Shown one piece after another: positions 1 to 64,000 of a DNA stretch of 64,000 nucleotides. The notes under the pieces are model-generated. The model was not told the DNA's origin. It was given only the letters and a program-made list of their open reading frames with translations, and searched no databases. The translations under genes were made by a program, and so were the position numbers. Position 1 is the stretch's first letter, and each line of letters begins with the position of its first letter. The stretch is taken from NCBI RefSeq assembly GCF_900115545.1, contig NZ_FOWV01000001.1:1-64000 (forward strand). Direction: 5' to 3'. This stretch comes from Ralstonia sp. NFACC01. Lineage in GTDB: Bacteria; Pseudomonadota; Gammaproteobacteria; Burkholderiales; Burkholderiaceae.

Positions 1-192
1 GCGCACCTCCTCGGATTGCGATACCTGCCCTTGCGGCTCTGCCACGGGCTGGCGTCGCTGTTTGATCCACTGGTACAGGCTGTGCTGGCTCACGCCTAAC
101 CGCTGCGCGACCTCGGCCACGCTGTGGCCTCTATCCACGACCTGATTGACCGCCTCGACCCTGAATTCTTCGGTGTATCTCTGTGCACTCAT
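1..192 (-). CDS. IS3-family transposase OrfA, N-terminal 64 codons, cut by window edge
   Basis: Reading leftward from an ATG at 192, the frame stays open to base 1 and so continues outside the window. The visible part is a helix-turn-helix of the transposase-8 type: it begins MSAQRYTEEFRVEAVNQ and carries a SVAEVAQRLGVS turn followed by LYQWIKQ. This is the DNA-binding OrfA protein of IS3-type elements, which normally works with an integrase-type OrfB made by frameshifting. Only the start is present, so whether the element is intact cannot be judged. A purine-rich stretch (AGGAGG) lies just before the ATG. Confidence 0.85.
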   Translation of the reverse strand, partial: MSAQRYTEEFRVEAVNQVVDRGHSVAEVAQRLGVSQHSLYQWIKQRRQPVAEPQGQVSQSEEVR

Positions 193-255
193 CGCACCTC
201 CTGTCTAACCTCTAGTTTGAGGCTCACAGGTGTCTACTGGGGCCGGGGCGATTCA
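1..255 (-). mobile_element. End of an IS3-type insertion sequence
   Basis: The element includes the OrfA start and about 60 bp upstream of it. Read leftward from 255 the end is TGAATCGCCCCGGCCCC, the kind of TGAA/T-CGCCCCGG end seen in IS3-family inverted repeats. The other inverted repeat and any target duplication are outside or not recognisable. The exact outer base is an inference from the repeat pattern. Confidence 0.65.
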
Positions 256-347
256 CGTCACGGGGTCCCGGATTTCATGGGGCACCTGTAACGCTAGCCC
301 CCAAAAATCCCATTTAAAATTAATGACTTAATTCGCTGGTCGGGAGT

Positions 348-365
348 ATCCCACCCTCTCCGCCA
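348..365 (+). other. tRNA-Ser 3'-end fragment, probable island attachment site
   Basis: Positions 348-365 read ATCCCACCCTCTCCGCCA. This is the 3' T-arm, acceptor strand and CCA of a bacterial tRNA-Ser. No tRNA body precedes it: upstream lies AT-rich DNA and the IS end. A short 3' copy without the rest of the gene is what an integrase-type island leaves at its far end (attR). It is followed by a strong terminator that could have belonged to the original tRNA gene. Confidence 0.6.
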
Positions 366-375
366 GCAGTAGCAA

Positions 376-408
376 AAGCCCCTTGGTTTTACGACCAAGG
401 GGCTTTTT
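376..408 (+). terminator. Strong hairpin terminator, probably bidirectional
   Basis: A 12-bp perfect stem (376-387 with 394-405) encloses a 6-nt loop and is followed by a T run on the + strand. On the - strand it is followed by TTTTGC. It can end transcription of the former tRNA on the + strand and of the acyltransferase gene arriving from the right on the - strand. Confidence 0.85.
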
Positions 409-455
409 GTTTGGCGTCTCGATTTGGTCTGGCGAAAAAACGTGGGCACCGGTGG

Positions 456-1367
456 TCACGCTGCGCGGCTGCCCGCCCGCGCCAGCATGTTCTCAATCTG
501 CTGATCTTTCTCCTCCCACAGTTGGGCAAGCCAGCGGTGGAAGTCGCTGCGGAAGGCGGCGTCGGTGCTGTAGTCGTGCGTGCAGAAATCCGGCGGAATC
601 GGCAGTTCGCGAATATGCACCATCACCCGGCCGGCTTGGCCGCTGGCCAACTGCCAGAAGCTTGGTGTGCCGTCTGGGTAGGCAATGCTGATATCGAGCA
701 GCGATTGGAACCGCCCACCCATGGCATTGAGCGTCAAGGCCAGCGCGCCGGCCTTTGGCTTGAGCAGATGGCGATAGGGCGACGACTGCTTCCGGTGTTT
801 TGCGGGGGTGTACCGCGTGCCTTCGGCAAAGTTCATGACGCTGGTCGGCACGTGGGCGAACTTGGCGCACGCGCGACGCGTGGTTTCGCGGTCTTGATTG
901 CGCAGCTCGGGGTGCTTGCGCAACGCTGCCTTGGAGTGCCGCCGCATGAACGGAAAATCCAGCGCCCACCAGGCCAGGCCGATGACCGGCACGTAGATCA
1001 ACTGTTGCTTGAGGAAGAACTTGAGCAGAGGGATGCGCCGGTTCAACACCCGCTGCAACACAAAAATGTCCACCCAAGACCGATGGTTGCAATTGACGAG
1101 GTACCAGCCCGCGTAACGCAGGCTGTCGGCGCCTTCTATGCTCCAGGGCTGGCGTTGCAGCAGGCCGATCCAGGCGTTGTTGCAACCGATCCAGCACGTG
1201 GCGACCCAATTGAGCATGGGGTCGATCCGGCGGCGGACTGCCGCTGCCGGCACCAGCAGCTTGAACGCCGAGAGCGTGAACAGCGGCACGCTCCAGAACA
1301 GTGTGTTCAGGGCCAGCAGGATTGAGCTAAGCGTGCCCAGTACAAAGGCAGGCAGGACGCGAATCAA
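456..1367 (-). CDS. PlsC-type acyltransferase (YihG-like), 303 aa
   Basis: Probably a membrane-bound lysophospholipid acyltransferase that transfers an acyl chain to a lysophosphatidic acid-like acceptor. One N-terminal hydrophobic segment (about residues 3-45) precedes the catalytic NHRSWVD motif (NHxxxxD). An EGTR block follows later (NFAEGTRYTP), as in the PlsC/YihG group. The length of 303 aa is typical of the YihG subgroup rather than of the shorter housekeeping PlsC. The gene stands alone and reads towards the terminator at 376-408. The substrate cannot be told from sequence. Confidence 0.85.
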   Translation of the reverse strand: MIRVLPAFVLGTLSSILLALNTLFWSVPLFTLSAFKLLVPAAAVRRRIDPMLNWVATCWIGCNNAWIGLLQRQPWSIEGADSLRYAGWYLVNCNHRSWVDIFVLQRVLNRRIPLLKFFLKQQLIYVPVIGLAWWALDFPFMRRHSKAALRKHPELRNQDRETTRRACAKFAHVPTSVMNFAEGTRYTPAKHRKQSSPYRHLLKPKAGALALTLNAMGGRFQSLLDISIAYPDGTPSFWQLASGQAGRVMVHIRELPIPPDFCTHDYSTDAAFRSDFHRWLAQLWEEKDQQIENMLARAGSRAA

Positions 1368-1499
1368 GGCTCCTCCAATGAGCGCCCGCGGGTGGCCCGG
1401 CAGGCAGAAATCGTGATGTTGACGATACGCGAGCGTAGCGCGGATCGGCCGTCCAGACCATGCGTTGCGTCAGGATTCATGCTTCGCATCTGAGAAGCG

Positions 1500-1530
1500 A
1501 AAAAAAAACCCTTGGTGTTGGCCAAGGGTT
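1500..1530 (-). terminator. Terminator of the porin gene
   Basis: On the - strand an AACCCTTGG stem pairs with CCAAGGGTT across a short loop and is followed by a run of eight T. It lies about 20 bp beyond the porin stop codon. Confidence 0.85.
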
Positions 1531-1549
1531 CTTTCTGCACAGGTCCGGC

Positions 1550-2680
1550 TCAGAACGAATGCTTCAGCCCCACACCTGCCAGCACCGTTTTCGCGCCTGG
1601 CGCGGTGCCGCCCGCAACGATGGAAGTCTTGAGACTTTCCAGCGGATCGGCCGTGCCCACCGCGCCCGCATTGACGTACACGAGCTGCGCATACAGCGTG
1701 GTGCGTTTGGAGAATGCGTAGTCGTTGCTCAGCACGATCGACTTGGTGGAGCTGTCGTGCGCGCTGCTTTCGTACTTGCTGTAATAGCCGGCCAGCGTGG
1801 CGGTATTGGCGGGGCTCCACTTGTAGTCGAGCCCGGCGCCGATCGATTTGACGTCCGACACGCGTTGGCCACTCGGCGCGTTGTTGGTCACGCCAATGTA
1901 GTTGACCCGGCCCGTGAAGGCGCCGAACGGTACGGCCACACCTGCGCTCCACAAGCGGCTGAGGGTCTCGCCCGTGCCGCTGTCGGCCGTTGACTGATAG
2001 CCGAGGCCAACTGTGACCGGCCCCGTGTACGTCGCACCCAGCGAGAGTTCATTGCCGCGCTTGAAGCTGCCGGCGGTCTCGCCAAATGAGTACGCCACGC
2101 CCAGCCACACGGGCCCGAAATTGTTGGAGTATTGCAGCGCATTGCCAATGAACACGCCCACGTCGTTGCCGGGGTTGGTACCGGCGCCCATCGAGTTGCC
2201 CGGTGCGGGCAGTTGGTTGTAGGCCCAGCCGTAGAGATTCGAGAACTGCTCCTTGAAGCCGCGCGCTTCCGTGCCGATCGTGCCGATGAGGGCTGGGCTG
2301 TACTGACGCCCCAGCGTGACGGCGCCCCAGTTGCCGCTCAGGCCGACGTTGGCTTGCCGCCGGAACAGCTCTGAGCTGAAGCCCGGGCCGGTGGTGAGCG
2401 TGCCGGTGTCGCTGCTGAAATGTCCTTCAAGGTTGAAGTTGGCCCTCAGCCCGCTGCCCAGGTCTTCCGACCCCTTGAGGCCCCAGATGCTGGGGCTGAT
2501 GCCGCCCGAATGCATTTCGGTGATGCTGCCGCCGGCCGCACTGCGGTTTTGATACTGAAGTCCGGCATCGACGATGCCGTAGATCGTGACCGACGATTGT
2601 GCGATGGCGCCACTCGCTGCGCAGCCGAGGGCGGCTGCAATGGCGGTCAGGACGCAGGGTCGAAGGCGTGTGTTCTGCAT
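1550..2680 (-). CDS. Outer-membrane porin, OmpC-like Gram-negative type, 376 aa
   Basis: A trimeric diffusion porin of the Burkholderiales family. It has a signal peptide ending ASGAIAQ, then the diagnostic SSVTIYGIVDAGLQY start of the first strand. The IWGLKGSEDLGSGLRANFNLE and GRQYSP blocks follow, and the C-terminus is HSF with the terminal Phe used by the Bam machinery. The start at 2680 is chosen because GGAGACAAC precedes the ATG directly and the signal peptide begins there. An upstream in-frame ATG at 2734 would only add polar residues. A sigma-54 promoter about 107 bp upstream suggests co-regulation with the alcohol oxidation genes, so it may admit their substrates. Confidence 0.9.
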   Translation of the reverse strand: MQNTRLRPCVLTAIAAALGCAASGAIAQSSVTIYGIVDAGLQYQNRSAAGGSITEMHSGGISPSIWGLKGSEDLGSGLRANFNLEGHFSSDTGTLTTGPGFSSELFRRQANVGLSGNWGAVTLGRQYSPALIGTIGTEARGFKEQFSNLYGWAYNQLPAPGNSMGAGTNPGNDVGVFIGNALQYSNNFGPVWLGVAYSFGETAGSFKRGNELSLGATYTGPVTVGLGYQSTADSGTGETLSRLWSAGVAVPFGAFTGRVNYIGVTNNAPSGQRVSDVKSIGAGLDYKWSPANTATLAGYYSKYESSAHDSSTKSIVLSNDYAFSKRTTLYAQLVYVNAGAVGTADPLESLKTSIVAGGTAPGAKTVLAGVGLKHSF

Positions 2681-2785
2681 GTTGTCTCCGTATTGTCGTT
2701 GTGTGATGCGTCCATTGAATTGGCTCGGACGCATGCGGTGTTGGCGCTAAACACGCAGGGCGCGCGCTCAACGTCGGCGGGACTT

Positions 2786-2801
2786 TGCAATATGCGTACC
2801 A
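2786..2801 (-). promoter_or_regulatory. Sigma-54 promoter of the porin gene
   Basis: Read on the - strand the site is TGGTACGCATATTGCA. It matches the consensus TGGCACG-N4-TTGCW at all positions but one and has the required 10 bases between GG and GC. The predicted start would give a leader of about 95 nt. A CGCAACA half-site lies about 100 bp upstream at 2898-2904. Confidence 0.75.
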
Positions 2802-2897
2802 CGGCGTTCGCAGGGCATTGCAAGGAGTTGCATGCCGTTGATTAACGTTTGCGACACGTGCGCGGATGCGGGCGATGTGGCGTGACGGGACAGTCGG

Positions 2898-2904
2898 CGC
2901 AACA
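2898..2904. promoter_or_regulatory. CGCAACA half-site upstream of porin promoter
   Basis: This is the same heptamer that occurs as an inverted pair upstream of the PQQ dehydrogenase. It lies at a distance normal for an enhancer site of a sigma-54 activator. A single heptamer is weak evidence by itself; the position and recurrence give it weight. Confidence 0.4.
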
Positions 2905-2941
2905 CCTGTCCGCGGTCTGTTCAGCGATGGAGCAGCCGCGA

Positions 2942-3910
2942 TCAGGCGCTCGGCGCGCTTTGCATCCAGCGATCTTCGAGCTCGCGCCACGCACGTCCGA
3001 CGTTCAGCGCATGGCGGGGGTGGAAGTTGCGCCAGTCGCGATAGGCGTCGCCCGGGACGTACGCGAGAGCGCGCGCTGCGTCGCCATCGGCTTCAATGGC
3101 GCGCGTGATGGTGCTTGCGAGCATGTCGAGATACGACAGCGTTGGACGCAGCATCTGTGCGGGCGTGCCGATGGCGGTGCCGACGACGATGCTGGCGGGC
3201 AGTTGCATGAGCGCATGCAGCGCGCGCTGCCAGCCGATCAGCGAGCCCTCCTGCAGGTCCGGAATGCGCTGCCGATATGCCAGGCCACCTGCGCACAACA
3301 CCCCCCGCTGCGGCGCGTACAGCACCGTGTCCGATGCGCTGTGCGCCGCTGTGTGGACGTGGACCTGCCACGCTGTCTTGCCGGTGTGCAGCCAATCGCC
3401 ATCGCGCAGTGCCGGTTCCGGATACACGATCTGCGTTGCGTGCATGACGTGCGTACCCAGCATGGCGGTCAGGCGTGCAAGACACGTTTCGCAACGCTGG
3501 CGCATCAGGTCGGCAGTGGCGGCGGACGCCAGGAAGGCCGGGCGCGGCTGCAGTTGTGCGAAGGCGGCGTTGGCCAGCACATGCTCGGGATGCGCGTGCG
3601 TGTTGACCACCCAGCGGATGGGTTCGGCCGTGATGTGCCGGATGGCCGCGATCAGTTGGTGTCCCCATCGCACGTGCGGGCCAGGGTCGACCACGAGTAC
3701 GCCGTTGCCTGTGGTGTGTACCAGCGTGGGCACGACTTCTCCGGCATTCGCGCGTGAGGCTTCTGCGTTGGCAGCGCGGGCGGCGTACAGGCCATCCTGC
3801 AGACGCAACAGCGTGACGCGTGCGGGTACCGCAGACACTGCCGGAGCCGGAGCGATCAAGGTCGCGAGCATCATGTGCATCCAACGTCGCCGCACGGGGT
3901 CTGGCACCAT
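2942..3910 (-). CDS. Quinoprotein relay system metallo-beta-lactamase-fold protein 2, 322 aa
   Basis: A periplasmic MBL-fold protein of the kind found beside PQQ dehydrogenases and SoxYZ-like carriers; its reaction is not established. An N-terminal hydrophobic stretch ends near residue 28 (AVSAVPA). The first metal motif is present but altered: HAHPEH at residues 105-110, with Glu in place of the usual Asp. The region where the family usually has a GHG-type His near the C-terminus reads VVGTAIGTPAQ, without His. The gene starts 1 bp after the stop of the preceding metallohydrolase and is the last of a three-gene operon. Confidence 0.75.
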   Translation of the reverse strand: MVPDPVRRRWMHMMLATLIAPAPAVSAVPARVTLLRLQDGLYAARAANAEASRANAGEVVPTLVHTTGNGVLVVDPGPHVRWGHQLIAAIRHITAEPIRWVVNTHAHPEHVLANAAFAQLQPRPAFLASAATADLMRQRCETCLARLTAMLGTHVMHATQIVYPEPALRDGDWLHTGKTAWQVHVHTAAHSASDTVLYAPQRGVLCAGGLAYRQRIPDLQEGSLIGWQRALHALMQLPASIVVGTAIGTPAQMLRPTLSYLDMLASTITRAIEADGDAARALAYVPGDAYRDWRNFHPRHALNVGRAWRELEDRWMQSAPSA

Positions 3911-3911
3911 G

Positions 3912-4862
3912 TCAGGGCGCCAGCGCGGCGCGCTCGTAGCCGGGGTAGAAGCGGGTCACGTTGCGCGTGTACTCCGCGGGCATGCCACCCCACTGCGCGT
4001 AGGGCGCGTCTACCGGCATCGCAATCACCTCGGCCAGGTCGCGTCCTTCGGTTGCCGCGCGGCGCATGCGGGCATCGAGCCACTGCAGGTACTGACGTGT
4101 CTGCGCAATGGCGTCGGCGTTGCCCAGCGCGGGCCCGTGGCTGGGGATCAACAAGCGCGCGCCGCTGTCGGCAACGATCTTCTGCAGCCGATCGAGACTC
4201 GTCAGCCAATGCGCAATGTTGGCGTGCGGCGTGGTGGGAATCCGGTCGCGAAAAGCAATGCCGCCAGCGAAGACTACGCCGCTGGTCCGGTCCACCAGGA
4301 CGAGATCGTCGTCGGTATGTCCGTGGAGGCGGATGAGGTCGATGCGATGGCGCCCCATGGTGCGTGCTCCGGGGCTCAATGACGTGCCGGGCGGTGTCGA
4401 TACCGTGTTCTGCATCCACGCGCCGCAGATGCGGTAGAGATTGTCGGCATAGGCCGCGCCTTCGCGTTGCGCACCGGCAATGGTGCCGGGCAGCGCCTGG
4501 GCACCGACATCCGCATAGGCCTGGTTGCCGAAGAAATAGTCGGGATGTAGGTTGAGGTTGAACACCCAGCGCACCGGCGCCGATGTGACCGTGCGGATGG
4601 CCTGGCGCTGCTGTTCACCGTACAGCAGTGACGGCCCTGTGTTGATGACGAGCACGCCGTCGCCGGTATCAATAAAGCCGGTGTTGATGATGTTGCAGCC
4701 ATTGCGCGCCGAAAAATCTGCGTTGGCGCCTTCCAGCACCCAGACGCCGGGCGCAATTGCGTGCGGTACGAGGTGGTAATCGGGGCTTTCTGCGCGTGCG
4801 ATGGCAGTCAACATTGCCAGGCATAGCAGAAGGAAGCCCAATCGTGGATGCCGTCGGCTCAT
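3912..4862 (-). CDS. Quinoprotein relay system metallo-beta-lactamase-fold protein 1, 316 aa
   Basis: An MBL-fold protein with a signal peptide (residues 1-24, ending AIARA), paralogous to the gene after it. The canonical HxHxDH zinc motif reads N-L-H-P-D-Y at residues 104-109, so the first and third His are replaced. Later ligand regions remain recognisable as HGHTDDD and LIPSHGPAL. A full binuclear zinc site is therefore doubtful. The ATG overlaps the stop of the SoxYZ-like gene by 4 bp, which implies translational coupling. The family link to PQQ dehydrogenases comes from its usual gene neighbourhood and is met here. Confidence 0.75.
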   Translation of the reverse strand: MSRRHPRLGFLLLCLAMLTAIARAESPDYHLVPHAIAPGVWVLEGANADFSARNGCNIINTGFIDTGDGVLVINTGPSLLYGEQQRQAIRTVTSAPVRWVFNLNLHPDYFFGNQAYADVGAQALPGTIAGAQREGAAYADNLYRICGAWMQNTVSTPPGTSLSPGARTMGRHRIDLIRLHGHTDDDLVLVDRTSGVVFAGGIAFRDRIPTTPHANIAHWLTSLDRLQKIVADSGARLLIPSHGPALGNADAIAQTRQYLQWLDARMRRAATEGRDLAEVIAMPVDAPYAQWGGMPAEYTRNVTRFYPGYERAALAP

Positions 4863-5641
4863 CGTGTCACCTGTGCGCGGATGCGGTTGCCGTTGTTGTC
4901 GACGCCGGCCACGCTGATGCCGCGTTCAACAGGGCCATCCAGATCGAACGAGAAGATCGGGTTTTCGGCCACGGGTTCGTACAGCTTCAGTTCAAGCATG
5001 GGCTGACGCCGGGCATCGAGCAGATTGAGCTGCTCGATATGGAAGGACGGAATGCCCGCCACCAAGCCCGTGTCCATCGGATGCATCACGCGCAGGCGGA
5101 TGCGGCTGCCCGCGCCGTTGAAGCCCGGAAAAACGCGCGACTCGACCTGGTTCAGCGTGGCGCTCCACGTGGCGTCCTGGCGTGTGGCGCCGGGCAGCGT
5201 GCAGCCGCCGCCGGTGGCATCCACCTGGAAGGTACCGACATGCCAGACACCGTCCTGCGTTCGCGCCGCCACGCGCACCGCAGAGGCCTCCTGTAGCTTG
5301 AACCGGAACGACAGCGCCGGGCGCACGTGCATGGGGGCGAACTCCAGCACCTTGCGGATCGGGTTGCGGTCGACCACGACGACAATACGCTCCACCTTGC
5401 CGAGCGCTGACGCGTCAAACGCAATCGGCACCTGCATCGGGGCTTCCGCAAATGCCGGCCCGGTGATCCTGATGCGGCTGTCGAACGTTGTTCGCGCCGC
5501 GCCAAACACCTCCTGCTGAATCGTCGGCCAGAGCGGCGAGCCCGCCGGGTCGATATTCGTGTCGGCGCAGGCCGGCCAGGACAGGCACGCGACGGCCAGT
5601 GCGGCAGCGGCAGCGGCAGCATGGAGTGAAGCCGTTCTCAT
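4859..5641 (-). CDS. Quinoprotein dehydrogenase-associated SoxYZ-like carrier, 260 aa
   Basis: An exported protein that fuses a SoxY-like and a SoxZ-like half. In the thiosulfate Sox system SoxYZ carries sulfur intermediates on a Cys in a GGCGG tail. Here the SoxY half ends in an internal GGGC (Cys147) before the SoxZ-like half, so the carrier Cys is in a linker. The signal peptide ends near residue 25 (SWPACA). The start at 5641 is chosen because the signal peptide begins there and a sigma-54 promoter lies 37 bp upstream. Longer in-frame starts would cross that promoter. It is first in an operon with the two metallohydrolases. Confidence 0.8.
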   Translation of the reverse strand: MRTASLHAAAAAAALAVACLSWPACADTNIDPAGSPLWPTIQQEVFGAARTTFDSRIRITGPAFAEAPMQVPIAFDASALGKVERIVVVVDRNPIRKVLEFAPMHVRPALSFRFKLQEASAVRVAARTQDGVWHVGTFQVDATGGGCTLPGATRQDATWSATLNQVESRVFPGFNGAGSRIRLRVMHPMDTGLVAGIPSFHIEQLNLLDARRQPMLELKLYEPVAENPIFSFDLDGPVERGISVAGVDNNGNRIRAQVTR

Positions 5642-5677
5642 CGTGTGCCTTGGTAGGTTCAGATGAAAGGCCCGTGT

Positions 5678-5693
5678 TGCGAAAGTCATGCCA
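5678..5693 (-). promoter_or_regulatory. Sigma-54 promoter of the relay operon
   Basis: On the - strand the site is TGGCATGACTTTCGCA. It has GG-N10-GC spacing and two mismatches to TGGCACG-N4-TTGCW. It places the transcript start roughly 25 nt before the SoxYZ-like ATG. It faces away from the aldehyde dehydrogenase promoter at 5846-5861. Confidence 0.6.
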
Positions 5694-5754
5694 TGCGTGC
5701 TTGGTGTCCGCACGCGCGTCCATCGGGTCTTCAGGTGATGGGGCGTTGAGCTTT

Positions 5755-5768
5755 GCAACACCTGTTGT
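5755..5768. promoter_or_regulatory. GCAACA-CC-TGTTGT site between divergent sigma-54 promoters
   Basis: GCAACA and TGTTGT face each other across two bases, roughly midway between the two outward-facing sigma-54 promoters. The hexamers match the half-sites found upstream of the dehydrogenase, pedF and the porin. Activator binding here could serve both directions. Confidence 0.5.
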
Positions 5769-5845
5769 TCCATTCTGGAGCACTCTCGCAAGCCGATTGG
5801 CGTGAACAGTCGATGCGCAGTGGATGCAGCATCCGCCGCAGGGGA

Positions 5846-5861
5846 TGGCCCGGGTTTTGCA
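5846..5861 (+). promoter_or_regulatory. Sigma-54 promoter of the aldehyde dehydrogenase gene
   Basis: The site is TGGCCCGGGTTTTGCA, with exact GG-N10-GC spacing and one mismatch in the -24 block; the -12 TTGCA is perfect. The predicted start is about 55 nt before the aldehyde dehydrogenase ATG. Confidence 0.8.
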
Positions 5862-5927
5862 GATGACGATCGGACACAGCGCAGACAACGACGCTGCGGT
5901 CATCACTCAAACATCAGGAGACAACCC

Positions 5928-7448
5928 ATGCGTTACGCTCATCCCGGCACTCCCGGCGCCATCGTTTCGTTCAAGCCGCGCTATGGCAATTTCATCGGTG
6001 GCGAATTCGTGTCGCCGGTCAAGGGCCAGTACTTCACCAACACCACGCCGGTGACGGGCGAGGTGATCGGCGAGTTCCCGCGCTCGACCGCGGAAGACAT
6101 CGACCGCGCGCTCGACGCCGCCCATGCTGCCGCTGACGCCTGGGGTCGTACCTCAGTGCAGGACCGCTCGCTGATCCTGCTGAAGATCGCCGACCGCATC
6201 GAGCAGAACCTCGAGCTGCTGGCCGTGACCGAAACGTGGGACAACGGCAAGCCCGTGCGTGAAACGCTGAACGCCGACATTCCGCTGGCTGTCGACCACT
6301 TCCGCTACTTCGCTGGCTGCATTCGCGCGCAAGAAGGTTCCGCTGCCGAGATCAACGAGCACACCGTGGCCTATCACATCCACGAGCCGCTGGGCGTGGT
6401 CGGCCAGATCATCCCGTGGAACTTCCCGCTGCTGATGGCTGCATGGAAACTGGCGCCTGCGCTGGCTGCCGGCAACTGCGTGGTGCTCAAGCCGGCCGAG
6501 CAGACGCCGCTGGGCATCTGCGTGCTGATGGAACTGATTGGCGATCTGCTGCCCGCGGGCGTGCTCAACGTCGTGCACGGCTACGGCAAGGAAGCCGGCG
6601 AGGCACTGGCCACCAGCAAGCGCATCGCCAAGATCGCCTTTACGGGCTCGACGCCGGTGGGTTCGCACATCATGAAGTGCGCGGCCGAAAACATCATCCC
6701 GTCGACGGTGGAGCTGGGCGGCAAGTCGCCCAACATCTACTTCGAAGACATCATGCAGGCCGAGCCGAGCTTCATCGAGAAGGCCGCTGAAGGCCTGGTG
6801 CTGGGCTTCTTCAACCAGGGCGAGGTGTGCACGTGCCCGTCGCGCGCGCTGGTGCAGGAATCCATCTACAGCCGCTTCATGGATGCGGTGATGACCAAGG
6901 TGGCTGCCATCAAGCGCGGTGACCCGCTCGACACCGACACGATGGTTGGCGCGCAGGCTTCGGAGCAGCAGTTCTACAAGATCCGCAGCTACCTGGAGAT
7001 CGCGCAGGAGGAAGGTGCCGAATGCCTCGTCGGCGGCGATGTGGAAGTGCTGCCCGGCAATCTGTCGAAGGGCTACTACATCAAGCCGACGCTGCTCAAG
7101 GGCGACAACAGCATGCGCGTGTTCCAGGAAGAGATCTTCGGCCCGGTGATTGCCGTGACGACCTTCAAGGACGAAGCGCAGGCACTGCAGATCGCCAATG
7201 ACACCGATTTCGGCCTGGGCGCCGGTCTGTGGACGCGCGACATCAACCGCGCGTACCGCGTGGGCCGCGCCATCAAGGCGGGACGCGTGTGGACGAACTG
7301 CTACCACCTGTATCCGGCGCACGCGGCGTTTGGTGGCTACAAGAAGTCGGGCGTGGGCCGCGAGACCCACAAGATGATGCTCGACCACTATCAGCAGACC
7401 AAGAACCTGCTGGTGAGCTACGACACCAAGCCGCTGGGCTTCTTCTGA
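5928..7448 (+). CDS. NAD-dependent aldehyde dehydrogenase, AcoD/ExaC-type, 506 aa
   Basis: Oxidises the aldehyde produced by the periplasmic dehydrogenase to the acid in the cytosol. Typical class-3 ALDH features are visible: PWNFP (about residues 163-167), FTGSTPVG, catalytic Glu262 in VELGGKSPN and nucleophile Cys301 in NQGEVC. The length of 506 aa agrees with the AcoD/ExaC group. There is no signal peptide. The start at 5928 is chosen because AGGAG lies 7 nt upstream and the family N-terminus (MRYAHPG) begins there. A sigma-54 promoter precedes it, as for other acetaldehyde or ethanol-inducible ALDH genes. Confidence 0.9.
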
Positions 7449-7546
7449 TGGTGTAGCAGGACGGCTGGCGCATGGTCATCGACACCCGTGCGCCAGCCGC
7501 TGACCTGCGAGGCAAAGACGTCGCCGGCGAAAAAAGAAGAGGAGAC

Positions 7547-7609
7547 ATGGCCGTGTGCCAACCATTTGCACTGCCGCAACGCGCGCAGGTGTCCCCCCAT
7601 TGCCGCTGA
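7547..7609 (+). CDS. Possible 20-codon leader peptide upstream of the TonB receptor
   Basis: An ATG at 7547 is preceded by AAGAGGAGAC, one of the best ribosome-binding sites in the region. It opens the short frame MAVCQPFALPQRAQVSPHCR and stops at 7607-7609. The peptide is rich in Cys, His, Pro and Arg near its end. The A of its TGA stop is also the first base of a perfect hairpin. This resembles regulatory upstream ORFs that control downstream transporters, such as the copper-responsive CruR leader of Bordetella TonB receptors. No sequence similarity to CruR is claimed. Confidence 0.4.
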   Translation: MAVCQPFALPQRAQVSPHCR

Positions 7610-7627
7610 TTCCCGGTCGGGAATAGC
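7606..7627 (+). promoter_or_regulatory. Hairpin directly after the leader peptide
   Basis: ATTCCCG (7609-7615) pairs perfectly with CGGGAAT (7618-7624) across a two-base loop. Beyond one bulged base the stem continues with GCT and AGC. There is no T run, so it is more likely a translational or processing element than a terminator. It begins on the stop codon of the 20-codon frame and lies about 80 nt before the receptor start. Confidence 0.5.
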
Positions 7628-7705
7628 CCTCGCCACGCTTCCACTTTGGGATGTGCCGTTGGCGCGCCCGGGCTCGGCGAACGAGAAACACCAGGGAGAC
7701 ACTCC

Positions 7706-10327
7706 GTGCATTCGAATACCAGCCGTTCGGGCAAGGACGCCAGCCGTCTGCGCAACGCCGCGCCACGTCTGGCAGGCGGGGTGGCGGCGCTCGCTGCCGC
7801 AGGCCTGTACTCGCCGGCGTTTGCCGAGGACCAGATCATTGCGGTGGCGTTGCCCACCGCCCAGGTTGTCGGCTCAACCCCGATCGACAGCATTGGCGTC
7901 CCGCTGTCGCAGTTCCCTGCCAATGCGCAGCGCATTAGCGCAAAGGATGCGCGCGAGCAACGCAGCTCGAATCTGGCGGACCTGCTGAACGACAACCTCG
8001 GCCAGGTCAGCATCAGCAATGGATCGGGCAATCCGTACCAGAACGACATCAACTACCGCGGGTTCCAGGTGTCTTCGCTGCTGGGCGTGCCCATTGGCGT
8101 ATCGGTCTACTTTGATGGCGTGCGGATGAACGAGCCCTTCGGCTCCATCGTGAACTGGGACCTCATTCCCATGAATGCGATGTCCAGCGTCAACATCCTG
8201 CCGGGCTCCAATCCGATGTTCGGCCTCAACACCTTGGGTGGCGCGCTTGTCGTCAACACCAAGAACGGAAAGGACAACGCCGGCACGTCGATCGAGGCGC
8301 TCGGCGGGTCGTTTGGCCGCCGGGCGCTGAGCTTCGAGACGGGCGTCGTCGACAAGGCCCACGGCACCGATTACTTCGTCGCCGGCAACATCGACCGGCA
8401 AGACGGCTTTCGCGACCACTCGGGTTCGAACGTCAAACAGCTTTATGGGAAAGCGCGGTGGCACGGCAACGACGGCGCTACTCAACTGGAGCTGTCGGCT
8501 GCGCTGGCAGATACCTCGCTGAGCGGCACGCAGTCGTTGCCGATGGACATGATGGCGAACCGCAGCGCGGCCTATACGTGGCCCGACACCATCTCAAACC
8601 GGATGGCGATGCTGAACCTGAAGGGCAGCCATTGGTTGAACGACACCAATCAACTGGCCGGCAGCTTTTACTACCGCAAGGCGAACCTGCACAACGTCAA
8701 CAGCAACGCGCAGCTGGACGACGGCTGCTTCAATGACGACGGTTCGTTGGCGACGACCACCGCAGGTGGCATCACCGGCTACAAATGCGCGAACAAGGCG
8801 CCGAACGGCACGGCAGTAAATGCCGTGACCGGCGCCAATGCGCTCGCGCTGGGCTACGGCCGCTGGACGAACGCCATCAACACGAGCGTCGTCGATTCCG
8901 CTACGCATGAAGACACGGTGGGCTCGTCCCTGCAGTGGTCGAATTTCAGCCAGCTGGCGGGGCACAACAATACGTTCACGGTTGGCGGTGCGTTCGACCA
9001 CTCGCGCATCACGTATGACCAGACGACTTATCTGGCACGGTTGATCAACTATCAGACGGTGGTGATCCCGAATCAAACGTACGGATTCACCGCCAACGGA
9101 TCGGCGCCGTCGGCGTCGAACCCGGCTTTGTTCACAGGCAGCAACGTGATCGGTGCGGTCAACCTGTCGTCCAACGTCAACAACTTCAGCGCGTACTTCA
9201 CCGATACGTTCAGCGTGACGGACAAGCTGAGCGTGACCGCATCCGGCAGCTTCAACTACACGACGCTCAACCAAGGCGGCGCCAACAATAGGTATCTGAA
9301 CGAAGACGGCGGTTACGCCTGGACGGACGATGTATCGGGCGTGTCGTACTACAACCCCGGCTACGCGAACGCCTACAGGTATTCGAACGCCGGATCGGGC
9401 GCCGCATCCGCCCCGAACGGGATCCCGGCAGGCGCAGTGGCCGGGCCGGAAACCAACAGTCTGGCCGGCTCGCATCACTATCACCGGTTCAATCCGGCAT
9501 TGGGATTCAACTACGACCTCGGGGCCGGGCAGGGCATCTTCGGCAGCTATAGCGAATCGATGCGCGCGCCGACATCGATCGAGCTGTCTTGCGCCGATCC
9601 AAACAGCCCGTGCTCGCTGCCGACCGGGTTCAACGGCGATCCAGACCTGAAAGCCGTGGTGGCCAAAACCGTCGAGTTCGGCGGTCGCGGAAAGCTGGGC
9701 AAGTCCACCTACTGGAGTGCGTCTGTCTATGACTCGCGCCTCAGCAATGACATCCAGTTCATCGCCACGTCAAACACGTACGGCTACTTCGCCAACGTCG
9801 GCAAGACGGAGCGGCGTGGCTTTGAGCTGGGCGCAAGCACGAAGATCGACAAGTGGTCGTTGTCGGCCAACTTTGGTTATGTCGATGCGATCTACAAGTC
9901 GGCATTCACCACGGCCAGCGGGCAGAACGTGGTCAGCGGCAACAAGATCCCCGGCATACCCGCGAAGACGCTCAAGCTTGGCGCGTCGTACACCTTCAGC
10001 CCGAACCTGTCGATGGGCGGGAACGTGATCCTGGTCAGCAAGCAGATCGCGCACGGTAACGAAAGCAATGCCGACCCGAACGGCCAGGTGGCCGGCTACG
10101 GCCTCGTCAATCTGAACCTGCACTACAAGCCGACAAGCAACCTCGAAATCTCGGCGTACATCAGCAACCTGTTCAACAAGCGCTATTCCACGTACGGCCT
10201 GTCGGGCATGCGGAGCATCTACACGCTGGCGACGCAGCAGTTCATGACGCCAGCGCCGCCACGCGCAATCTGGATTGGCCTGACGTATTCGTTTGGAGGC
10301 AAAGCCTCCAGTGCCGACAAGGACTGA
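7706..10327 (+). CDS. TonB-dependent outer-membrane receptor, 873 aa
   Basis: An active-uptake receptor with an N-terminal plug and a 22-stranded barrel. The plug blocks are visible: DLLNDNLGQVSISNGSG, NDINYRGFQVSSLLGVPIGV and FDGVRMNEPFGS, then NTLGGALVVNTKNGK. GTG at 7706 is chosen as start because AGGGAGAC precedes it and a signal peptide (ending YSPAFA) follows. A clear TonB box cannot be named, though AQVVGSTPI may serve. The C-terminus has a short polar tail after the last aromatic YSF. It lies between the aldehyde dehydrogenase and the PQQ-associated genes. A role in taking up a lanthanide chelate or PQQ is an inference from that position. Confidence 0.85.
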   Translation: MHSNTSRSGKDASRLRNAAPRLAGGVAALAAAGLYSPAFAEDQIIAVALPTAQVVGSTPIDSIGVPLSQFPANAQRISAKDAREQRSSNLADLLNDNLGQVSISNGSGNPYQNDINYRGFQVSSLLGVPIGVSVYFDGVRMNEPFGSIVNWDLIPMNAMSSVNILPGSNPMFGLNTLGGALVVNTKNGKDNAGTSIEALGGSFGRRALSFETGVVDKAHGTDYFVAGNIDRQDGFRDHSGSNVKQLYGKARWHGNDGATQLELSAALADTSLSGTQSLPMDMMANRSAAYTWPDTISNRMAMLNLKGSHWLNDTNQLAGSFYYRKANLHNVNSNAQLDDGCFNDDGSLATTTAGGITGYKCANKAPNGTAVNAVTGANALALGYGRWTNAINTSVVDSATHEDTVGSSLQWSNFSQLAGHNNTFTVGGAFDHSRITYDQTTYLARLINYQTVVIPNQTYGFTANGSAPSASNPALFTGSNVIGAVNLSSNVNNFSAYFTDTFSVTDKLSVTASGSFNYTTLNQGGANNRYLNEDGGYAWTDDVSGVSYYNPGYANAYRYSNAGSGAASAPNGIPAGAVAGPETNSLAGSHHYHRFNPALGFNYDLGAGQGIFGSYSESMRAPTSIELSCADPNSPCSLPTGFNGDPDLKAVVAKTVEFGGRGKLGKSTYWSASVYDSRLSNDIQFIATSNTYGYFANVGKTERRGFELGASTKIDKWSLSANFGYVDAIYKSAFTTASGQNVVSGNKIPGIPAKTLKLGASYTFSPNLSMGGNVILVSKQIAHGNESNADPNGQVAGYGLVNLNLHYKPTSNLEISAYISNLFNKRYSTYGLSGMRSIYTLATQQFMTPAPPRAIWIGLTYSFGGKASSADKD

Positions 10328-10348
10328 GCCCCCGTAGAAGAGACGATC

Positions 10349-11422
10349 ATGAATGCATTGACCTACTACATCCGGATTGCCACGTTGATCAGCGTGGGTT
10401 TGGTATCCACCCTCCAGGCGGTAGCAGAGGTGCCGGACCCCGTCGCCTATGTCACGAATCAAGGCGGCGGCGTGACCGTGCTGAATGCACGCACGCTCAA
10501 ACGGGTTGACGAGATTGCCGTGGGCAAGGACCCGCGCGGCCTTGCAGTCACCCCCGATGGCCGCTGGCTGCTGACGGCCAACCAGGGCAGCGCCGATGTG
10601 TCGGTGGTTGATACGGCCACACGCAAGGAGATCAAACGCATCGCAGTCGGCAGGAATGTGGAATTCATGCGCATCTCGCCCGACGGCCGCCGGGCATTCG
10701 TCACCTACGAGCCGTCGTCTGAAGGTGGGCCGCCGGCCAAGAACGACGGTGCCCGGAAAGGCGAGGAGGCCGAGAAGGACGAAGCCCCCGCCGAAGTCGC
10801 AATCATCGATCTCAGCCAGTGGGCCGTGGTTGGCCGCATCAAGGCCGCTCGCGAGACCGAAGCCATCGAGTTTTCACCGAGCGGCAAGCTGCTGCTGGTC
10901 GCAAACGAAGGGGACAACACGGTCGGTGTCTACGAGTTGTCCACACTCAAGCAGATCCGTCGTGTGGATGTTGCGCCGTTCGGCAATCGGCCGCGCGGCA
11001 TCAAGATCGCGCCGGATGGCAAGACCTATGTGGTGACGCTCGAAAACTCGAACAACCTGTTGTTGCTCGACCCCGCTTTCAAGCCGATCAAGACTGTGCC
11101 CACAGGGCAGGGACCGTACGGCATCGCGTTTGACCGCGACGGCCGATACCTCTGGGTGGCCGCCAGCCGCGCAGATCAGCTGCAGGTGTTCGATGCCCGC
11201 ACCTTCGCGCCGGTGGCCGCCATTCCGGTCGGCAAGCGTTGCTGGCATTTCAGCTTCATGCCCGGAGGGCAGAAGCTGCTGCTCGCCTGTGGCCGGTCGA
11301 ACAGTGTGCAGGTGATCGATGCGCAGAAGCGCGAGGTCGTCGATACGCTCCCGGGCTACAAGCTGCCCTGGGGTGTGGTGACCTATCCAACCTCGGTGGG
11401 CAGTCTTGATGCGCCGCGCTGA
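10349..11422 (+). CDS. PQQ-dependent catabolism-associated beta-propeller protein, 357 aa
   Basis: A periplasmic seven-bladed YVTN/YncE-type propeller with a signal peptide ending near residue 27 (LQAVAEV). Repeats of the form YVTNQ-GGVTVLNA, LAVTPDGRWLLTAN and IKIAPDGKTYVV recur through the protein. A charged insert (residues about 128-147, rich in Glu, Lys and Asp) interrupts one blade. Proteins of this family accompany PQQ alcohol dehydrogenases, but their function is not known. It starts 21 bp after the receptor and overlaps the cytochrome b561 gene by 14 bp, so the three are probably co-transcribed. Confidence 0.8.
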   Translation: MNALTYYIRIATLISVGLVSTLQAVAEVPDPVAYVTNQGGGVTVLNARTLKRVDEIAVGKDPRGLAVTPDGRWLLTANQGSADVSVVDTATRKEIKRIAVGRNVEFMRISPDGRRAFVTYEPSSEGGPPAKNDGARKGEEAEKDEAPAEVAIIDLSQWAVVGRIKAARETEAIEFSPSGKLLLVANEGDNTVGVYELSTLKQIRRVDVAPFGNRPRGIKIAPDGKTYVVTLENSNNLLLLDPAFKPIKTVPTGQGPYGIAFDRDGRYLWVAASRADQLQVFDARTFAPVAAIPVGKRCWHFSFMPGGQKLLLACGRSNSVQVIDAQKREVVDTLPGYKLPWGVVTYPTSVGSLDAPR

Positions 11423-11984
11423 TCGCTCCTCCGTCGCACCCGCGCCGGCCTACGCGGGCCTGCCGATCGCTTTGCATTGGGTCAGCGCCTTGCTGCTATG
11501 CGGGCTGTTTGGGCTGGGCTACTACATGACGGGTCTGGCCAAGGGCGTGCCCGGCAAGGCTGCCTGGGTGAATCTGCATAAATCGCTCGGCCTGACGGCG
11601 GCGCTGGTGATTGCGTGGCGCGTGGCCGTGCGCATACGCCGTGCTGCGCCCCCGTCAATTCCGGGGCTGCATTGCTGGGAGGCGGAGCTTGCGCGCATCA
11701 CCCACCGCCTGCTCTACATGTGCATGGTCGTCATGCCGCTGTCGGGCTACCTCGGGTCTTCTTTCAATCAATACGGAACGCGCTTCTGGGGCGTGCCATT
11801 GCCCCGCTGGGGTTGGGTCGACAGCGCACTGCAGCACATGTTCTACACGGTTCACAGCACGACGGCCGACCTGCTGCTCTGCCTGGTTGCCTTCCACGTT
11901 GCCGGGGTGATCAAGCACCAATGGCTCGACGCACAGCGGTGCGTGCAGCGCATGTTGCCGGGCGGGCGCTCGCGGGCGCTGTAA
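11409..11984 (+). CDS. Cytochrome b561 family protein, 191 aa
   Basis: A four-helix inner-membrane di-heme cytochrome, likely to pass electrons between quinones and periplasmic carriers. His residues expected to bind heme appear in IALHWVSALL, NLHKSLGL and TVHSTTADLLLCLVAFHVAG. The hydrophobic segments lie at about residues 18-40, 52-72, 97-115 and 145-170. ATG at 11409 lies inside the end of the beta-propeller gene, implying coupling. In this context it may connect the PQQ dehydrogenase cytochromes to the quinone pool. Confidence 0.85.
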   Translation: MRRADRSSVAPAPAYAGLPIALHWVSALLLCGLFGLGYYMTGLAKGVPGKAAWVNLHKSLGLTAALVIAWRVAVRIRRAAPPSIPGLHCWEAELARITHRLLYMCMVVMPLSGYLGSSFNQYGTRFWGVPLPRWGWVDSALQHMFYTVHSTTADLLLCLVAFHVAGVIKHQWLDAQRCVQRMLPGGRSRAL

Positions 11985-12027
11985 GCCGCGGTCGTCGCGT
12001 GCTGCGTTCATTGCCCTGCTCCATTTC

Positions 12028-12069
12028 GCAACAGAACACACGATGTGTTGCGGTATGGCACGCAACACC
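12028..12069. promoter_or_regulatory. Three CGCAACA/TGTTGCG half-sites upstream of the dehydrogenase
   Basis: CGCAACA lies at 12028-12034, TGTTGCG at 12047-12053 and CGCAACA at 12062-12068. The last two form an inverted repeat with 8-bp arms (GTGTTGCG and CGCAACAC) and an 8-bp spacer. The group lies 45-90 bp before the candidate sigma-54 promoter, where an enhancer for the AcoR-like activator would be expected. This is the richest copy of the motif in the window. Confidence 0.65.
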
Positions 12070-12114
12070 GCACTGCAAGCTGGTTGAAACCGCGATTTCC
12101 CGGTGTTTTTTGAT

Positions 12115-12130
12115 GGCACGGGATTTGCCC
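12115..12130 (+). promoter_or_regulatory. Near-consensus sigma-54 promoter of the dehydrogenase gene
   Basis: TGGCACGGATTTGCCC has a perfect -24 block and a TTGC -12 block, but only 9 bases separate GG and GC where 10 are normal. Loss of one base usually harms sigma-54 promoters, so this is either a weak or unusual promoter or a chance match. Confidence 0.45.
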
Positions 12131-12142
12131 TGAGTCCGACCG

Positions 12143-12156
12143 GTGTGACATCACAC
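12143..12156. promoter_or_regulatory. GTGTGA-CA-TCACAC palindrome in dehydrogenase leader
   Basis: Perfect 6-bp arms are separated by two bases, between the promoter candidate and the ribosome-binding site. It could be an operator for a second regulator or an RNA hairpin. The regulator is unknown. Confidence 0.35.
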
Positions 12157-12196
12157 TGCCGGACCTGGACCATAAATAGAGGTAGAGGAGACAAGA

Positions 12197-13951
12197 ATGA
12201 GGACACTACGAGTGATTGCACTTGCAGCTGCCATGGCGGCTGCAAGCGTTGCCGTGCACGCGGCAACGCCCCCCGTTACCGATGCCATGATCGAGAACGA
12301 CGCGAAATCGTCGAACGACGTGCTGACCTGGGGCATGGGTACGCAAGGGCAGCGCTTCTCGACACTCACCAAGATCAACACAAAAAATGTCGGCCAGCTC
12401 GTGCCGGCATGGTCGTTCTCGTTTGGTGGTGAGAAGCAGCGCGGGCAGGAAGCCCAGCCGCTGATCTACAACGGCAAGATGTTCGTCACGGCGTCGTACT
12501 CGCGCATCTACGCGATCGACCTGAAGACCGGCAAGAAGCTGTGGAAGTACGAGCAGCGTTTGCCGGAAGGCATCATGCCTTGCTGCGACGTCGTCAACCG
12601 TGGTGCCGCGCTGTACGACAATCTCGTCATCTTCTCTACGCTGGATGCGCAACTGATCGCGCTCAATCAGGACACCGGCAAGATCGTCTGGAAAGAGAAG
12701 ATCGAAGACTACGCCGCCGGCTACTCGACGACCGCCGCACCGCTGATCGTGAAGGGCATGGTGCTGACGGGCGTGTCGGGTGGCGAGTTTGGCGTGGTAG
12801 GTCGCGTGGAAGCGCGCGACGCCAAGACCGGCCAGTTGATCTGGTCGCGTCCGACCGTCGAAGGCCACATGGGCTACAAGTACGACAAGGACGGCAACAA
12901 GACCGAGAATGGCATGACAGGCACGCTCAACGCGAGCTGGCCTGGCGAGACGTGGAAGACCGGTGGCGCATCGACGTGGCTGGGCGGCACGTATGACGCG
13001 CAGACCAACCTCGTCTACTTCGGCACCGGCAACCCGGGGCCGTGGAACAGCCACCTGCGCAAGGGCGACAACCTGTATTCATCGTCGACGCTGGCCATCA
13101 ACCCGGACACCGGCAAGATCGTCTGGCACTACCAGAACACCCCCAACGACGGCTGGGATTTCGACGGCGTGAACGAGTTCGTGACGTTCGATATGGACGG
13201 CAAGCGCGTCGGCGGCAAGGCCGATCGCAACGGCTTCTTCTATGTGAACGACGCCAAGACCGGCAAGCTGCTCAACGCGTTCCCGTTCGTGAAGGTCAAC
13301 TGGGCCACCAGCATCGACCTCAAGACCGGCCGCCCGAACTACGCACCGGACCACCGCCCAGGCGATCCGTCGCAGGCCACGGGTGAAGAGAAGAAGGGCA
13401 AGGCCGTGTTTGCCGAGCCCGGCTTCCTGGGCGGCAAGAACCAGATGCCGATGGCATACAGCCCGCAAACCGGCCTGTTCTACGTGCCCGCCAACGAGTG
13501 GGGCATGGACATCTGGAACGAGCCCGTCAGCTACAAGAAGGGCGCGGCCTACCTGGGTGCCGGCTTCACCATCAAGCCACTCAATGAGGATTACATCGGC
13601 GCACTGCGCGCGATCAACCCGAAGACCGGCAAGATCGAATGGCAGATCAAGAACAACGCGCCGCTGTGGGGTGGTGTGATGACGACTGCCGGCGGCCTGG
13701 TGTTCTGGGGCACGCCCGAGGGCTACCTGAAGGCGGCTGATGCCAAGACCGGCAAGGAGCTTTGGGAATTCCAGACCGGCAGCGGCATCGTTGCGCCCCC
13801 CGTCACCTGGGAAGACAACGGCGAGCAATTCGTGGCCGTGGTGTCGGGCTGGGGTGGTGCAGTGCCGCTGTGGGGCGGTGAAGTGGCCAAGCGCGTGAAC
13901 TTCCTGGAGCAGGGCGGTTCGGTTTGGGTGTTCAAGCTGCACAAGAACTGA
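12197..13951 (+). CDS. PQQ-dependent alcohol dehydrogenase, lanthanide type predicted, 584 aa
   Basis: A periplasmic eight-bladed quinoprotein that oxidises primary alcohols (ethanol or 2-phenylethanol-like substrates) to aldehydes and reduces cytochrome c. The signal peptide ends SVAVHA (residue 22). The adjacent Cys129-Cys130 pair sits in MPCCD. Metal ligands are Glu197 (GGEFG), Asn279 (GTGNPGPWN) and catalytic Asp321. Asp323 follows two residues later in WDFDG. Calcium enzymes (ExaA, PedE, MxaF) have Ser or Ala there, whereas lanthanide enzymes (XoxF, PedH) have Asp. A GAGGAG site precedes the ATG. Length fits the ExaA/PedH group; no C-terminal heme domain is present. Confidence 0.9.
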
Positions 13952-14028
13952 CGTGCTGAGTTGAGCGCTGTGCGCCCTGTGTGGCGCGCAGCCTCTCGCA
14001 CAGCTTCATGGAGTTTCAGATCGTGATC

Positions 14029-14355
14029 ATGCGTAATGGAGTGTTTTCGTTGCTGGCGGTAGCGTGCGCAGCAATTGGCGCGGCACCCGCCCACGCCGCC
14101 CCTGACATGCAGGCCCTGGCCGACAGGAGCGGCTGTTTCTCGTGCCACAGCATGCATGCCAAGATCGTTGGCCCAGCCTTTGCCGACGTGGCCGCGAAGT
14201 ACAAGGGCGATGCTGATGCGCCGACCAGACTGGCGCAGAAGGTACGAGACGGCGGCAAGGGCACGTGGGGCCGCATTCCAATGCCTCCGCATCCCAACCT
14301 CAAGGAAGACGAGGCGAAGCAATTGGTGGCCTGGGTGCTAAGTTCGGGCTCGTAA
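14029..14355 (+). CDS. Small class I cytochrome c, 108 aa
   Basis: A periplasmic c551/c552-like electron carrier. A signal peptide ending PAHA is followed by one heme motif CFSCH, and a Met ligand is likely in PMPPH near residue 85. It lies about 80 bp after the dehydrogenase gene and can accept its electrons. GGAG at 14010-14013 fits a GTG start at 14023 better than the ATG at 14029; both give the same mature protein. A terminator follows. Confidence 0.85.
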   Translation: MRNGVFSLLAVACAAIGAAPAHAAPDMQALADRSGCFSCHSMHAKIVGPAFADVAAKYKGDADAPTRLAQKVRDGGKGTWGRIPMPPHPNLKEDEAKQLVAWVLSSGS

Positions 14356-14380
14356 GTCTCTACGTTGCTTGCAAGGGAGG

Positions 14381-14412
14381 AGGGCCGGCATTGTCCGGCC
14401 CTTTCTTTTCTT
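14381..14412 (+). terminator. Terminator after the dehydrogenase-cytochrome pair
   Basis: AGGGCCGG (14381-14388) pairs with CCGGCCCT (14395-14402), followed by a T-rich tail. It separates this operon from the convergent pqq operon. Confidence 0.85.
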
Positions 14413-14425
14413 CTATGACCGCGCT

Positions 14426-15628
14426 TTACGGCTGTGTGAGCCGGCGTGAATTGGCATCGGTCCGGAACATGATCGGCACTTCACCGGTACGGGTGTCCCG
14501 CATCTGCCCGAAGCCGTTCATCGCAGCCATCCGGCCTTGCAGCACCACCTTCTGCAGCGCGCCGTGATCTGCAGACTTTCCGCACACCGGGTCGGTGCGC
14601 GTCGCATCGCCCGTCAGCAGATACGCCTGACAGCGGCAGCCGCCCGCATCGTCCTCGCGCGATTCGCATGACTGGCACGGCTCCGGCATCCAGTGCGTGC
14701 CGCGAAAGCGCTGAAAGGCGTCGCTGCTTCGCCAGATGTCGCGCAGCGGCTGGCTGAGCACATTGGGCAGCTCCAGCCCCGGCAACATGCGCGCGGAATG
14801 GCAGGGCAGCGCAACGCCATCCGGCGCAATGCCCAGGAATGTTGTGCCCCAGCCGTTCATGCACTTCTTCGGGCGCTGCTCGAAGTAATCCGGCACGACG
14901 TAAAGCAATTGGCATTGGTTGCCAATGCGGGTCCGGTAGTCGTTTACGACGGCCTCGGCGTCGCGCAGTTGCTCCAGGGTGGGCATCAGCGCGAGGCGGT
15001 TCTCCCATGCCCAGCCGTAGTACTGCGTGTTGGCAAGTTCCAGGTACTCGGCGCCGATCTCCAGCGCCATGTCGATGATGGCGCCCACGTGCGGCAGGTT
15101 ATGCCGGTGCATCACGCAGTTCATCACCATCGGATAACCATGAGCCTTGATGAGATCGGCCACGCGGCGCTTCAGATCGAAGGTGCGCGTGCTCGACAGA
15201 AAGTCGTTCATCTCGCGCGTGGAGTCCTGGAACGACAACTGAATATGGTCGAGCCCCGCAGCGCGCAATGCACCAAGACGCGCGTCGGTCAAGCCCACCC
15301 CGGACGTCACAAGATTCACGTAGAACCCGAGCCCATGCGCATGCGCCACCAGCGTTTCGAGATCCTTGCGCAATAGCGGCTCGCCGCCCGACAGGCCAAG
15401 CTGCACCGCGCCCAGCGCGCGCGCCTGAGTGAATACGTCGCACCACTGCTCCGTGGTGAGTTCCTGATCGTGCCGTGTGTAGTCGACCGGGTTGGAGCAG
15501 AAGGCGCAATGCAGCGGGCAACGGTAGGTCAGCTCGGCCAGCAGCCAGAGCGGCGGACCAGGCATCGGCGCAGCTGCCGGCGCCAGCAGCGATTCGGCTT
15601 CAAACGAGCCAGCCGCGTTCAAATGCAT
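14426..15628 (-). CDS. pqqE: PQQ biosynthesis radical SAM protein PqqE
   Basis: Forms the Glu-Tyr carbon-carbon cross-link in PqqA, working with the chaperone PqqD. The radical SAM motif CPLHCAFC is near the N-terminus, after the diagnostic LWLLAELTYR. A Cys-rich SPASM domain occupies the C-terminal third (Cys in KKCMNGW, LPCHSAR, EPCQSCESR, GGCRCQ and DPVCGK). The start at 15628 gives 400 aa and overlaps pqqD by 29 bp. Alternative in-frame starts at 15691 or further inside the N-terminal extension are possible. It is the last gene of pqqABCDE. Confidence 0.93.
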   Translation of the reverse strand: MHLNAAGSFEAESLLAPAAAPMPGPPLWLLAELTYRCPLHCAFCSNPVDYTRHDQELTTEQWCDVFTQARALGAVQLGLSGGEPLLRKDLETLVAHAHGLGFYVNLVTSGVGLTDARLGALRAAGLDHIQLSFQDSTREMNDFLSSTRTFDLKRRVADLIKAHGYPMVMNCVMHRHNLPHVGAIIDMALEIGAEYLELANTQYYGWAWENRLALMPTLEQLRDAEAVVNDYRTRIGNQCQLLYVVPDYFEQRPKKCMNGWGTTFLGIAPDGVALPCHSARMLPGLELPNVLSQPLRDIWRSSDAFQRFRGTHWMPEPCQSCESREDDAGGCRCQAYLLTGDATRTDPVCGKSADHGALQKVVLQGRMAAMNGFGQMRDTRTGEVPIMFRTDANSRRLTQP

Positions 15629-15872
15629 GTTTGACAAAGGCGTGGACCTCCGGAGCGATGCCCTGCACGCCAAAGGCGGATTGCAGGTCATCGATCAGCA
15701 TGTCGAGGGTATGGGCGCCGTCGCAGCGCTGCAGGATTGCGGCCGCGCTGTCATTGAGCGTGACCATGCCCTCGGGGTACAGCAGCACCCAGCTCTGCTG
15801 CATGTCTTCCCATTGCAGCCGGAAGGTCCGGTGCAGCATGGGGTGGGCTGGATCAGGCAAGGGAGGGCTCAT
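15600..15872 (-). CDS. pqqD: PQQ biosynthesis peptide chaperone PqqD
   Basis: A 90-residue RRE-fold protein that binds PqqA and presents it to PqqE. The family pattern is present: [20 protein letters not shown] followed by the CDG and FV helix. Its length fits stand-alone PqqD. The ATG at 15872 overlaps the end of pqqC by 20 bp, and its own stop lies inside pqqE. Confidence 0.93.
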
Positions 15873-16563
15873 GTGCGTGGGCCTGTTGGATGGCATCGAG
15901 CATCGACCAGAGGATGTCGAGCTTGAACTGCAGGATGTCCAACGCACGCTGTTGCTGCTCGGGCGTGCGGAAGTAGTCGAGGGTCACGCGCAGGCCGTGC
16001 TCGACGTCGCGCGAGGCCAGCGGAATGCGCGAGCGGAAGTACGCCAGCCCTTCTGGCTGCACCCACGGATAGTGATCGGGCCAGCCGGCCAGCCGCTCCT
16101 TGTGGATGTCCGGCGCGAACATCTCCGTGAGCGAGGAGCACACCGCCTCCTGCCACGGCGCACGGCGCGCAAAGTTCACATACGCATCCACCGCAAAGCG
16201 CACGCCCGGCAGCAGATACCGGTGAGACCACAGTGTGTCGCGCGTCAGCCCCACGGCTTCGCCCAGCCGCACCCAGCTTTCGATGCCGCCAGGGCGTGTC
16301 TCGTCACCGTCGTGATCATGAATGCGGACGATCCACTCGCGTCGCGTTGCGCGGTCAGGGCAGTTGGACAGGATGGCCGCATCCTTGAGCGGGATGTTGA
16401 CCTGGTAGTAGAAACGGTTCGCAACCCACGTGCGGATTTCCTCCGGCGTGCATTCGCCGGCGCGCATGCGCAGGTTGAACGGATGATGGATGTGATAGCC
16501 CGCCTGCTTCGCGCGCAACCGCGCTTCGAAGTCTTCGGCCGTCCACGCAACAGGATGTGTCAT
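15853..16563 (-). CDS. pqqC: Pyrroloquinoline-quinone synthase PqqC
   Basis: Catalyses the last step of PQQ formation, ring closure and an eight-electron oxidation by O2 without a metal or cofactor. The 236-aa length and conserved blocks ([44 protein letters not shown]) are typical. The ATG overlaps the pqqB stop by 4 bp. Confidence 0.95.
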
Positions 16564-17477
16564 AGCGAGATTTCCATGCCGTCGTAAGCCACCTCGATGC
16601 CGTGCGCCTCCAACTCGCGGCGCTGCGGCGAATCTTCATCGAGGATCGGGTTGGTGTTGTTGATGTGGATGAGCACCTTGCGCGTTGCCGGCAACTGGTC
16701 GAGCACTTCAATCATGCCGCCCGGGCCCGATTGCGCGAGGTGGCCCATGTCGCCTGCCGTCTTGGTTGAAAAACCAAGGGCGAGCATCTCGTCGTCCTGC
16801 CAGCAGGTGCCGTCCACCAGCACCACGTCGGCCGCCCCCAGTTCGTCGAACACATGCGGTTCGACGCGGGCAAGGCCGGGCGCGTAGAACGCACGCCGGC
16901 CGCTCTTTCTGTCGACGATGCGCACGCCGATGTTGTCGCCCACGCGGCGGGCATTGCGGCTGGGCGAATAGGGCGGCGCCTTGCTCTCCAGCGGGATCGC
17001 CGTCAACGCTACGTCGTCAAGCGGAGGCACTGAGAACGCCGTGCCGTCCAACGCGAGCGCGCGCGTGTCGAGACCGCAGTAGTGCGACAACATGCGTGTG
17101 AGCGGGAAAGCGGTGGACAGATCGCTGATGACCGCCGCGCTGGCATAGACGGGCAGCGCTTGCCGATGCTCGCGCAGCATCAGCAGGCCGGTCACGTGGT
17201 CGATCTGCGCATCGATCAGCACGACGCCAACGATGCCAGTATCACGCGGCGTGCGCGCGGGTTGCAGCGCCGGTGAATTGCGCAGCTGCGCGAGGATGTC
17301 CGGCGAGGCGTTCACCACGATCCAGTTGTGTTGGCCATCGCCGAGTGCGATGGACGACTGCGTGCGGGGGGTGGCACGCACGGTGCCGCGCCGCACGCCA
17401 TCGCAATTGCGACAGTTGCAGTTCCACTGTGGAAAACCGCCGCCGGCGGCCGAGCCGAGAACCCTGAGTATTGTCAT
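16560..17477 (-). CDS. pqqB: PQQ biosynthesis protein PqqB
   Basis: A metallo-beta-lactamase-fold protein thought to act as an iron-dependent hydroxylase on the excised Glu-Tyr dipeptide. It has the diagnostic [15 protein letters not shown] near the start with paired Cys (CNCRNC), and [13 protein letters not shown] as the metal motif. The length of 305 aa is standard. About 140 bp with a strong terminator separate it from pqqA, so it is expected to be made at a much lower level than PqqA. Confidence 0.95.
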
Positions 17478-17556
17478 GATGCAGATCCAACGTGTCGGGC
17501 GGATTGAGCAAGAAGTCGGCCAGGGGATGGCGAGAAAGCGTGCGAGCCGCGAGCCG

Positions 17557-17589
17557 AAAAAAAACCCGCCGTGAAGAACCGGCGGGCTT
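17557..17589 (-). terminator. Terminator between pqqA and pqqB
   Basis: On the - strand a GC-rich stem (CCCGCCG with CGGCGGG, plus flanking pairs) is followed by a run of eight T. It lies 30-60 bp after the pqqA stop, inside the operon, so most transcripts should end after pqqA. This is an attenuating arrangement known from other PQQ operons. Confidence 0.85.
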
Positions 17590-17619
17590 GTGGAGCCTTG
17601 CGTGCTCAGCCGCGCAGCA

Positions 17620-17694
17620 TCAGCGGTTGGCGATGTACATGGTGATCTCGAACCCGAGTCGCAGTTCGGTGTAGGCGGGCGTTGTCCAGTTCAT
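17620..17694 (-). CDS. pqqA: PQQ precursor peptide PqqA, 24 aa
   Basis: The ribosomal peptide whose Glu16 and Tyr20 become PQQ. The frame has exactly 24 codons, with Glu16 and Tyr20 in FEITMY, the invariant E-x-x-x-Y spacing, and starts [19 protein letters not shown] precedes the ATG. It is too short for usual gene finders. It is the first gene of pqqABCDE and divergent from the peptidase-like gene at 17799. Confidence 0.97.
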
Positions 17695-17798
17695 GTCTCC
17701 TCCTTGAGGGTTGGCATAGTTAGTGAGTGCACTGCGTTGTTCAGCGGCTGACGCAGGCGTTTGCCGAACACAGCCGCATCGCCATCAAGGCAACATCC

Positions 17799-18743
17799 AT
17801 GCCCACTTTCGACTGGTCAACCACATCCGCCCGCTTCAATCTGCGCACGCCGGACGGCCATTGCCTGCATGTGCGCCAATGCGGGCCCGACAGCGGCGAA
17901 CCATGGCTGGTGCTGCATGGCGGCCCCGGCAGCGGCTGCACACCTTCAATGGCCGCGTGGTTCGATCCGCTGCTGCATCGCGCCGTGCTGCCGGACCAGC
18001 GCGGCGCCGGGCGTTCACGGCCGGCGGGCACGCTACGGCGCAATACGGTGACCGCGCTGCTGGCCGATCTTGAGCAACTGCGCGTCGCACTTGGCATTGA
18101 GCGTTGGGGCGTGGTCGGTGGGTCATGGGGTGCAGCGCTGGCACTGGCCTACGCCGATCGCTTTCCCGATGCCGTATCGGCACTCGTGCTGCGCGGCGCT
18201 TTCCTGACCGGTTTCGACGATGTGCAGGCGCTGTTCAACGCGCGCGGCGCCGGCCGTGATCTCTTGCGAAGCATCGCTGGGCGAGGTGAGGGTTTTCCCG
18301 CAGCCCGTGGTCGCCTTCTCGTTGCAACAGACATGTTGCAGCTTGGTACAACTGTTCAGAAATTGAACATCGCCCGGGCGTGGCAGCACGCGGAACAGCG
18401 GCTGTTGGGATTGCGTCCGCAGGCACGTCGCCAGACGTGGCCGGAGCAGCTGGCGTTGGTGCGCAAGTACCAACTGCAGGCGCATTACCTGTATCGGCGG
18501 GCGGGGCTCGGGAAATCTGCGTTGCTGCTGGCGGCTGCGCGCATCGGTGCGAGGGGATTGCCCGTCACGCTGCTGCATGGGCGCAAAGACAACGTTTGCC
18601 GACCCGGCAATGCGCTGCGGTTGTCTGCAGCGAATCCGCATGCGCGGCTGGTGTGGGTGCCTGGCGGGCACCTCGCGGTGGGCGAGATGGCGAAAGCGCT
18701 GGGCGCTGCCATCCGTGCGTCGGCGTGGTCAGTCGGTATCTGA
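17799..18743 (+). CDS. Alpha/beta-hydrolase, proline iminopeptidase-like, 314 aa
   Basis: A cytosolic serine hydrolase of the prolyl aminopeptidase family, which removes N-terminal Pro from peptides. HGGPGSG forms the oxyanion region, DQRGAGRS follows, and the nucleophile Ser is in GGSWGAAL. The likely acid and base are in GRKDNVC and GGHLAVGE. No signal peptide is seen. It is divergent from pqqA, and no PqqF-type protease occurs in the window. A part in trimming the PqqA peptide is therefore conceivable but unproven. An in-frame ATG at 17727 would add 24 residues without a clear ribosome site. Confidence 0.75.
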   Translation: MPTFDWSTTSARFNLRTPDGHCLHVRQCGPDSGEPWLVLHGGPGSGCTPSMAAWFDPLLHRAVLPDQRGAGRSRPAGTLRRNTVTALLADLEQLRVALGIERWGVVGGSWGAALALAYADRFPDAVSALVLRGAFLTGFDDVQALFNARGAGRDLLRSIAGRGEGFPAARGRLLVATDMLQLGTTVQKLNIARAWQHAEQRLLGLRPQARRQTWPEQLALVRKYQLQAHYLYRRAGLGKSALLLAAARIGARGLPVTLLHGRKDNVCRPGNALRLSAANPHARLVWVPGGHLAVGEMAKALGAAIRASAWSVGI

Positions 18744-20753
18744 GGGCAGGCCGCCGGCTTCGTCGATCCTGCGGTAGATCGTGTTGCGCGAAATGCCGAG
18801 CGCCTTGGCAGCAGCGGAGATGTTGCCGTTGTGCGCCTTCACGGCCGCCATGATGGCCATGCTCTCCACATCGGCCAGCCGCTTGGGCTGCGTGCCGCCA
18901 ACGGTTTGAGCGACAGGCGGCGCAGCCGCTGCCACCGCGCCTGCCCCTGCCACGTTCGCAGCCGGCTGGTCACCATGCCGCGCCTGCCAGTCTTCAAGAA
19001 AATCGTCGGGCAGATGGTCCTCGGTGATCTCCGGCGCGCCTTCCGCCATCAGCCGGGCGGTGCGCAGCAGATTGCCGAGCTGGCGGATGTTGCCGGGCCA
19101 GTGGTAGCTGCGGAACATCTGCATCACGGCTTCGCTGATGGGGGGCGCGTCGGCCTGTTCGAGCTTCAGCAGCTTGTCGGCTACGACGTCCAGGTCGGTG
19201 CGCTCGCGCAATGCAGGCAGGCGCACGACCAGCCCGTTCAGGCGGTAATACAGGTCTTCGCGGAACTGCCCGCTGGCCACCATCTCGCGCATGTTGCGGT
19301 GGGTCGCGCATACGACCGCCACATCCACCTGGATCAGCTTGTTGCTCCCCAGCGGCGAAACCGCACGCTCTTGCAGCGCGCGCAGCAGGCGGGCTTGCAG
19401 GTGCAGCGGCATGTCGCCGATTTCGTCGAGGAAGAGCGTGCCGCCGTTGGCCAGCACCATCTTGCCGATGCCGCCTTTCTTGCGCGCGCCCGTAAAGGCG
19501 CCTTCTTCGTAGCCGAACAGTTCGGATTCAATCAGCGCTTCCGGAATCGACGCGCAATTCACGGCGATGAAGGGGCCGGCGTGGCGCGGGCTGTCGGCGT
19601 GGATGGCGCGCGCGAGCAGTTCCTTGCCGGTGCCCGTTTCGCCCAGGACCATGACAGGGATGTCCTTGCCGATGACCTTGCGCAGCTTGCCGATCACGGT
19701 CTGGATCTGCGCGTCGCCGGTATCCAGCGCCTCCAGGCTGGCCGGTTGCCGGGATGGCTCGATGTAGGCCCGGCGCGGTGCTGTGTCGCGGTCGATCGAA
19801 AGATCTGCGCCCATCGCGCCGCCCACCATGTGGCTGGCCGGCCGTTTCCATTCGACGCGCGCAAACACCTTCACGCCGCTGGGCAACTGCAACTGCACGA
19901 TGCCTGCCGCTGCGGTGCGTTCCCGGTCGATCAACTGCGACATCGACAGCCCGAACAGCGAGGAAAAGGTATGTGCATGCAGCGCGCGGATCGACAGGCC
20001 AAGCTGGAATTCGCCGCTGCGGTTGGCCGACAGGAAGCGCCCCGCTGGCGTGAACGCCGCAATGCCCTCGACCAGCGTGCCGATGAATTCAGGGCGCGAG
20101 TGGAAGTGGATGCAGACCACGTCCTGGAACGTGTTGGCAAACAACTGATTCTCGATCATCTGCGCCGACATGCGCACCAGCGCCATGGTGTGCTTGTGGA
20201 AGCCACGATGATCACCCGTCACATCGAGCGCACCCACGGTGGCGCCGTACGGATCGAAGATCGGCGCACACGAGCAGGTGAGGAACTGGTTGGCCTGCAA
20301 GTAATGCTCGGAGCCGTGGACCAGCGTGGGTTTGCTCTCGGCCAACGCCGTGCCGATGGCGTTGGTGCCGCGGCTCGCTTCCGACCACAGCGCGCCGGGC
20401 TGCAGCGCCACCTTGCTGGCCTGAGCGAGGAAATCGTCGTCCCCCATCGAATGCAGGATCAGGCCTGACGTGTCGGTCAGGATCACCATACTCTGCGTGT
20501 TGACGATCTGGCTGTAGAGCGTCTCCATCACGGGCAGCGCATGCGTGAACAGCGACTGGCTGCGCTCGATCTCGGTTTTCAGCTCGTTGTGCAGCACCGG
20601 GCAAAAGTCGGGCGACTCATAGGGCCGCAGGCCGTACGACTTGGATCGCTCGTGGGACTGCGCGATCAGTTCGGGCTGATCGTTCGGGGCATCACCGAGC
20701 GCGGCTGGGGCGTTCTCGGAAGCGCGCGGGTCGGCTGCCGCGTGAGGGGTCAT
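18729..20753 (-). CDS. Sigma-54-dependent Fis-family activator, AcoR-like, 674 aa
   Basis: A bacterial enhancer-binding protein. An N-terminal sensory part with a GAF-type domain (about residues 70-330) precedes an AAA+ domain. That domain has Walker A GETGTGKE (371-378) and GAFTGA (418-423), the loop that contacts sigma-54. A Fis-type helix-turn-helix lies at the end ([16 protein letters not shown]). The whole layout is that of AcoR and related acetoin or alcohol regulators. AGGAGA precedes the ATG. It is the likely activator of the sigma-54 promoters before the porin, relay, aldehyde dehydrogenase and pedF genes. Its inducer is unknown. It overlaps the convergent peptidase gene by 15 bp. 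Confidence 0.88.
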
Positions 20754-20834
20754 GGTGTGTCTCCTAAAACCTCGCCCGCAATCTGTGTGCGGGTCGCCCG
20801 GATCGCCTCATTTGAGCAGGATGCGAACCGGAAG

Positions 20835-20872
20835 TGTTGCGCCATGAAGCAAGACCCTTGCCAGGGTGTTGC
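20835..20872. promoter_or_regulatory. Two TGTTGC half-sites upstream of pedF
   Basis: TGTTGCG at 20835-20841 and TGTTGC at 20867-20872 are in the same orientation, about 90-120 bp before the pedF promoter. They repeat the heptamer seen upstream of the dehydrogenase. They also lie upstream of the regulator gene, which reads the other way, and could allow autoregulation. Confidence 0.45.
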
Positions 20873-20958
20873 ATTCCTGAGCACCTGTGCCAACCGATGC
20901 ATCCGAGATCCGGAGCGTTTGGCGGATGTTGGCCGTGTCCTCCGGCAGGTTTGCGCCT

Positions 20959-20974
20959 TGGTATGGCTCTTGCA
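20959..20974 (+). promoter_or_regulatory. Sigma-54 promoter of pedF
   Basis: TGGTATGGCTCTTGCA has exact GG-N10-GC spacing and a perfect TTGCA -12 block, with two mismatches in the -24 block. It lies 46 bp before the TTG start of pedF. Confidence 0.75.
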
Positions 20975-21019
20975 GAAATGCCTCCCAAAAATCGTTTCAA
21001 CGACAACAAGGAGACACTC

Positions 21020-21505
21020 TTGAAAACGCCTCGCAACTTGCTCGCGCTGCTTTCTGCCTGCGCACTTCTGGCCGGGGGATTGCCCACAGCCGCATCCGCT
21101 CACGGCGATGTCACGCCTCAGGCCGTAGACACGCACACCTTACCGCAACTCGGTGCCGATTGGCGTCAGGACAATCCATACCGGACGGGCTCCGCACACG
21201 ACGAAGCGCTGCGCATCGGTTCCTCCGCGTTCAACCAGAACTGCGCCCGCTGCCACGGGCTGGAGGCCATCTCCGGCGGGATCGCGCCCGACCTGCGCAA
21301 GCTCGACACCGACTGCATGTCGTTGGCCGACGCCAAGAAGAAGGAAGCCTGCTATGGCGAGGTGTCGCAGTACTTCACCGCCACGGTCCGCCACGGGCGC
21401 ACCCGCGATGGCCGCGTCTACATGCCGCCGTTTGAAGGCGTGCTGACCCAGGAAGCGGTCTGGTCAATCAAGACGTACTTGGAATCGCGCCGCGTACAGG
21501 AGTAG
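21020..21505 (+). CDS. pedF: Cytochrome c-550 PedF-type, 161 aa
   Basis: The periplasmic electron acceptor of PQQ alcohol dehydrogenases. TTG at 21020 is the start: AAGGAGACAC precedes it and a signal peptide ending TAASA follows. The mature protein begins HGDVTPQAVDTHTLPQLG, the family signature. The heme motif CARCH follows GSSAFNQN, and the distal Met is likely in VYMPPFEG. It is probably transcribed with the binding-protein gene downstream. Confidence 0.88.
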   Translation: MKTPRNLLALLSACALLAGGLPTAASAHGDVTPQAVDTHTLPQLGADWRQDNPYRTGSAHDEALRIGSSAFNQNCARCHGLEAISGGIAPDLRKLDTDCMSLADAKKKEACYGEVSQYFTATVRHGRTRDGRVYMPPFEGVLTQEAVWSIKTYLESRRVQE

Positions 21506-21599
21506 GTCGGCCTGCCACGGTTGGCAGCTTGGCGAGCCGGTGCTGTCCCTGCCTTCGTGTGCATCGGCTCGCTCATTTTTTTCCGCCTGGAGATGTCTC

Positions 21600-22481
21600 A
21601 TGAACGCCCGTTCTCGGTTGGCCGCGGCCGGCGCTTTTCGCCGCCTTGCCAGCCTCCTGTTTGCCGCGACAGCCATGGTGGTGAGCGCCGTGCCCGCACA
21701 CGCCGACATGGCGAAGATCCGCCAGAGCGGCGCCCTGAAGGTCGCGCTGTACAAGGGCCTGCCGCCGTTCTCCGACAGCGTCGGTGGGCAGTTCAGCGGC
21801 ATCGACGTGGCGCTCGCCAATGCGCTCGGCAAGCAGATGGGGCTGTCGGCATCGCTGCTGCCCTTTGATGCGGATGACGACGGTATGTCGGGCGACCTGC
21901 GCAACATGGTCTGGAAGGGGCATTACCTCGGGTACGGCCCGGCCGACGTGATGCTGCATGTGCCGGTCGACCCGAATTTCATTCGCCAGAATGGCCAGGT
22001 GCTGATCGTCGCGCCGTACCTTCGCGAAGGCTATGTGCTGGTGTATGACAGCGAGCGCGTCCACAGGGTCAGCAGTTTCGAAGATCTCGCCGGCCAGGCG
22101 ACCGGCGCCGAGCAGGGATCGGGTGGTGCGAGTGCGCTGCTTTCCAGCGCCAACGGTGCCCTGCGCGACAAGGTGAAGATCTATCCGGAGGCCAACGAAG
22201 CCCTGCGCGCGCTGTTCTCCGGCCAGATTGCCGCGGCAATGGTGACGCGGGCGCAATATGAAAGTGCGCTGAAGGCGCAGAACCAGTCTGCCACACGCTT
22301 TGTGGCGACCGAACTGCAGTCGCCGCTGCTGCCAGCACGTGGCTGGGCGATCGGCATGGCCGTCAAGGCGGATCAGCGTGAACTGGCGCAGGCGCTGGAG
22401 AGCGCGCTCAATGCGCTGCGCGCCAGCGGCGAGCTGCAGCGCATCTTTGCACAATACGGCGTGTCGATGGTGGCACCGTAG
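21600..22481 (+). CDS. Quinoprotein dehydrogenase-associated periplasmic binding protein (MoxJ/XoxJ-like)
   Basis: A solute-binding-protein fold of 293 aa with a signal peptide ending PAHA, then DMAKIRQSGALKVALYKGLPPFS. The family looks like an ABC substrate-binding protein but comes without an ABC transporter and sits beside PQQ dehydrogenases. XoxJ/MoxJ relatives are thought to help activate the dehydrogenase. Here also no permease or ATPase is adjacent. It follows pedF by 94 bp. GGAGATG precedes the ATG at 21600. Confidence 0.82.
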   Translation: MNARSRLAAAGAFRRLASLLFAATAMVVSAVPAHADMAKIRQSGALKVALYKGLPPFSDSVGGQFSGIDVALANALGKQMGLSASLLPFDADDDGMSGDLRNMVWKGHYLGYGPADVMLHVPVDPNFIRQNGQVLIVAPYLREGYVLVYDSERVHRVSSFEDLAGQATGAEQGSGGASALLSSANGALRDKVKIYPEANEALRALFSGQIAAAMVTRAQYESALKAQNQSATRFVATELQSPLLPARGWAIGMAVKADQRELAQALESALNALRASGELQRIFAQYGVSMVAP

Positions 22482-22541
22482 GCGCCACCGTCTGCACACG
22501 GAGCCGAACGTGTCGACGTACCTGACGCACTGGCCGTGCGG

Positions 22542-22560
22542 GCTGGCCGCCCCGGCCAGC
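22542..22560. other. GC hairpin between convergent genes
   Basis: GCTGGCC pairs with GGCCAGC over a five-base loop in the gap between the convergent binding-protein and coiled-coil genes. There is no T run on either side, so termination is only a possibility. Confidence 0.35.
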
Positions 22561-22567
22561 TCACGTG

Positions 22568-23035
22568 CTACGCCTTCTCCGCCGCGGCGTGCTTGGAGGG
22601 CAACGCGCTCACGTTGTCATCAAACTCCGAATCCACAGGGATCTTCGAGAAGTGGTGGATCTTCGGCGCGTGCGAGTCGTCGACCTGCGCGTCGTGCGGG
22701 TCGATGAACGACATCGCCGTGCGGCGCTTGAGCAAGTGTGAGTCGCGCGATTGCGATTCGCGCCACAGCTCGGCCGTGAACTTGAGACCGGCGCGCAATG
22801 CGTGGGCGCTTTCCTGCTTGCCCTTGCGCTGGTCGGAGACGCGCTCGATGCCCTTCTTGACGACGTCTTCCAGGAACGTGATACGGGCGCGGTAATAGTC
22901 CGCGTGCATTTGTGCATCCATCACGCGCTGCTCTGCCTGGTACAGCTCCATGCGCAATTCGCTTAGCGCGCGTTCGGCCTGCTTCTCGGGAGAGGGTGCG
23001 TGGCTCAAGGCCCAGTTTGCAATCCACCGCAACAT
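22568..23035 (-). CDS. Uncharacterised 155-aa protein with coiled-coil region
   Basis: Not recognised. A tryptophan-rich start (MLRWIANWALSHAP) is followed by a charged helical stretch from about residue 17 to 75 with Glu, Gln and Arg heptads. The C-terminal half is polar with no motif I know (LLKRRTAMSFIDPHDAQ). There is no signal peptide or clear membrane segment. AGGAGG lies 8 nt before the ATG at 23035, a strong reason for this start over an in-frame ATG 54 bp upstream. It stands alone, convergent with the PQQ cluster. Confidence 0.7.
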   Translation of the reverse strand: MLRWIANWALSHAPSPEKQAERALSELRMELYQAEQRVMDAQMHADYYRARITFLEDVVKKGIERVSDQRKGKQESAHALRAGLKFTAELWRESQSRDSHLLKRRTAMSFIDPHDAQVDDSHAPKIHHFSKIPVDSEFDDNVSALPSKHAAAEKA

Positions 23036-23334
23036 GGTCAAGCCCTCCTGTCTTGCGGTGTCCGCCGTCGGTGGGAAGACACCGTTCACTGCCCGCGCAT
23101 TGATCGGAAGTGATCGCCGCTTGCCAAACAGACTAGCAAAAAAACCAGGGCGATTGCGCTAGTCCACGTGCATGCCTGTTGTGAAAAGGAAGCATGGTCC
23201 GTTTGGGTGAGAGGCGCGCTGGCCAAGTTCTGATCTCATAGGCAGATTGCCTCGTGTGCACAGTGTGCGAGGCAAACGTCACCCACCCGCGCAAGCGATT
23301 GCGCACACTGCGGCGCCCAGTCTTGGGCGCGATG
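23036..23334. other. Intergenic stretch with an inverted repeat
   Basis: About 300 bp between two leftward genes. It must carry the promoter of the 155-aa protein. The only structure seen is TTGCCTCG (23247-23254) facing CGAGGCAA (23268-23275), an 8-bp stem with a 13-nt loop and no T run. It may weakly terminate the MipA-like gene. Confidence 0.45.
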
Positions 23335-24150
23335 TCAGCGGAACCGGTACGTGAGCGAGGCCATGGCTGTGGTCTGCTGGCGGCGCTGCGTGATCGGGCT
23401 GTCGGCCGCATCTGCGTGCAACCGCGCAACCGTGAGCGAGCCATTGGCCGTCCACCGGTCGTCGAGCTTGCAGGTGACGATGGCGTTGAAGTGGATGTCG
23501 CGCAGCCCCGCATGCGTGGCAAATACCGGCAGGCCCGAACGGGCGCTTTGCCCATCGTCCACGCCAAAGAACGTACGCATGTACTGACCGTTCGTCCACG
23601 ACACGCCGGTGCCAAGGCTGAACAGCCAGCGGCCGACCGGCGCGCTCGCGTAGGCATCGGCATTGGCGATCAACCCCTGGCGGTTACCTAGGATGTCCTG
23701 CTCCGCATCGGTGGACAGCGTGAGGAACGACACCGTGTACTGTGCAAACGCCTTTGCTCGCACCGTGGCGTTGACATTGCCCAGACCATTCAGGCGCGCG
23801 TCGTCATGCGCATGGCGCCACGTCGGGTCGAACTGGAAGTTGCCGCCCACCTGCCACGTGTCGTTGTTGGCGAGGTACACGCCGGCAAAGTCCATCCCCT
23901 TGGAAAAGAACCGGCGCTTGTATTCGATCTCCTGATCGATCCACGGAAACACGAAGCTCGATTTCGCGCCTGGGTACTTGGGCGACATGTAGATCGCTGG
24001 GCCGACAGCAATGCTCCAGTCGCTGGCGTCGGCGCTGTTTTCCGCGTTGGCGGCGGCTGCTGTCTGTGCCGTCGCGGTAGTGCTCAATGCGCCGATGGTC
24101 ATCAGAAGGAAGAACGCAAAGCGGGGCACGGCACGCGAGGACAGCGGCAT
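23335..24150 (-). CDS. MipA/OmpV family outer-membrane protein, 271 aa
   Basis: A small beta-barrel of the MltA-interacting/OmpV family. The signal peptide ends ATAQT (near residue 29). Then comes WSIAVGPAIYMSPKYPGA, a characteristic first strand, FVFPWIDQEIEYKRRFF, and amphipathic strands to a C-terminal YRFR. Related proteins act as scaffold for murein enzymes or as antigenic porins, and the present role is unknown. The start at 24150 begins the signal peptide; the ribosome site is weak. An in-frame ATG at 24276 is less likely. Confidence 0.8.
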   Translation of the reverse strand: MPLSSRAVPRFAFFLLMTIGALSTTATAQTAAAANAENSADASDWSIAVGPAIYMSPKYPGAKSSFVFPWIDQEIEYKRRFFSKGMDFAGVYLANNDTWQVGGNFQFDPTWRHAHDDARLNGLGNVNATVRAKAFAQYTVSFLTLSTDAEQDILGNRQGLIANADAYASAPVGRWLFSLGTGVSWTNGQYMRTFFGVDDGQSARSGLPVFATHAGLRDIHFNAIVTCKLDDRWTANGSLTVARLHADAADSPITQRRQQTTAMASLTYRFR

Positions 24151-24289
24151 GGGTGGGCGGAAATTCGAAAGGAATGTGAGCGACGGAAACGGCGGGCACG
24201 CCATTCTAGTGGAACCGTCGGAGCGCTGGACCCCGATCGAAGAGGGGAAGCCTCTGAGGCATCTACATGGATGCAATGGGAAACAGGCA

Positions 24290-24318
24290 AAAAAAACGCC
24301 GGGAATATCCCGGCGTCT
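24290..24318 (-). terminator. Terminator of the Ala/Lys/His-rich protein gene
   Basis: A stem of CGCCGGG and CCCGGCG with a five-base loop is followed on the - strand by a long T run. It lies just beyond the stop codon at 24336. Confidence 0.85.
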
Positions 24319-24335
24319 TTCATGGGGCGACTGCC

Positions 24336-24608
24336 TTATTGCTTGGCGGGCGCGGCGGCCTTCGGTGCCGAAGCGGCGTCGGTCTTCGCTTCCGACTTGG
24401 CTGCAGCCTTGTGGGCCTTCTTGTGAGCGTGCTTCTTCTCGTGCTTGGCTTCAGCCTTCGGTGCCGAAGCGGCATCGGTGGTCGTCGCTGCAGCGGTCGC
24501 TGCCGGTGCGGGTGCCGCGGCCGGTGCGGAGGCTGTGCCAGCTGCGAACACGGGGGCTGCGAAGGCACCAGCAACGATCAGAGCGGCCAGGGATTGAGCG
24601 ACTTTCAT
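24336..24608 (-). CDS. Small exported Ala/Lys/His-rich protein, 90 aa
   Basis: Signal peptide MKVAQSLAALIVAGAFAAPVFA, then a low-complexity mature part. It is Ala/Pro-rich at first, then KHEKKHAHKKAHK, then Ala/Lys to the end. The His/Lys cluster could bind metal ions or polyanions, but no family is recognised with confidence. AAGGAGTC precedes the ATG. A similar small protein is encoded divergently at 25014, suggesting a related pair. Confidence 0.75.
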   Translation of the reverse strand: MKVAQSLAALIVAGAFAAPVFAAGTASAPAAAPAPAATAAATTTDAASAPKAEAKHEKKHAHKKAHKAAAKSEAKTDAASAPKAAAPAKQ

Positions 24609-25013
24609 GTGAGACTCCTTAATCAGATACAAGCGGGATGTTGGGACTCCAGATACATGGATCTCGTCCCATTTGCGATCCATGCCTCCAAAAACGCCTG
24701 ACATTGCGCACGCGCTGACCGCCGTTTGTAAGCGTTCTGCCCACGGTGTAAGCGCGCGTAACAAGGTGGGGTTTCGCTACTTCCGATGTCTGTCGCGATG
24801 GGTTGAGACACATCAAGGCCCGGCCCCGCGCATCGGCGTACCGTCAGGCTTCAGGTGGACAACCGATGGCGCCTACACCACACTGCGTGGTGATGCGCGG
24901 GTCATTCCGATGTCGGACCGCGCATTGCACAGCAGGCGTGGGAGCGCATTGGGTCACGCTCCACCCGATACCGGAACGCGCCACAAACCAGTCTCTTCTA
25001 TAAGGACAACACG
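24609..25013. other. 400-bp divergent promoter region with TGTAAGCG direct repeats
   Basis: Non-coding DNA between the two small exported-protein genes. TGTAAGCG occurs at 24727-24734 and again at 24747-24754, exactly 20 bp apart, two helical turns. This spacing is typical of OmpR-type response-regulator sites. It lies 120-145 bp upstream of the leftward gene. Nothing else is recognised. Confidence 0.45.
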
Positions 25014-25238
25014 ATGAACAAGCTCCTGGCAGCCCTCGTGGCTACAGTCTTCAGCGCCGGCGCATTTGCGCAGGCTTCCGCTCCGGCGGCACCCGCTGCG
25101 CCGGCCGCCGCTGCGCCGGCACCTGCAGCATCGGCACCGGCCGCAGGCGAGAAGAAGGCACAGCACCACAAGAAGAAAAAGAAACGCGACCATCGTCCGA
25201 AGCAGCAGGACAAGAGCGCGTACGGTGTGGGCGGCTGA
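25014..25238 (+). CDS. Small exported Ala/Pro-rich protein with basic tail, 74 aa
   Basis: Signal peptide MNKLLAALVATVFSAGAFA, then a run of Ala-Pro repeats (about residues 21-45). A very basic segment AQHHKKKKKRDHRPK and a short SAYGVGG end follow. The layout is like the 90-aa protein divergent from it. Family and function are not known. TAAGGA precedes the ATG. Confidence 0.7.
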   Translation: MNKLLAALVATVFSAGAFAQASAPAAPAAPAAAAPAPAASAPAAGEKKAQHHKKKKKRDHRPKQQDKSAYGVGG

Positions 25239-25273
25239 TCCACGGCGGTCCGCCAGTTTTTCTGCACACCACG

Positions 25274-25309
25274 GCGCCGGCCTCTCACAGGGGGTCGGCG
25301 CTTTGTTTT
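25274..25309 (+). terminator. Terminator after the 74-aa protein
   Basis: GCGCCGGCC pairs with GGTCGGCGC (one G-U pair) and is followed by TTTGTTTT. Confidence 0.75.
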
Positions 25310-25340
25310 GTGCGGTCCGGAAAAAGTCGCGTAAAGTCGC

Positions 25341-25371
25341 TTGACTTAGAGTGCACTCTAACTTCTAAGCT
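25341..25371 (+). promoter_or_regulatory. MerR-type promoter with 16-bp palindrome
   Basis: -35 TTGACT (25341-25346) and -10 TAAGCT (25366-25371) are separated by 19 bp, the long spacer that MerR-type activators untwist. The spacer region holds the perfect palindrome TTAGAGTGCACTCTAA (25346-25361). The predicted start falls on or within a base or two of the regulator's ATG at 25378, so the transcript is probably leaderless. Confidence 0.85.
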
Positions 25372-25377
25372 CCGTTC

Positions 25378-25935
25378 ATGACCACATTCCTGACCATCGC
25401 CCAAGTTGCAGAAGCCACCGGCCTGTCGACGCATACGCTGCGCTATTACGAGCGCATCGGCCTGCTCGACAGCGTGCAGCGGCGCGATAACGGCCATCGT
25501 GTCTTCCGTGCCGAAGACATGACGTGGCTTGAGTTCCTGCTGCGCCTGCGCGATACCGGCATGCCGATCGCGCAGATGCAGGCGTACGCCGCGCTGCGGC
25601 GGCAGGGCGACAGTCTGGAAAGTGTGTCGGCGCGCCAACGCCTGCTGGAATTGCATGCTGCGGCGCTGGAAGCGGAGCTGCGCGCGCGGGCCGAAACGCT
25701 GGCCGTGCTGCGCGTCAAACTCGTCGTCTACGACGGCATCCGGGCTCGCATTGAAGCCGTGGAAAACGCGTCAGGCCCCGCTTCCTCATCTTCCAAATCG
25801 AAACGCCAGCCAAAACGCCAACCGAACGAGGACGCGCATGACACCGAACACGCACACCGCACAAGCCGCAAACCACGCCAACCTGCAGGACGACCGCTAC
25901 GTACGGGGCTGGCAAAAGCTGAAGGAAGTCGATGA
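25378..25935 (+). CDS. MerR-family transcriptional regulator, 185 aa
   Basis: A winged-helix N-terminal domain (TIAQVAEATGLSTHTLRYYERIGLL) is followed by RDNGHRVF and a dimerisation helix rich in Arg and Leu. No Cys-rich metal loop is seen, so a metal sensor is unlikely; a redox or small-molecule sensor of the NmlR/AdhR kind is possible. The last 45 or so residues form a basic, polar tail. The final 98 bp overlap the next gene in another frame. The promoter palindrome immediately upstream suggests autoregulation. Confidence 0.85.
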   Translation: MTTFLTIAQVAEATGLSTHTLRYYERIGLLDSVQRRDNGHRVFRAEDMTWLEFLLRLRDTGMPIAQMQAYAALRRQGDSLESVSARQRLLELHAAALEAELRARAETLAVLRVKLVVYDGIRARIEAVENASGPASSSSKSKRQPKRQPNEDAHDTEHAHRTSRKPRQPAGRPLRTGLAKAEGSR

Positions 25936-26308
25936 TGTAGCTGGCGAACGCGTGGTCGAGGCCATGGCCGACATCTCGCCCGACCTCGGCCGCTACATCG
26001 TCGAATTCGGGTTTGGGGATGTCTACAGCCGCCCGGGCCTGACGCTGCGCGAGCGCGAGATCGCCACCATTGCCGCGCTCACGGCGCTGGGCAACGCGGC
26101 ACCGCAGTTGAAGGTGCACATTGCGGCCGGGCTCAACGTCGGGCTCACGCGCACGGAGATCACCGAGACGATCCTGCAGATGGCGCTATACGCGGGCTTT
26201 CCGGCGGCGCTCAACGGCATGTTTGCCGCCAAGGAAGTCTTTGCCGCTCACGACGCCGAGAGCGTGGCCCCGGCCGGCGGATCGATGCGCCGCGAAACCA
26301 GCAACTGA
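25838..26308 (+). CDS. Carboxymuconolactone decarboxylase/AhpD-like protein, 156 aa
   Basis: A CMD-fold protein. The conserved blocks are YVRGWQKLKEVD, then TLREREIATIAALTALGN and LKVHIAAGLNVGLTRTEITETILQMALYAGFPAALNGM. The redox CxxC of AhpD is absent, so it is closer to PcaC/YurZ-like members. It overlaps the MerR gene by 98 bp at its start and the convergent CNNM gene by 61 bp at its end. It is probably the target of the MerR regulator. Confidence 0.82.
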   Translation: MTPNTHTAQAANHANLQDDRYVRGWQKLKEVDDVAGERVVEAMADISPDLGRYIVEFGFGDVYSRPGLTLREREIATIAALTALGNAAPQLKVHIAAGLNVGLTRTEITETILQMALYAGFPAALNGMFAAKEVFAAHDAESVAPAGGSMRRETSN

Positions 26309-27564
26309 TCGATCCGGTGGTTGTCGATATCGAGCACTTCAATATGCAGCGGCCCGATGTCGACGGTTTCACTTTTCTTGGGAATGCGCTTGAGCGCGTA
26401 GATGACCAGCCCGGCAAGCGTTTCGACGTGGTGTTCGCCGGGCAGGTCGTCGAGGTCGAAGGCGCGTTTGACGTCGCCCAGCGGTGTGACACCGTCGATC
26501 AGGCATGAGCCGTCATCGCGGCGCACGATCTGCTCGTCTTCGCCCAGATACAGGATGTCGCCCATCACCGCGCCGACAATGTCGTCGAGCGTCACAACAC
26601 CCACCACCAGCCCATATTCGTTGACCACCGCGCCAAAGCGTTCGTGCATCTCGCGAAAGCGCGTGAGCGCCTGAGACAGGTTGAGCGTGTCCGGCAGCAC
26701 CAGCAGATTCTTGTCGTAATGCTTGCTGATGTTGCGGATCACGGCGGAGGACTCTTCCGACAGGATCTGCTGCAGGATGTCCTTGGACGCGATGAAGCCG
26801 AGCACTGAGTCGATGTCTTCGCGGCAGACGAGGTATTCCGCGTGCGGCTGCGCAATGATCTTCATCTTGATCGACTCCACCGGCTCGTCCACCGTGAAGT
26901 AGATCACCTCGTCGCGCACGGTCATCACTGAGGTGATGGTGCGTGATTCCAGCTCGAATACGTTTTCGATCATGGCCAGTTCGTGCTTGCGCAGCACGCC
27001 GGCTTGCGCACCTGCGCCCACCATGGCGGCGATGTCTTCGGTGGTGATCTGGTCGACGCGGTGCGTCGGCACGCCAAACAGCTTGAGGAACATGTCGGCC
27101 GCCCCATTGAACAGCCACACCACCGGCCGCAGCGCACGCAGGCACGACTGCATCGGGCCGATGATCGACATCGCGCAGCGCTCGGGATAAAGCACGGCCA
27201 GGCGCTTGGGCAGCAGGTCGGCAAAAAGAATGAATAGCCCCGTCACGATGATGAAGCCGACGATGCTGGCGATCCGTTCCGCGCGGGCAGCCGGCAGCCA
27301 GTCGCTCAGCGCCGCGGCCAACGGCCCCGAGATCTGGCTGTCGCCGATGACGCCGGCCAGGATGGCGACTGCATTCACCCCGATCTGCACCACGGTAAAG
27401 AAGTTGCCGGGCATGTCCTTGAGTTGCAGCACGCGCATGGCGCGGGTGTCCCCGTCGTCGGCCAAGGTTTGCAGGCGCGTGCGCCGCGACGCCGTGAGGG
27501 CAATTTCGGAGGCGGAAAAAAAGGCGCTGATCAGGATCAGCAGGGCAAGGATGAGGGCGGACAT
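26248..27564 (-). CDS. CNNM/CorC-type membrane protein with CBS domains (hemolysin C family), 438 aa
   Basis: An inner-membrane protein. An N-terminal transmembrane DUF21/CNNM domain (about residues 1-190) begins MSALILALLILISAFFSASEIAL. A CBS-domain pair follows (VMTVRDEVIYF and VLGFIASKDILQQIL), then a C-terminal CorC/HlyC domain. Such proteins are linked to magnesium or cobalt efflux. ATG at 27564 begins the first helix; longer in-frame starts lack hydrophobic character. The gene end overlaps the convergent CMD gene. Confidence 0.87.
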   Translation of the reverse strand: MSALILALLILISAFFSASEIALTASRRTRLQTLADDGDTRAMRVLQLKDMPGNFFTVVQIGVNAVAILAGVIGDSQISGPLAAALSDWLPAARAERIASIVGFIIVTGLFILFADLLPKRLAVLYPERCAMSIIGPMQSCLRALRPVVWLFNGAADMFLKLFGVPTHRVDQITTEDIAAMVGAGAQAGVLRKHELAMIENVFELESRTITSVMTVRDEVIYFTVDEPVESIKMKIIAQPHAEYLVCREDIDSVLGFIASKDILQQILSEESSAVIRNISKHYDKNLLVLPDTLNLSQALTRFREMHERFGAVVNEYGLVVGVVTLDDIVGAVMGDILYLGEDEQIVRRDDGSCLIDGVTPLGDVKRAFDLDDLPGEHHVETLAGLVIYALKRIPKKSETVDIGPLHIEVLDIDNHRIDQLLVSRRIDPPAGATLSAS

Positions 27565-27943
27565 GGTGGCGGGGCCGGTCCGGACAAGTCGCGGCGTTGC
27601 GCAGCGACAACTGCCCGGTCGCGTGAAATGTGGCTTCAACTGATCATGGTGCAGCCCCAATCGCTTTGTCAAACCACGGCGTGCGCGGCTGATCTCAAAC
27701 AATTGTTTATGTCCGAGGAGGATGGGCGGCCATCAAAAATGTGGTTTGCCGTGTACCCATGGCATCGGCGATACTTCACCTTCGGACACATTTTCTCGGT
27801 ATGCCTTGCGGGGCCTGCGTTTGCGGGCGGCGACCGGGAAGAAAAACAGCGGTTCCGTACGGCGTGATGAGAGGCGCCGATCTTCAGTGCCGGCGCAGAT
27901 CGGCCCAATTAATGCACATAGTTGCATAGCGGAGTGCCAGTTC
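27565..27943. other. Divergent region before pelA with inverted repeat
   Basis: About 380 bp between the CNNM gene and pelA. GCCGATCT (27876-27883) faces AGATCGGC (27897-27904), an 8-bp inverted repeat 40 bp before the pelA start. It could act as operator or leader hairpin. The open frame extending upstream of pelA from 27722 shows no protein-like features. No gene is supported here. Confidence 0.5.
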
Positions 27944-30880
27944 ATGTGGGTTCTCAGCCGTTTACAGCGGCGCACCGGGGGGAAACGGGGGAATACGGCA
28001 GGGACGATCACACGGTTGGCAGGGCTTCTTGTCGCTGCCATCGTATCGATGCCTTGTATGACGTTTGCGCAGCAGACGTCTGCCACCACCGGGTCCGGTG
28101 TGTCTGCGGTTGCATCTTCGGTCTCGGCCAGCGCGCCGAACATCGCGTGGTACTACGGCGACAAACCGCCCGTGGCGCAGTTGCGCGCCTTCGATGCCGT
28201 CGTCGTGGAGCCGGGCCACGGCTTCGACCCGTTGCAATTCAAAACGCCTAGGACGCAATGGCTCGCCTACGTGAGCCTGGGCGAGGTCACGCCCGACCGT
28301 AGCTGGTTCAAGGAATTGCCCAAGGCATGGTTGCTTGGCGACAACGCCGCGTGGGCCTCCCGCGTGGTCGACCAGGCCCAGCCCGAGTGGCCGGCGTTTT
28401 ATGTCGATCACGTTATCAAGCCGCTGTGGGACAAGGGCTACCGCGGCTTTTTCCTCGATACGCTCGACTCATATCAGTTGGTGGCCAAGGACGACGCCTC
28501 GCGCACGGCCCAGGAAGGCGGCATGGTGCGCGTGATTCGCGCAATCAAGGCGCGCTATCCGGACGCCAAGCTGATTTTCAACCGCGGGTTTGAGATCCTG
28601 CCGCAGGTGCATGAACAGGCGTATGCAGTGGCGTTTGAATCGCTGTATCGCGGCTGGGACCAGGGCGCCAAGCAATACAAAGAAGTGAGCGACGCCGACC
28701 GCGACTGGCTGATGGGGCAGGCGCGCAAGATTCGCGACGAATACCACCTGCCGGTCATCTCGATCGACTACTGCCCGCCGGCTGACCGCGCCTGCGCACG
28801 CGACACCGCCAAGCGCATCAAGGCGCAGGGCCTGATCCCCTACGTGACCGATCCGGCGTTGTCGACCATCGGCGTGGGCCGGATCGAGGTGCTGCCGCGC
28901 AAGGTGCTGATCCTGCAGGAGCGTGCCCCGCGCACCACCATCGAGACCAGCGAGGGCGTGCGCTTTGTTGCCATGCCGCTCAACTTTCTCGGCTACGACG
29001 TCGAATACGCCGACATCAATCAACCGCTGCCTGCCGACGTGCCGCCCGACCGCTATGCCGGGGTGGTGGTGTGGGTGAATACGAGCCCGGTCAAGCAGGT
29101 CGCGGCGCTCAATGCGTGGGTGCGCGCCCGCATGCGCGACGGCGTGCGCATTGCCTTCATGAACCGCTTCGGCCTGCCGGTGGACGGCAGCCTGGCCGAC
29201 ATGCTGCACCTGCAATACGTGCGCGGCATGGCCAATGCCGGTACCAGCAGCGGCGGGCCGGTGTCGGTGGTGTCGCAAGACAGGATCATGGGCTTCGAGA
29301 TGCCGCCCCGGCCGCTGGCGCGCGAGACGGTGCCCATCCGGGCCGGCGCCACCGCGCAATCGCTGCTGCGGTTGAAGTCCGGCAATCAGGAGTTTGACGC
29401 CGCCGCCATCACTGACTGGGGCGGCTACGTGATGTATCCGTTCGCGGTGTTCGCGCTGGAGACCATCGACCAGGCGCGCTGGGTGGTGCAGCCCATCGAG
29501 TTCCTACGCCGCGCGCTGGCGCTGCCCGATATGCCTATTCCCGACGTGACCAGTGAAAACGGCCGCCGCCTGATGCTCGTGCATGTGGATGGCGACGGGT
29601 TTGCCTCGCGTGCGGAATTCCCGGGCCCCGAATATTCGGGCGAAGTGCTGCTGCAGGAGGTGTGGGACAAGTACCGTATTCCGACCACGCTTTCCGTCAT
29701 TGAAGGCGAAGTGGGCCCGACGGGCCTGTATCCGAAGATTTCGCCGCGGCTGGAAGGCATTGCCCGCAGGATGTTTGCGCTGCCGTATGTCGAGCTCGGC
29801 TCCCATACGTATTCGCACCCGTTCGACTGGAGCCGCACGGTGCAAAGCTCGACGGCCGGCCCCGGCAAGGACGCGGGCGGCGGCGATACCGCCTTCGCGC
29901 TGACCATTCCCGGCTACAAGTTCAGCCTCGACCGCGAGATCGCCGGCTCCATCCGCTACATCGACGAGCGCCTGGCGCCCCCCGGCAAGCGCGTGAAGGT
30001 TCTGCAGTGGTCGGGCGACTGCCGCCCGCCCGAAGTGGCCGTGCGCATGGCGTGGCAGGCCGGTGTGGTCAACATCAACGGCGGCGATACCGTCATCACG
30101 CGCAGCTCGCCATCATGGACGGACATTGCCTCCATCGGCATTGACAAGGGCCCCGGCGCTTACCAGGTGTTTGCGCCCAATCAGAATGAAAACGTCTATA
30201 CCAATGACTGGACCGGGCCTTACTACGGCTTTGAACGCCTGATTGAAACGATGCAGATGACGGACGCTCCGTACCGATTCAAGCCCATCAACATCTACTA
30301 CCACATGTATTCGGGCACCAAGCTTGCGTCGCTCAAGGCCTTGAAGAAGGACTACGACTACGCGCTCTCGCAACCGGTGTTTCCCATCTACTCCACGGAA
30401 TATGTCGCGAAGGTGATGGACTTTCGCGACATGGCCATCGCCCGCGATGACGACAACTGGATCGTTCGTGGCAACGGCGACTTGCGCGAACTGCGCTGGA
30501 TGACACCCGGCACGCCCCGCGTGGCCGACGCCCAGGGCGTGGTCGGCTACGACAAGGCACCAGGCGGCATCTACATCCACCTGGACGATGGCGCCGCACG
30601 CTTTGCCATGGCGCCCGCCGGCGAGCCCGCCAAGTCTGTCTACATTGCTGAGGCCGCCGCCTTTGTGCGTGATTTCACGCGCAGCGGCAACGGTCTGTCG
30701 TTCGAAGCCGGTGGCTATTACAAGCCGTTTGTCCGTCTGGCCAACGTGGGCGCCTGCCGCGTGAAGGTCAACGGCGCGCCGGCCCATACCACCCGTGCAC
30801 AAGGCGATACGGTGCGCGTGGACTTGAACGGCGCTGCCGCCCAATCCGTGACCTACCAACGTATCGATGTGGTCTGCTGA
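27944..30880 (+). CDS. pelA: Pel polysaccharide deacetylase/hydrolase PelA, 978 aa
   Basis: A periplasmic enzyme that deacetylates and trims the GalNAc/GalN-rich Pel polymer. A signal peptide ending MTFAQQ is followed by a GH114-like TIM barrel (about 55-310; NIAWYYG, FLDTLDSYQ, YVTDPALS). A middle region precedes a deacetylase domain with VHVDGDGF (about 545) and GSHTYSHP (about 618), which carry Asp and His metal ligands. The start at 27944 has GGAG 9 nt upstream and begins the signal peptide. It overlaps pelB by 14 bp. The 948-aa Pseudomonas protein is of similar size. Confidence 0.93.
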   Translation: MWVLSRLQRRTGGKRGNTAGTITRLAGLLVAAIVSMPCMTFAQQTSATTGSGVSAVASSVSASAPNIAWYYGDKPPVAQLRAFDAVVVEPGHGFDPLQFKTPRTQWLAYVSLGEVTPDRSWFKELPKAWLLGDNAAWASRVVDQAQPEWPAFYVDHVIKPLWDKGYRGFFLDTLDSYQLVAKDDASRTAQEGGMVRVIRAIKARYPDAKLIFNRGFEILPQVHEQAYAVAFESLYRGWDQGAKQYKEVSDADRDWLMGQARKIRDEYHLPVISIDYCPPADRACARDTAKRIKAQGLIPYVTDPALSTIGVGRIEVLPRKVLILQERAPRTTIETSEGVRFVAMPLNFLGYDVEYADINQPLPADVPPDRYAGVVVWVNTSPVKQVAALNAWVRARMRDGVRIAFMNRFGLPVDGSLADMLHLQYVRGMANAGTSSGGPVSVVSQDRIMGFEMPPRPLARETVPIRAGATAQSLLRLKSGNQEFDAAAITDWGGYVMYPFAVFALETIDQARWVVQPIEFLRRALALPDMPIPDVTSENGRRLMLVHVDGDGFASRAEFPGPEYSGEVLLQEVWDKYRIPTTLSVIEGEVGPTGLYPKISPRLEGIARRMFALPYVELGSHTYSHPFDWSRTVQSSTAGPGKDAGGGDTAFALTIPGYKFSLDREIAGSIRYIDERLAPPGKRVKVLQWSGDCRPPEVAVRMAWQAGVVNINGGDTVITRSSPSWTDIASIGIDKGPGAYQVFAPNQNENVYTNDWTGPYYGFERLIETMQMTDAPYRFKPINIYYHMYSGTKLASLKALKKDYDYALSQPVFPIYSTEYVAKVMDFRDMAIARDDDNWIVRGNGDLRELRWMTPGTPRVADAQGVVGYDKAPGGIYIHLDDGAARFAMAPAGEPAKSVYIAEAAAFVRDFTRSGNGLSFEAGGYYKPFVRLANVGACRVKVNGAPAHTTRAQGDTVRVDLNGAAAQSVTYQRIDVVC

Positions 30881-33800
30881 CCTGACACCGCGCGAACGGC
30901 TGCTTCCGCCCTGGCTGATCGGCATGCTTGGCGCGCTGATCGGGCTGGCGCTCGCCCTGATGTTCCCGCGCGAGCGGCTGGAAGCACGCCTGCTGGAAGG
31001 CGGCAAGGTCGATGCCCTGTCGGTGGCGTACCTGGAAGCCTGGCTGCGCGTACGCCCCAACGACGGCGAATTCCTGAGCGTGCTGGCCGCGCAATACGTG
31101 CGCACCGGCCGCCTGGAAGAAGCCGAGACCATGCTCAACCGCATGCGCGCGCTGCACGACAAGTCGCTCGAACGCGAAGCGCTGCTGCTTGATATTGCGA
31201 TTCGCGAGCAGCGCGCCTATGCGTTGCAGCCGAACGACCCGCGGCGCGCGTCGATCCTGAATGACTTGCGCGGCTTGCTCAAGCAGGCGCTCGACTACCG
31301 CTGGACCGCCGCCGAGCTGGAGATCCTGGCCGGCAAGGCGCGTGCGTTGGACCAGGGTGCGATTGCCGTGCAGTTCTATCAACGCCTGGCCAAGCAGGAC
31401 GTGGCACGCGCCGCGCAATGGCAGGCGCGCACCGCCGAGATTGCGCTGGGCGTGGGCGAATACCGCGCTGCGGCCGCGGCCAACTTTGCCGCGCAGGCCA
31501 GCGCCAAATCGCTCGACGAACAACGCCGCTACTTCATCGCCGGGCTCAAGGCGCTGCAAGGCGGCAACCTGCTCGACGACGCCATGACCGAAGCGCAGCG
31601 CCGCGCGGGTCCGCTCCTCGACGACACCGAAACGCTGCGTTTCCTCACGCGCCTGGCCCTGGCGTGCAACCGGCCCGATCTGGCCGATCAGTACGCGCGC
31701 CGCCTGCTGCATCTGTCGTGGCGGCAAATAGAGGAGGGCATTGCCCTGGCCGCAGGCGCAACCCGTCATGACTGGACATTCGCGGGCCGGCCGGAGCCGT
31801 TGCCATCCCCTACGGATGCGGTATTCATGGATGGGCCGGAAGGGCTCGCTCGGCGTCAGCGCCACGCCGCACGCATCCGGCGCGTAGCGGACAAGGTGAA
31901 CGATTCGGCCGCACCCGCCGCTTCCGCCACGCAGCCCACCGGCACTGAGGCCATCGCACGCGGGATCGCGCCGTTCAATGCGGACGATTACGATCTCGCA
32001 TACCGCGTCTTCATGAGCAGCGGCAACCTGAACGACGCCATGCGCGTGGCCGAGGCCGCCGTGCGCCAGCGCCCGGACCTGAAGATCTGGACCGAACGCG
32101 CCGCGCAGGTATCGGAGTGGAACCGCCAGCCGATGTCTGCGCTGAAGTACTGGCTGGCCTACGCGCAGTCAACCGGCGACGATGCGGCTTGGCAGAACGT
32201 GCTGCGCCTGGCGCCTGCGCTCAACGAAGACCACGCCTATCTGGCCGGCCTGCGCTATCAGGCCAGCCGCCAGCCCGGCGACATGAAGCTGCTCGATCAG
32301 GTGATTGCCGCGTATGAGCGGTTGGGCGAGCCGGTGGAAGGCCTGGCCTATCTGAACAGCATTGCGCGGGGCCCGCATCGCCAGGCGATTCTGGAGCGCT
32401 ACGCCATGCTGGCCGAGCGCGCCGGCAAGGACGACCAGGCTTACGACACCTACGTGCGCCTGCAGAAGGAGTTCGGCCCGAACGCGCGCTACGCGCTCAA
32501 GCTCGCCAACATGCTGTACGTGCGGGCGCAGTTCGAGCAGGCGCTGTCCGCCATGGAAGTCGCCAGCAAGGTGGCGTCGCCCACGGACGATCTCTACTGG
32601 CGCACGTTTGCCCAGCTCGCGCGTTTGAACCAGCGCGATGACCTGTCGCGCGAGGCTTATCGCCAGTTGCTGATTGGCGGCAACGCTCAGCCGGACGATC
32701 TGTCGGCGATGATCGATTTCTACGATGCCAGCCCGATCGACGCCGGCCGCCTGGCCGAACTGGCCTTCCGCAAGAGCGGCACGATGGCCTCGTTGCAGCA
32801 GGCCATCTACTACTACACGCGCGCCCGTGCCTTCCGTCGCATCGAAGGGCTGCTGGCCTCGCTGACGCTGGAACAACGCCGTGCCGCCGAGCAATCGCCC
32901 GGCGTGCTCGGCGCCCGCGCCGAGTACTACCGCCAGAGCGGCCAGTGGGATATCGCCATGCGCGATCTGCGCCGCGCCGTCTCGTTGCCCGATGCCGGCA
33001 GCGACGTGAAGGCCGCCTTCCTGTGGGGCCTGCTCGATTCCGGCCAGAACGATGAACTCAAGCGCGCGCTGACCCTGTGGCGTGGCGAAGCCGAAAACGA
33101 TTCCGCGTACTGGGGCGCGTATGCTGCCGCCGGTCTGCAACTCTTCGATGCCAATCTTGCGTTGCGCTTCCTCGGCCGCCAGGGCAACTCGATGCGCAAC
33201 GATCCGCTCTGGCTATTGGCCTTTGCCGATGCGCGTGAAATGGCCGGGCAAGCCGACGCCGCCTGGCGCCTGCGCCGCGAGGCATGGTGGCTGCTGTGGC
33301 GTGCCGAGGGCGCTGACGGTGCAGGCGGTGTGGATGCCGCAACCGGTAAGGACAAGGCCCCCGCCAACCGCCGCGTTGGTACGCGTGTCGTCGTGGGCAG
33401 TAACGGCGCAGGCAACGATGCCGTACCGCTTGAAGAGGGCGCCCGCACCGAACTGCGCGCCCGCCGCATCGCGCTGGCGCAGACGTTTGGCTCGGGCGAT
33501 CTTGCCCAGCGCTTGCTGATCGAGCTGCTGCGCGATGACCGCCGCGCCACGCGGCAGGCCCGCGAAGGCGGCAGCGCCACCGTGCAGAAATCGGAGCTGG
33601 GCGACATCGATACGTTGCCGCCGGAGCCGCCCGAAGCCCCCGCAGACAAGCGCAAGAACGCCCGCGTGAGCGACCAGCTTGTCTCTGCCGTGGCCAAGGA
33701 GGCCGCGCTCGGCTGGGCGCTGTCGCGGGAGGCGAACGATCTGGCGCGCGCGTGGCTGCTGCAGCAATACACACGCCGCATGACGCGGCCGGCCTATGCC

Positions 33801-34946
33801 GAAATCTCCATCGCCCTGGCCGAGCGCGACCTGCAAACGCTCAACCGCCTGCTGGACGACACGCCTGATCGCATCCCGCTCTACAACCGCATCGATGCAA
33901 ACACGCTCACCGACCGCCTGGGCGAGGCGCAGCGCCTGTCGTTCGAGGGCCTGACCACCGCACCCGACGACGAGCAGATTCACCAGCGGCTGCAGGAAAC
34001 CCTGCTGACGAACGCGCAGGCGCTGGAGCCGCGCGAAACGTGGTTCAAGCAGGCGCCGCTCACGTACTTTGAAAGCAGCGCTGCCGCCGGTATTCGCCTG
34101 ACCGATCACTACAGCATGCTGGTGCGCGCCACGCAGCGGAACCAGCGCTCAACCGATGGGACGCAACTGACCGGCGTGCCCGCGCAGGACCGCCGCGTCG
34201 ACTGGATCTCGCAGTACCAGACGCAAGACAGCCAGTGGAAGGGCACGGTGGGCTGGCGCCAGGGGCTGGCGTCGTTCTACGCGTTCCGGCTGGATGGCTT
34301 GCTGGGGCAGACCGGCCCGTTCGGCACCGAGCTGTCGGTCGGTCGCAACCAGCCGGCCGAAGAAACCACGCAACTGCGCGTGGGCGGCGTGAAGGATCTG
34401 GTGTCGATTGGCGGCAACTGGCGCCTGACGCAGCGTGAATACATTCGCGCGCGCATCGAGGGCAACCGCTTCTACGGTCAGGACCGTTCGTTCCTCGGCA
34501 GCGGCATGGTGTTCGACGCCGAAGCCGGCTACCGCTTCCGCGTGGAGTACCCCGATTACACGATCCGCGTGGTCGGCACGCGTGCAAACTACAGCGCCTC
34601 GGGCTCGCCAAGCGCGTTGCTGGGGCGGCTCTTGCCTGCAGCGGCCACGGGCGATACGGCGCCCGATGCCACCGCCTTCATGCCGCAGTCGTTCACGCAG
34701 TTCGGGCTGCTGTTCGGCTTTGGCACGGACTATCTTGATCGCTATACGCGTGCGTGGCGCCCGTTCATGGATGTGGGGCTGCTGCATGACAACCGCGAAG
34801 GGTGGGGCACGCAACTCCAGTTGGGGGTGGCCGGCAGCGTGTTTGGCAACGACCATCTGGCGCTGGTGTTCAGCCATGCCTCCATCACGCGCGCCGGTAC
34901 CGCGCCGATGACGGAAATCGGCCTGCGCTACCGCTGGCTGTACTAG
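30867..34946 (+). CDS. pelB: Pel export outer-membrane protein PelB, 1359 aa
   Basis: Guides Pel through the periplasm and across the outer membrane. One N-terminal membrane helix (about residues 15-35) anchors it. It is followed by a long series of TPR helices rich in Ala, Leu and Arg to about residue 1050. A C-terminal beta-barrel ends with GLRYRWLY. It is longer than the roughly 1190-aa Pseudomonas protein. An Ala/Gly-rich, poorly ordered insert near residues 815-855 (DGAGGVDAATGKDKAPANRR) explains part of this. Confidence 0.93.
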   Translation: MWSADLTPRERLLPPWLIGMLGALIGLALALMFPRERLEARLLEGGKVDALSVAYLEAWLRVRPNDGEFLSVLAAQYVRTGRLEEAETMLNRMRALHDKSLEREALLLDIAIREQRAYALQPNDPRRASILNDLRGLLKQALDYRWTAAELEILAGKARALDQGAIAVQFYQRLAKQDVARAAQWQARTAEIALGVGEYRAAAAANFAAQASAKSLDEQRRYFIAGLKALQGGNLLDDAMTEAQRRAGPLLDDTETLRFLTRLALACNRPDLADQYARRLLHLSWRQIEEGIALAAGATRHDWTFAGRPEPLPSPTDAVFMDGPEGLARRQRHAARIRRVADKVNDSAAPAASATQPTGTEAIARGIAPFNADDYDLAYRVFMSSGNLNDAMRVAEAAVRQRPDLKIWTERAAQVSEWNRQPMSALKYWLAYAQSTGDDAAWQNVLRLAPALNEDHAYLAGLRYQASRQPGDMKLLDQVIAAYERLGEPVEGLAYLNSIARGPHRQAILERYAMLAERAGKDDQAYDTYVRLQKEFGPNARYALKLANMLYVRAQFEQALSAMEVASKVASPTDDLYWRTFAQLARLNQRDDLSREAYRQLLIGGNAQPDDLSAMIDFYDASPIDAGRLAELAFRKSGTMASLQQAIYYYTRARAFRRIEGLLASLTLEQRRAAEQSPGVLGARAEYYRQSGQWDIAMRDLRRAVSLPDAGSDVKAAFLWGLLDSGQNDELKRALTLWRGEAENDSAYWGAYAAAGLQLFDANLALRFLGRQGNSMRNDPLWLLAFADAREMAGQADAAWRLRREAWWLLWRAEGADGAGGVDAATGKDKAPANRRVGTRVVVGSNGAGNDAVPLEEGARTELRARRIALAQTFGSGDLAQRLLIELLRDDRRATRQAREGGSATVQKSELGDIDTLPPEPPEAPADKRKNARVSDQLVSAVAKEAALGWALSREANDLARAWLLQQYTRRMTRPAYAEISIALAERDLQTLNRLLDDTPDRIPLYNRIDANTLTDRLGEAQRLSFEGLTTAPDDEQIHQRLQETLLTNAQALEPRETWFKQAPLTYFESSAAAGIRLTDHYSMLVRATQRNQRSTDGTQLTGVPAQDRRVDWISQYQTQDSQWKGTVGWRQGLASFYAFRLDGLLGQTGPFGTELSVGRNQPAEETTQLRVGGVKDLVSIGGNWRLTQREYIRARIEGNRFYGQDRSFLGSGMVFDAEAGYRFRVEYPDYTIRVVGTRANYSASGSPSALLGRLLPAAATGDTAPDATAFMPQSFTQFGLLFGFGTDYLDRYTRAWRPFMDVGLLHDNREGWGTQLQLGVAGSVFGNDHLALVFSHASITRAGTAPMTEIGLRYRWLY

Positions 34947-35018
34947 CAACAAGCAAGAACAAGACAACGGGGAAGAAACGACATGAAGCACACAACGGAA
35001 GACTCCAGGGAGAACGCG

Positions 35019-35579
35019 ATGACACCCTTGATCAACAAGATGAAGGCCGGCCGCCGGCGTTGGCTGGCCATGGCAGCGGGCGTTGGTGCCGCACTTGCGT
35101 TGTCCGCCTGCGCGGTGGTCGACAGCGCACGTGCGCCGGCGACCAGCGCGTCGGATGCGTGGGTGGTGCTGCCCATCGTCAACTACACCGAAACGCCGCA
35201 GGCCGGCCTGCGTGCGGAGACGATTGCCGCGAGCATCCTCAAGGCGCGTGGTTTCTCCAACCTGAAGCAGTATCCGGCCAACCTGAACAGCGAGTCGCTG
35301 TTCGAGCCGGCCGAGCGCGAGGCCGTGTCGCGCGCGCTGGATTGGGCGCGCGGCGAGAAAGCCCGCTATGCCCTGACCGGCGCCGTGGATGAATGGCGCT
35401 ACAAGGTCGGCGTGGATGGCGAGCCCGCTGTGGGCATCACGCTACAGGTGATCGACGTGCAGACCGGCAACGTGATCTGGAGCGCAGCGGGCAGCCGCAC
35501 CGGCTGGAGCCGCGATGCCGTGTCGGCGGTGGCGCAGAAGCTGCTGCGCGAGCTGCTTTCGCCGCTGGGCCGAGGCTGA
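35019..35579 (+). CDS. pelC: Pel lipoprotein PelC, 186 aa
   Basis: An outer-membrane lipoprotein that forms a periplasmic ring under PelB. The lipobox LSAC follows a hydrophobic helix (WLAMAAGVGAALA), and the mature part keeps the PelC pattern WVVLPIVNYTETPQAG and ALTGAVDEWRYKVG. ATG at 35019 is preferred because AGGGAG lies 6 nt upstream; an in-frame ATG at 34983 would add 12 polar residues. Its stop overlaps the pelD start. Confidence 0.9.
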   Translation: MTPLINKMKAGRRRWLAMAAGVGAALALSACAVVDSARAPATSASDAWVVLPIVNYTETPQAGLRAETIAASILKARGFSNLKQYPANLNSESLFEPAEREAVSRALDWARGEKARYALTGAVDEWRYKVGVDGEPAVGITLQVIDVQTGNVIWSAAGSRTGWSRDAVSAVAQKLLRELLSPLGRG

Positions 35580-37054
35580 TGAAAACCGGGTCGGCAGGAT
35601 CCGCCCAATCGGCCGGCCGCGCCGCCGCCGATACGCGCGGCCAGGGTGGGCGAACCGAACGCCGGCGCAACGCGCAGGGCATTGGCGCGTCGACCTGGTA
35701 TGGGCGCCTGATTGCGCCCGCCGTGTCGAGCCCGAGCGCGGTGCTTGAAACGCTGGGCGCGGTGGTGGTGGCCATTGGCGTCGTCTGGTTGTTCGTGCCG
35801 GACAACCCGCTGTTGCTCGGTCATGGCTTTCCGTGGATCTGGCTGGTGCCGCTCATCCTGGCGCTGCGCTACGGCACGCTCCTCGGTGCGCTCGCAGCGC
35901 TGGTAGTGCTGGGCGCCTGGGCCGTGTTCTACGGACAGACGGCCGCTGCCGGCAGTTTCCCGCGCATGTACTTCCTGGGCGGGCTGATGCTCGTGCTGAT
36001 CGGCGGGCAGTACGGTGACATCTGGGGTGCGCGGTTGTCGCGCGCTCGCACCGTCAACGGTTACCTGAACGACCGGCTGTCGGCGCTCACCAAGAACCAC
36101 TTCCTGCTGCGCCTCTCGCACGAGCGTCTGGAGAACGACCTGCTGGCCAAGCCGACCACGCTGCGCGACACGCTCACGCAGCTGCGCAATATCGCGCTGG
36201 CCGCGCGCGAGCACGGCACGGGCGACAACGCGCCTGACGTGGCACAACTGCCCGGCGCCGAGCCGTTCCTGCAATGGACGGCGCAGGCCTGCCAGCTGGA
36301 AGTGGCGGCCATGGTGCGCGTAACGGGCAACCGCATCGACACCGAACCGGTGGCCCGCGTGGGCACGCCGTTCGACATCGTTGCCGATGACCCGTTGATC
36401 CGCCATTGCATCGACACCCACACGCTGGGCCACCCACAGGCGCCCGAGCTGCGGAATGTGAACAACCCCGAAGACGGCTCACGCTACGTGGCGTGCGCGC
36501 CGGTGCTCTCGGGCGCGGATGAGCTGATCGGCCTGGTGGTCGTGCAGCAGATGCCGTTCCTCTCGCTGTCGTACGAAAACCTGCAGTTCCTGCTTGTGCT
36601 GCTTGGCTACTACGCCGACGGCGTGCGCCACCTCACCGTCAGCTCCGAGATCCTGGATCTTGTGCCCGACGCGCCGTACGAGTTCGCGCTCGATCTCGGC
36701 CGGCTGGCGCGGCTGCATCGCGATACCGGCATCGATTCGTCGGTGGTGGCGCTCATCTTCGATCAGGACGAGACCAGCGATGCGCTGTTCGAGAGCGTGG
36801 TGCGCAGCCGCCGTGCGCTCGACGTTGTGTGGCAGGCGAGCGGCAAGAACCGCCGCGCCATCATCACGCTGATGCCGCTGTCGGGCGCGGGTGCCGTGTC
36901 GGCATATCTGGTGCGTATTGAAGACAGCTTGCGCGCGCAGTTCGGTGTCGATTTCGAGGGCGGGCGCATCAGCGTGCAGACGTTGCATGTGACCGGCGAG
37001 CATCCGGGCGAAGCGCTGCAGCGCTTCCTCGTGCGCTGCCATCTCGAGGGATAG
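35579..37054 (+). CDS. pelD: Cyclic-di-GMP receptor PelD, 491 aa
   Basis: An inner-membrane protein that activates Pel synthesis on binding c-di-GMP. Four hydrophobic segments lie between about 55 and 150, then a GAF domain (about 195-350) and a degenerate GGDEF domain without the active-site motif. An I-site-like RxxD is present as RALD (412-415), and a second Arg, in LVRIED (446), is placed as in the Pseudomonas receptor. It overlaps pelC by one base (TGATG). Confidence 0.92.
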   Translation: MKTGSAGSAQSAGRAAADTRGQGGRTERRRNAQGIGASTWYGRLIAPAVSSPSAVLETLGAVVVAIGVVWLFVPDNPLLLGHGFPWIWLVPLILALRYGTLLGALAALVVLGAWAVFYGQTAAAGSFPRMYFLGGLMLVLIGGQYGDIWGARLSRARTVNGYLNDRLSALTKNHFLLRLSHERLENDLLAKPTTLRDTLTQLRNIALAAREHGTGDNAPDVAQLPGAEPFLQWTAQACQLEVAAMVRVTGNRIDTEPVARVGTPFDIVADDPLIRHCIDTHTLGHPQAPELRNVNNPEDGSRYVACAPVLSGADELIGLVVVQQMPFLSLSYENLQFLLVLLGYYADGVRHLTVSSEILDLVPDAPYEFALDLGRLARLHRDTGIDSSVVALIFDQDETSDALFESVVRSRRALDVVWQASGKNRRAIITLMPLSGAGAVSAYLVRIEDSLRAQFGVDFEGGRISVQTLHVTGEHPGEALQRFLVRCHLEG

Positions 37055-37079
37055 GGGCGGACGGCCATGCAGGTTGACC

Positions 37080-38066
37080 ATGTTTAAGCTCACGCTCGGC
37101 GGCATCTCGGCCCAGATCGCGGCAGTGGTGATGGCACTGCATGCCGGCAACAGCCTTGCGCTGCTGCTGTCGTGCCTGATGCTGCAGGGTACCGCCGCCG
37201 CGCTGATCGGCCTGGCTGCCTGGCGCCTGCTGCCGCGTCGTTACCGCGTGCCGTTCGTGTGGACGTATGGCTACCTGACGGCGCTGTGCTTTTTCGTGCC
37301 GGTGGCGGGTTCCCTGCTGGTGCTCGGCAGCCTGCTGCTCGCCAAGCTGTTCCCCAGGCCCGAAGACGACAAGGACATCGCCGATGTGGGCCTGCCGGTG
37401 TTTGTTGCGCATTTGATCTCGCGCGTAACGCATGGCGGCGGCGCGCGGCTGCGTGCGCAGCTCAACAACGAGCGCGCGCCGGTGCAAAGCCGCATGACCG
37501 CGCTGGTGGCCATGCAGTCGATGCCCACGCGCACTGCCAGCCCCGTGCTGCGCGACCTGCTGGCCGATCCGGTGGACGATATCCGCCTGCTCGCCTACGG
37601 CATGCTCGACAATGCCGAGAAGGTGCTCACGCAAAAGATCCTGGCCGAGCTGCCGCGCCTGGAAGAAGCCACCACGCCCGAGGCGCGTTACGACATCAAC
37701 AAGCGCCTGGCCGACCTGTATTGGGAGCTGATCTACCAGAACCTCGTGCAGGGCGACGTGTACCGCTACACCGCCGAGCAGGTCGAACGCTACGCCAGCG
37801 CCGCGCTCGATATCCAGCCCGACAACGCCGCGCTGTGGTACATGCGCGGCCGGCTTGCCCTGTCGCGCCGCGAGCCCGATGTGGCCGAGTCCCACTTGCG
37901 CCGTGCGGAATCCCTTGGCTTCCCGCGTGACCGCCTGCTGCCTCCGCTGGCCGAAGCCTGCTACCTGCGCGGTGACTATGCCGGCGCGCGTGCGGCGCTG
38001 GCGCAGTTCTCCAGCCGTTCACCGCTGCCGTTGCTGCGCCCGCTGTTGCGCTACTGGACATCATGA
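37080..38066 (+). CDS. pelE: Pel inner-membrane protein PelE, 328 aa
   Basis: Two N-terminal hydrophobic segments (about 5-35 and 55-90) are followed by a cytoplasmic TPR-like helical domain (LLAYGMLDNAEK, LYWELIYQNLVQGDVYRY, AESHLRRAESLG). It belongs to the Pel synthase complex with PelD, PelF and PelG. ATG at 37080 is taken; a TTG two codons earlier is also open. It overlaps pelF by 4 bp. Confidence 0.9.
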   Translation: MFKLTLGGISAQIAAVVMALHAGNSLALLLSCLMLQGTAAALIGLAAWRLLPRRYRVPFVWTYGYLTALCFFVPVAGSLLVLGSLLLAKLFPRPEDDKDIADVGLPVFVAHLISRVTHGGGARLRAQLNNERAPVQSRMTALVAMQSMPTRTASPVLRDLLADPVDDIRLLAYGMLDNAEKVLTQKILAELPRLEEATTPEARYDINKRLADLYWELIYQNLVQGDVYRYTAEQVERYASAALDIQPDNAALWYMRGRLALSRREPDVAESHLRRAESLGFPRDRLLPPLAEACYLRGDYAGARAALAQFSSRSPLPLLRPLLRYWTS

Positions 38067-39685
38067 GCAACGACCACTTTCCGCGCGCCCAGTCTGCCGA
38101 CGTTGCGCTGCTGCTCGAAGGGACCTTTCCCTACGTGAGCGGCGGGGTGTCGAGCTGGGTCAACCAGATGATCCGGGCGTTTCCGGACATCCGTTTTGCC
38201 ATCGTTTTCATCGGCAGCCGCCGTGAGGATTACGGCAAGCCCGTCTACGCCATTCCCGACAACGTGGTGCACCTGGAGTGCCACTACCTGTACGACTTTC
38301 CGCCGCCGCCGCTGGTGCAGGCCAGCGGCGGCGATGCTGCAGCGTTCGAGCGCTCGCGCAAGCTGCATGACGCGCTGCGCAATCCGGCAAACAAGGAAGA
38401 GACGGCCGAGTTGATTCGCGCCTCGATTGCCGACTTGCGCGACGATGGCCCGCTGGCCGAGGAACAGTTCCTCTACAGCCACCGCGCCTGGGACATGATG
38501 ACGGACTACTACCGGCGCTATTGCACCGACCCGTCGTTCACCGACTATTTCTGGACCGTGCGCATCATGCACAAGCCACTGTGGCAGCTTGTGCGCATTG
38601 CTGAAAACCTCATCCCGGTGAAGGTGTTCCACACCATCTCGACCGGCTATGCGGGGTTCCTGGGCGCGCTGCTGCGCTACAGGCGCGGGCGGCCGCTGCT
38701 GGTGTCGGAGCACGGCATCTACACCAAGGAACGCAAGATCGACCTGTTCCAGAGCCAGTGGATTCGGGACAACCGCAGCATCTTCGAAAAGGACATCGCG
38801 CAGATCAGCTACTTCCGCGATCTGTGGGTGCGGTTTTTCGAGACCATGGGCCGGGTCTGTTATGACGCGGCCGAAGACATCGTCGCGCTGTACGAAGGCA
38901 ACCGGCAGCGGCAGGTCATCGACGGCGCGCCGGCCGAGAAGACGCGCAGCATCCCGAACGGCATCAACCTGCCGCGCCTGGCTGCGTTGCGCGAGAAGCG
39001 GCAGGCCAGCGTGCCGCGCGTGATGTGCCTGATCGGCCGGGTGGTGCCCATCAAGGACGTGAAGACATTCATTCGCGCCATGCTGACCATCACGCGCGAG
39101 ATGCCCGATGCGGAAGGCTGGATTGCCGGCCCGGAAGACGAAGATCCGGAATACGCGCAGGAATGCCACAGCCTGGCCGAGAGCCTGGGCCTGGGCGATC
39201 GCATCAAGTTCCTGGGCTTCCAGAAGATCGACGACATCCTGCCGAAGGTGGGCGTGCTCGTGCTGAGTTCGATCAGCGAGGCGCTGCCGCTGGTGGTGCT
39301 GGAAGGGTTTGCCGCGGGCGTGCCGTCAGTCACGACGGATGTGGGTTCGTGCCGGCAGCTGCTGTTCGGCCTGGAGGGTGAAGACGCGGCACTGGGTGCG
39401 GCCGGCGCCGTGGTGCGCATTGCCGATCCGGCTGCCCTGGCCGCCGAAGTGCTCACCCTGCTGCGCGATGAAACGCGCTGGCATGCGGCCCAGGCTGCCG
39501 GCATTGCCCGCGTCGAGCGCTATTACACGCAAGAGATGATGGTCGGCAGCTACCGCGAGCTGTATACGCGCCTGCAGACCTTGCCCGACCTGAGTACCGA
39601 GCACGGCGCCAAGGCCGCTTCTGCCGCTGCGGCGGCCTGCCCGTATCACGCCCAGCAGAATAAGCCAGATGAGGGAGCCCGCTAA
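38063..39685 (+). CDS. pelF: Pel glycosyltransferase PelF, 540 aa
   Basis: A cytosolic GT4-family enzyme (GT-B fold) that polymerises Pel from UDP-sugars. The first domain starts VALLLEGTFPYVSGGVSSW. The second shows LIGRVVPIKDVKTFIRA, the family's sugar-nucleotide region VLSSISEALPLVVLEG (EALP..VLEG, as the E-x7-E motif) and a terminal helix. The C-terminal 30 or so residues are a low-complexity Ala/Lys tail. The stop codon shares one base with the pelG start. Confidence 0.93.
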   Translation: MSNDHFPRAQSADVALLLEGTFPYVSGGVSSWVNQMIRAFPDIRFAIVFIGSRREDYGKPVYAIPDNVVHLECHYLYDFPPPPLVQASGGDAAAFERSRKLHDALRNPANKEETAELIRASIADLRDDGPLAEEQFLYSHRAWDMMTDYYRRYCTDPSFTDYFWTVRIMHKPLWQLVRIAENLIPVKVFHTISTGYAGFLGALLRYRRGRPLLVSEHGIYTKERKIDLFQSQWIRDNRSIFEKDIAQISYFRDLWVRFFETMGRVCYDAAEDIVALYEGNRQRQVIDGAPAEKTRSIPNGINLPRLAALREKRQASVPRVMCLIGRVVPIKDVKTFIRAMLTITREMPDAEGWIAGPEDEDPEYAQECHSLAESLGLGDRIKFLGFQKIDDILPKVGVLVLSSISEALPLVVLEGFAAGVPSVTTDVGSCRQLLFGLEGEDAALGAAGAVVRIADPAALAAEVLTLLRDETRWHAAQAAGIARVERYYTQEMMVGSYRELYTRLQTLPDLSTEHGAKAASAAAAACPYHAQQNKPDEGAR

Positions 39686-41055
39686 TGGCCGGCATTGGTT
39701 TTGAGCTGCGCAAGATGCTCAAGCGCGACAGCCTGCTCGGGCTGCTGCGCGCCTACACCTACGCCGGCATCATCAGTTCCGGGCCGTGGATTCTCTCCAT
39801 CGTCGGGATTCTGCTGATCGGTATCCTGAGCCTGCCGTTCGTCATTCCCGGCTCGCTCATCACGCAGTTCCAGGTGTCGGTCACCTACCTGATTGCGGTC
39901 AGCCTGATCCTGACAGGGCCGCTGCAGCTTGCCTTCACGCGCTTTACGTCCGACCGTCTGTTCGAGAAGCGCGACGACCTGATCCTGCCCAACTACCACG
40001 CCGTGTCGCTTGTGATGACGCTGGTCGCCGGTGGCCTGGGGCTGCTCGTCATCCTCTTTGCGTTCCCGCAGCAATCCGCCATCTACCGGCTGCTGATGCT
40101 GGCCGGTTTCGTGGTCATGGCCAACATCTGGATCGCGGTGATCTTCCTCTCGGGCATGAAGCAGTACAAGGCGATCGTGTGGATCTTCCTGATCGGCTAC
40201 ACGCTCACCGTGCTGCTGGCGCTGCTGTTCAACCGGCTTGGGCTGGAAGGGCTGCTGCTGGGCTTCGTCACGGGGCAGCTGTGCCTGCTGATCGGCATGG
40301 CCGCGCTCATCTATCGCAATTTCAGCGGCCGGCGCTTCCTGTCGTTCGAGGTGTTCGACCGGCGGTTCGCGTACCCGTCGCTCATGCTGATCGGGCTGCT
40401 GTACAACCTCGGCATCTGGCTCGACAAGTTCATGTTCTGGTATGCGCCGGGCACGGGGCAGCAGGTGATCGGCCCGCTGAATGCGTCGGTCATCTATGAC
40501 ATTCCGGTGTTCCTGGCCTACCTCGGCATCATTCCCGGCATGGCGGTGTTCCTGGTGCGCATCGAGACGGATTTCGTCGAGTACTACGACGCCTTCTACG
40601 ACGCCGTGCGCGGCGGCGCATCGCTGGAGCACATCGAAGACATGCGCAACACGATGGTGCAGACCATCCGCGCGGGCCTGTACGAGATCGTGAAGATCCA
40701 GGCAATGGCCGCGCTGGTGCTGTTTGCCGTCGGCGCCTCCGTGCTGCGCGCCCTGCAGATTTCCGAGCTGTACCTGCCGCTGCTGTATGTCGACACCATT
40801 GCCGCGAGCTTGCAGGTGGTGTTCCTGGGGGTGGTGAACATCTTCTTCTACCTCGACCGGCGCCGCGTGGTGCTGGCGCTGACGGCGGCGTTTGTGGTGC
40901 TCAACGGCGCGCTGACCTGGATGACGCTGCAGCTTGGCCCCGCCTGGTACGGATACGGATTTGCCGTCTCGCTGCTGCTGGTCGTGATGGCCAGCCTCGT
41001 GATCCTGGACCGCAAGCTGGATCGGCTGGAATACGAGACGTTCATGTTGCAGTAA
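39685..41055 (+). CDS. pelG: Pel inner-membrane transporter PelG, 456 aa
   Basis: A polytopic protein with about 12 hydrophobic helices, of the MOP/Wzx-like superfamily, thought to move Pel across the inner membrane with PelD and PelE. It starts with the conserved MAGIGFELRKMLKRDSLLGL. It is the last gene of the operon, followed by a strong terminator. Confidence 0.93.
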   Translation: MAGIGFELRKMLKRDSLLGLLRAYTYAGIISSGPWILSIVGILLIGILSLPFVIPGSLITQFQVSVTYLIAVSLILTGPLQLAFTRFTSDRLFEKRDDLILPNYHAVSLVMTLVAGGLGLLVILFAFPQQSAIYRLLMLAGFVVMANIWIAVIFLSGMKQYKAIVWIFLIGYTLTVLLALLFNRLGLEGLLLGFVTGQLCLLIGMAALIYRNFSGRRFLSFEVFDRRFAYPSLMLIGLLYNLGIWLDKFMFWYAPGTGQQVIGPLNASVIYDIPVFLAYLGIIPGMAVFLVRIETDFVEYYDAFYDAVRGGASLEHIEDMRNTMVQTIRAGLYEIVKIQAMAALVLFAVGASVLRALQISELYLPLLYVDTIAASLQVVFLGVVNIFFYLDRRRVVLALTAAFVVLNGALTWMTLQLGPAWYGYGFAVSLLLVVMASLVILDRKLDRLEYETFMLQ

Positions 41056-41126
41056 GGCCTGCCGACAGCCTCCGCTGCCGTCCGGAACCCTGCCCGCGAC
41101 ACTTCAGCCCCCGCTCACGACCCTTC

Positions 41127-41170
41127 AAGCCTCGCGCACGGCGCTCCAAGCGCCAGCCGCGAGGCTTTTT
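41127..41170 (+). terminator. Terminator of the pel operon
   Basis: A 10-bp perfect outer stem (AAGCCTCGCG with CGCGAGGCTT) encloses a second GGCGC/GCGCC hairpin and ends in TTTTT. Its tail, GGCTTTTTGCTC, resembles the start of the 42-bp repeats that follow. Confidence 0.85.
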
Positions 41171-41290
41171 GCTCTGCGCGTGCTGCTTTTAGCAGCAACA
41201 CCATGACGCTTTTTGCTCCGTCATCGGGGCCTGGAGGCTGGTGCCCAGGGCTTTGTGGTCCACGCTTGGGGGTTCGAACTCGGCCATCGG

Positions 41291-41600
41291 CACGTTTTGC
41301 TCGAAAATTTTGAGCTCTGAACTCGGTGGTCGGAGCTTTTTGCTCGACGGATGGGGCTCCGAGCTCGGCTGGCCGAGCTTTTTGCTCGACGGATGAGGCT
41401 CCGAGCTCGGCTGGCCGAGCTTTTTGCTCGACGGATGGGGTTCTGAGCTCGACTGGTCGAGCTTTTTGCTCGACGGATTAGGCTCTGAACTCGACTGGTC
41501 GAGCTTTTTGCTCCACGGATGGGGTTCTGAACTCGGCGGCCCGAGCTTTTTGCTCGACGAATGGGGTTCTGAACTCGGCAGCCCGAGCTGCTCGCTGCTT
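41291..41600. repeat. 42-bp tandem repeat array with nested palindromes
   Basis: Six well-kept 42-bp units begin at 41333, 41375, 41417, 41459, 41501 and 41543; degenerate units flank them on both sides. Each unit holds CGAGC-TTTTT-GCTCG (stem-loop) and a GAGCTC or CCGAGCTCGG palindrome. Since 42 is a multiple of three, frames on both strands stay open and translate to 14-residue repeats (SSEPHPSSKKLGQP on the - strand). The resulting frame, 41189-41869, shows no signal, no domain and no good start, so I treat it as non-coding minisatellite DNA. Confidence 0.9.
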
Positions 41601-41925
41601 CCTCGCTGCGTAGAGAGCAACCCTGACAGTGGACGGCGTGCCGCGTCGCCTCCACCGAACCGACTGAGCGAACACTGCCCGGCAGACGCGGGTTCAGATT
41701 CTTCACTTCGATCCGATAGGAAAGAAGGGCCTCTTTGAGGGAATGGTGTCTCACACCCCTCAGCCCAATCAAGATTTCTTGGCCGATTCATTTTCTCTAT
41801 TGCGCATCGCTTGGCTGCCGGTCCGGCGCTGAACTCACGACCCGGACTGCTGCACAGCTGACGAAGCATCGGCGGAGAGCGTCAGCAGACCAGGGCCACG
41901 CGGGTGGCGAAGGGAACGGAACAGA

Positions 41926-43479
41926 ATGCAGCTCATCAGGAACATGGGAATCGGCAAGCGTCTTGCCTTCGGATTTGCCGTTGTGCTGGCGTTTTCCGTC
42001 GTCATCACCGCTATTGCAATCTGGCGTCTCGACAATGCCGCGACGGCCACGCGGGCCATGATGAATGAGCCGTTGCTCAAGGAGCGTCTGATTGGCGACT
42101 GGTATGCCAATCTGGTCGTCGGCATCCGCCGCACCATTGCGGTCGCAAAGAGCGCCGATCCAACGTTGGGGCCGTATTTTGCGCAAGAGGCGGCGGCGTC
42201 ATCAAAGGCCTCGGGCGAGTACCAGAAGAAGGTGGAAGCGCTGCTGTCCACCGAAGAAGAGAAGACGCTGTTCGCCAAGATTGGTGAGCTGCGCAAAGGC
42301 TATTTGAGCGCGCGGGATGCCATCAACGCAGCCAAGGCTTCGGGCAATCCGGACGAAGCCCAGCGGGTGCTCGACCAGGTCTTCGTGCCGGGTGCCAATG
42401 CGTACCAGGACATCATGCGTCAACTGCTGGAGGTGCAGCGCCGGTCCATCGACGATATCGCGAAGGACATCGACGCCAGCGCCGCAAAGAGCCGCACGTT
42501 GCTGATGGTGCTGGAAGGGCTGATCCTGGCGCTCGGCCTTGTCTTTGCGTACTTCCTGACAGTGAGCATCACGCGGCCATTGCATGTGGCGGTCGGGATC
42601 GCAAGCCGTGTGGCGGCAGGGGATCTGTCGAGCGTGGCGGCTGCCAACTCGAAGGACGAGACCGGCAAGCTGTTGCAAGCCCTGGCTGACATGACGCAGC
42701 AGCTGGTGGGTACGGTTGGAAGCATCCGCGTTGCAACCGAGTCGGTGGCCGGTGCCGCAGGCCAGATTGCAGCGGGCAACATGGATCTGTCCACGCGCAC
42801 CGAGCAACAGGCGGCTTCGATCGAGGAGACCGCGGCGAGCACGACGGAGCTGACCGAGGCAGTCAAGCGGAACGCCGAGAACGCACGTCAAGCCACGTCG
42901 CTCGCAGCCAGTGCGAGAGAGATGACGGAAGCCGGACGCGTTGAAGTGACGGCGATGGTCCAAACGGTGAGCGAGGTCAGCACGGCCTCCAAGAAGATTG
43001 CCGAGATCACCGGGCTGATCGAGGGCATTGCGTTCCAGACCAACATCCTGGCACTCAATGCTGCCGTGGAAGCCGCGCGAGCCGGCGAACAGGGCAGGGG
43101 GTTTGCCGTGGTGGCAGGCGAAGTGCGATCGCTGGCGCAACGTGCATCGGGTGCTGCGAAGGAAGTGAAGGAGCTGATCGAGGCATCCACCGGAAAAGTT
43201 GAACTCAGCTCCGAGCAGGCGTCGGGCGTGAATGCCGCGATGGCCCGCGTGAGTGTGGCCATTGAAGGTGTCTCGAGCATCATCGCCGAAATTGCAGTGG
43301 CATCGGACGAGCAAAGCCAAAACCTCGAGCAAGTGAGCCAGGCAATCAGTCAGATCGACCAGGTGACGCAGCAGAATGCCGCGCTGGTGGAAGAGTCTGC
43401 GGCGGCGGCGCAAGCGATGCAGGAGCAATCCGGGAACCTGCGCCGCGCGGTGAGCGTCTTCAGGCTCGGGGCAGGCTAG
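41926..43479 (+). CDS. Methyl-accepting chemotaxis protein, 517 aa
   Basis: A transmembrane chemoreceptor. TM1 lies at about 12-33, a periplasmic four-helix bundle sensor at about 34-190, TM2 at about 190-212, then HAMP and the long signalling coiled coil. The hairpin tip is conserved ([36 protein letters not shown]). The C-terminus ends FRLGAG without an NWETF-type CheR tether. The ligand is unknown. A GGAACGGAAC stretch precedes the ATG. Confidence 0.92.
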
Positions 43480-43951
43480 CGGCAAGCAGGTGGCGCGGCG
43501 TCACGGCCGCTCACGCACCGAATTTCACCCCCGGCGACCACTCAATCCCCGCATGCGGCGTGCGCTCCCAGCACGCCGACCTCACCCCACCACCGGTTTG
43601 GCCTTTGACGTTCCTGCCCTAGATGGCGCCTTGAATTTCTGTTGCAGGGAGGAAAAAGGAAGGGAAACTGTCTGAGCGAAGCGAGTTTTTCCCTTCCCCT
43701 CCCTGCGACATAAATTCAAGGAGTGGGTCGCCATCTCGGGCGCGCATTTCTTTGCTTACTTTCTTTGGGCAAGACCAAAGAAAGTGAGTCAGCCCCGGCA
43801 GGGGATGAAACAAGGGATGGACCACCAGTCCGAAAAGAACCCACCAAAAACCCATAGCCCCACAACATCCCCCCCAACAACTCCGCATTTGCCCAACCAC
43901 CTCCGGGCTCCTTAAGCTGCACCCGACATTCCCCATCTCGCAGCTTCTTTC
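43480..43951. repeat. Intergenic block with a long imperfect inverted repeat and a second hairpin
   Basis: Between 43622 and 43735 two arms of about 40 nt face each other. Both begin GATGGCG at the outside, then CCTTGAATTT, then a GCAGGGAGG...GGAAGGGAAA block; the right arm has a short insertion and a few mismatches. Just after it ACTTTCTTTG (43757-43766) pairs with CAAAGAAAGT (43775-43784). Similar CTTTCTTTG/CAAAGAAAG hairpins are, as I recall, dispersed in Burkholderiales and Xanthomonadales genomes. No gene is seen here. Confidence 0.6.
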
Positions 43952-45220
43952 ATGCACATCGCAGTAGTCGGCGCCGGCATCATCGGCATCAGCACGGCCC
44001 ATGCGCTGGCTCAGGAAGGCCATCAGGTCACCCTGATCGAGCGCCATCCGGGCCCGGGCGAGGGCACCAGTTACGCCAACGGCGGCCAGTTGAGCTACAG
44101 CTATGTGGCACCGCTGGCCGGCCCCGGCGTGCTTTCGCACGTGCCCGGCTGGTTGCTGCGCCGTGATTCGCCGCTGCGGCTGAAGCCATCGCTGGACCCA
44201 GCGTTGTTGCGCTGGGGGCTGCGCTTCATCGCGGCCTGCAATCGTGACCGGGCTGATCGCACCACGCGCGAGCTGCTTGCGCTGTCGTTCTACAGCCGCG
44301 CACGCATGGAAGCGTTGCGGGAGGCCTCGCCGGACTTGGCGTTCAGCTTTGCGCGTCGCGGCAAGCTGGTGGTGCATCGCGATGCTGCTGCATTTGAATC
44401 GGCCCGGGCCCAGGTCGGCTATCAGGCCACGCTCGGTTGCGAGCAGCATGCGCTGTCCGCCGACGAAACCGTGGCCCACGAGCCCGCGCTTGCCGGCGTG
44501 CGTGACCGGATCGTCGGCGCCATCTACACGCCCGACGAAGACGTGGCCGATTGCCACCAGCTCTGCGTCGGCTTGTTCAACCGGCTGCGCGCGATGCCCA
44601 ACGTGACGCTGCGCTTCAATACCGGTGTCGATGCGTTGTGGACCGAAGGCCGCCGTGTGCGCGGTCTGAAACTGGCCGGCGGTGAGCAGGTTGCCGCTGA
44701 TGCCGTGGTGATGGCCGCGGGCGTGACGAGCGCCGGGCTGCTCAGCCCATTGCGCATCGACCCGGGCCTGTATCCGCTGAAGGGTTACAGCATCAGCCTG
44801 CCGCTGGGCGAGGGCGATGTTGCCCCGGTGATCAGCGTGACGGATGCTGCGCGCAAGATCGTCTACGCCCGCATCGGGCAGACGCTGCGCGTGGCGGGCA
44901 TGGCTGATCTGGTGGGCTGGTCGACGGCGCTGGACACGCGCCGCGCGCAGACGCTGTATGACGAAACGCGCGCGCTGTTTCCAGGCGCCATGCGGGCGAA
45001 TGATGCGGGCGCCGATGCCGCACCCTGGGCTGGCATGCGCCCTGCGACGCCAACGGGCGTGCCCGTGGTGGGCGCATCGCCGGTGGAGGGATTGTGGTTG
45101 AACGTTGGTCACGGAGCGTTGGGCTTTACGCTAGCGCTCGGCAGCGCAGGCTTGCTGACCGACCTGATTGCTGGCCGCAAGCCCGCGATTTCCCCAGTGC
45201 CGTATGCGCTGGCCGCGTGA
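43952..45220 (+). CDS. D-amino acid dehydrogenase, DadA-type FAD oxidoreductase, 422 aa
   Basis: Oxidatively deaminates D-amino acids at the inner membrane and passes electrons to quinones. The N-terminal Rossmann motif is VVGAGIIGISTAHALAQEG. NGGQLSYSYVAPLAGPGV is typical of DadA, and a C-terminal FAD block reads LWLNVGHGALGFTLALGSAGLL. The length of 422 aa fits. It lies 124 bp before an amino-acid binding protein, suggesting shared use. Other DAO-family substrates cannot be excluded. Confidence 0.85.
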   Translation: MHIAVVGAGIIGISTAHALAQEGHQVTLIERHPGPGEGTSYANGGQLSYSYVAPLAGPGVLSHVPGWLLRRDSPLRLKPSLDPALLRWGLRFIAACNRDRADRTTRELLALSFYSRARMEALREASPDLAFSFARRGKLVVHRDAAAFESARAQVGYQATLGCEQHALSADETVAHEPALAGVRDRIVGAIYTPDEDVADCHQLCVGLFNRLRAMPNVTLRFNTGVDALWTEGRRVRGLKLAGGEQVAADAVVMAAGVTSAGLLSPLRIDPGLYPLKGYSISLPLGEGDVAPVISVTDAARKIVYARIGQTLRVAGMADLVGWSTALDTRRAQTLYDETRALFPGAMRANDAGADAAPWAGMRPATPTGVPVVGASPVEGLWLNVGHGALGFTLALGSAGLLTDLIAGRKPAISPVPYALAA

Positions 45221-45343
45221 CACAAGAACGAGATTCAGAACGAGATTCAAAGACCGAGCGTGCAGGCTAGACGATGTGCGTCTGGCCCGCGCCCATTGGT
45301 AACCCAAGTAGTCTGGAGCGAACACACCCATAGGAGGGGAAGC

Positions 45344-46267
45344 ATGAAGACCTTGCATTCGACCAAACGGATTCTGCGTGGCCTGACGCTGGTTGCGGCC
45401 GGTGCGCTGGCGGCGCTGTCGACCGGTGCGCAGGCGCAGTCAACCGACACGCTGGCCAAGATCAAGCAATCGGGCGTGATTTCGGTGGGCTATCGCGAGT
45501 CGTCCATTCCGTTCTCGTACCAGGCTGATGCCAATACGATCACCGGCTATTCGCAAGAAATCTCCAACATGATCGTTGCCGGCGTGGAAAAGGCGGTGGG
45601 CAAGAAGCTGCAAGTCAAGCTCACGCCGATCACGTCGCAGAACCGCATCTCGCTGCTGCAGAACGGGACGATCGACTTCGAGTGCGGCTCGACCACCAAC
45701 AACCTCGAGCGCCAGAAGCAGGTCGCGTTCTCGAACAACATCTTCATCTACGGCATGTTGATGCTGGTGAAGAAGGATTCGGGCATCAAGGACTTCCCCG
45801 ACCTGAAGGGCAAGACCGTGGTGACCACCGCCGGTACCACTGAAGATCGCATCCTGCAGAAGATGAACGGCGAAGCGAAGGATGCCGACAAGATGAACCT
45901 GATCCTGGCGAAGGATCACGGCCAGGCATTCCTGACGCTGGAATCGGGCCGCGCTGTGGCATTCGTGATGGATGAGCCGCTGTTGTACGGCGAGCGCACG
46001 AAGGCCAAGAACCAGGCCGACTGGGTGGTTACGGGCACGCCGCTGCAGACCGAAACCTACGCCTGCATGATGCGCAAGGACGATCCGGCGTTCAAGAAAG
46101 TGGCCGACGACGTGATTGCCGACCTGATGAAGTCGGGCAAGGCGAATGACCTGTACAAGAAGTGGTTCCTGTCGCCGATTCCGCCGAAGGGTTTGAACCT
46201 GAACTACCCGATGACGGCCGGCATGAAGGAGTTGTACGCACACCCGAACGACAAGGCGATCCAATAA
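45344..46267 (+). CDS. gltI: Glutamate/aspartate-type ABC transporter periplasmic binding protein, 307 aa
   Basis: A family 3 solute-binding protein very like GltI. The signal peptide ends GAQAQ, then TLAKIKQSGVISVGYRESS, PITSQNRISLLQNGTIDFECGSTTNN and ERQKQVAFSNNIF. GGAGGGGAAG precedes the ATG at 45344; an earlier frame start at 45260 lacks a signal peptide. The transporter genes are in the facing operon, which has a different binding protein of its own. Confidence 0.88.
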   Translation: MKTLHSTKRILRGLTLVAAGALAALSTGAQAQSTDTLAKIKQSGVISVGYRESSIPFSYQADANTITGYSQEISNMIVAGVEKAVGKKLQVKLTPITSQNRISLLQNGTIDFECGSTTNNLERQKQVAFSNNIFIYGMLMLVKKDSGIKDFPDLKGKTVVTTAGTTEDRILQKMNGEAKDADKMNLILAKDHGQAFLTLESGRAVAFVMDEPLLYGERTKAKNQADWVVTGTPLQTETYACMMRKDDPAFKKVADDVIADLMKSGKANDLYKKWFLSPIPPKGLNLNYPMTAGMKELYAHPNDKAIQ

Positions 46268-46290
46268 GCCGCGTTGTCGTGCATCCAAAG

Positions 46291-46322
46291 AAAACGGGGA
46301 ACAGTGTTCCCCGTTTTTTTAT
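46291..46322 (+). terminator. Terminator of gltI
   Basis: AACGGGGAACA faces TGTTCCCCGTT with almost no loop and is followed by seven T. It separates gltI from the convergent ABC operon and may serve both. Confidence 0.9.
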
Positions 46323-46341
46323 TTGGCCGCTGCCTGGCGGT

Positions 46342-47091
46342 TCAGGCGGGTTCGCTCCACGGTGAGCGGATGTCGGCCAGGAAGCGTTGTGCACGCGGGT
46401 GCTGGGGGCGCTGGAAGAAATCTTCGGGTGTGGCGCGTTCGAGCACCTGGCCCTGATCCATGAACAGGACGCGGTCGGCTACGTCGCGGGCAAAGCCCAT
46501 CTCGTGTGTGACGCAGACCATGGTCATGCCGTCGCGGGCGAGGTCCTTCATCACCAGCAGCACCTCGTTCACCATCTCCGGGTCCAGTGCCGAGGTCGGC
46601 TCGTCGAACAGCATGACGGGCGGTTTCATGGCGAGCGCACGGGCAATGGCCACGCGCTGCTGCTGCCCGCCCGACAGCTCGCCAGGGTAGGCGTCAGCCT
46701 TGTGGGGCAGACCCACGCGTTCGAGCAAGCGCATCGCAAAGTCCTTCGCTTCCTGTGGTGCCATGCGCTTGAGCTGCACCGGCGCCAGCGTGCAGTTCTG
46801 CAGGACGGTCAGGTGCGGAAAGAGGTTGAACTGCTGGAACACGAAACCGATGCCGCTGCGCAGCAGGTTGACGTCGACGCCCGGCGCATGCACTTCGTGT
46901 CCGTTGACGACGATGCGGCCTTTCTGAATGGCTTCGAGCCGATTCAGCGTGCGGATGAGCGTCGACTTGCCCGAGCCCGACGGCCCGCACACGACCACCA
47001 CTTCGCCCTTGGCAACGGTTTCGTTGATGTCGACCAGCGCGTGGTAATCGCCGTACCACTTGTCGACGTGTTCGATCGTGATCATGTTCAT
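46342..47091 (-). CDS. gltL: Amino-acid ABC transporter ATP-binding protein, 249 aa
   Basis: The cytosolic ATPase of a polar amino-acid importer. Walker A is GPSGSGKST, the signature is [15 protein letters not shown], Walker B is [14 protein letters not shown] and the switch His is in CVTHEMGFA. Size and motifs match GltL/GlnQ. The ATG overlaps the stop of the permease gene before it. It is the last gene of the - strand operon. Confidence 0.9.
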
Positions 47092-47780
47092 GGTTTGGAC
47101 GGTGCATGTGCTGCAAGGCGGCGTTCAAGGTAGAACGCCACGCGCGTCAGGCTGAAGCACATGATGAAGTAGCTGATGCCGAGCAGGCCGTACACCTCGG
47201 CCGACTTGACCATCACGGCGGTGCTGATCTGCCCGGCCACGAACGACACCTCGGGCAGGCTGATGATGTAACCGAGCGAGGTCTCCTTGATGGTCGAAAC
47301 GAGCTGATTGACCAGCGACGGCAGCATGTTGCGCAGCGCCTGCGGCAGGATCACGCGGCGCATCGCCTGCATGTACGACAGGCCCAGCGAGCGGGCGCTT
47401 TCCATTTGCCCGCGCGGCAACGCCTGGATGCCTGCGCGCACGATCTCCGCCAGATATGCGCCGTCGAAGATCACCAGCGCGGTCAGCATGGTGCTGAACT
47501 GGTCCGTGCGCTGGCCGGTAACGGACGGCAGCAGGAAATACGCCCAGAAGATCACCATCAGCAGCGGCGTGCCGCGCACGATATAGACGAGCGCGGTGGC
47601 GGGCCAGCGCAGCGCGGCAATCGGGCTGACGCGGCACAGGCCCAGCAGGATGCCCACCGGCAGCGCAAGCACAAGGCCCGCGGACGCCAGCAGGAACGTC
47701 AGCGCCAAGCCGCCCAGCGGCCCATTCGGGTACTGGCCGATCAGGTAGTAGATACCGTAGGTTTGAATGAGATCGAGCAT
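47088..47780 (-). CDS. gltK: Amino-acid ABC transporter permease, 230 aa
   Basis: One of two inner-membrane subunits of the importer. It has about five helices and the EAA-type loop region, here [39 protein letters not shown]. The length fits GltK. It lies 2 bp after the partner permease gene. Confidence 0.88.
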
Positions 47781-47782
47781 GG

Positions 47783-48478
47783 CTACAGCGTCCGGACGGG
47801 GTAGCGATGCTGATACCAGGCGGAGAACACCGTGATCGCGATCGAGATGGTCAGATAGGCCGCGGTGGCAAACGCAAACGCCTCAAAGCCGCGGAACGTG
47901 GCGGACTCCACCTGCTGCGCCTGGTACATCAATTCGGCCACGCCGATCACCATGGCGATGCTGGAGTTTTTCCACAGGTTCAACGTTTGGCTGACCAGCG
48001 GCGGGACGGTCACGCGCAGCGATTGCGGCAGCACCACCAGCCGCATGGCCTGCAGGAACGAGAGTCCGAGCGCACGGCTGGCTTCCAGCTGTTCCTTCGG
48101 AATCGAGCGGATGCCGCTGCGGATGTCTTCCGCCATGTAAGCAGCCGTGTAGAGCACGAGCGCAATGACGGCGCTCGCGGCCTCGTAGTTCATGCTGTAG
48201 AGCCAGTCCCGGATGAACTCCGGCAGGATCTGCGGCGCGCCGAAATACCAGAACAGCATGTGGGCGAGCAGCGGCACGTTGCGGATGGCTTCGACGAAGG
48301 CTTGGCCGATGCCGCGCAGCGGTGCAGCCGGCGCCAGGCGCAGCAGCGCCACGACGATGGCAAGCGGCAGCGCCAGCACGAAGGCCAGCACGGAGAGCTT
48401 GATCGACAGGAAGAAACCGCTGACGAGCCACTGGTGATACTGCCCCGAGAGCAGCATCGACAAATCAAAATGGGGCAT
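47783..48478 (-). CDS. gltJ: Amino-acid ABC transporter permease, 231 aa
   Basis: The second permease subunit, with helices throughout and the loop EDIRSGIRSIPKEQLEASRALGLSFLQAMRLVVLPQSLR. It pairs with the gene after it as GltJ/GltK do. It starts 60 bp after the binding-protein gene. Confidence 0.88.
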   Translation of the reverse strand: MPHFDLSMLLSGQYHQWLVSGFFLSIKLSVLAFVLALPLAIVVALLRLAPAAPLRGIGQAFVEAIRNVPLLAHMLFWYFGAPQILPEFIRDWLYSMNYEAASAVIALVLYTAAYMAEDIRSGIRSIPKEQLEASRALGLSFLQAMRLVVLPQSLRVTVPPLVSQTLNLWKNSSIAMVIGVAELMYQAQQVESATFRGFEAFAFATAAYLTISIAITVFSAWYQHRYPVRTL

Positions 48479-48538
48479 GGAGATTCACCGCCCGGACGCA
48501 GTTTGGAAATCCGGTCCGGGCGGCCCGACCTTTAGCGA

Positions 48539-49384
48539 TTAATCGATCTTGTCGGTAGAAATCTTGAAGGTGCGCTGCGGGAAGGCCATCTTCGTATTCG
48601 GGCCGAACCACTTGTCGAACAGCTTCTGCGCCTCGCCGCTCTTTTCCATGCCCAGCAGCACGTCGTCAACCTGCTTCTTGAAGGCCGGCTCGCCCTTGCG
48701 GATGCCCAGTGCGAGGTGTTCGGTCGACAGGTTTTCCGGCAGCAGCGCGTAGTCCTTGGCCGCCGGGCCCATCTTGGCCATGTTGCCGATCAGCGTGGTT
48801 TCGTCGTTCACGTAGGCGACGCCCTTGCCTTGCTGCAGGGCCAGCAGTGCCTGCGGGCTGTTGTCGAACGAGACAACATCGGCGTTCTTGATGGCCTTGG
48901 CAATGTTGGCTTCCATGGTCGAACCCTTGACCGTCAGCAGCTTCTTGCCATCCAGCTGGCCGAGCGACGTGATGCCGCTGCTCTTCTTCACCATGGCCTT
49001 CTGGCCGGTGATGAACGTCGACACCGAGAAGTCGATCTGCGCCTCGCGCTCCTTGTTGTGCGTGAGCGAGGCGGCCAGCAGGTCCACGCGGCCTTGCTGC
49101 AGTTCGGGCAGGCGGGCGGCCACGGCCAGTTGCTTGAGCACGGGCTTGACGCCCAGGCTCTTGGCGATGGCGTCGCACATGTCGACGTCGTAGCCGACGA
49201 TCTCGCGGCTCATCGGGTCCTTCAGGAAGCTGAACGGCTCGTCGGTGCCGAGTACGCCGCAGACAAGCTCGCCTTTCTTCTTGATGTCGGAAATTTGATC
49301 AGCGTGCGCAGTGGCGGCGACCAGGGTGGCCGCAGCCAGGATGGCGGCACCCGCAAATTGCGTCAGACGTCGGTTTGTTTTCAT
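48539..49384 (-). CDS. Polar amino-acid ABC transporter periplasmic binding protein, 281 aa
   Basis: A family 3 solute-binding protein with a signal peptide ending ATAHA, then DQISDIKKKGELVCGVLGTDEPFSF. DVDMCDAIAKSLG and RVDLLAASLTHNKEREAQIDFS follow. It differs clearly from the GltI-like protein at 45344, so the operon may have its own substrate. GGAGGAAATCCG precedes the ATG at 49384. It is first in the operon. Confidence 0.87.
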   Translation of the reverse strand: MKTNRRLTQFAGAAILAAATLVAATAHADQISDIKKKGELVCGVLGTDEPFSFLKDPMSREIVGYDVDMCDAIAKSLGVKPVLKQLAVAARLPELQQGRVDLLAASLTHNKEREAQIDFSVSTFITGQKAMVKKSSGITSLGQLDGKKLLTVKGSTMEANIAKAIKNADVVSFDNSPQALLALQQGKGVAYVNDETTLIGNMAKMGPAAKDYALLPENLSTEHLALGIRKGEPAFKKQVDDVLLGMEKSGEAQKLFDKWFGPNTKMAFPQRTFKISTDKID

Positions 49385-49751
49385 CGGATTTCCTCCTTGA
49401 CGACTTGGGTGGTGAACAGTGTGCGAATCGAGATCGGATCGGGGATCGCCCGCGAGCATACCGGCGTATGCGCGATTTGCATGCGCGGACTTCGGATAAC
49501 CATATGACGGCGAGCGGAACGCCCAACTATAGTCCATGCCGACGCGGCGCAGATGGCAGACGGCAAGCAGGGCGGGGTGCAGTGCACGGGCGGGATGTTG
49601 GGGTTGCCGGGTTGCGCGCGTGCAGCCGGGTAAGGCTGGCGCAGCAAGGCAGGGGCCCGGCAGACGTTGGATGAAATGAGACTTTGTCTGCCATTAATGA
49701 CATGGCAGCCGACTGCACTCCATCAGGGGATTCCCGGGGCAGGGCTTGGGC
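49385..49751. other. Intergenic region upstream of the ABC operon
   Basis: About 370 bp, presumed to hold the promoter of the leftward ABC operon and the end of the secreted-protein gene. No gene, terminator or strong repeat is seen. Confidence 0.4.
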
Positions 49752-50330
49752 TTACAGCGCGCCGCAGATCGATTCGTTGATGGGCACGTCGCCCACGGTC
49801 TCGTGATCGTTGCCGCGATAGCGGTAGACCAGGCTGAGGCCGAGGCGCGTGAGGATGCGCACGTCGCCGTTATTGCAGATGTTCTTCTGCAGGATCGGAA
49901 CGAAATTCAGCCGAAAGCCTTGCGACGCGGCCGAGTGCGCTGCGTAGTTGGTCAGCGTGATGACGAAGACGAGGTTCTTCTTCTGCGCCAGCGAGCATTG
50001 CGCCAGCGAGGTTTCGCGGTCGAGCGGGACGGGGGTGAAGCGATTGATTTCAGCGCAGGCCTGAGCGAGGGCTCGGTCTGCATTGCGGGCAGGGCCCGTG
50101 AGGGCAGGCACACCGGCTGCGGCCGTGCTGCGACCCGTGGCGGCGCCCACCAGCATGCGGGCCAGCGGCGTCAATTCCTGCATGGCCGTCGCCAGCGACG
50201 TCGATTGGGCCCACACAGGGCTGGACAGCAACGGCAGGGCAAGCGTCAGGATGCACGAAGCACGCGCCCGGCGTTGGCGGCCTTTCACATCCAGACCGGT
50301 GTGAATGGCGGTGTGTTGAGTCACAGACAT
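49752..50330 (-). CDS. Uncharacterised secreted protein, 192 aa
   Basis: Not recognised. A basic N-terminus is followed by a hydrophobic signal segment ASCILTLALPLLSSPVWA and a mature part of about 155 residues. Three Cys (in QACAEIN, AQCSLAQ and KNICNN), with a fourth at the end (ESICGAL), could form two disulfides. The C-terminal half is beta-rich (NLVFVITLTNY, VRILTRLGLSLVYRYRG). AGAGG abuts the ATG at 50330; a GTG at 50351 is an alternative start. It stands alone between the ABC operon and the pca regulator. Confidence 0.7.
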   Translation of the reverse strand: MSVTQHTAIHTGLDVKGRQRRARASCILTLALPLLSSPVWAQSTSLATAMQELTPLARMLVGAATGRSTAAAGVPALTGPARNADRALAQACAEINRFTPVPLDRETSLAQCSLAQKKNLVFVITLTNYAAHSAASQGFRLNFVPILQKNICNNGDVRILTRLGLSLVYRYRGNDHETVGDVPINESICGAL

Positions 50331-50420
50331 CCTCTTTGCCCACGGAGCCACAATTTTATTGAAAAAACTGTCGGGATGCGAGGCGCGCAGCGCACTGGGC
50401 GCTGCCGCCTTTAACTCAGG

Positions 50421-51212
50421 TCAGGTCCGTACCCGCACCATGGCAGAAATACGCTCGGCCGCCTGCTGCAGCGGGCCGAGAAACTGCTTCGTCATCTGTT
50501 TGCCGGAAGTCCGGTTGGCCTGGCCGCTGATGTTCATGGCGGCGATGATATCCCCCGCGCGATTGCGGATCGGCGCCGACAGCGAAATCAGCCCTTCCTC
50601 AAGCTCCTGGTCGACCAGCGCCCAACCCTGTTGGCGCACGCCGGCAATGATCTTCTTCAGTGCGTCGACATCTGTGATGGTGCGTTGCGTGCGCGCCCGC
50701 CGGTCGGACTCGCGCAGTGCAATGTCGAGCTGGTCCTCGGGAAGGCCCGACAGCAGTACGCGACCCATCGACGTACAGAACGCCGGCAGGCGGCTGCCGA
50801 CAGACAGGTTCAGCGCGATGATCTTCTGCGTGGGCACACGCAAAACATAAACGATCTCCGTCCCATCCAGGACCGAGGCGGAGCAACTTTCGTGCACCGT
50901 CTGCACGAGTTCTTCCATCACCGGCTCGGCTAGGTTCCAGAACGGCATCGAGGTGAGATAGGCGAACCCGAGATCGAGGATCTTGGGCGTGAGGCGGAAG
51001 AGGCGGCCCTCAAAGCTGACATAACCCAGGCTGAGCAGCGTGAGAAGGATGCGGCGGGCGCCGGCGCGGGTCAGCCCTGTGGCCTCGGCGACTTCGGAGA
51101 GCGTTTGCTCGGGACGCTCAGCATTGAACGCGCGGATGACCGACAGGCCCCGGGCAAAGGACTGGACGTAGGAATCGCTGGGTTTTTCGGTGGGCAGTTC
51201 GGCAGCAGACAT
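50421..51212 (-). CDS. pcaR: IclR-family regulator of the beta-ketoadipate pathway, PcaR-like, 263 aa
   Basis: The N-terminal winged helix (SFARGLSVIRAF, TLSEVAEATGLTRAGARRILLTL) and C-terminal effector domain match PcaR/PcaU/PobR proteins, which respond to beta-ketoadipate or protocatechuate. The block CSASVLDGTEIVYVLRVPTQKI is typical of this group. It is divergent from pcaIJFBDC and a matching operator lies between them. Confidence 0.87.
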   Translation of the reverse strand: MSAAELPTEKPSDSYVQSFARGLSVIRAFNAERPEQTLSEVAEATGLTRAGARRILLTLLSLGYVSFEGRLFRLTPKILDLGFAYLTSMPFWNLAEPVMEELVQTVHESCSASVLDGTEIVYVLRVPTQKIIALNLSVGSRLPAFCTSMGRVLLSGLPEDQLDIALRESDRRARTQRTITDVDALKKIIAGVRQQGWALVDQELEEGLISLSAPIRNRAGDIIAAMNISGQANRTSGKQMTKQFLGPLQQAAERISAMVRVRT

Positions 51213-51303
51213 GCAAAGAAAGATGAAAGCGGTGCAGTAGCCTCAAGCCTACTGGCATTACCCCGGTTTCGCTACTCGAACGGTTGATCGGTATGCGTAC
51301 GCC

Positions 51304-51333
51304 TTGACACGCTTAGGAAGGCAGGCGTAGATT
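51304..51333 (+). promoter_or_regulatory. Candidate promoter of the pca operon
   Basis: TTGACA (51304-51309) and TAGATT (51328-51333) are 18 bp apart. The putative start lies just before the PcaR-type operator. Confidence 0.5.
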
Positions 51334-51344
51334 AGTTCTTGGAT

Positions 51345-51368
51345 CGAACTCGAGTTCGTATAGCGAAC
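51345..51368. promoter_or_regulatory. PcaR-type operator, three CGAAC/GTTCG half-sites
   Basis: CGAACTCGAGTTCG (51345-51358) is a perfect palindrome. It shares its right half with GTTCGTATAGCGAAC (51354-51368), a 15-bp palindrome of the same form as the Pseudomonas PcaR box (GTTCG-N5-CGNAC). A lone CGAAC lies further upstream at 51277-51281. Confidence 0.75.
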
Positions 51369-51537
51369 AAATGTAGGAAGATAAGCGTGGGCCGGACAGC
51401 AAAGGCCTGTGTCGATCCGATCGTCAAACAGGAGACTCGCACGCCGCCCGGTTGCGGCTCGGCCATGTCCGGCCCCCGCGATGCTCCGAACCGCGCTAGC
51501 CATCGAGAATGTGCGGCGCCCTTGCCGGAGAATGCAC

Positions 51538-52227
51538 GTGATCAACAAGCTTTGTTCGTCTGTGGAGGCCGCCCTGGCCGATATCCCGGACGGTGCCACC
51601 ATCATGATTGGCGGGTTCGGTACTGCCGGCATGCCATCGGAACTCATCGACGGGCTCATCGCGCATGGCGCGCGTGAGCTGACCATCATCAACAACAACG
51701 CCGGCAATGGCGAGATGGGCCTGGCCGCGCTGCTCAAGGCGCGCCGCGTGCGCAAGATCGTTTGCTCGTTCCCGCGCCAAGCCGATTCATATGTGTTCGA
51801 TGCGCTGTATCGCGCCGGCGAGATCGAGCTGGAACTGGTGCCGCAAGGCAACCTGGCCGAGCGCATCCGCGCCGCAGGTGCTGGCATTGGCGGCTTCTTC
51901 TGCCCGACTGCCTATGGCACGCAATTGGCCGAAGGCAAAGAAACGCGCATCATCGACGGCAAGCCGTACGTGTTCGAGTTGCCGCTGACCGCCGACTACG
52001 CCCTCATCAAGGCCCTGCGCGCCGACCGTTGGGGCAACCTCGTTTATCGCAAGACGGCGCGCAACTTCGGGCCGGTGATGGCAATGGCGGCCAAGTGCAC
52101 TATTGCGCAGGTCAGCGAGACGGTGGAGCTTGGCGAGCTGGACCCGGAGCACATCGTCACGCCGGGCATTTTTGTGAAGCGCGTCGTGCAACTCGGCAAC
52201 GCTGCGCAAGCGAAGGAGGCCGCATGA
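51538..52227 (+). CDS. pcaI: 3-oxoadipate CoA-transferase subunit A
   Basis: With PcaJ it moves CoA from succinyl-CoA to beta-ketoadipate. It has VINKLCSSVEAALADIPDGATIMIGGFGTAGMP at the start, NNNAGNGEMG and QGNLAERIRAAGAGIGGFF. GTG at 51538 is preferred because GGAG lies 7 nt upstream and the family usually begins (M/V)INK; an ATG at 51532 is nearly on top of the GGAG. The length is 229 aa. The start of a pca operon. Confidence 0.92.
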   Translation: MINKLCSSVEAALADIPDGATIMIGGFGTAGMPSELIDGLIAHGARELTIINNNAGNGEMGLAALLKARRVRKIVCSFPRQADSYVFDALYRAGEIELELVPQGNLAERIRAAGAGIGGFFCPTAYGTQLAEGKETRIIDGKPYVFELPLTADYALIKALRADRWGNLVYRKTARNFGPVMAMAAKCTIAQVSETVELGELDPEHIVTPGIFVKRVVQLGNAAQAKEAA

Positions 52228-52886
52228 GCGCCGAAACCACCGCCAAGATTCAACGCTGGACGCGCGACCAGATCGCTACGCGTGTGGCGCGTGATATTCC
52301 CGATGGCTCGGTCGTCAACCTGGGCATCGGCTTGCCGACGCTGGTGGCGAACCAGTTGCCGGCCGATCGCGAAATCATTCTGCACACCGAAAACGGCCTG
52401 CTGGGCATGGGCCCCGCGCCCGCGCCCGGGCAAGAAGACGAAGACCTCATCAATGCCGGCAAGCAGCCGGTCACAGTCAAGCCTGGCGCATCGTTCTTCC
52501 ATCATGCCGATTCGTTTGCCATGATGCGAGGCGGCCATCTCGACTATTGCGTGCTCGGCGCCTTCCAGGTGTCGGCCACGGGTGACCTTGCCAACTGGCA
52601 CACCGGTGCACCCGATGCAATTCCAGCAGTGGGCGGTGCGATGGATCTGGCCATCGGTGCCAAGCGTGTTTTCGTCATGATGGAGCACCAGACCAAGCAG
52701 GGCGAAAGCAAGATCGTGCCGTCGTGCACGTATCCGCTGACGGGGATCGGCTGTGTCGATACCATCTACACCGACCTCGCGGTGATCGACATCACGCCCG
52801 AAGGACTGGTGGTGCGTGAGATGGTCGACGGCCTCGATTTCGATACGCTGCAGACGATGACGGCGGCGCCGTTGCGTCGTGTCTAG
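52224..52886 (+). CDS. pcaJ: 3-oxoadipate CoA-transferase subunit B
   Basis: The catalytic partner of PcaI, 220 aa. The active Glu is in LHTENGLLGMGPAP, preceded by VNLGIGLPTLVANQL; GGHLDYCVLGAFQVS follows. The ATG overlaps the pcaI stop by 4 bp and has AAGGAGG upstream. Confidence 0.93.
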   Translation: MSAETTAKIQRWTRDQIATRVARDIPDGSVVNLGIGLPTLVANQLPADREIILHTENGLLGMGPAPAPGQEDEDLINAGKQPVTVKPGASFFHHADSFAMMRGGHLDYCVLGAFQVSATGDLANWHTGAPDAIPAVGGAMDLAIGAKRVFVMMEHQTKQGESKIVPSCTYPLTGIGCVDTIYTDLAVIDITPEGLVVREMVDGLDFDTLQTMTAAPLRRV

Positions 52887-52908
52887 AACTATTGGAGACA
52901 GAACAATC

Positions 52909-54111
<1,203 letters not shown>

Positions 54112-54118
54112 TACGGCC

Positions 54119-55483
54119 GTGACCAGCGGACTGCTCGATCGCGCATTTTCCACACCGGCCATGTTGGCGGTGTGGTCCGATGCGGCCACCGTGCGCGCGA
54201 TGCTCGATGTGGAGGCCGCTCTCGCCCAGGCCGAGGGCGCGGTTGGCGTGATTCCGGCGCAAGCCGTCGCGCCGATCCGCGCGGTGTGCGCCAACGTAAC
54301 GTTGGACTTGGATGCGCTGGGCACCGCCGCTGCCAGCGCTGGCAACCTGGCGATCCCGCTAGTCAAGCAACTGACCGCCGCCGTCGCGCAGCACGATGAA
54401 AACGCCGCGCGCTACGTGCATTGGGGCGCGACCAGCCAGGACATCATCGATACCGGTTTGATGCTGCAGTGGCGGCAATCGGCGGAGTTGATCGAAGCGG
54501 ATTTGCAGAAGCTGGCAGACGGTCTGGCCGCGCTGGCGCAACGTCATCGCAACACACCGATGGTGGCGCGTACATGGTTGCAGCAAGCCCTGCCGTCCAC
54601 GTTCGGGCGCAAGGTTGCGGGCTGGCTGGAAGCGGTGCATCGTGCGCAGGATCGTTTTGCCGCGTTGCGCGCGCATGTGCCCGCGCTGCAGTTTGGCGGG
54701 GCGGCAGGCACGCTTGCCAGCCTGGGCGTACATGCACGCGCCGTCGCTCAAACGCTGGCGCACGCGCTTGATCTGCCGCTGCCTGCTCTGTCGTGGCACG
54801 GCGAGCAAGATCGAGTCGCCGATATTGGGACCACGCTCGCACTGCTGACCGGCGCGCTGGGCCACTTCGCGCGCGATCTCTCGCTGATGATGCAGACCGA
54901 GGTCGGCGAGGTTGCCGAGCCGTCCGGTGCCGGCAAGGGCGGTTCTTCCACCATGCCGCATAAGCGCAACCCGGTTGGCTGCGCGACGGTGTTGGCTGCG
55001 GCCACGCGCATGCCTGGCCTGGCGAGCACGCTGCTGGCCGCGCTGCCGCAGGAGCACGAACGCGCGCTCGGCGGTTGGCAGGCGCAGTGGGCGACGTTGC
55101 GCGAGATGGCCTGCCTTGCGGCGGGCGCGCTCGATCGCATGTGCGAGATCGTTGAAGGCCTGCAGGTCGATTCGGCTCGCATGCGCGCAAATCTCGACGT
55201 TACGCACGGCCTGATCCTCGGTGAAGCCGTGATGCTGGCGCTCGGCGCAAATCTTGGTCGCCTGCAAGCGCACCATGTGGTCGAAGCGGCCAGCCGCAAA
55301 GCCGTACAAGAGAGCAAAACGCTGCATGACGTGCTGGCCCAAGACGCCGACGTCCTGCGCATCTGGGGCACCGCCACGCCGCAACGGCTGAGCGCGCTGC
55401 TCGATCCCACCCATTACCTTGGCGATGCGGGCGCCGCTGTCGACCGCGTGCTCGCGGAACACGCTCGCCGCCATCATCCCTGA
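54119..55483 (+). CDS. pcaB: 3-carboxy-cis,cis-muconate cycloisomerase
   Basis: Forms 4-carboxymuconolactone. A 454-aa fumarase/aspartase-superfamily enzyme: HWGATSQDIIDTG, then the signature GKGGSSTMPHKRNPVGC with the catalytic Ser loop. It starts with GTG at 54119, 7 bp after the pcaF stop. The C-terminus ends RVLAEHARRHHP. Confidence 0.92.
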   Translation: MTSGLLDRAFSTPAMLAVWSDAATVRAMLDVEAALAQAEGAVGVIPAQAVAPIRAVCANVTLDLDALGTAAASAGNLAIPLVKQLTAAVAQHDENAARYVHWGATSQDIIDTGLMLQWRQSAELIEADLQKLADGLAALAQRHRNTPMVARTWLQQALPSTFGRKVAGWLEAVHRAQDRFAALRAHVPALQFGGAAGTLASLGVHARAVAQTLAHALDLPLPALSWHGEQDRVADIGTTLALLTGALGHFARDLSLMMQTEVGEVAEPSGAGKGGSSTMPHKRNPVGCATVLAAATRMPGLASTLLAALPQEHERALGGWQAQWATLREMACLAAGALDRMCEIVEGLQVDSARMRANLDVTHGLILGEAVMLALGANLGRLQAHHVVEAASRKAVQESKTLHDVLAQDADVLRIWGTATPQRLSALLDPTHYLGDAGAAVDRVLAEHARRHHP

Positions 55484-55505
55484 ACACACATTCCACGGAG
55501 ACACC

Positions 55506-56318
55506 ATGCCCTGGCTTGAACACGACAACGTCCGCCTGTATCACGAATTCGATGATGGGCCCGCCACGGGTAAGCCGGTGCTGGTGCTGTCGAACTCGCT
55601 AGGCACCAACCTGGGCATGTGGGAGCCGCAGCTCGAAGCGCTGCGTCAGCACTTCCGCCTGTTGCGCTATGACCAGCGTGGCCACGGCCAGTCGAGCGTG
55701 CCCGACGCGCCGTTTGGCGTCGCACAGCTCGGCGGGGATGTGCTTGCACTGCTCGATCACTACGACATTGAGCTTGCGCTGTTCTGCGGCCTGTCGATGG
55801 GCGGCTTGACTGGCCTGTGGCTGGCCGCGCATCACGGCGAGCGCTTCCCGCGCATGGTGGTGACGAACACCGCCGCGCTGATCGGCACGCAGCAAAGCTG
55901 GAACACCCGCATCGCGCAGGTCGAACAGGGCGGTATGGCGAGCATTACGGAAACGGTGCTGGAGCGCTGGTTCACGCAGGGCTACCGCGATGCCAACGCA
56001 AGCCGCGTCGACATCGTCAAGACGATGTTGCTGTCGACGCCGGACGCGGGCTACAACGGCAACTGCGGCGCGATTCGCGATGCGGATTTACGCGCGCAGC
56101 TGCCGGACATCCGCGTGCCGATGCTGGTGATTGGCGGCACGCACGATATTTCCACGCCGGCTGCACAGACCAAGCTCATTGCCGACGGCGTGCCCGGCGC
56201 CCAGTACATCGAGCTGTCTGCCGGCCACCTCGCCAACTGGGAGCAGGCCGATGGCTACACCGAAGCGCTGGTCAGCTTCTTGACGACCGGCGTGGTGCGC
56301 GAGGTTGCCCATGGATGA
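55506..56318 (+). CDS. pcaD: 3-oxoadipate enol-lactonase
   Basis: Opens the enol-lactone to beta-ketoadipate. A 270-aa alpha/beta-hydrolase with SNSLGTNLGMWEPQ, DQRGHGQS, nucleophile Ser in GLSMGGLTGLW and catalytic His in SAGHLANWEQ. CCACGGAGACACC precedes the ATG. The end overlaps pcaC by 8 bp; PcaD and PcaC are separate here, not fused. Confidence 0.93.
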   Translation: MPWLEHDNVRLYHEFDDGPATGKPVLVLSNSLGTNLGMWEPQLEALRQHFRLLRYDQRGHGQSSVPDAPFGVAQLGGDVLALLDHYDIELALFCGLSMGGLTGLWLAAHHGERFPRMVVTNTAALIGTQQSWNTRIAQVEQGGMASITETVLERWFTQGYRDANASRVDIVKTMLLSTPDAGYNGNCGAIRDADLRAQLPDIRVPMLVIGGTHDISTPAAQTKLIADGVPGAQYIELSAGHLANWEQADGYTEALVSFLTTGVVREVAHG

Positions 56319-56709
56319 TCGCGAACGCTATGCCGCGGGCATGGAAGTGCGCCGCGCGGTGCTGGGCGATGCCCACGTCGACCGTGCCAACGCCGCGCAG
56401 ACCGAGCTGACCGCACCGTTCCAGGATCTCATCACGCGCTACGCCTGGGGCGAAATCTGGACACGCCCCGGCTTGCCGCGCCACACGCGCAGTCTGCTGA
56501 CGATCGCCATGATGGTCGCCCTCGGCCGCGACGGTGAGTTGCGTCTGCATCTGCGTGCCGCGGCCAACAACGGTGTCACGCGCGACGAGATTCAGGAAAC
56601 GTTGCTGCAGACGGCCATCTACTGCGGCGTGCCGGCTGCCAACCATGCCTTCCATCTCGCGCAGACGGTGTTTGCCGAGATGGATGCGGAGGGCGCTGCG
56701 AAGAAGTAA
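56311..56709 (+). CDS. pcaC: 4-carboxymuconolactone decarboxylase
   Basis: Decarboxylates 4-carboxymuconolactone to the enol-lactone. A 132-aa CMD-fold protein with RYAAGMEVRRAVLGDAHVDRA, then YAWGEIWTRPGL and NNGVTRDEIQETLLQTAIYCGVPAANHAF. ATG at 56311 follows GAGG; a TTG two codons earlier is open. It is the last pathway gene before the transporter genes. Confidence 0.93.
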   Translation: MDDRERYAAGMEVRRAVLGDAHVDRANAAQTELTAPFQDLITRYAWGEIWTRPGLPRHTRSLLTIAMMVALGRDGELRLHLRAAANNGVTRDEIQETLLQTAIYCGVPAANHAFHLAQTVFAEMDAEGAAKK

Positions 56710-56715
56710 CACCGC

Positions 56716-56731
56716 CGTCTCCGGAGAGACG
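56716..56731 (+). promoter_or_regulatory. Hairpin between pcaC and the transporter genes
   Basis: CGTCTC pairs with GAGACG around a CGGA tetraloop in the 80-bp gap. With no T run it is more likely an RNA processing or attenuation point between pathway and transporter genes than a terminator. Confidence 0.4.
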
Positions 56732-56790
56732 CCACGCAACACACCGGGTAAACCGGCCGCCGAGCTGGAAAAAGCCCAAGGAGGAGACCC

Positions 56791-57660
56791 ATGCTCAGCG
56801 CATTGGGTGTGTTGTTCGACGGGCTGGCCTACGGCAGTCTGTTGTTCCTGATCAGCATCGGCCTGTCGGTCACGATGGGCCTGATGAACTTCATCAACCT
56901 CGCGCACGGCGCGTTCGCCATGGCGGGCGGCTATGTGTGCGTGGTGCTGATGAACCGCTTCGGCGTGCCGTTTATGGCGACGCTGCCCATCGCTTTCATC
57001 GTCACCGCGGGTATTGGCTTTGTGCTGGAGCGCACGCTGTACCGGCGGCTCTATCGCGCGAGCCCGCTCGATCAGGTGCTGTTCTCCATCGCGCTCGTTT
57101 TCATGGCGATGGCGGGTGCGACTTACGTGTGGGGGCCGTCGCAGCAACCCGTTGAACTGCCGGAGATGCTGCGCGGACAATGGCGGGTGTTCGATAGTGC
57201 GTTGGAAGTTGGGCGCTACCGGCTGTTCCTGATCGGCGTGGTGATTGCGCTGACGGCGCTGCTGGCGTGGCTGATCGAGCGCACGCGCTTTGGCGCCCAG
57301 GTGCGCGCGTCGGTGGATCACCAGCAGGCGTCGGCGGGCCTGGGCATCAACGTAAGTCTGGTGTTCTCCGTAACGTTTGCGCTGGGTTCAGGGCTGGCAG
57401 GATTGGGCGGCGGATTGGGCATCGATGTGCTCGGGCTCGATCCTGCGTTTCCGATCAAGTACATGGTGTACTTCCTGCTGGTGGTGGCAGTCGGCGGCGC
57501 GGGCTCCATCAAGGGCGCGTTGCTGGCCGCGCTTGTGTTGGGAGTGTTCGACGTGGCGGGCAAGTACTACGTGCCGGACGTGGGCGCGTTCGTCATCTAC
57601 GGGTTGATGGTGGTGCTGCTCGTATTTTTCCCGAGCGGTCTGCTGGGGAGGCGCGCATGA
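56791..57660 (+). CDS. LivH-type ABC transporter permease, 289 aa
   Basis: Inner-membrane permease of the branched-chain/aromatic acid (HAAT) ABC family. About eight helices run through it, and the family opening GLAYGSLLFLISIGLSVTMGLMNFINLAHGAF is clear. In this place, directly after pca genes, it probably imports an aromatic acid such as protocatechuate or 4-hydroxybenzoate rather than leucine. AAGGAGGAGACCC precedes the ATG. It overlaps the next gene by 4 bp. Confidence 0.88.
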   Translation: MLSALGVLFDGLAYGSLLFLISIGLSVTMGLMNFINLAHGAFAMAGGYVCVVLMNRFGVPFMATLPIAFIVTAGIGFVLERTLYRRLYRASPLDQVLFSIALVFMAMAGATYVWGPSQQPVELPEMLRGQWRVFDSALEVGRYRLFLIGVVIALTALLAWLIERTRFGAQVRASVDHQQASAGLGINVSLVFSVTFALGSGLAGLGGGLGIDVLGLDPAFPIKYMVYFLLVVAVGGAGSIKGALLAALVLGVFDVAGKYYVPDVGAFVIYGLMVVLLVFFPSGLLGRRA

Positions 57661-58691
57661 GTGTGCTGCAGCAACTGAGGCGGGCTGCGCAACCGGTCGA
57701 GTGCTCGCCCGCGCATGGCTTGCCGGGCGCGCGCTGGTCGCCGTTCGAGATCGTGTTCTGGTGCGTGCCGATCGCGGTGTTCTTTCTTCTTCCCGATTAC
57801 CTCGTCTTTGGCAGCCAGGTGCTGATCGTCGGGCTGTTTGCGTTGTCGCTTGATCTGGTGCTGGGCTATGCAGGCATCGTGTCGCTCGGGCATGCAGGTT
57901 TCTTTGGGCTCGGCGCTTATACCGCCGGACTGCTCGCGGCGCATGGCTGGGGTGAGCCGCTCACCGGCTTGGCGGCAGGCGCCATCGTCGCGGCGCTGGG
58001 CGGTTTTTGTGTGAGCTTCCTCGTCGTGCGCGGGCAAGACCTGACGCGATTGATGGTCACGCTCGGCATCGGCCTGATGCTGTATGAAGCGGCCAACAAG
58101 ATGGCGTTTCTTACGGGCGGTGTCGATGGCCTCTCCGGTGTGACGATGCACAACCTGCTCGGCACCTTTGAGTTCGATCTGGAGGGGCACACCGCGTACG
58201 TTTACAGCTTGGTCGTGCTCTTCCTGGTGTTTGTGGCGCTGCGTCGTCTGGTGCGCTCGCCGTTCGGGCTGTCGCTGCGCGGCATTCAGCAGGGGCCGAA
58301 ACGCATGCCGGCCATCGGTGCGGATGTCCGCATGCGGCTGGTGGCGGCGTTCACGGTGAGCGCAGCGATTGCCGGGGTTGCAGGCGGATTGCTCGCGCAG
58401 ACCACGCAGTTTGTCGGGTTGGATTCGCTGGGTTTTTCGCGCTCTGCAGAGCTATTGATCATGCTGGTGCTGGGCGGAGCAGGCCGGCTGTACGGTGCGC
58501 TGATCGGCGCGGCGGTATTCATGGTGGCGCAGGACGTGTTGGCCGGCATCAATCCCGTCTACTGGCAGTTTTGGATCGGCCTGTTGCTGATGGTGATCGT
58601 GCTGTTTGCGCGTGGCGGAATTCTCGGTGGGGTGGAAGCTGCCGTATCCGCGGTCAGAGCGCGCGGTGCTCGCAAGGGAGGTACGGCATGA
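57657..58691 (+). CDS. LivM-type ABC transporter permease, 344 aa
   Basis: Second permease of the HAAT transporter. A non-conserved 40-residue N-terminus precedes helices. SLDLVLGYAGIVSLGHAGFFGLGAYTAGLLA and LILVLGGAGRLYGALIGA-like blocks are the family signatures (the latter here reads LIMLVLGGAGRLYGALIGA). Overlaps both neighbours by 4 bp. Confidence 0.88.
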   Translation: MSVLQQLRRAAQPVECSPAHGLPGARWSPFEIVFWCVPIAVFFLLPDYLVFGSQVLIVGLFALSLDLVLGYAGIVSLGHAGFFGLGAYTAGLLAAHGWGEPLTGLAAGAIVAALGGFCVSFLVVRGQDLTRLMVTLGIGLMLYEAANKMAFLTGGVDGLSGVTMHNLLGTFEFDLEGHTAYVYSLVVLFLVFVALRRLVRSPFGLSLRGIQQGPKRMPAIGADVRMRLVAAFTVSAAIAGVAGGLLAQTTQFVGLDSLGFSRSAELLIMLVLGGAGRLYGALIGAAVFMVAQDVLAGINPVYWQFWIGLLLMVIVLFARGGILGGVEAAVSAVRARGARKGGTA

Positions 58692-59461
58692 CTGTGCCGA
58701 CGATGCATCCGGCGCCCACATTGAGCACGCGAGGCCTGTCCAGGCGCTGGGGCAGCTTTCACGCCAATTCCGATATCTCGCTGTCTTTTGCGCCCGGTGC
58801 GCGCCATGCGTTGATCGGCCCCAACGGCGCGGGCAAGACCACCTTCATCAACTTGCTCACCGGCACGCTGGCGCCCACTGCGGGCCAGGTGCTGCTGGAC
58901 GATGAAGACATCACGCGGCTGCCCGCACACCAGCGCGTCAAGCGAGGCATCACACGCACATTCCAGATCAACACGTTGTTTCCGGGATTGACGGCGCTGG
59001 AATCGGTGATGCTCGCGATCTTCGAACGCACCGGCGCGTCGTGGCATTGGCACCGCACCGTCGCATCGCACAAGGATGCACGCGACGAGGCGATGGCGTT
59101 ACTGTGCCGCTTGCAGCTCGGCGACGATGCGCTGTTGCCGACGCATGCGTTGCCGTACGGCAAACAACGGCTGGTGGAGATCGCCTTGGCGCTGGCTACG
59201 CAGCCTCGCATCCTGCTGCTCGACGAGCCAGCCGCCGGTATCCCGAGCGGAGAAAGCACCGAGCTGTTCGAGGTGATCGCCAGCCTGCCGCGCGATATCA
59301 CCATCCTTTTCATCGAGCACGACATGAACCTCGTCTTTCGCTTTGCCGAGCGGATCAGCGTGCTGGTGGCTGGCCGCGTTCTGACCGAAGGTACGCCACA
59401 GGAGATCGCGACTGACCCACGCGTGCGCGAGGTCTACCTCGGGGAGACGGAGCATGCCTGA
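58688..59461 (+). CDS. LivG-type ABC transporter ATP-binding protein, 257 aa
   Basis: ATPase with Walker A GPNGAGKTT, a degenerate signature LPYGKQRLVEIALAL as usual for LivG, Walker B ILLLDEPAAGIP and switch FIEHDMNLV. It pairs with the next gene. The ATG overlaps the permease stop. Confidence 0.88.
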   Translation: MTVPTMHPAPTLSTRGLSRRWGSFHANSDISLSFAPGARHALIGPNGAGKTTFINLLTGTLAPTAGQVLLDDEDITRLPAHQRVKRGITRTFQINTLFPGLTALESVMLAIFERTGASWHWHRTVASHKDARDEAMALLCRLQLGDDALLPTHALPYGKQRLVEIALALATQPRILLLDEPAAGIPSGESTELFEVIASLPRDITILFIEHDMNLVFRFAERISVLVAGRVLTEGTPQEIATDPRVREVYLGETEHA

Positions 59462-60155
59462 ACTGTTGTCGTTCGAGAACGTCACGGCCGGCTACGGCAA
59501 CGCCGTGGTGCTGGACGACGTGTCGTTCGCACTGGAGGCAGGTGGCAGCCTCGCGCTGCTGGGGCGCAACGGCGTTGGCAAGACCACACTCCTGACCACG
59601 CTGATGGGCTTTACGCGCTTGCATGCCGGGCGTATCCGCTGGCAGGGCGCGGACATCGCGAAGGTGCCGCCGCATCGACGGGCGAGGGCTGGGCTTGGCT
59701 GGGTGCCGCAGGAGCGGTGGATGTTTCCCTCGCTGACGGTGCAGGAACACCTGAGCGCCGTGGCGCGACCCGGCCCCTGGGATGTGGCGCGCGTCTACAA
59801 GACGTTTCCGCGCCTGCAGGAGCGGCGCCGCAACCTTGGTAATCAGCTGTCGGGTGGGGAGCAGCAGATGGTCGCCATCGCGCGCGCGCTGATGACGAAC
59901 CCCGCGCTGCTGCTGTTGGATGAACCGATGGAAGGCCTCGCGCCGATCATTGTGCAGGAGCTTGGCCGAGCCATCCGCGCGCTCGCTGATGAAGGCGGCA
60001 TGGCCCTGATCGTGGTGGAGCAGCATGCGCGTCTGGCGCTGCAACTCACGCAGCGCGCGCTGGTGCTCGATCGAGGCCGGATCGTGCATGCATCGGCCAG
60101 CGCCGATTTGCTGGCCGATGCGCCCTTGCTGCAGCGGCTTGTGGCCGTTGCGTAG
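59454..60155 (+). CDS. LivF-type ABC transporter ATP-binding protein, 233 aa
   Basis: Second ATPase: Walker A GRNGVGKTT, signature LSGGEQQMVAIARAL, Walker B LLLLDEPMEGLAP, and VEQHARLAL. It overlaps the LivG-type gene by 8 bp and ends 3 bp before the convergent binding-protein gene. Confidence 0.88.
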   Translation: MPELLSFENVTAGYGNAVVLDDVSFALEAGGSLALLGRNGVGKTTLLTTLMGFTRLHAGRIRWQGADIAKVPPHRRARAGLGWVPQERWMFPSLTVQEHLSAVARPGPWDVARVYKTFPRLQERRRNLGNQLSGGEQQMVAIARALMTNPALLLLDEPMEGLAPIIVQELGRAIRALADEGGMALIVVEQHARLALQLTQRALVLDRGRIVHASASADLLADAPLLQRLVAVA

Positions 60156-60158
60156 GGC

Positions 60159-61328
60159 TTACTTGCCTGGGTCCTTCACGTCGGCAAATTTGTCGAACTC
60201 GACGTTGTAAAGCTCGTTGCTAACCTTCTCCACCTTGCGGATGTAGACCGTCTGCACCACATCACGCGTGGCCGGGTCAATGGTGATCGGTCCGCGCGGG
60301 CTGTCGATCTTCATGCCCTTGAAGGCCGCCATGGCTTTTTCCCCGTCGATCTTGCCGCCGAGCTTGTTGATCACGTTGTAGATCGCACCGATGCCGTCAT
60401 ACGCGGCAACCGCCATGAAGTTCGGGCGGCCTGCACCGGGGTTGGCCTCGGCAAAGGCTTTCAGGAAGGCCTTGTTCTGCGGCGAGTCGTGCGCGGCCGA
60501 GTAGTGGAACGACGTGATGACACCCAGCGTCGAGTCGCCCATGGCCGGCAGTACGTGGTCGTCTGTCAGGTCGCCCGTCGCGATGACCTTGATCCCGGCC
60601 TGCGCCAGACCGCGCTCGCGGAAACCCTTCATGAACGCCACGCCTTGCTCGCCAGCCGGCAGGAAGACGAACACGGCTTGCGGCTTGCTGTCTTTCACGC
60701 GCTGGATGAACGGCGCGAATTCAGGATTGCGCAGTGGCACGCGCACGGCTTCGACCACCTGGCCGCCGCCGGCAGTGAACGTCTGCTTGAACGCGTTTTC
60801 TGCATCGAGGCCGGGCGCGTAATCGGCCACCACGGTCGCCACCTGCTTGATGCCGTTCTTCAGGGCCCACGAGGCGATGGGCGTGGAGACCTGCGGCAGC
60901 GTCATCGATACGCGCGTCACATAGTCCGACTTGGTGGTGATTGACGACGATGCTGCATTGAAGATCACCATCGGCTTCTTGGCCTGCTGCGCGATGGGCG
61001 CCACCGCCAGCGCTTCTGGCGTGAGGCCGAAGCCCGCCAGGAAATCCACCTTGTCTCGCACCACCAGTTCCTGTGCGAGACGCTTGGCGACGTCCGGCAC
61101 GGGGCCAGTCGTGTCCTTCACGATGATCTGCACCTGGCGCCCGCCGGCGGTTGTGCCGTGCAGCTTCTGATACGCCTTGATGCCGTCTTCCATCTGCTTG
61201 CCGTAGTCGGCAAAGGGGCCGGAGAAGGGCGCGATCAGGCCGATCTTGATCGGCTCGTCCGCAAAGGCGGGCAGGCCGGTCATCAGCGCACCAGCAACGG
61301 CAGTCAGCAGCAGCACACGACGTTTCAT
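60159..61328 (-). CDS. LivK-type periplasmic binding protein for aromatic or branched substrates, 389 aa
   Basis: A family 4 (HAAT) solute-binding protein with a signal peptide ending LPAFA, then DEPIKIGLIAPFSGPFADYGKQMEDGIKAYQ. It ends ELYNVEFDKFADVKDPGK. Probably serves the convergent LivHMGF-type transporter, though the opposite orientation allows separate control. GGAGACCTTC precedes the ATG at 61328. Substrate inferred from location among pca and pob genes only. Confidence 0.87.
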   Translation of the reverse strand: MKRRVLLLTAVAGALMTGLPAFADEPIKIGLIAPFSGPFADYGKQMEDGIKAYQKLHGTTAGGRQVQIIVKDTTGPVPDVAKRLAQELVVRDKVDFLAGFGLTPEALAVAPIAQQAKKPMVIFNAASSSITTKSDYVTRVSMTLPQVSTPIASWALKNGIKQVATVVADYAPGLDAENAFKQTFTAGGGQVVEAVRVPLRNPEFAPFIQRVKDSKPQAVFVFLPAGEQGVAFMKGFRERGLAQAGIKVIATGDLTDDHVLPAMGDSTLGVITSFHYSAAHDSPQNKAFLKAFAEANPGAGRPNFMAVAAYDGIGAIYNVINKLGGKIDGEKAMAAFKGMKIDSPRGPITIDPATRDVVQTVYIRKVEKVSNELYNVEFDKFADVKDPGK

Positions 61329-61467
61329 GAAGGTCTCCAAAGGTTGATCGGCAAGCGTGAGCCGAAAGACACCGCAACGGCGTCGCCTGCGCGTGCCGAC
61401 GATCCTAAAGGCTCCGTGTTCGCATTGCAATCGAGTGTTCGGATTGTGAACATTCGGGATGGATCGA

Positions 61468-62445
61468 CTACTTCGTGTTCTTGCGTTTCGCGGGCCGATG
61501 GCCAGGCTCGCGCCATTCATCCGCCTCGTCGTTGAACAGCGACGACACCAGCGCCCGGAACCACTGGCTGCGCGTGTCGTTATGGAACTTGCGATGCCAG
61601 TGCTGCTTGAGGTCGAAGCTTGGCAGTTCCAGCGGCGGCTCCATCACGCAGATGTTGGCGTGCGATTGCATGAACGACAGGCCCACCGCGTGTGGCACCG
61701 TCGCAATCAAGTCCGTGCGTGCGAGGATGAATGGAATGCTCATGAAATGTGGCGTGAGCAGCGTCGGCGTACGTCGGATACGCTTGCGCTCCAGAAACCG
61801 CTCGTACAGTTCCTGGCTGCGTCCCTCCGCGCGCACCACGGCGTGCCCGTATTCCAGAAACTGCGCCATCGACAGCTTTGTGTTGCCGCCGTGCGTGACG
61901 GGATGATCGGCACGCACGATGCATGTGAAGTAGTGGGTAAACAGCCGCTGCTGGAAGAAATTGTTCTTCTTCAGGTCGGGGAAGTAACCGACGGCCAGGT
62001 CGAGCGAACCAGTCTCCAGCGCGCGTTCGAGCTGGGCCGGCGGCAGCGATACGGACTGCACCGACGCCCGCGGCGCCTCCCGTGCCATCGCCTCGACAAT
62101 GCGCGGCAGGAAGACCATCTCACCCACGTCCGACAACGAGATCGAGAACCTGTGCGTGGTGGTGGTCGGATCGAACGCGCCCGTCTCGAAAATGCCTTCC
62201 TGCACGCGGGCCAGGACGTCGCGCGCCGCCGGAATCAGCGCCAGCGCCCGTGGCGTCGGCTCCATGCCGCGCGAGGTGCGTACGAACAGCGGGTCGTCCA
62301 ACGCGGCACGCAGCTTTCCCAGCGCGGTGCTCACGCCCGGCTGGCTCATACCAAGCTGTTGCGCGGCCATGCTTACGCTGCGCGCGTCATGCAGCGCCAG
62401 CAGGATCGGCAACAGGTTCAGGTCAAAGTCGGGCAGGGTAGTCAT
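61468..62445 (-). CDS. LysR-family transcriptional regulator, 325 aa
   Basis: N-terminal helix-turn-helix (LNLLPILLALHDARSVSMAAQQLGMSQPGVSTALGKLRAAL) and a C-terminal effector domain. It is divergent from pobA with a clear palindrome between, so it is probably the pobA regulator (PobR role). LysR-type PobR proteins are known in some proteobacteria. The ATG at 62445 begins the family N-terminus; the ribosome site is weak. The last 30 or so residues are charged. Confidence 0.85.
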   Translation of the reverse strand: MTTLPDFDLNLLPILLALHDARSVSMAAQQLGMSQPGVSTALGKLRAALDDPLFVRTSRGMEPTPRALALIPAARDVLARVQEGIFETGAFDPTTTTHRFSISLSDVGEMVFLPRIVEAMAREAPRASVQSVSLPPAQLERALETGSLDLAVGYFPDLKKNNFFQQRLFTHYFTCIVRADHPVTHGGNTKLSMAQFLEYGHAVVRAEGRSQELYERFLERKRIRRTPTLLTPHFMSIPFILARTDLIATVPHAVGLSFMQSHANICVMEPPLELPSFDLKQHWHRKFHNDTRSQWFRALVSSLFNDEADEWREPGHRPAKRKNTK

Positions 62446-62467
62446 GGCAAACGCACTATCTGAATTA

Positions 62468-62484
62468 GCGATAAAGTTTATCGC
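62468..62484. promoter_or_regulatory. GCGATAAA-G-TTTATCGC palindrome, LysR-type operator
   Basis: A perfect 8-bp inverted repeat around one base, AT-rich in the centre, in the 119-bp gap between the LysR gene and pobA. It contains the T-N11-A form recognised by LysR proteins. Confidence 0.7.
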
Positions 62485-62564
62485 CAATATTGCATTGTGC
62501 GATATCAAGTCGCCCGCCAACAATGGTTGCCAGAACGATTCCAAATCATCTGGAGACAACCACC

Positions 62565-63791
62565 ATGCGCACCCAGGTCGCCATCATTGGTGCAGGCCCG
62601 GCAGGCCTTCTGCTCGGGCAGCTTCTGCACCGCAACGGCATCGATGCCGTCATCCTCGAAACCAAGAGCCGCGCGTACGTTGAAGAGCGCATCCGCGCCG
62701 GCGTGCTGGAGCAAGGCACCGTCGACGTGCTCAACGAAGCAGGCGTGGGCGAGCGCATGCGGCGCGAGGGGCTCGTGCACCACGGTATCGACCTGCTGTT
62801 CGGCGGCAAGCGCCATCGTATTGACCTGACGGCGATGTCGGGCGGCCGCTCGATCACCGTGTATGGGCAGCACGAGGTGGTGAAGGATCTGATTGCCGCA
62901 CGCGTGGAGCAGGGTGCGCCGCTGTTGTTCGATGTGAGCGAGGTGTCGGTGCACGACATCGAGTCCGCCACGCCTTCGGTGCAGTTCGTCCACGACGGCG
63001 TGCCGCAGACATTGCAATGCGATTACATCGCCGGGTGCGATGGCTTTCACGGCATCTGCCGGCAGGCGATTCCGGCACAGCGGCAAGCGGTGTTCGAGCG
63101 CGTGTATCCGTTTGCCTGGCTTGGCATCCTGGCGGAAGCCGAGCCCGCCGCGGAAGAGCTGATCTACGCGAGCCACGATCGCGGCTTTGCGTTGTTCAGC
63201 ATGCGCTCACCCAAGATCACGCGGCTTTACCTGCAATGCAAGCCCGATGAGAACCTGGCCGAATGGTCCGATGCGCGCATCTGGGATGAACTCCACACGC
63301 GCCTGGAAAACAACGACGGCTGGCGGTTGAAGGAAGGCCCGATCCTGCAGAAGAGCGTCACGCCGATGCGCAGCTTCGTCTGCGAGACGATGCAGTATGG
63401 GCGTCTTTTCCTGGCGGGCGATGCTGCGCACATCGTGCCGCCTACCGGCGCGAAAGGCATGAACCTCGCCGTCGCCGATGTGCGCGTCCTGGCCCAGGCG
63501 CTCACGGCACGCTACAAGCAGAACGACACCGCCCAGCTCGCGGGCTACGCCGAACGCTGCCTGCAACGCGTCTGGCGCGCCGAGCATTTCTCCTGGTGGA
63601 TGACATCGATGCTGCATCGCTTTGACGACCACACGCCGTTCATGCAGAGGCTGCAGCGCGCCGAACTGGACTACGTGACCAGTTCGGCTGCCGGCGCGCG
63701 CGTGCTGGCCGAAAACTACGTCGGCCTGCCGTTTGCCGATGCGCCGGCCGGTGCGTCGTTGAGCGTGGTCAGTAATTCCAGGGCGGCGTAG
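62565..63791 (+). CDS. pobA: 4-hydroxybenzoate 3-monooxygenase
   Basis: An NADPH-dependent flavoprotein that converts 4-hydroxybenzoate to protocatechuate. It has the FAD motif GAGPAGLLLGQLL, then RIRAGVLEQGTVDVL, the DG motif CDGFHG and the second FAD block GRLFLAGDAAHIVPPTGAKGMNLA. The length of 408 aa is typical of PobA. TGGAGACAACC precedes the ATG. The 3' end overlaps the convergent partial gene by 23 bp. Confidence 0.94.
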   Translation: MRTQVAIIGAGPAGLLLGQLLHRNGIDAVILETKSRAYVEERIRAGVLEQGTVDVLNEAGVGERMRREGLVHHGIDLLFGGKRHRIDLTAMSGGRSITVYGQHEVVKDLIAARVEQGAPLLFDVSEVSVHDIESATPSVQFVHDGVPQTLQCDYIAGCDGFHGICRQAIPAQRQAVFERVYPFAWLGILAEAEPAAEELIYASHDRGFALFSMRSPKITRLYLQCKPDENLAEWSDARIWDELHTRLENNDGWRLKEGPILQKSVTPMRSFVCETMQYGRLFLAGDAAHIVPPTGAKGMNLAVADVRVLAQALTARYKQNDTAQLAGYAERCLQRVWRAEHFSWWMTSMLHRFDDHTPFMQRLQRAELDYVTSSAAGARVLAENYVGLPFADAPAGASLSVVSNSRAA

Positions 63792-64000
63792 TCGTCGGCT
63801 TGGAGAGCGCAATGCGCGAGACCAGCGGGCGGAAGCCTTGCCCGCGCGACGCCGTGTAGACCTTCTGCGCGTTGGCCGTCTTCAACGCGTAGTCGATCGT
63901 GAAGACGGGCACGTTGCCGACGCAGTATTTCTGCAACTGCTCGATCGTCCATTGCGTGTCCACAGCGCTTGCAGCCTTGTCGCCACCGGAGGTGCTGCTC
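63769..64000 (-). CDS. C-terminal end of an unidentified protein, cut by window edge
   Basis: The frame is open from the window end to a stop at 63769-63771 (77 codons). It reads WTIEQLQKYCVGNVPVFTIDYALK, then GQGFRPLVSRIALS, and ends TPPWNY. The pattern VPVFTIDYAL...FRPLVSR resembles the end of TIM-barrel proteins of the GH114/TM1410-like group, but this is only an impression. An internal GTG at 63963 is not taken as the start because the frame continues upstream without a stop. Confidence 0.55.
   Translation of the reverse strand, partial: SSTSGGDKAASAVDTQWTIEQLQKYCVGNVPVFTIDYALKTANAQKVYTASRGQGFRPLVSRIALSKPTTTPPWNY

Follow-up and report, generated by a model that had tools for sequence, protein, structure and literature searches.

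The 64-kb window of Ralstonia DNA analyzed here contains a cluster of genes for quinoprotein alcohol oxidation. On the minus strand are a porin gene (1550-2680) and a relay operon encoding, by family matches, a SoxYZ-like carrier (4859-5641) and metallohydrolases (3912-4862 and 2942-3910). The plus strand encodes an ExaC-like aldehyde dehydrogenase (ALDH; 5928-7448), a PQQ-dependent alcohol dehydrogenase (12197-13951) and PedF, a cytochrome c550 (21020-21505). pqqA (17620-17694, minus strand) is followed on the same strand by pqqB, pqqC, pqqD and pqqE, also identified by family matches. The PQQ alcohol dehydrogenase, PedF, ExaC (NF050026) and pqq genes all scored over the family cut-offs (TIGR03075, TIGR04494, NF050026, TIGR02109, TIGR02108, TIGR02111, TIGR03859). 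The cluster's ExaC is the only close ExaC in the genome; the next one is 38% identical. Gene identification across 1550-22481 turned up PQQ, dehydrogenase, cytochrome, porin and relay genes, with acoXABC not among them.

The cluster also encodes the expected GAFTGA-containing, AcoR-like sigma-54 activator (18729-20753, minus strand). Family matches placed its domains in the order GAF, Sigma54_activat and HTH_8. The GAFTGA motif lies in the AAA+ domain, and the Fis-type helix-turn-helix has the recognition helix GISRNTIYR.

We found sigma-54 promoters in front of the genes for which they had been predicted. The -24/-12 sites of the porin (2786-2801, minus strand; TGGTACGCATATTGCA), the relay operon (5678-5693, minus strand; TGGCATGACTTTCGCA), ALDH (5846-5861, plus strand; TGGCCCGGGTTTTGCA) and pedF (20959-20974, plus strand; TGGTATGGCTCTTGCA) lay exactly where they had been placed, each with GG-N10-GC spacing. 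The near match reported before the dehydrogenase is the site at 12114-12129 (plus strand; TGGCACGGGATTTGCC). We scored every position on either strand of the window with a weight matrix of Barrios-type sigma-54 frequencies, which was drawn up with these sites already known. ALDH, the dehydrogenase, the porin and pedF ranked 1 to 4, and the relay operon ranked 6. Rank 5 was a site at 20848-20863 (minus strand), the activator gene's own promoter. Six sites scored at least 15, compared with 1.0 expected from 30 simulated windows. The original prediction had placed its five sites correctly and had overlooked the activator's own and probably that of pqqA, where there is a weaker -24/-12-like element (17789-17804, minus strand; GGGCATGGATGTTGCC).

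Matches to a -24/-12 consensus could be chance events picked from a G+C-rich window, and consensus scans by themselves were indeed uninformative. With up to 3 mismatches, the bare consensus was not enriched in the window (311 matches versus 357 expected), and genome-wide the pattern and its reversed control occurred at similar frequencies (36 versus 29). However, the top six matrix sites in the window all lie at starts of cluster genes. Strong pairs of a -24/-12 site and the operator described below occurred exactly five times in the window, at the porin, relay, ALDH, dehydrogenase and pedF promoters, and never in 100 simulated windows. There was also no such pair (scores 14 and 14) in 105,141 bp of other loci from the same genome. 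Together with the conservation across genera and above flanking DNA presented below, the ranking and simulation results contradict the chance reading, which we consider extremely improbable.

The conserved operator, TGTTCC-N5-GGAACA, is a palindrome of 17 bp. It was found de novo in 86 promoters from relatives, with Ralstonia excluded; log-likelihoods were 827.5-828.7 in five refined runs, versus 32-40 for three shuffled sets run with fewer starts and iterations. The operator model was trained without porin, relay, activator or pqq promoters and without loci L001-L003, and it located operators at all five predicted promoters, including that of the porin. The palindromes are mostly paired, with starts 19-32 bp apart, and there is a single one at the porin (2918-2934; TGTTCAGCGATGGAGCA; model rank 4). 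The divergent relay and ALDH promoters have in common a main operator between them (5766-5782; TGTTCCATTCTGGAGCA; model rank 1 and also a match to the strict pattern below) and a second, weaker one (5744-5760; CGTTGAGCTTTGCAACA) with 18/19 columns invariant. At the dehydrogenase are operator a (12017-12033; TGCTCCATTTCGCAACA; model rank 2) and the weaker operator b (12046-12062; TGTTGCGGTATGGCACG; 18/19 columns invariant). pedF operators 1 and 2 are at 20835-20851 and 20867-20883; all 19/19 columns of the latter are invariant. The distance from operator to -24 is about 50-120 bp at these five promoters.

TGTTGC/GCAACA half-sites had been proposed as the recognition sequence. They do occur upstream of all five promoters, but the operator itself is the longer, usually paired palindrome. 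The window contains 59 such half-sites (35 + 24) and no exact pairs at one fixed spacing. Those at the porin (2899) and the relay operon (5675, at the relay -12) are outside the conserved operator, and those at the other promoters are arms of 17-bp palindromes. We therefore ruled out the lone half-site as the operator.

Operators of this type are concentrated in the cluster. A strict pattern, derived from the window's own five sites, matched 19 places in the 5.37-Mb genome, and 7 of these were inside the window. We inspected 11 of the 12 places outside it. Only one (L102) had a -24/-12 site scoring at least 12 within 300 bp, and it sits where a likely coding frame ends; at scores of 14 and 14, none of the 11 was left as a regulon operator elsewhere in the genome.

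We found that promoter and operator are conserved together. Seven promoters (porin, relay, ALDH, dehydrogenase, pedF, pqqA and activator) had both elements in 11/11 Ralstonia genomes. In the wider comparison, both were found at 54/80 dehydrogenase, 16/17 ALDH and 15/15 pedF loci; these genes also supplied the operator model's training set, and the counts are not independent because the compared loci are relatives. At control genes, both elements were found in 0/19 (pqqE), 0/31 (sbp), 0/12 (hydrolase), 0/14 (mbl1) and 1/29 (cytc) loci, and the operator alone preceded mbl1 in 4/14 and cytc in 4/29. The motifs stand out clearly from flanking DNA in three regions (66/72, 50/55 and 63/67 invariant columns, versus 87/202, 66/141 and 97/179 outside), and modestly at the porin (25/36 versus 114/216). 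All 17 columns (17/17) of the ALDH -24/-12 promoter were invariant.

At the dehydrogenase promoter, the wider comparison found a -24/-12 site scoring at least 12 in 58/80 loci; of the 22/80 without one, 14/22 have a co-oriented ALDH gene close upstream. At four loci (L006, L031, L040 and L046) the -24/-12 site was present and an operator scoring at least 12 was absent, and at L006 the activator is 81% identical. In the window, the dehydrogenase promoter probably also serves the cytochrome c gene after the dehydrogenase, and the pedF promoter perhaps serves the solute-binding gene downstream of pedF.

Three other genes were considered and rejected as members with promoters of their own. The TonB-receptor and propeller genes had neither element in any Ralstonia genome (0/11 for each element at each gene), and the cytochrome b561 gene had a -24/-12 site in 4/11 and an operator in 0/11. 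A search of 7300-7900 for terminator-like sites found none, which would allow transcription to read through from ALDH.

The -24/-12 promoters could be real and the palindromes could belong to another regulator, either a different enhancer-binding protein or a repressor, with the cluster's activator serving other promoters. The palindromes are predicted sites, and the genome has 13 activator-like matches. However, a pattern search found the SRNTIYR helix in only one of these 13, the activator in the cluster, and 39/44 loci have operators upstream of the activator gene. In addition, the operator changes with the helix. Activators with Asn were found with TGTT (15 T, 0 C, 2 other) and those with Ala were found with TGTC (10 C, 0 T). 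Three homologs at approximately 60% identity (L171, L175 and L177) had no operator of the TGTTCC-N5-GGAACA class nearby. Because close paralogs of the activator exist in other genomes, cross-talk is possible there. We regard control by another regulator as improbable. Our results are most consistent with the predicted single activator and single sigma-54 regulon joining substrate entry, oxidation, electron transfer and the relay, a reading well supported at the level of sequence by conservation and helix covariation. That this activator, through this operator, controls ALDH, the dehydrogenase and pedF is in our judgment very likely.

The regulon might also be narrower, with those three genes under the activator and at least one of the porin, relay and pqq elements either non-functional or under another sigma-54 activator. 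We think this rather unlikely; our confidence in the core overlaps with it. The modest conservation at the porin would fit a narrower regulon, but the porin operator was recovered by a model never trained on porin promoters. The relay promoter was found in Ralstonia only (2/13 soxYZ loci), but the relay operon and ALDH have one operator pair in common, and all of the elements are retained in 11/11 Ralstonia.

The -24/-12 element of the pqq operon scores only about 10, with G replacing T before the GG, and its probable operators, a tandem pair at 18334-18369 (18334-18350 and 18353-18369), lie inside the neighboring hydrolase gene, about 530 bp from the pqqA promoter. Codon constraint at this pair was not evident when Cupriavidus was taken by itself (2/7 versus 31/147), as a narrower regulon would allow. 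Against this, the element was present in 12/12 Ralstonia and Cupriavidus loci in which PqqA was found, and in other genera palindromes occur directly between the activator gene and pqqB. We consider pqqABCDE a probable new member of the regulon. A separate -24/-12-like site directly before pqqB (17507-17522, minus strand) was constant in 11/11 Ralstonia, with an operator nearby in 4/11.

The activator gene is also a probable new member. Its -24/-12 promoter was present at each of the 12 loci scored from Ralstonia and Cupriavidus and lies between its own operators: pedF operator 1 overlaps the -12, and pedF operator 2 is just upstream of the -24. Unlike operators in the usual enhancer position, these adjoin or overlap the promoter, which suggests feedback repression or co-activation.

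Based on these results we propose that the signal for the GAF-AAA+-Fis activator is an alcohol or an oxidation product. The activator would bind the palindromes and remodel RpoN-carrying RNA polymerase at the promoters of the porin, the SoxYZ/metallohydrolase relay, ExaC-like ALDH, PQQ-alcohol dehydrogenase, PedF, probably pqqABCDE, and the activator itself. Substrate entry, oxidation, electron transfer, supply of the cofactor and the regulator itself would therefore respond together. What was a plausible gene neighborhood becomes a regulon that has a defined operator and can be tested. In Ralstonia, the poorly understood relay, and probably PQQ synthesis, would share the dehydrogenase's signal. 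The covariation offers a simple recognition rule for a Fis-type domain, testable by one mutation. More tentatively, we can imagine a Burkholderiales family of sigma-54 activators that runs quinoprotein alcohol oxidation, cofactor synthesis included, as a unit. Such a family would follow a one-residue, one-base rule (Asn reads TGTT, Ala TGTC), use a pqqA enhancer embedded in a neighbor's coding sequence that outlives the decayed gene, and have the activator's own promoter wedged in between the protein's operators, letting the regulator limit or tune itself. We consider this full picture possible, at slightly less than even odds.

A search of the open-access literature turned up no paper that we recognized as describing this operator or regulon. 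Related systems are compared here as described in the accessible parts of the reports. In Pseudomonas, a ped/exa cluster has a similar gene set (PQQ dehydrogenases, PedF, ALDH, porin, SoxYZ-like and SoxH-like proteins), and AgmR (ErbR, PedR1) activates core ped genes and a separate pqq operon (PMC12997753). AgmR is LuxR-type (PMC12997753), whereas the regulator here is probably a sigma-54 enhancer-binding protein with its own operator; this suggests that in Ralstonia, Cupriavidus and relatives AgmR's job is done by such a protein. BmoR of Thauera butanivorans, which controls the BMO promoter from a UAS 193 bp upstream, is by description also an alcohol-responsive enhancer-binding protein that works with a sigma-54 promoter and an inverted repeat upstream (PMC8899819).

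In R. solanacearum GMI1000, rpoN1 is needed for growth on ethanol, and the AcoR-like Rsc3129 is predicted to control the ExaC Rsc3128 (PMC4676750); the genome analyzed here has two rpoN genes. Genus, AcoR-like enhancer-binding protein and ExaC target are alike, and Rsc3129 is a candidate counterpart of our activator. The accessible text gives Rsc3129 one predicted target and describes no operator, PQQ dehydrogenase, relay, porin, pqq or autoregulation (PMC4676750). AcoR of Cupriavidus necator (PMC7057948) and of Bacillales (PMC10018347) is likewise a metabolite-sensing sigma-54 activator but governs an acetoin regulon, in contrast to quinoprotein alcohol oxidation here; in Bacillus, the AcoR operator has been described as a palindromic stretch about 30 bp long (PMC10018347). 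The genome of C. necator A5-1, in which the operators and promoters are conserved, has an ortholog of our activator (77%) as well as other matches (57%, 37% and 37%), any of which is a candidate AcoR.

Family searches of the window identified a porin gene; a relay operon encoding a SoxYZ-like carrier (TIGR04557, over the cut-off), a zinc metallohydrolase (TIGR04558, over the cut-off) and a second metallohydrolase (TIGR04559 and TIGR04558, both below the cut-off); an ExaC aldehyde dehydrogenase (ALDH), a TonB receptor, a beta-propeller protein and cytochrome b561; a PQQ-alcohol dehydrogenase (12197-13951) with a cytochrome c; PqqB, PqqC, PqqD and PqqE; an alpha/beta hydrolase; an AcoR-like activator (18729-20753, minus strand); and PedF with a solute-binding protein. 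The PqqA peptide is encoded at 17620-17694 (minus strand). The dehydrogenase is 99% identical to that of 'Burkholderiaceae bacterium 26', a close relative of this Ralstonia.

According to PMC4676750, growth of R. solanacearum on ethanol requires rpoN1, and ExaC is predicted to be controlled by an AcoR-like enhancer-binding protein. PMC12997753 describes activation of the Pseudomonas ped core and pqq genes by AgmR. For insect-associated Burkholderiaceae, PMC9088363 names a sigma-54-dependent Fis-family regulator among upregulated genes and locates it in a genomic region shared with PQQ genes. We recognised no description of this operator or regulon in the open-access literature searched, and therefore regard the predicted regulon as a new form of the known AcoR-like sigma-54 regulon, one serving a complete quinoprotein pathway.

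We found that the predicted sigma-54 promoters are conserved. The -24/-12 positions in the original prediction (porin, relay, ALDH, dehydrogenase and pedF) were exact when re-read, and a sigma-54 matrix scan covering the entire window on both strands returned these five and an additional site upstream of the activator gene (20848-20863, minus strand) as its six top-scoring sites. Six sites scored at least 15 (1.0 expected) with a matrix that was drawn up after the sites had been seen; conservation is therefore the better evidence. In other genomes, we scored the top 80 of 584 loci with a related dehydrogenase; an element scoring at least 12 lay upstream of the dehydrogenase in 58/80, ALDH in 16/17, pedF in 15/15 and the activator in 24/45, the last including all 12 scored Ralstonia and Cupriavidus loci. 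Counts for other genes were 0/19 (pqqE), 0/31 (solute-binding protein), 0/14 (metallohydrolase 1), 0/12 (hydrolase), 0/2 (TonB), 1/29 (cytochrome c), 1/5 (propeller), 2/14 (soxYZ) and 7/19 (pqqB). In 14 of the 22 dehydrogenase loci (of 80) that lack the element, ALDH closely precedes the dehydrogenase in the same orientation.

The TGTTGC/GCAACA half-sites noted earlier were indeed the 6-mer most enriched upstream of -24 in the dehydrogenase and pedF sets (GGAACA/TGTTCC in the ALDH set), and alignments revealed them to be arms of a palindrome, not the whole operator. Expectation-maximisation with a palindromic model, run from random seeds on 86 promoters (comparison loci L001-L003 excluded), reached the same 17-bp operator, CTGTTCCAnnnTGGAACAG, in each of its five refined runs, with log-likelihoods of 827.5-828.7. 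The corresponding values were 32-40 for three shuffled sets, which were searched with fewer starts. The model's best hits in the window included operators for relay/ALDH (about 5765), the dehydrogenase (about 12016), pedF (about 20866 and 20834) and the porin (about 2917), a gene absent from training, and one inside the hydrolase gene (about 18352). We also derived a strict pattern from the five main operators of the window. It matched at 19 places genome-wide, of which 7 lie in the window (those five, a sixth within the hydrolase gene and a seventh, at 17603, where pqqA ends); a reversed control pattern had 2 forward and 3 reverse matches. Both elements scoring at least 14 within 300 bp occurred at exactly five promoters in the window, and nowhere in 100 simulated windows or in 105,141 bp sampled from loci elsewhere in the genome.

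The two elements were also conserved together. In the same best 80 of 584 loci, both scored at least 12 at the dehydrogenase (54/80), ALDH (16/17) and pedF (15/15), which are the operator model's own training genes, and at the activator (22/44), porin (2/2), soxYZ (2/13), pqqB (2/19) and cytochrome c (1/29). They did so at none of pqqE (0/19), solute-binding protein (0/31), hydrolase (0/12), mbl1 (0/14), b561 (0/4), propeller (0/4) and TonB (0/2). The operator alone was found at 60/80 dehydrogenases, 39/44 activators, 4/14 mbl1, 4/29 cytochrome c and 1/31 solute-binding protein genes. Four loci (L006, L031, L040 and L046) had the dehydrogenase -24/-12 and no operator scoring at least 12. Among the loci compared, a relay promoter with an operator was confined to Ralstonia. 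Across 11 Ralstonia genomes (the window, L001, L002 and eight more), the porin, relay, ALDH, dehydrogenase, pedF, activator and pqqA kept both elements in 11/11 (thresholds 9.5 and 10). Neither was found in any of the 11 at the TonB receptor, propeller, both metallohydrolases, cytochrome c or pqqE, and -24/-12 versus operator counts were 11 versus 4 for pqqB, 2 versus 4 for hydrolase, 4 versus 0 for b561 and 0 versus 2 for solute-binding protein. Invariant columns inside versus outside the motifs numbered 66/72 versus 87/202 (relay/ALDH), 50/55 versus 66/141 (dehydrogenase), 63/67 versus 97/179 (activator/pedF) and 25/36 versus 114/216 (porin).

Sequence comparison indicates that pqqA is probably the regulon's first new member, as seen in Ralstonia and Cupriavidus. 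In a survey of 20 loci, 6 of which had a PqqA missed by the search pattern, GGGCATGGWTGTTGCC lay 82-111 bases upstream of PqqA in 12/12 Ralstonia/Cupriavidus loci with an identified PqqA; two Variovorax loci had a site related to this -24/-12-like element. In 11/12 loci a pair of operators with starts 19 bp apart lay 556-565 bp further upstream, within the hydrolase gene (18334-18369 in the window); the exception was L006, where a single operator of the pair passed. Cupriavidus amp6 has a decayed hydrolase gene. Two remnants could still be aligned at the expected position, both weakly: residues 187-214 (E 0.002) and residues 17-32 (E 0.24). These segments carry the operator pair and the -24/-12, which are separated there by 132 bp; in Variovorax the separation is 132 or 133 bp. 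Codons of unchanged residues were identical in Ralstonia at 7/10 under the pair versus 48/192 in the rest of the gene (Fisher 0.005), and across both genera at 2/5 versus 8/127 (Fisher 0.046); Cupriavidus alone (2/7 versus 31/147) lacked a clear excess. In 13 loci with ~60% homologs (L144, of the same genus, and L169-L180, of other genera), pqqB adjoins the activator in 8; the gap holds one or two palindromes in 8/8 and a -24/-12 scoring at least 12 in 4. Among the five without adjoining pqqB, L171, L175 and L177 had no palindrome of the operator class. Between pqqA and pqqB, a terminator-like hairpin followed by eight T (17557-17586, minus strand) might determine how much PqqA peptide is made relative to the enzymes. 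Directly upstream of pqqB, a -24/-12-like site, TGGCCGACTTCTTGCT (17507-17522, minus strand), is constant in 11/11 Ralstonia, with an inconsistent operator.

The activator itself is probably the second new member, judging by its promoter. In the window the two pedF operators flank its -24/-12, with one of them overlapping the -12 element, and 10/13 of the ~60%-homolog loci had a -24/-12 scoring at least 12 shortly upstream of the activator. The activator leader contains a hairpin, CCCGCA-N7-TGCGGG (20775-20793, minus strand), slightly upstream of the ribosome site; alignment with several Cupriavidus relatives gave CCCGCG...CGCGGG, a compensated pair. Two loci of the same genus (L145 and L146) encode a second activator paralog (53%) with its own operator pair of the same class upstream of a divergent -24/-12 promoter. 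A C. necator paralog (57%), in the first 1.4 kb of L123, adjoins genes for an apparent zinc alcohol dehydrogenase and for a small protein, presumably of DUF779 type; that 1.4 kb had no operator of this class.

We found that operator sequence varied with the activator's recognition helix. TGTT arms accompany the helix SRNTIYR or SRNTVYR. Three distant loci (L065, L073 and L075) with the helix GRATLYR had a perfect TGTCTC-N5-GAGACA upstream of the dehydrogenase and no TGTTCC palindrome at up to 2 mismatches across 62 kb; across 919 kb of the other activator loci, TGTTCC matched 119 times and TGTCTC 15 times. Further Burkholderiaceae genomes with SRATIYR or SRATLYR had TGTCGC or TGTCTC operators. 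Ala was found in two helix backgrounds. We classed 83 loci, dropping those without exactly one helix hit and with some genomes present twice. Strict palindromes occurred in 16/74 Asn-helix loci (position 4: T 15, A 1, G 1, C 0), in 8/8 Ala-helix loci (C 10, T 0) and in the one Thr-helix locus (T 1). With position 6 free, the counts were T 48, C 16, A 3 and G 2 for Asn, C 12 for Ala and T 1 for Thr. The association had a Fisher p of 3e-7, uncorrected for kinship. In a pattern search of the window's own genome, only the cluster's activator, of 13 activator matches, had the helix. In the three GRAT-helix loci with the changed operator, the activator gene adjoins, and is divergent from, a soxYZ-metallohydrolase-dehydrogenase cluster. 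The L073 record is titled Klebsiella pneumoniae MAG and is probably mislabelled; its cluster resembles Rhodocyclaceae and Betaproteobacteria records.
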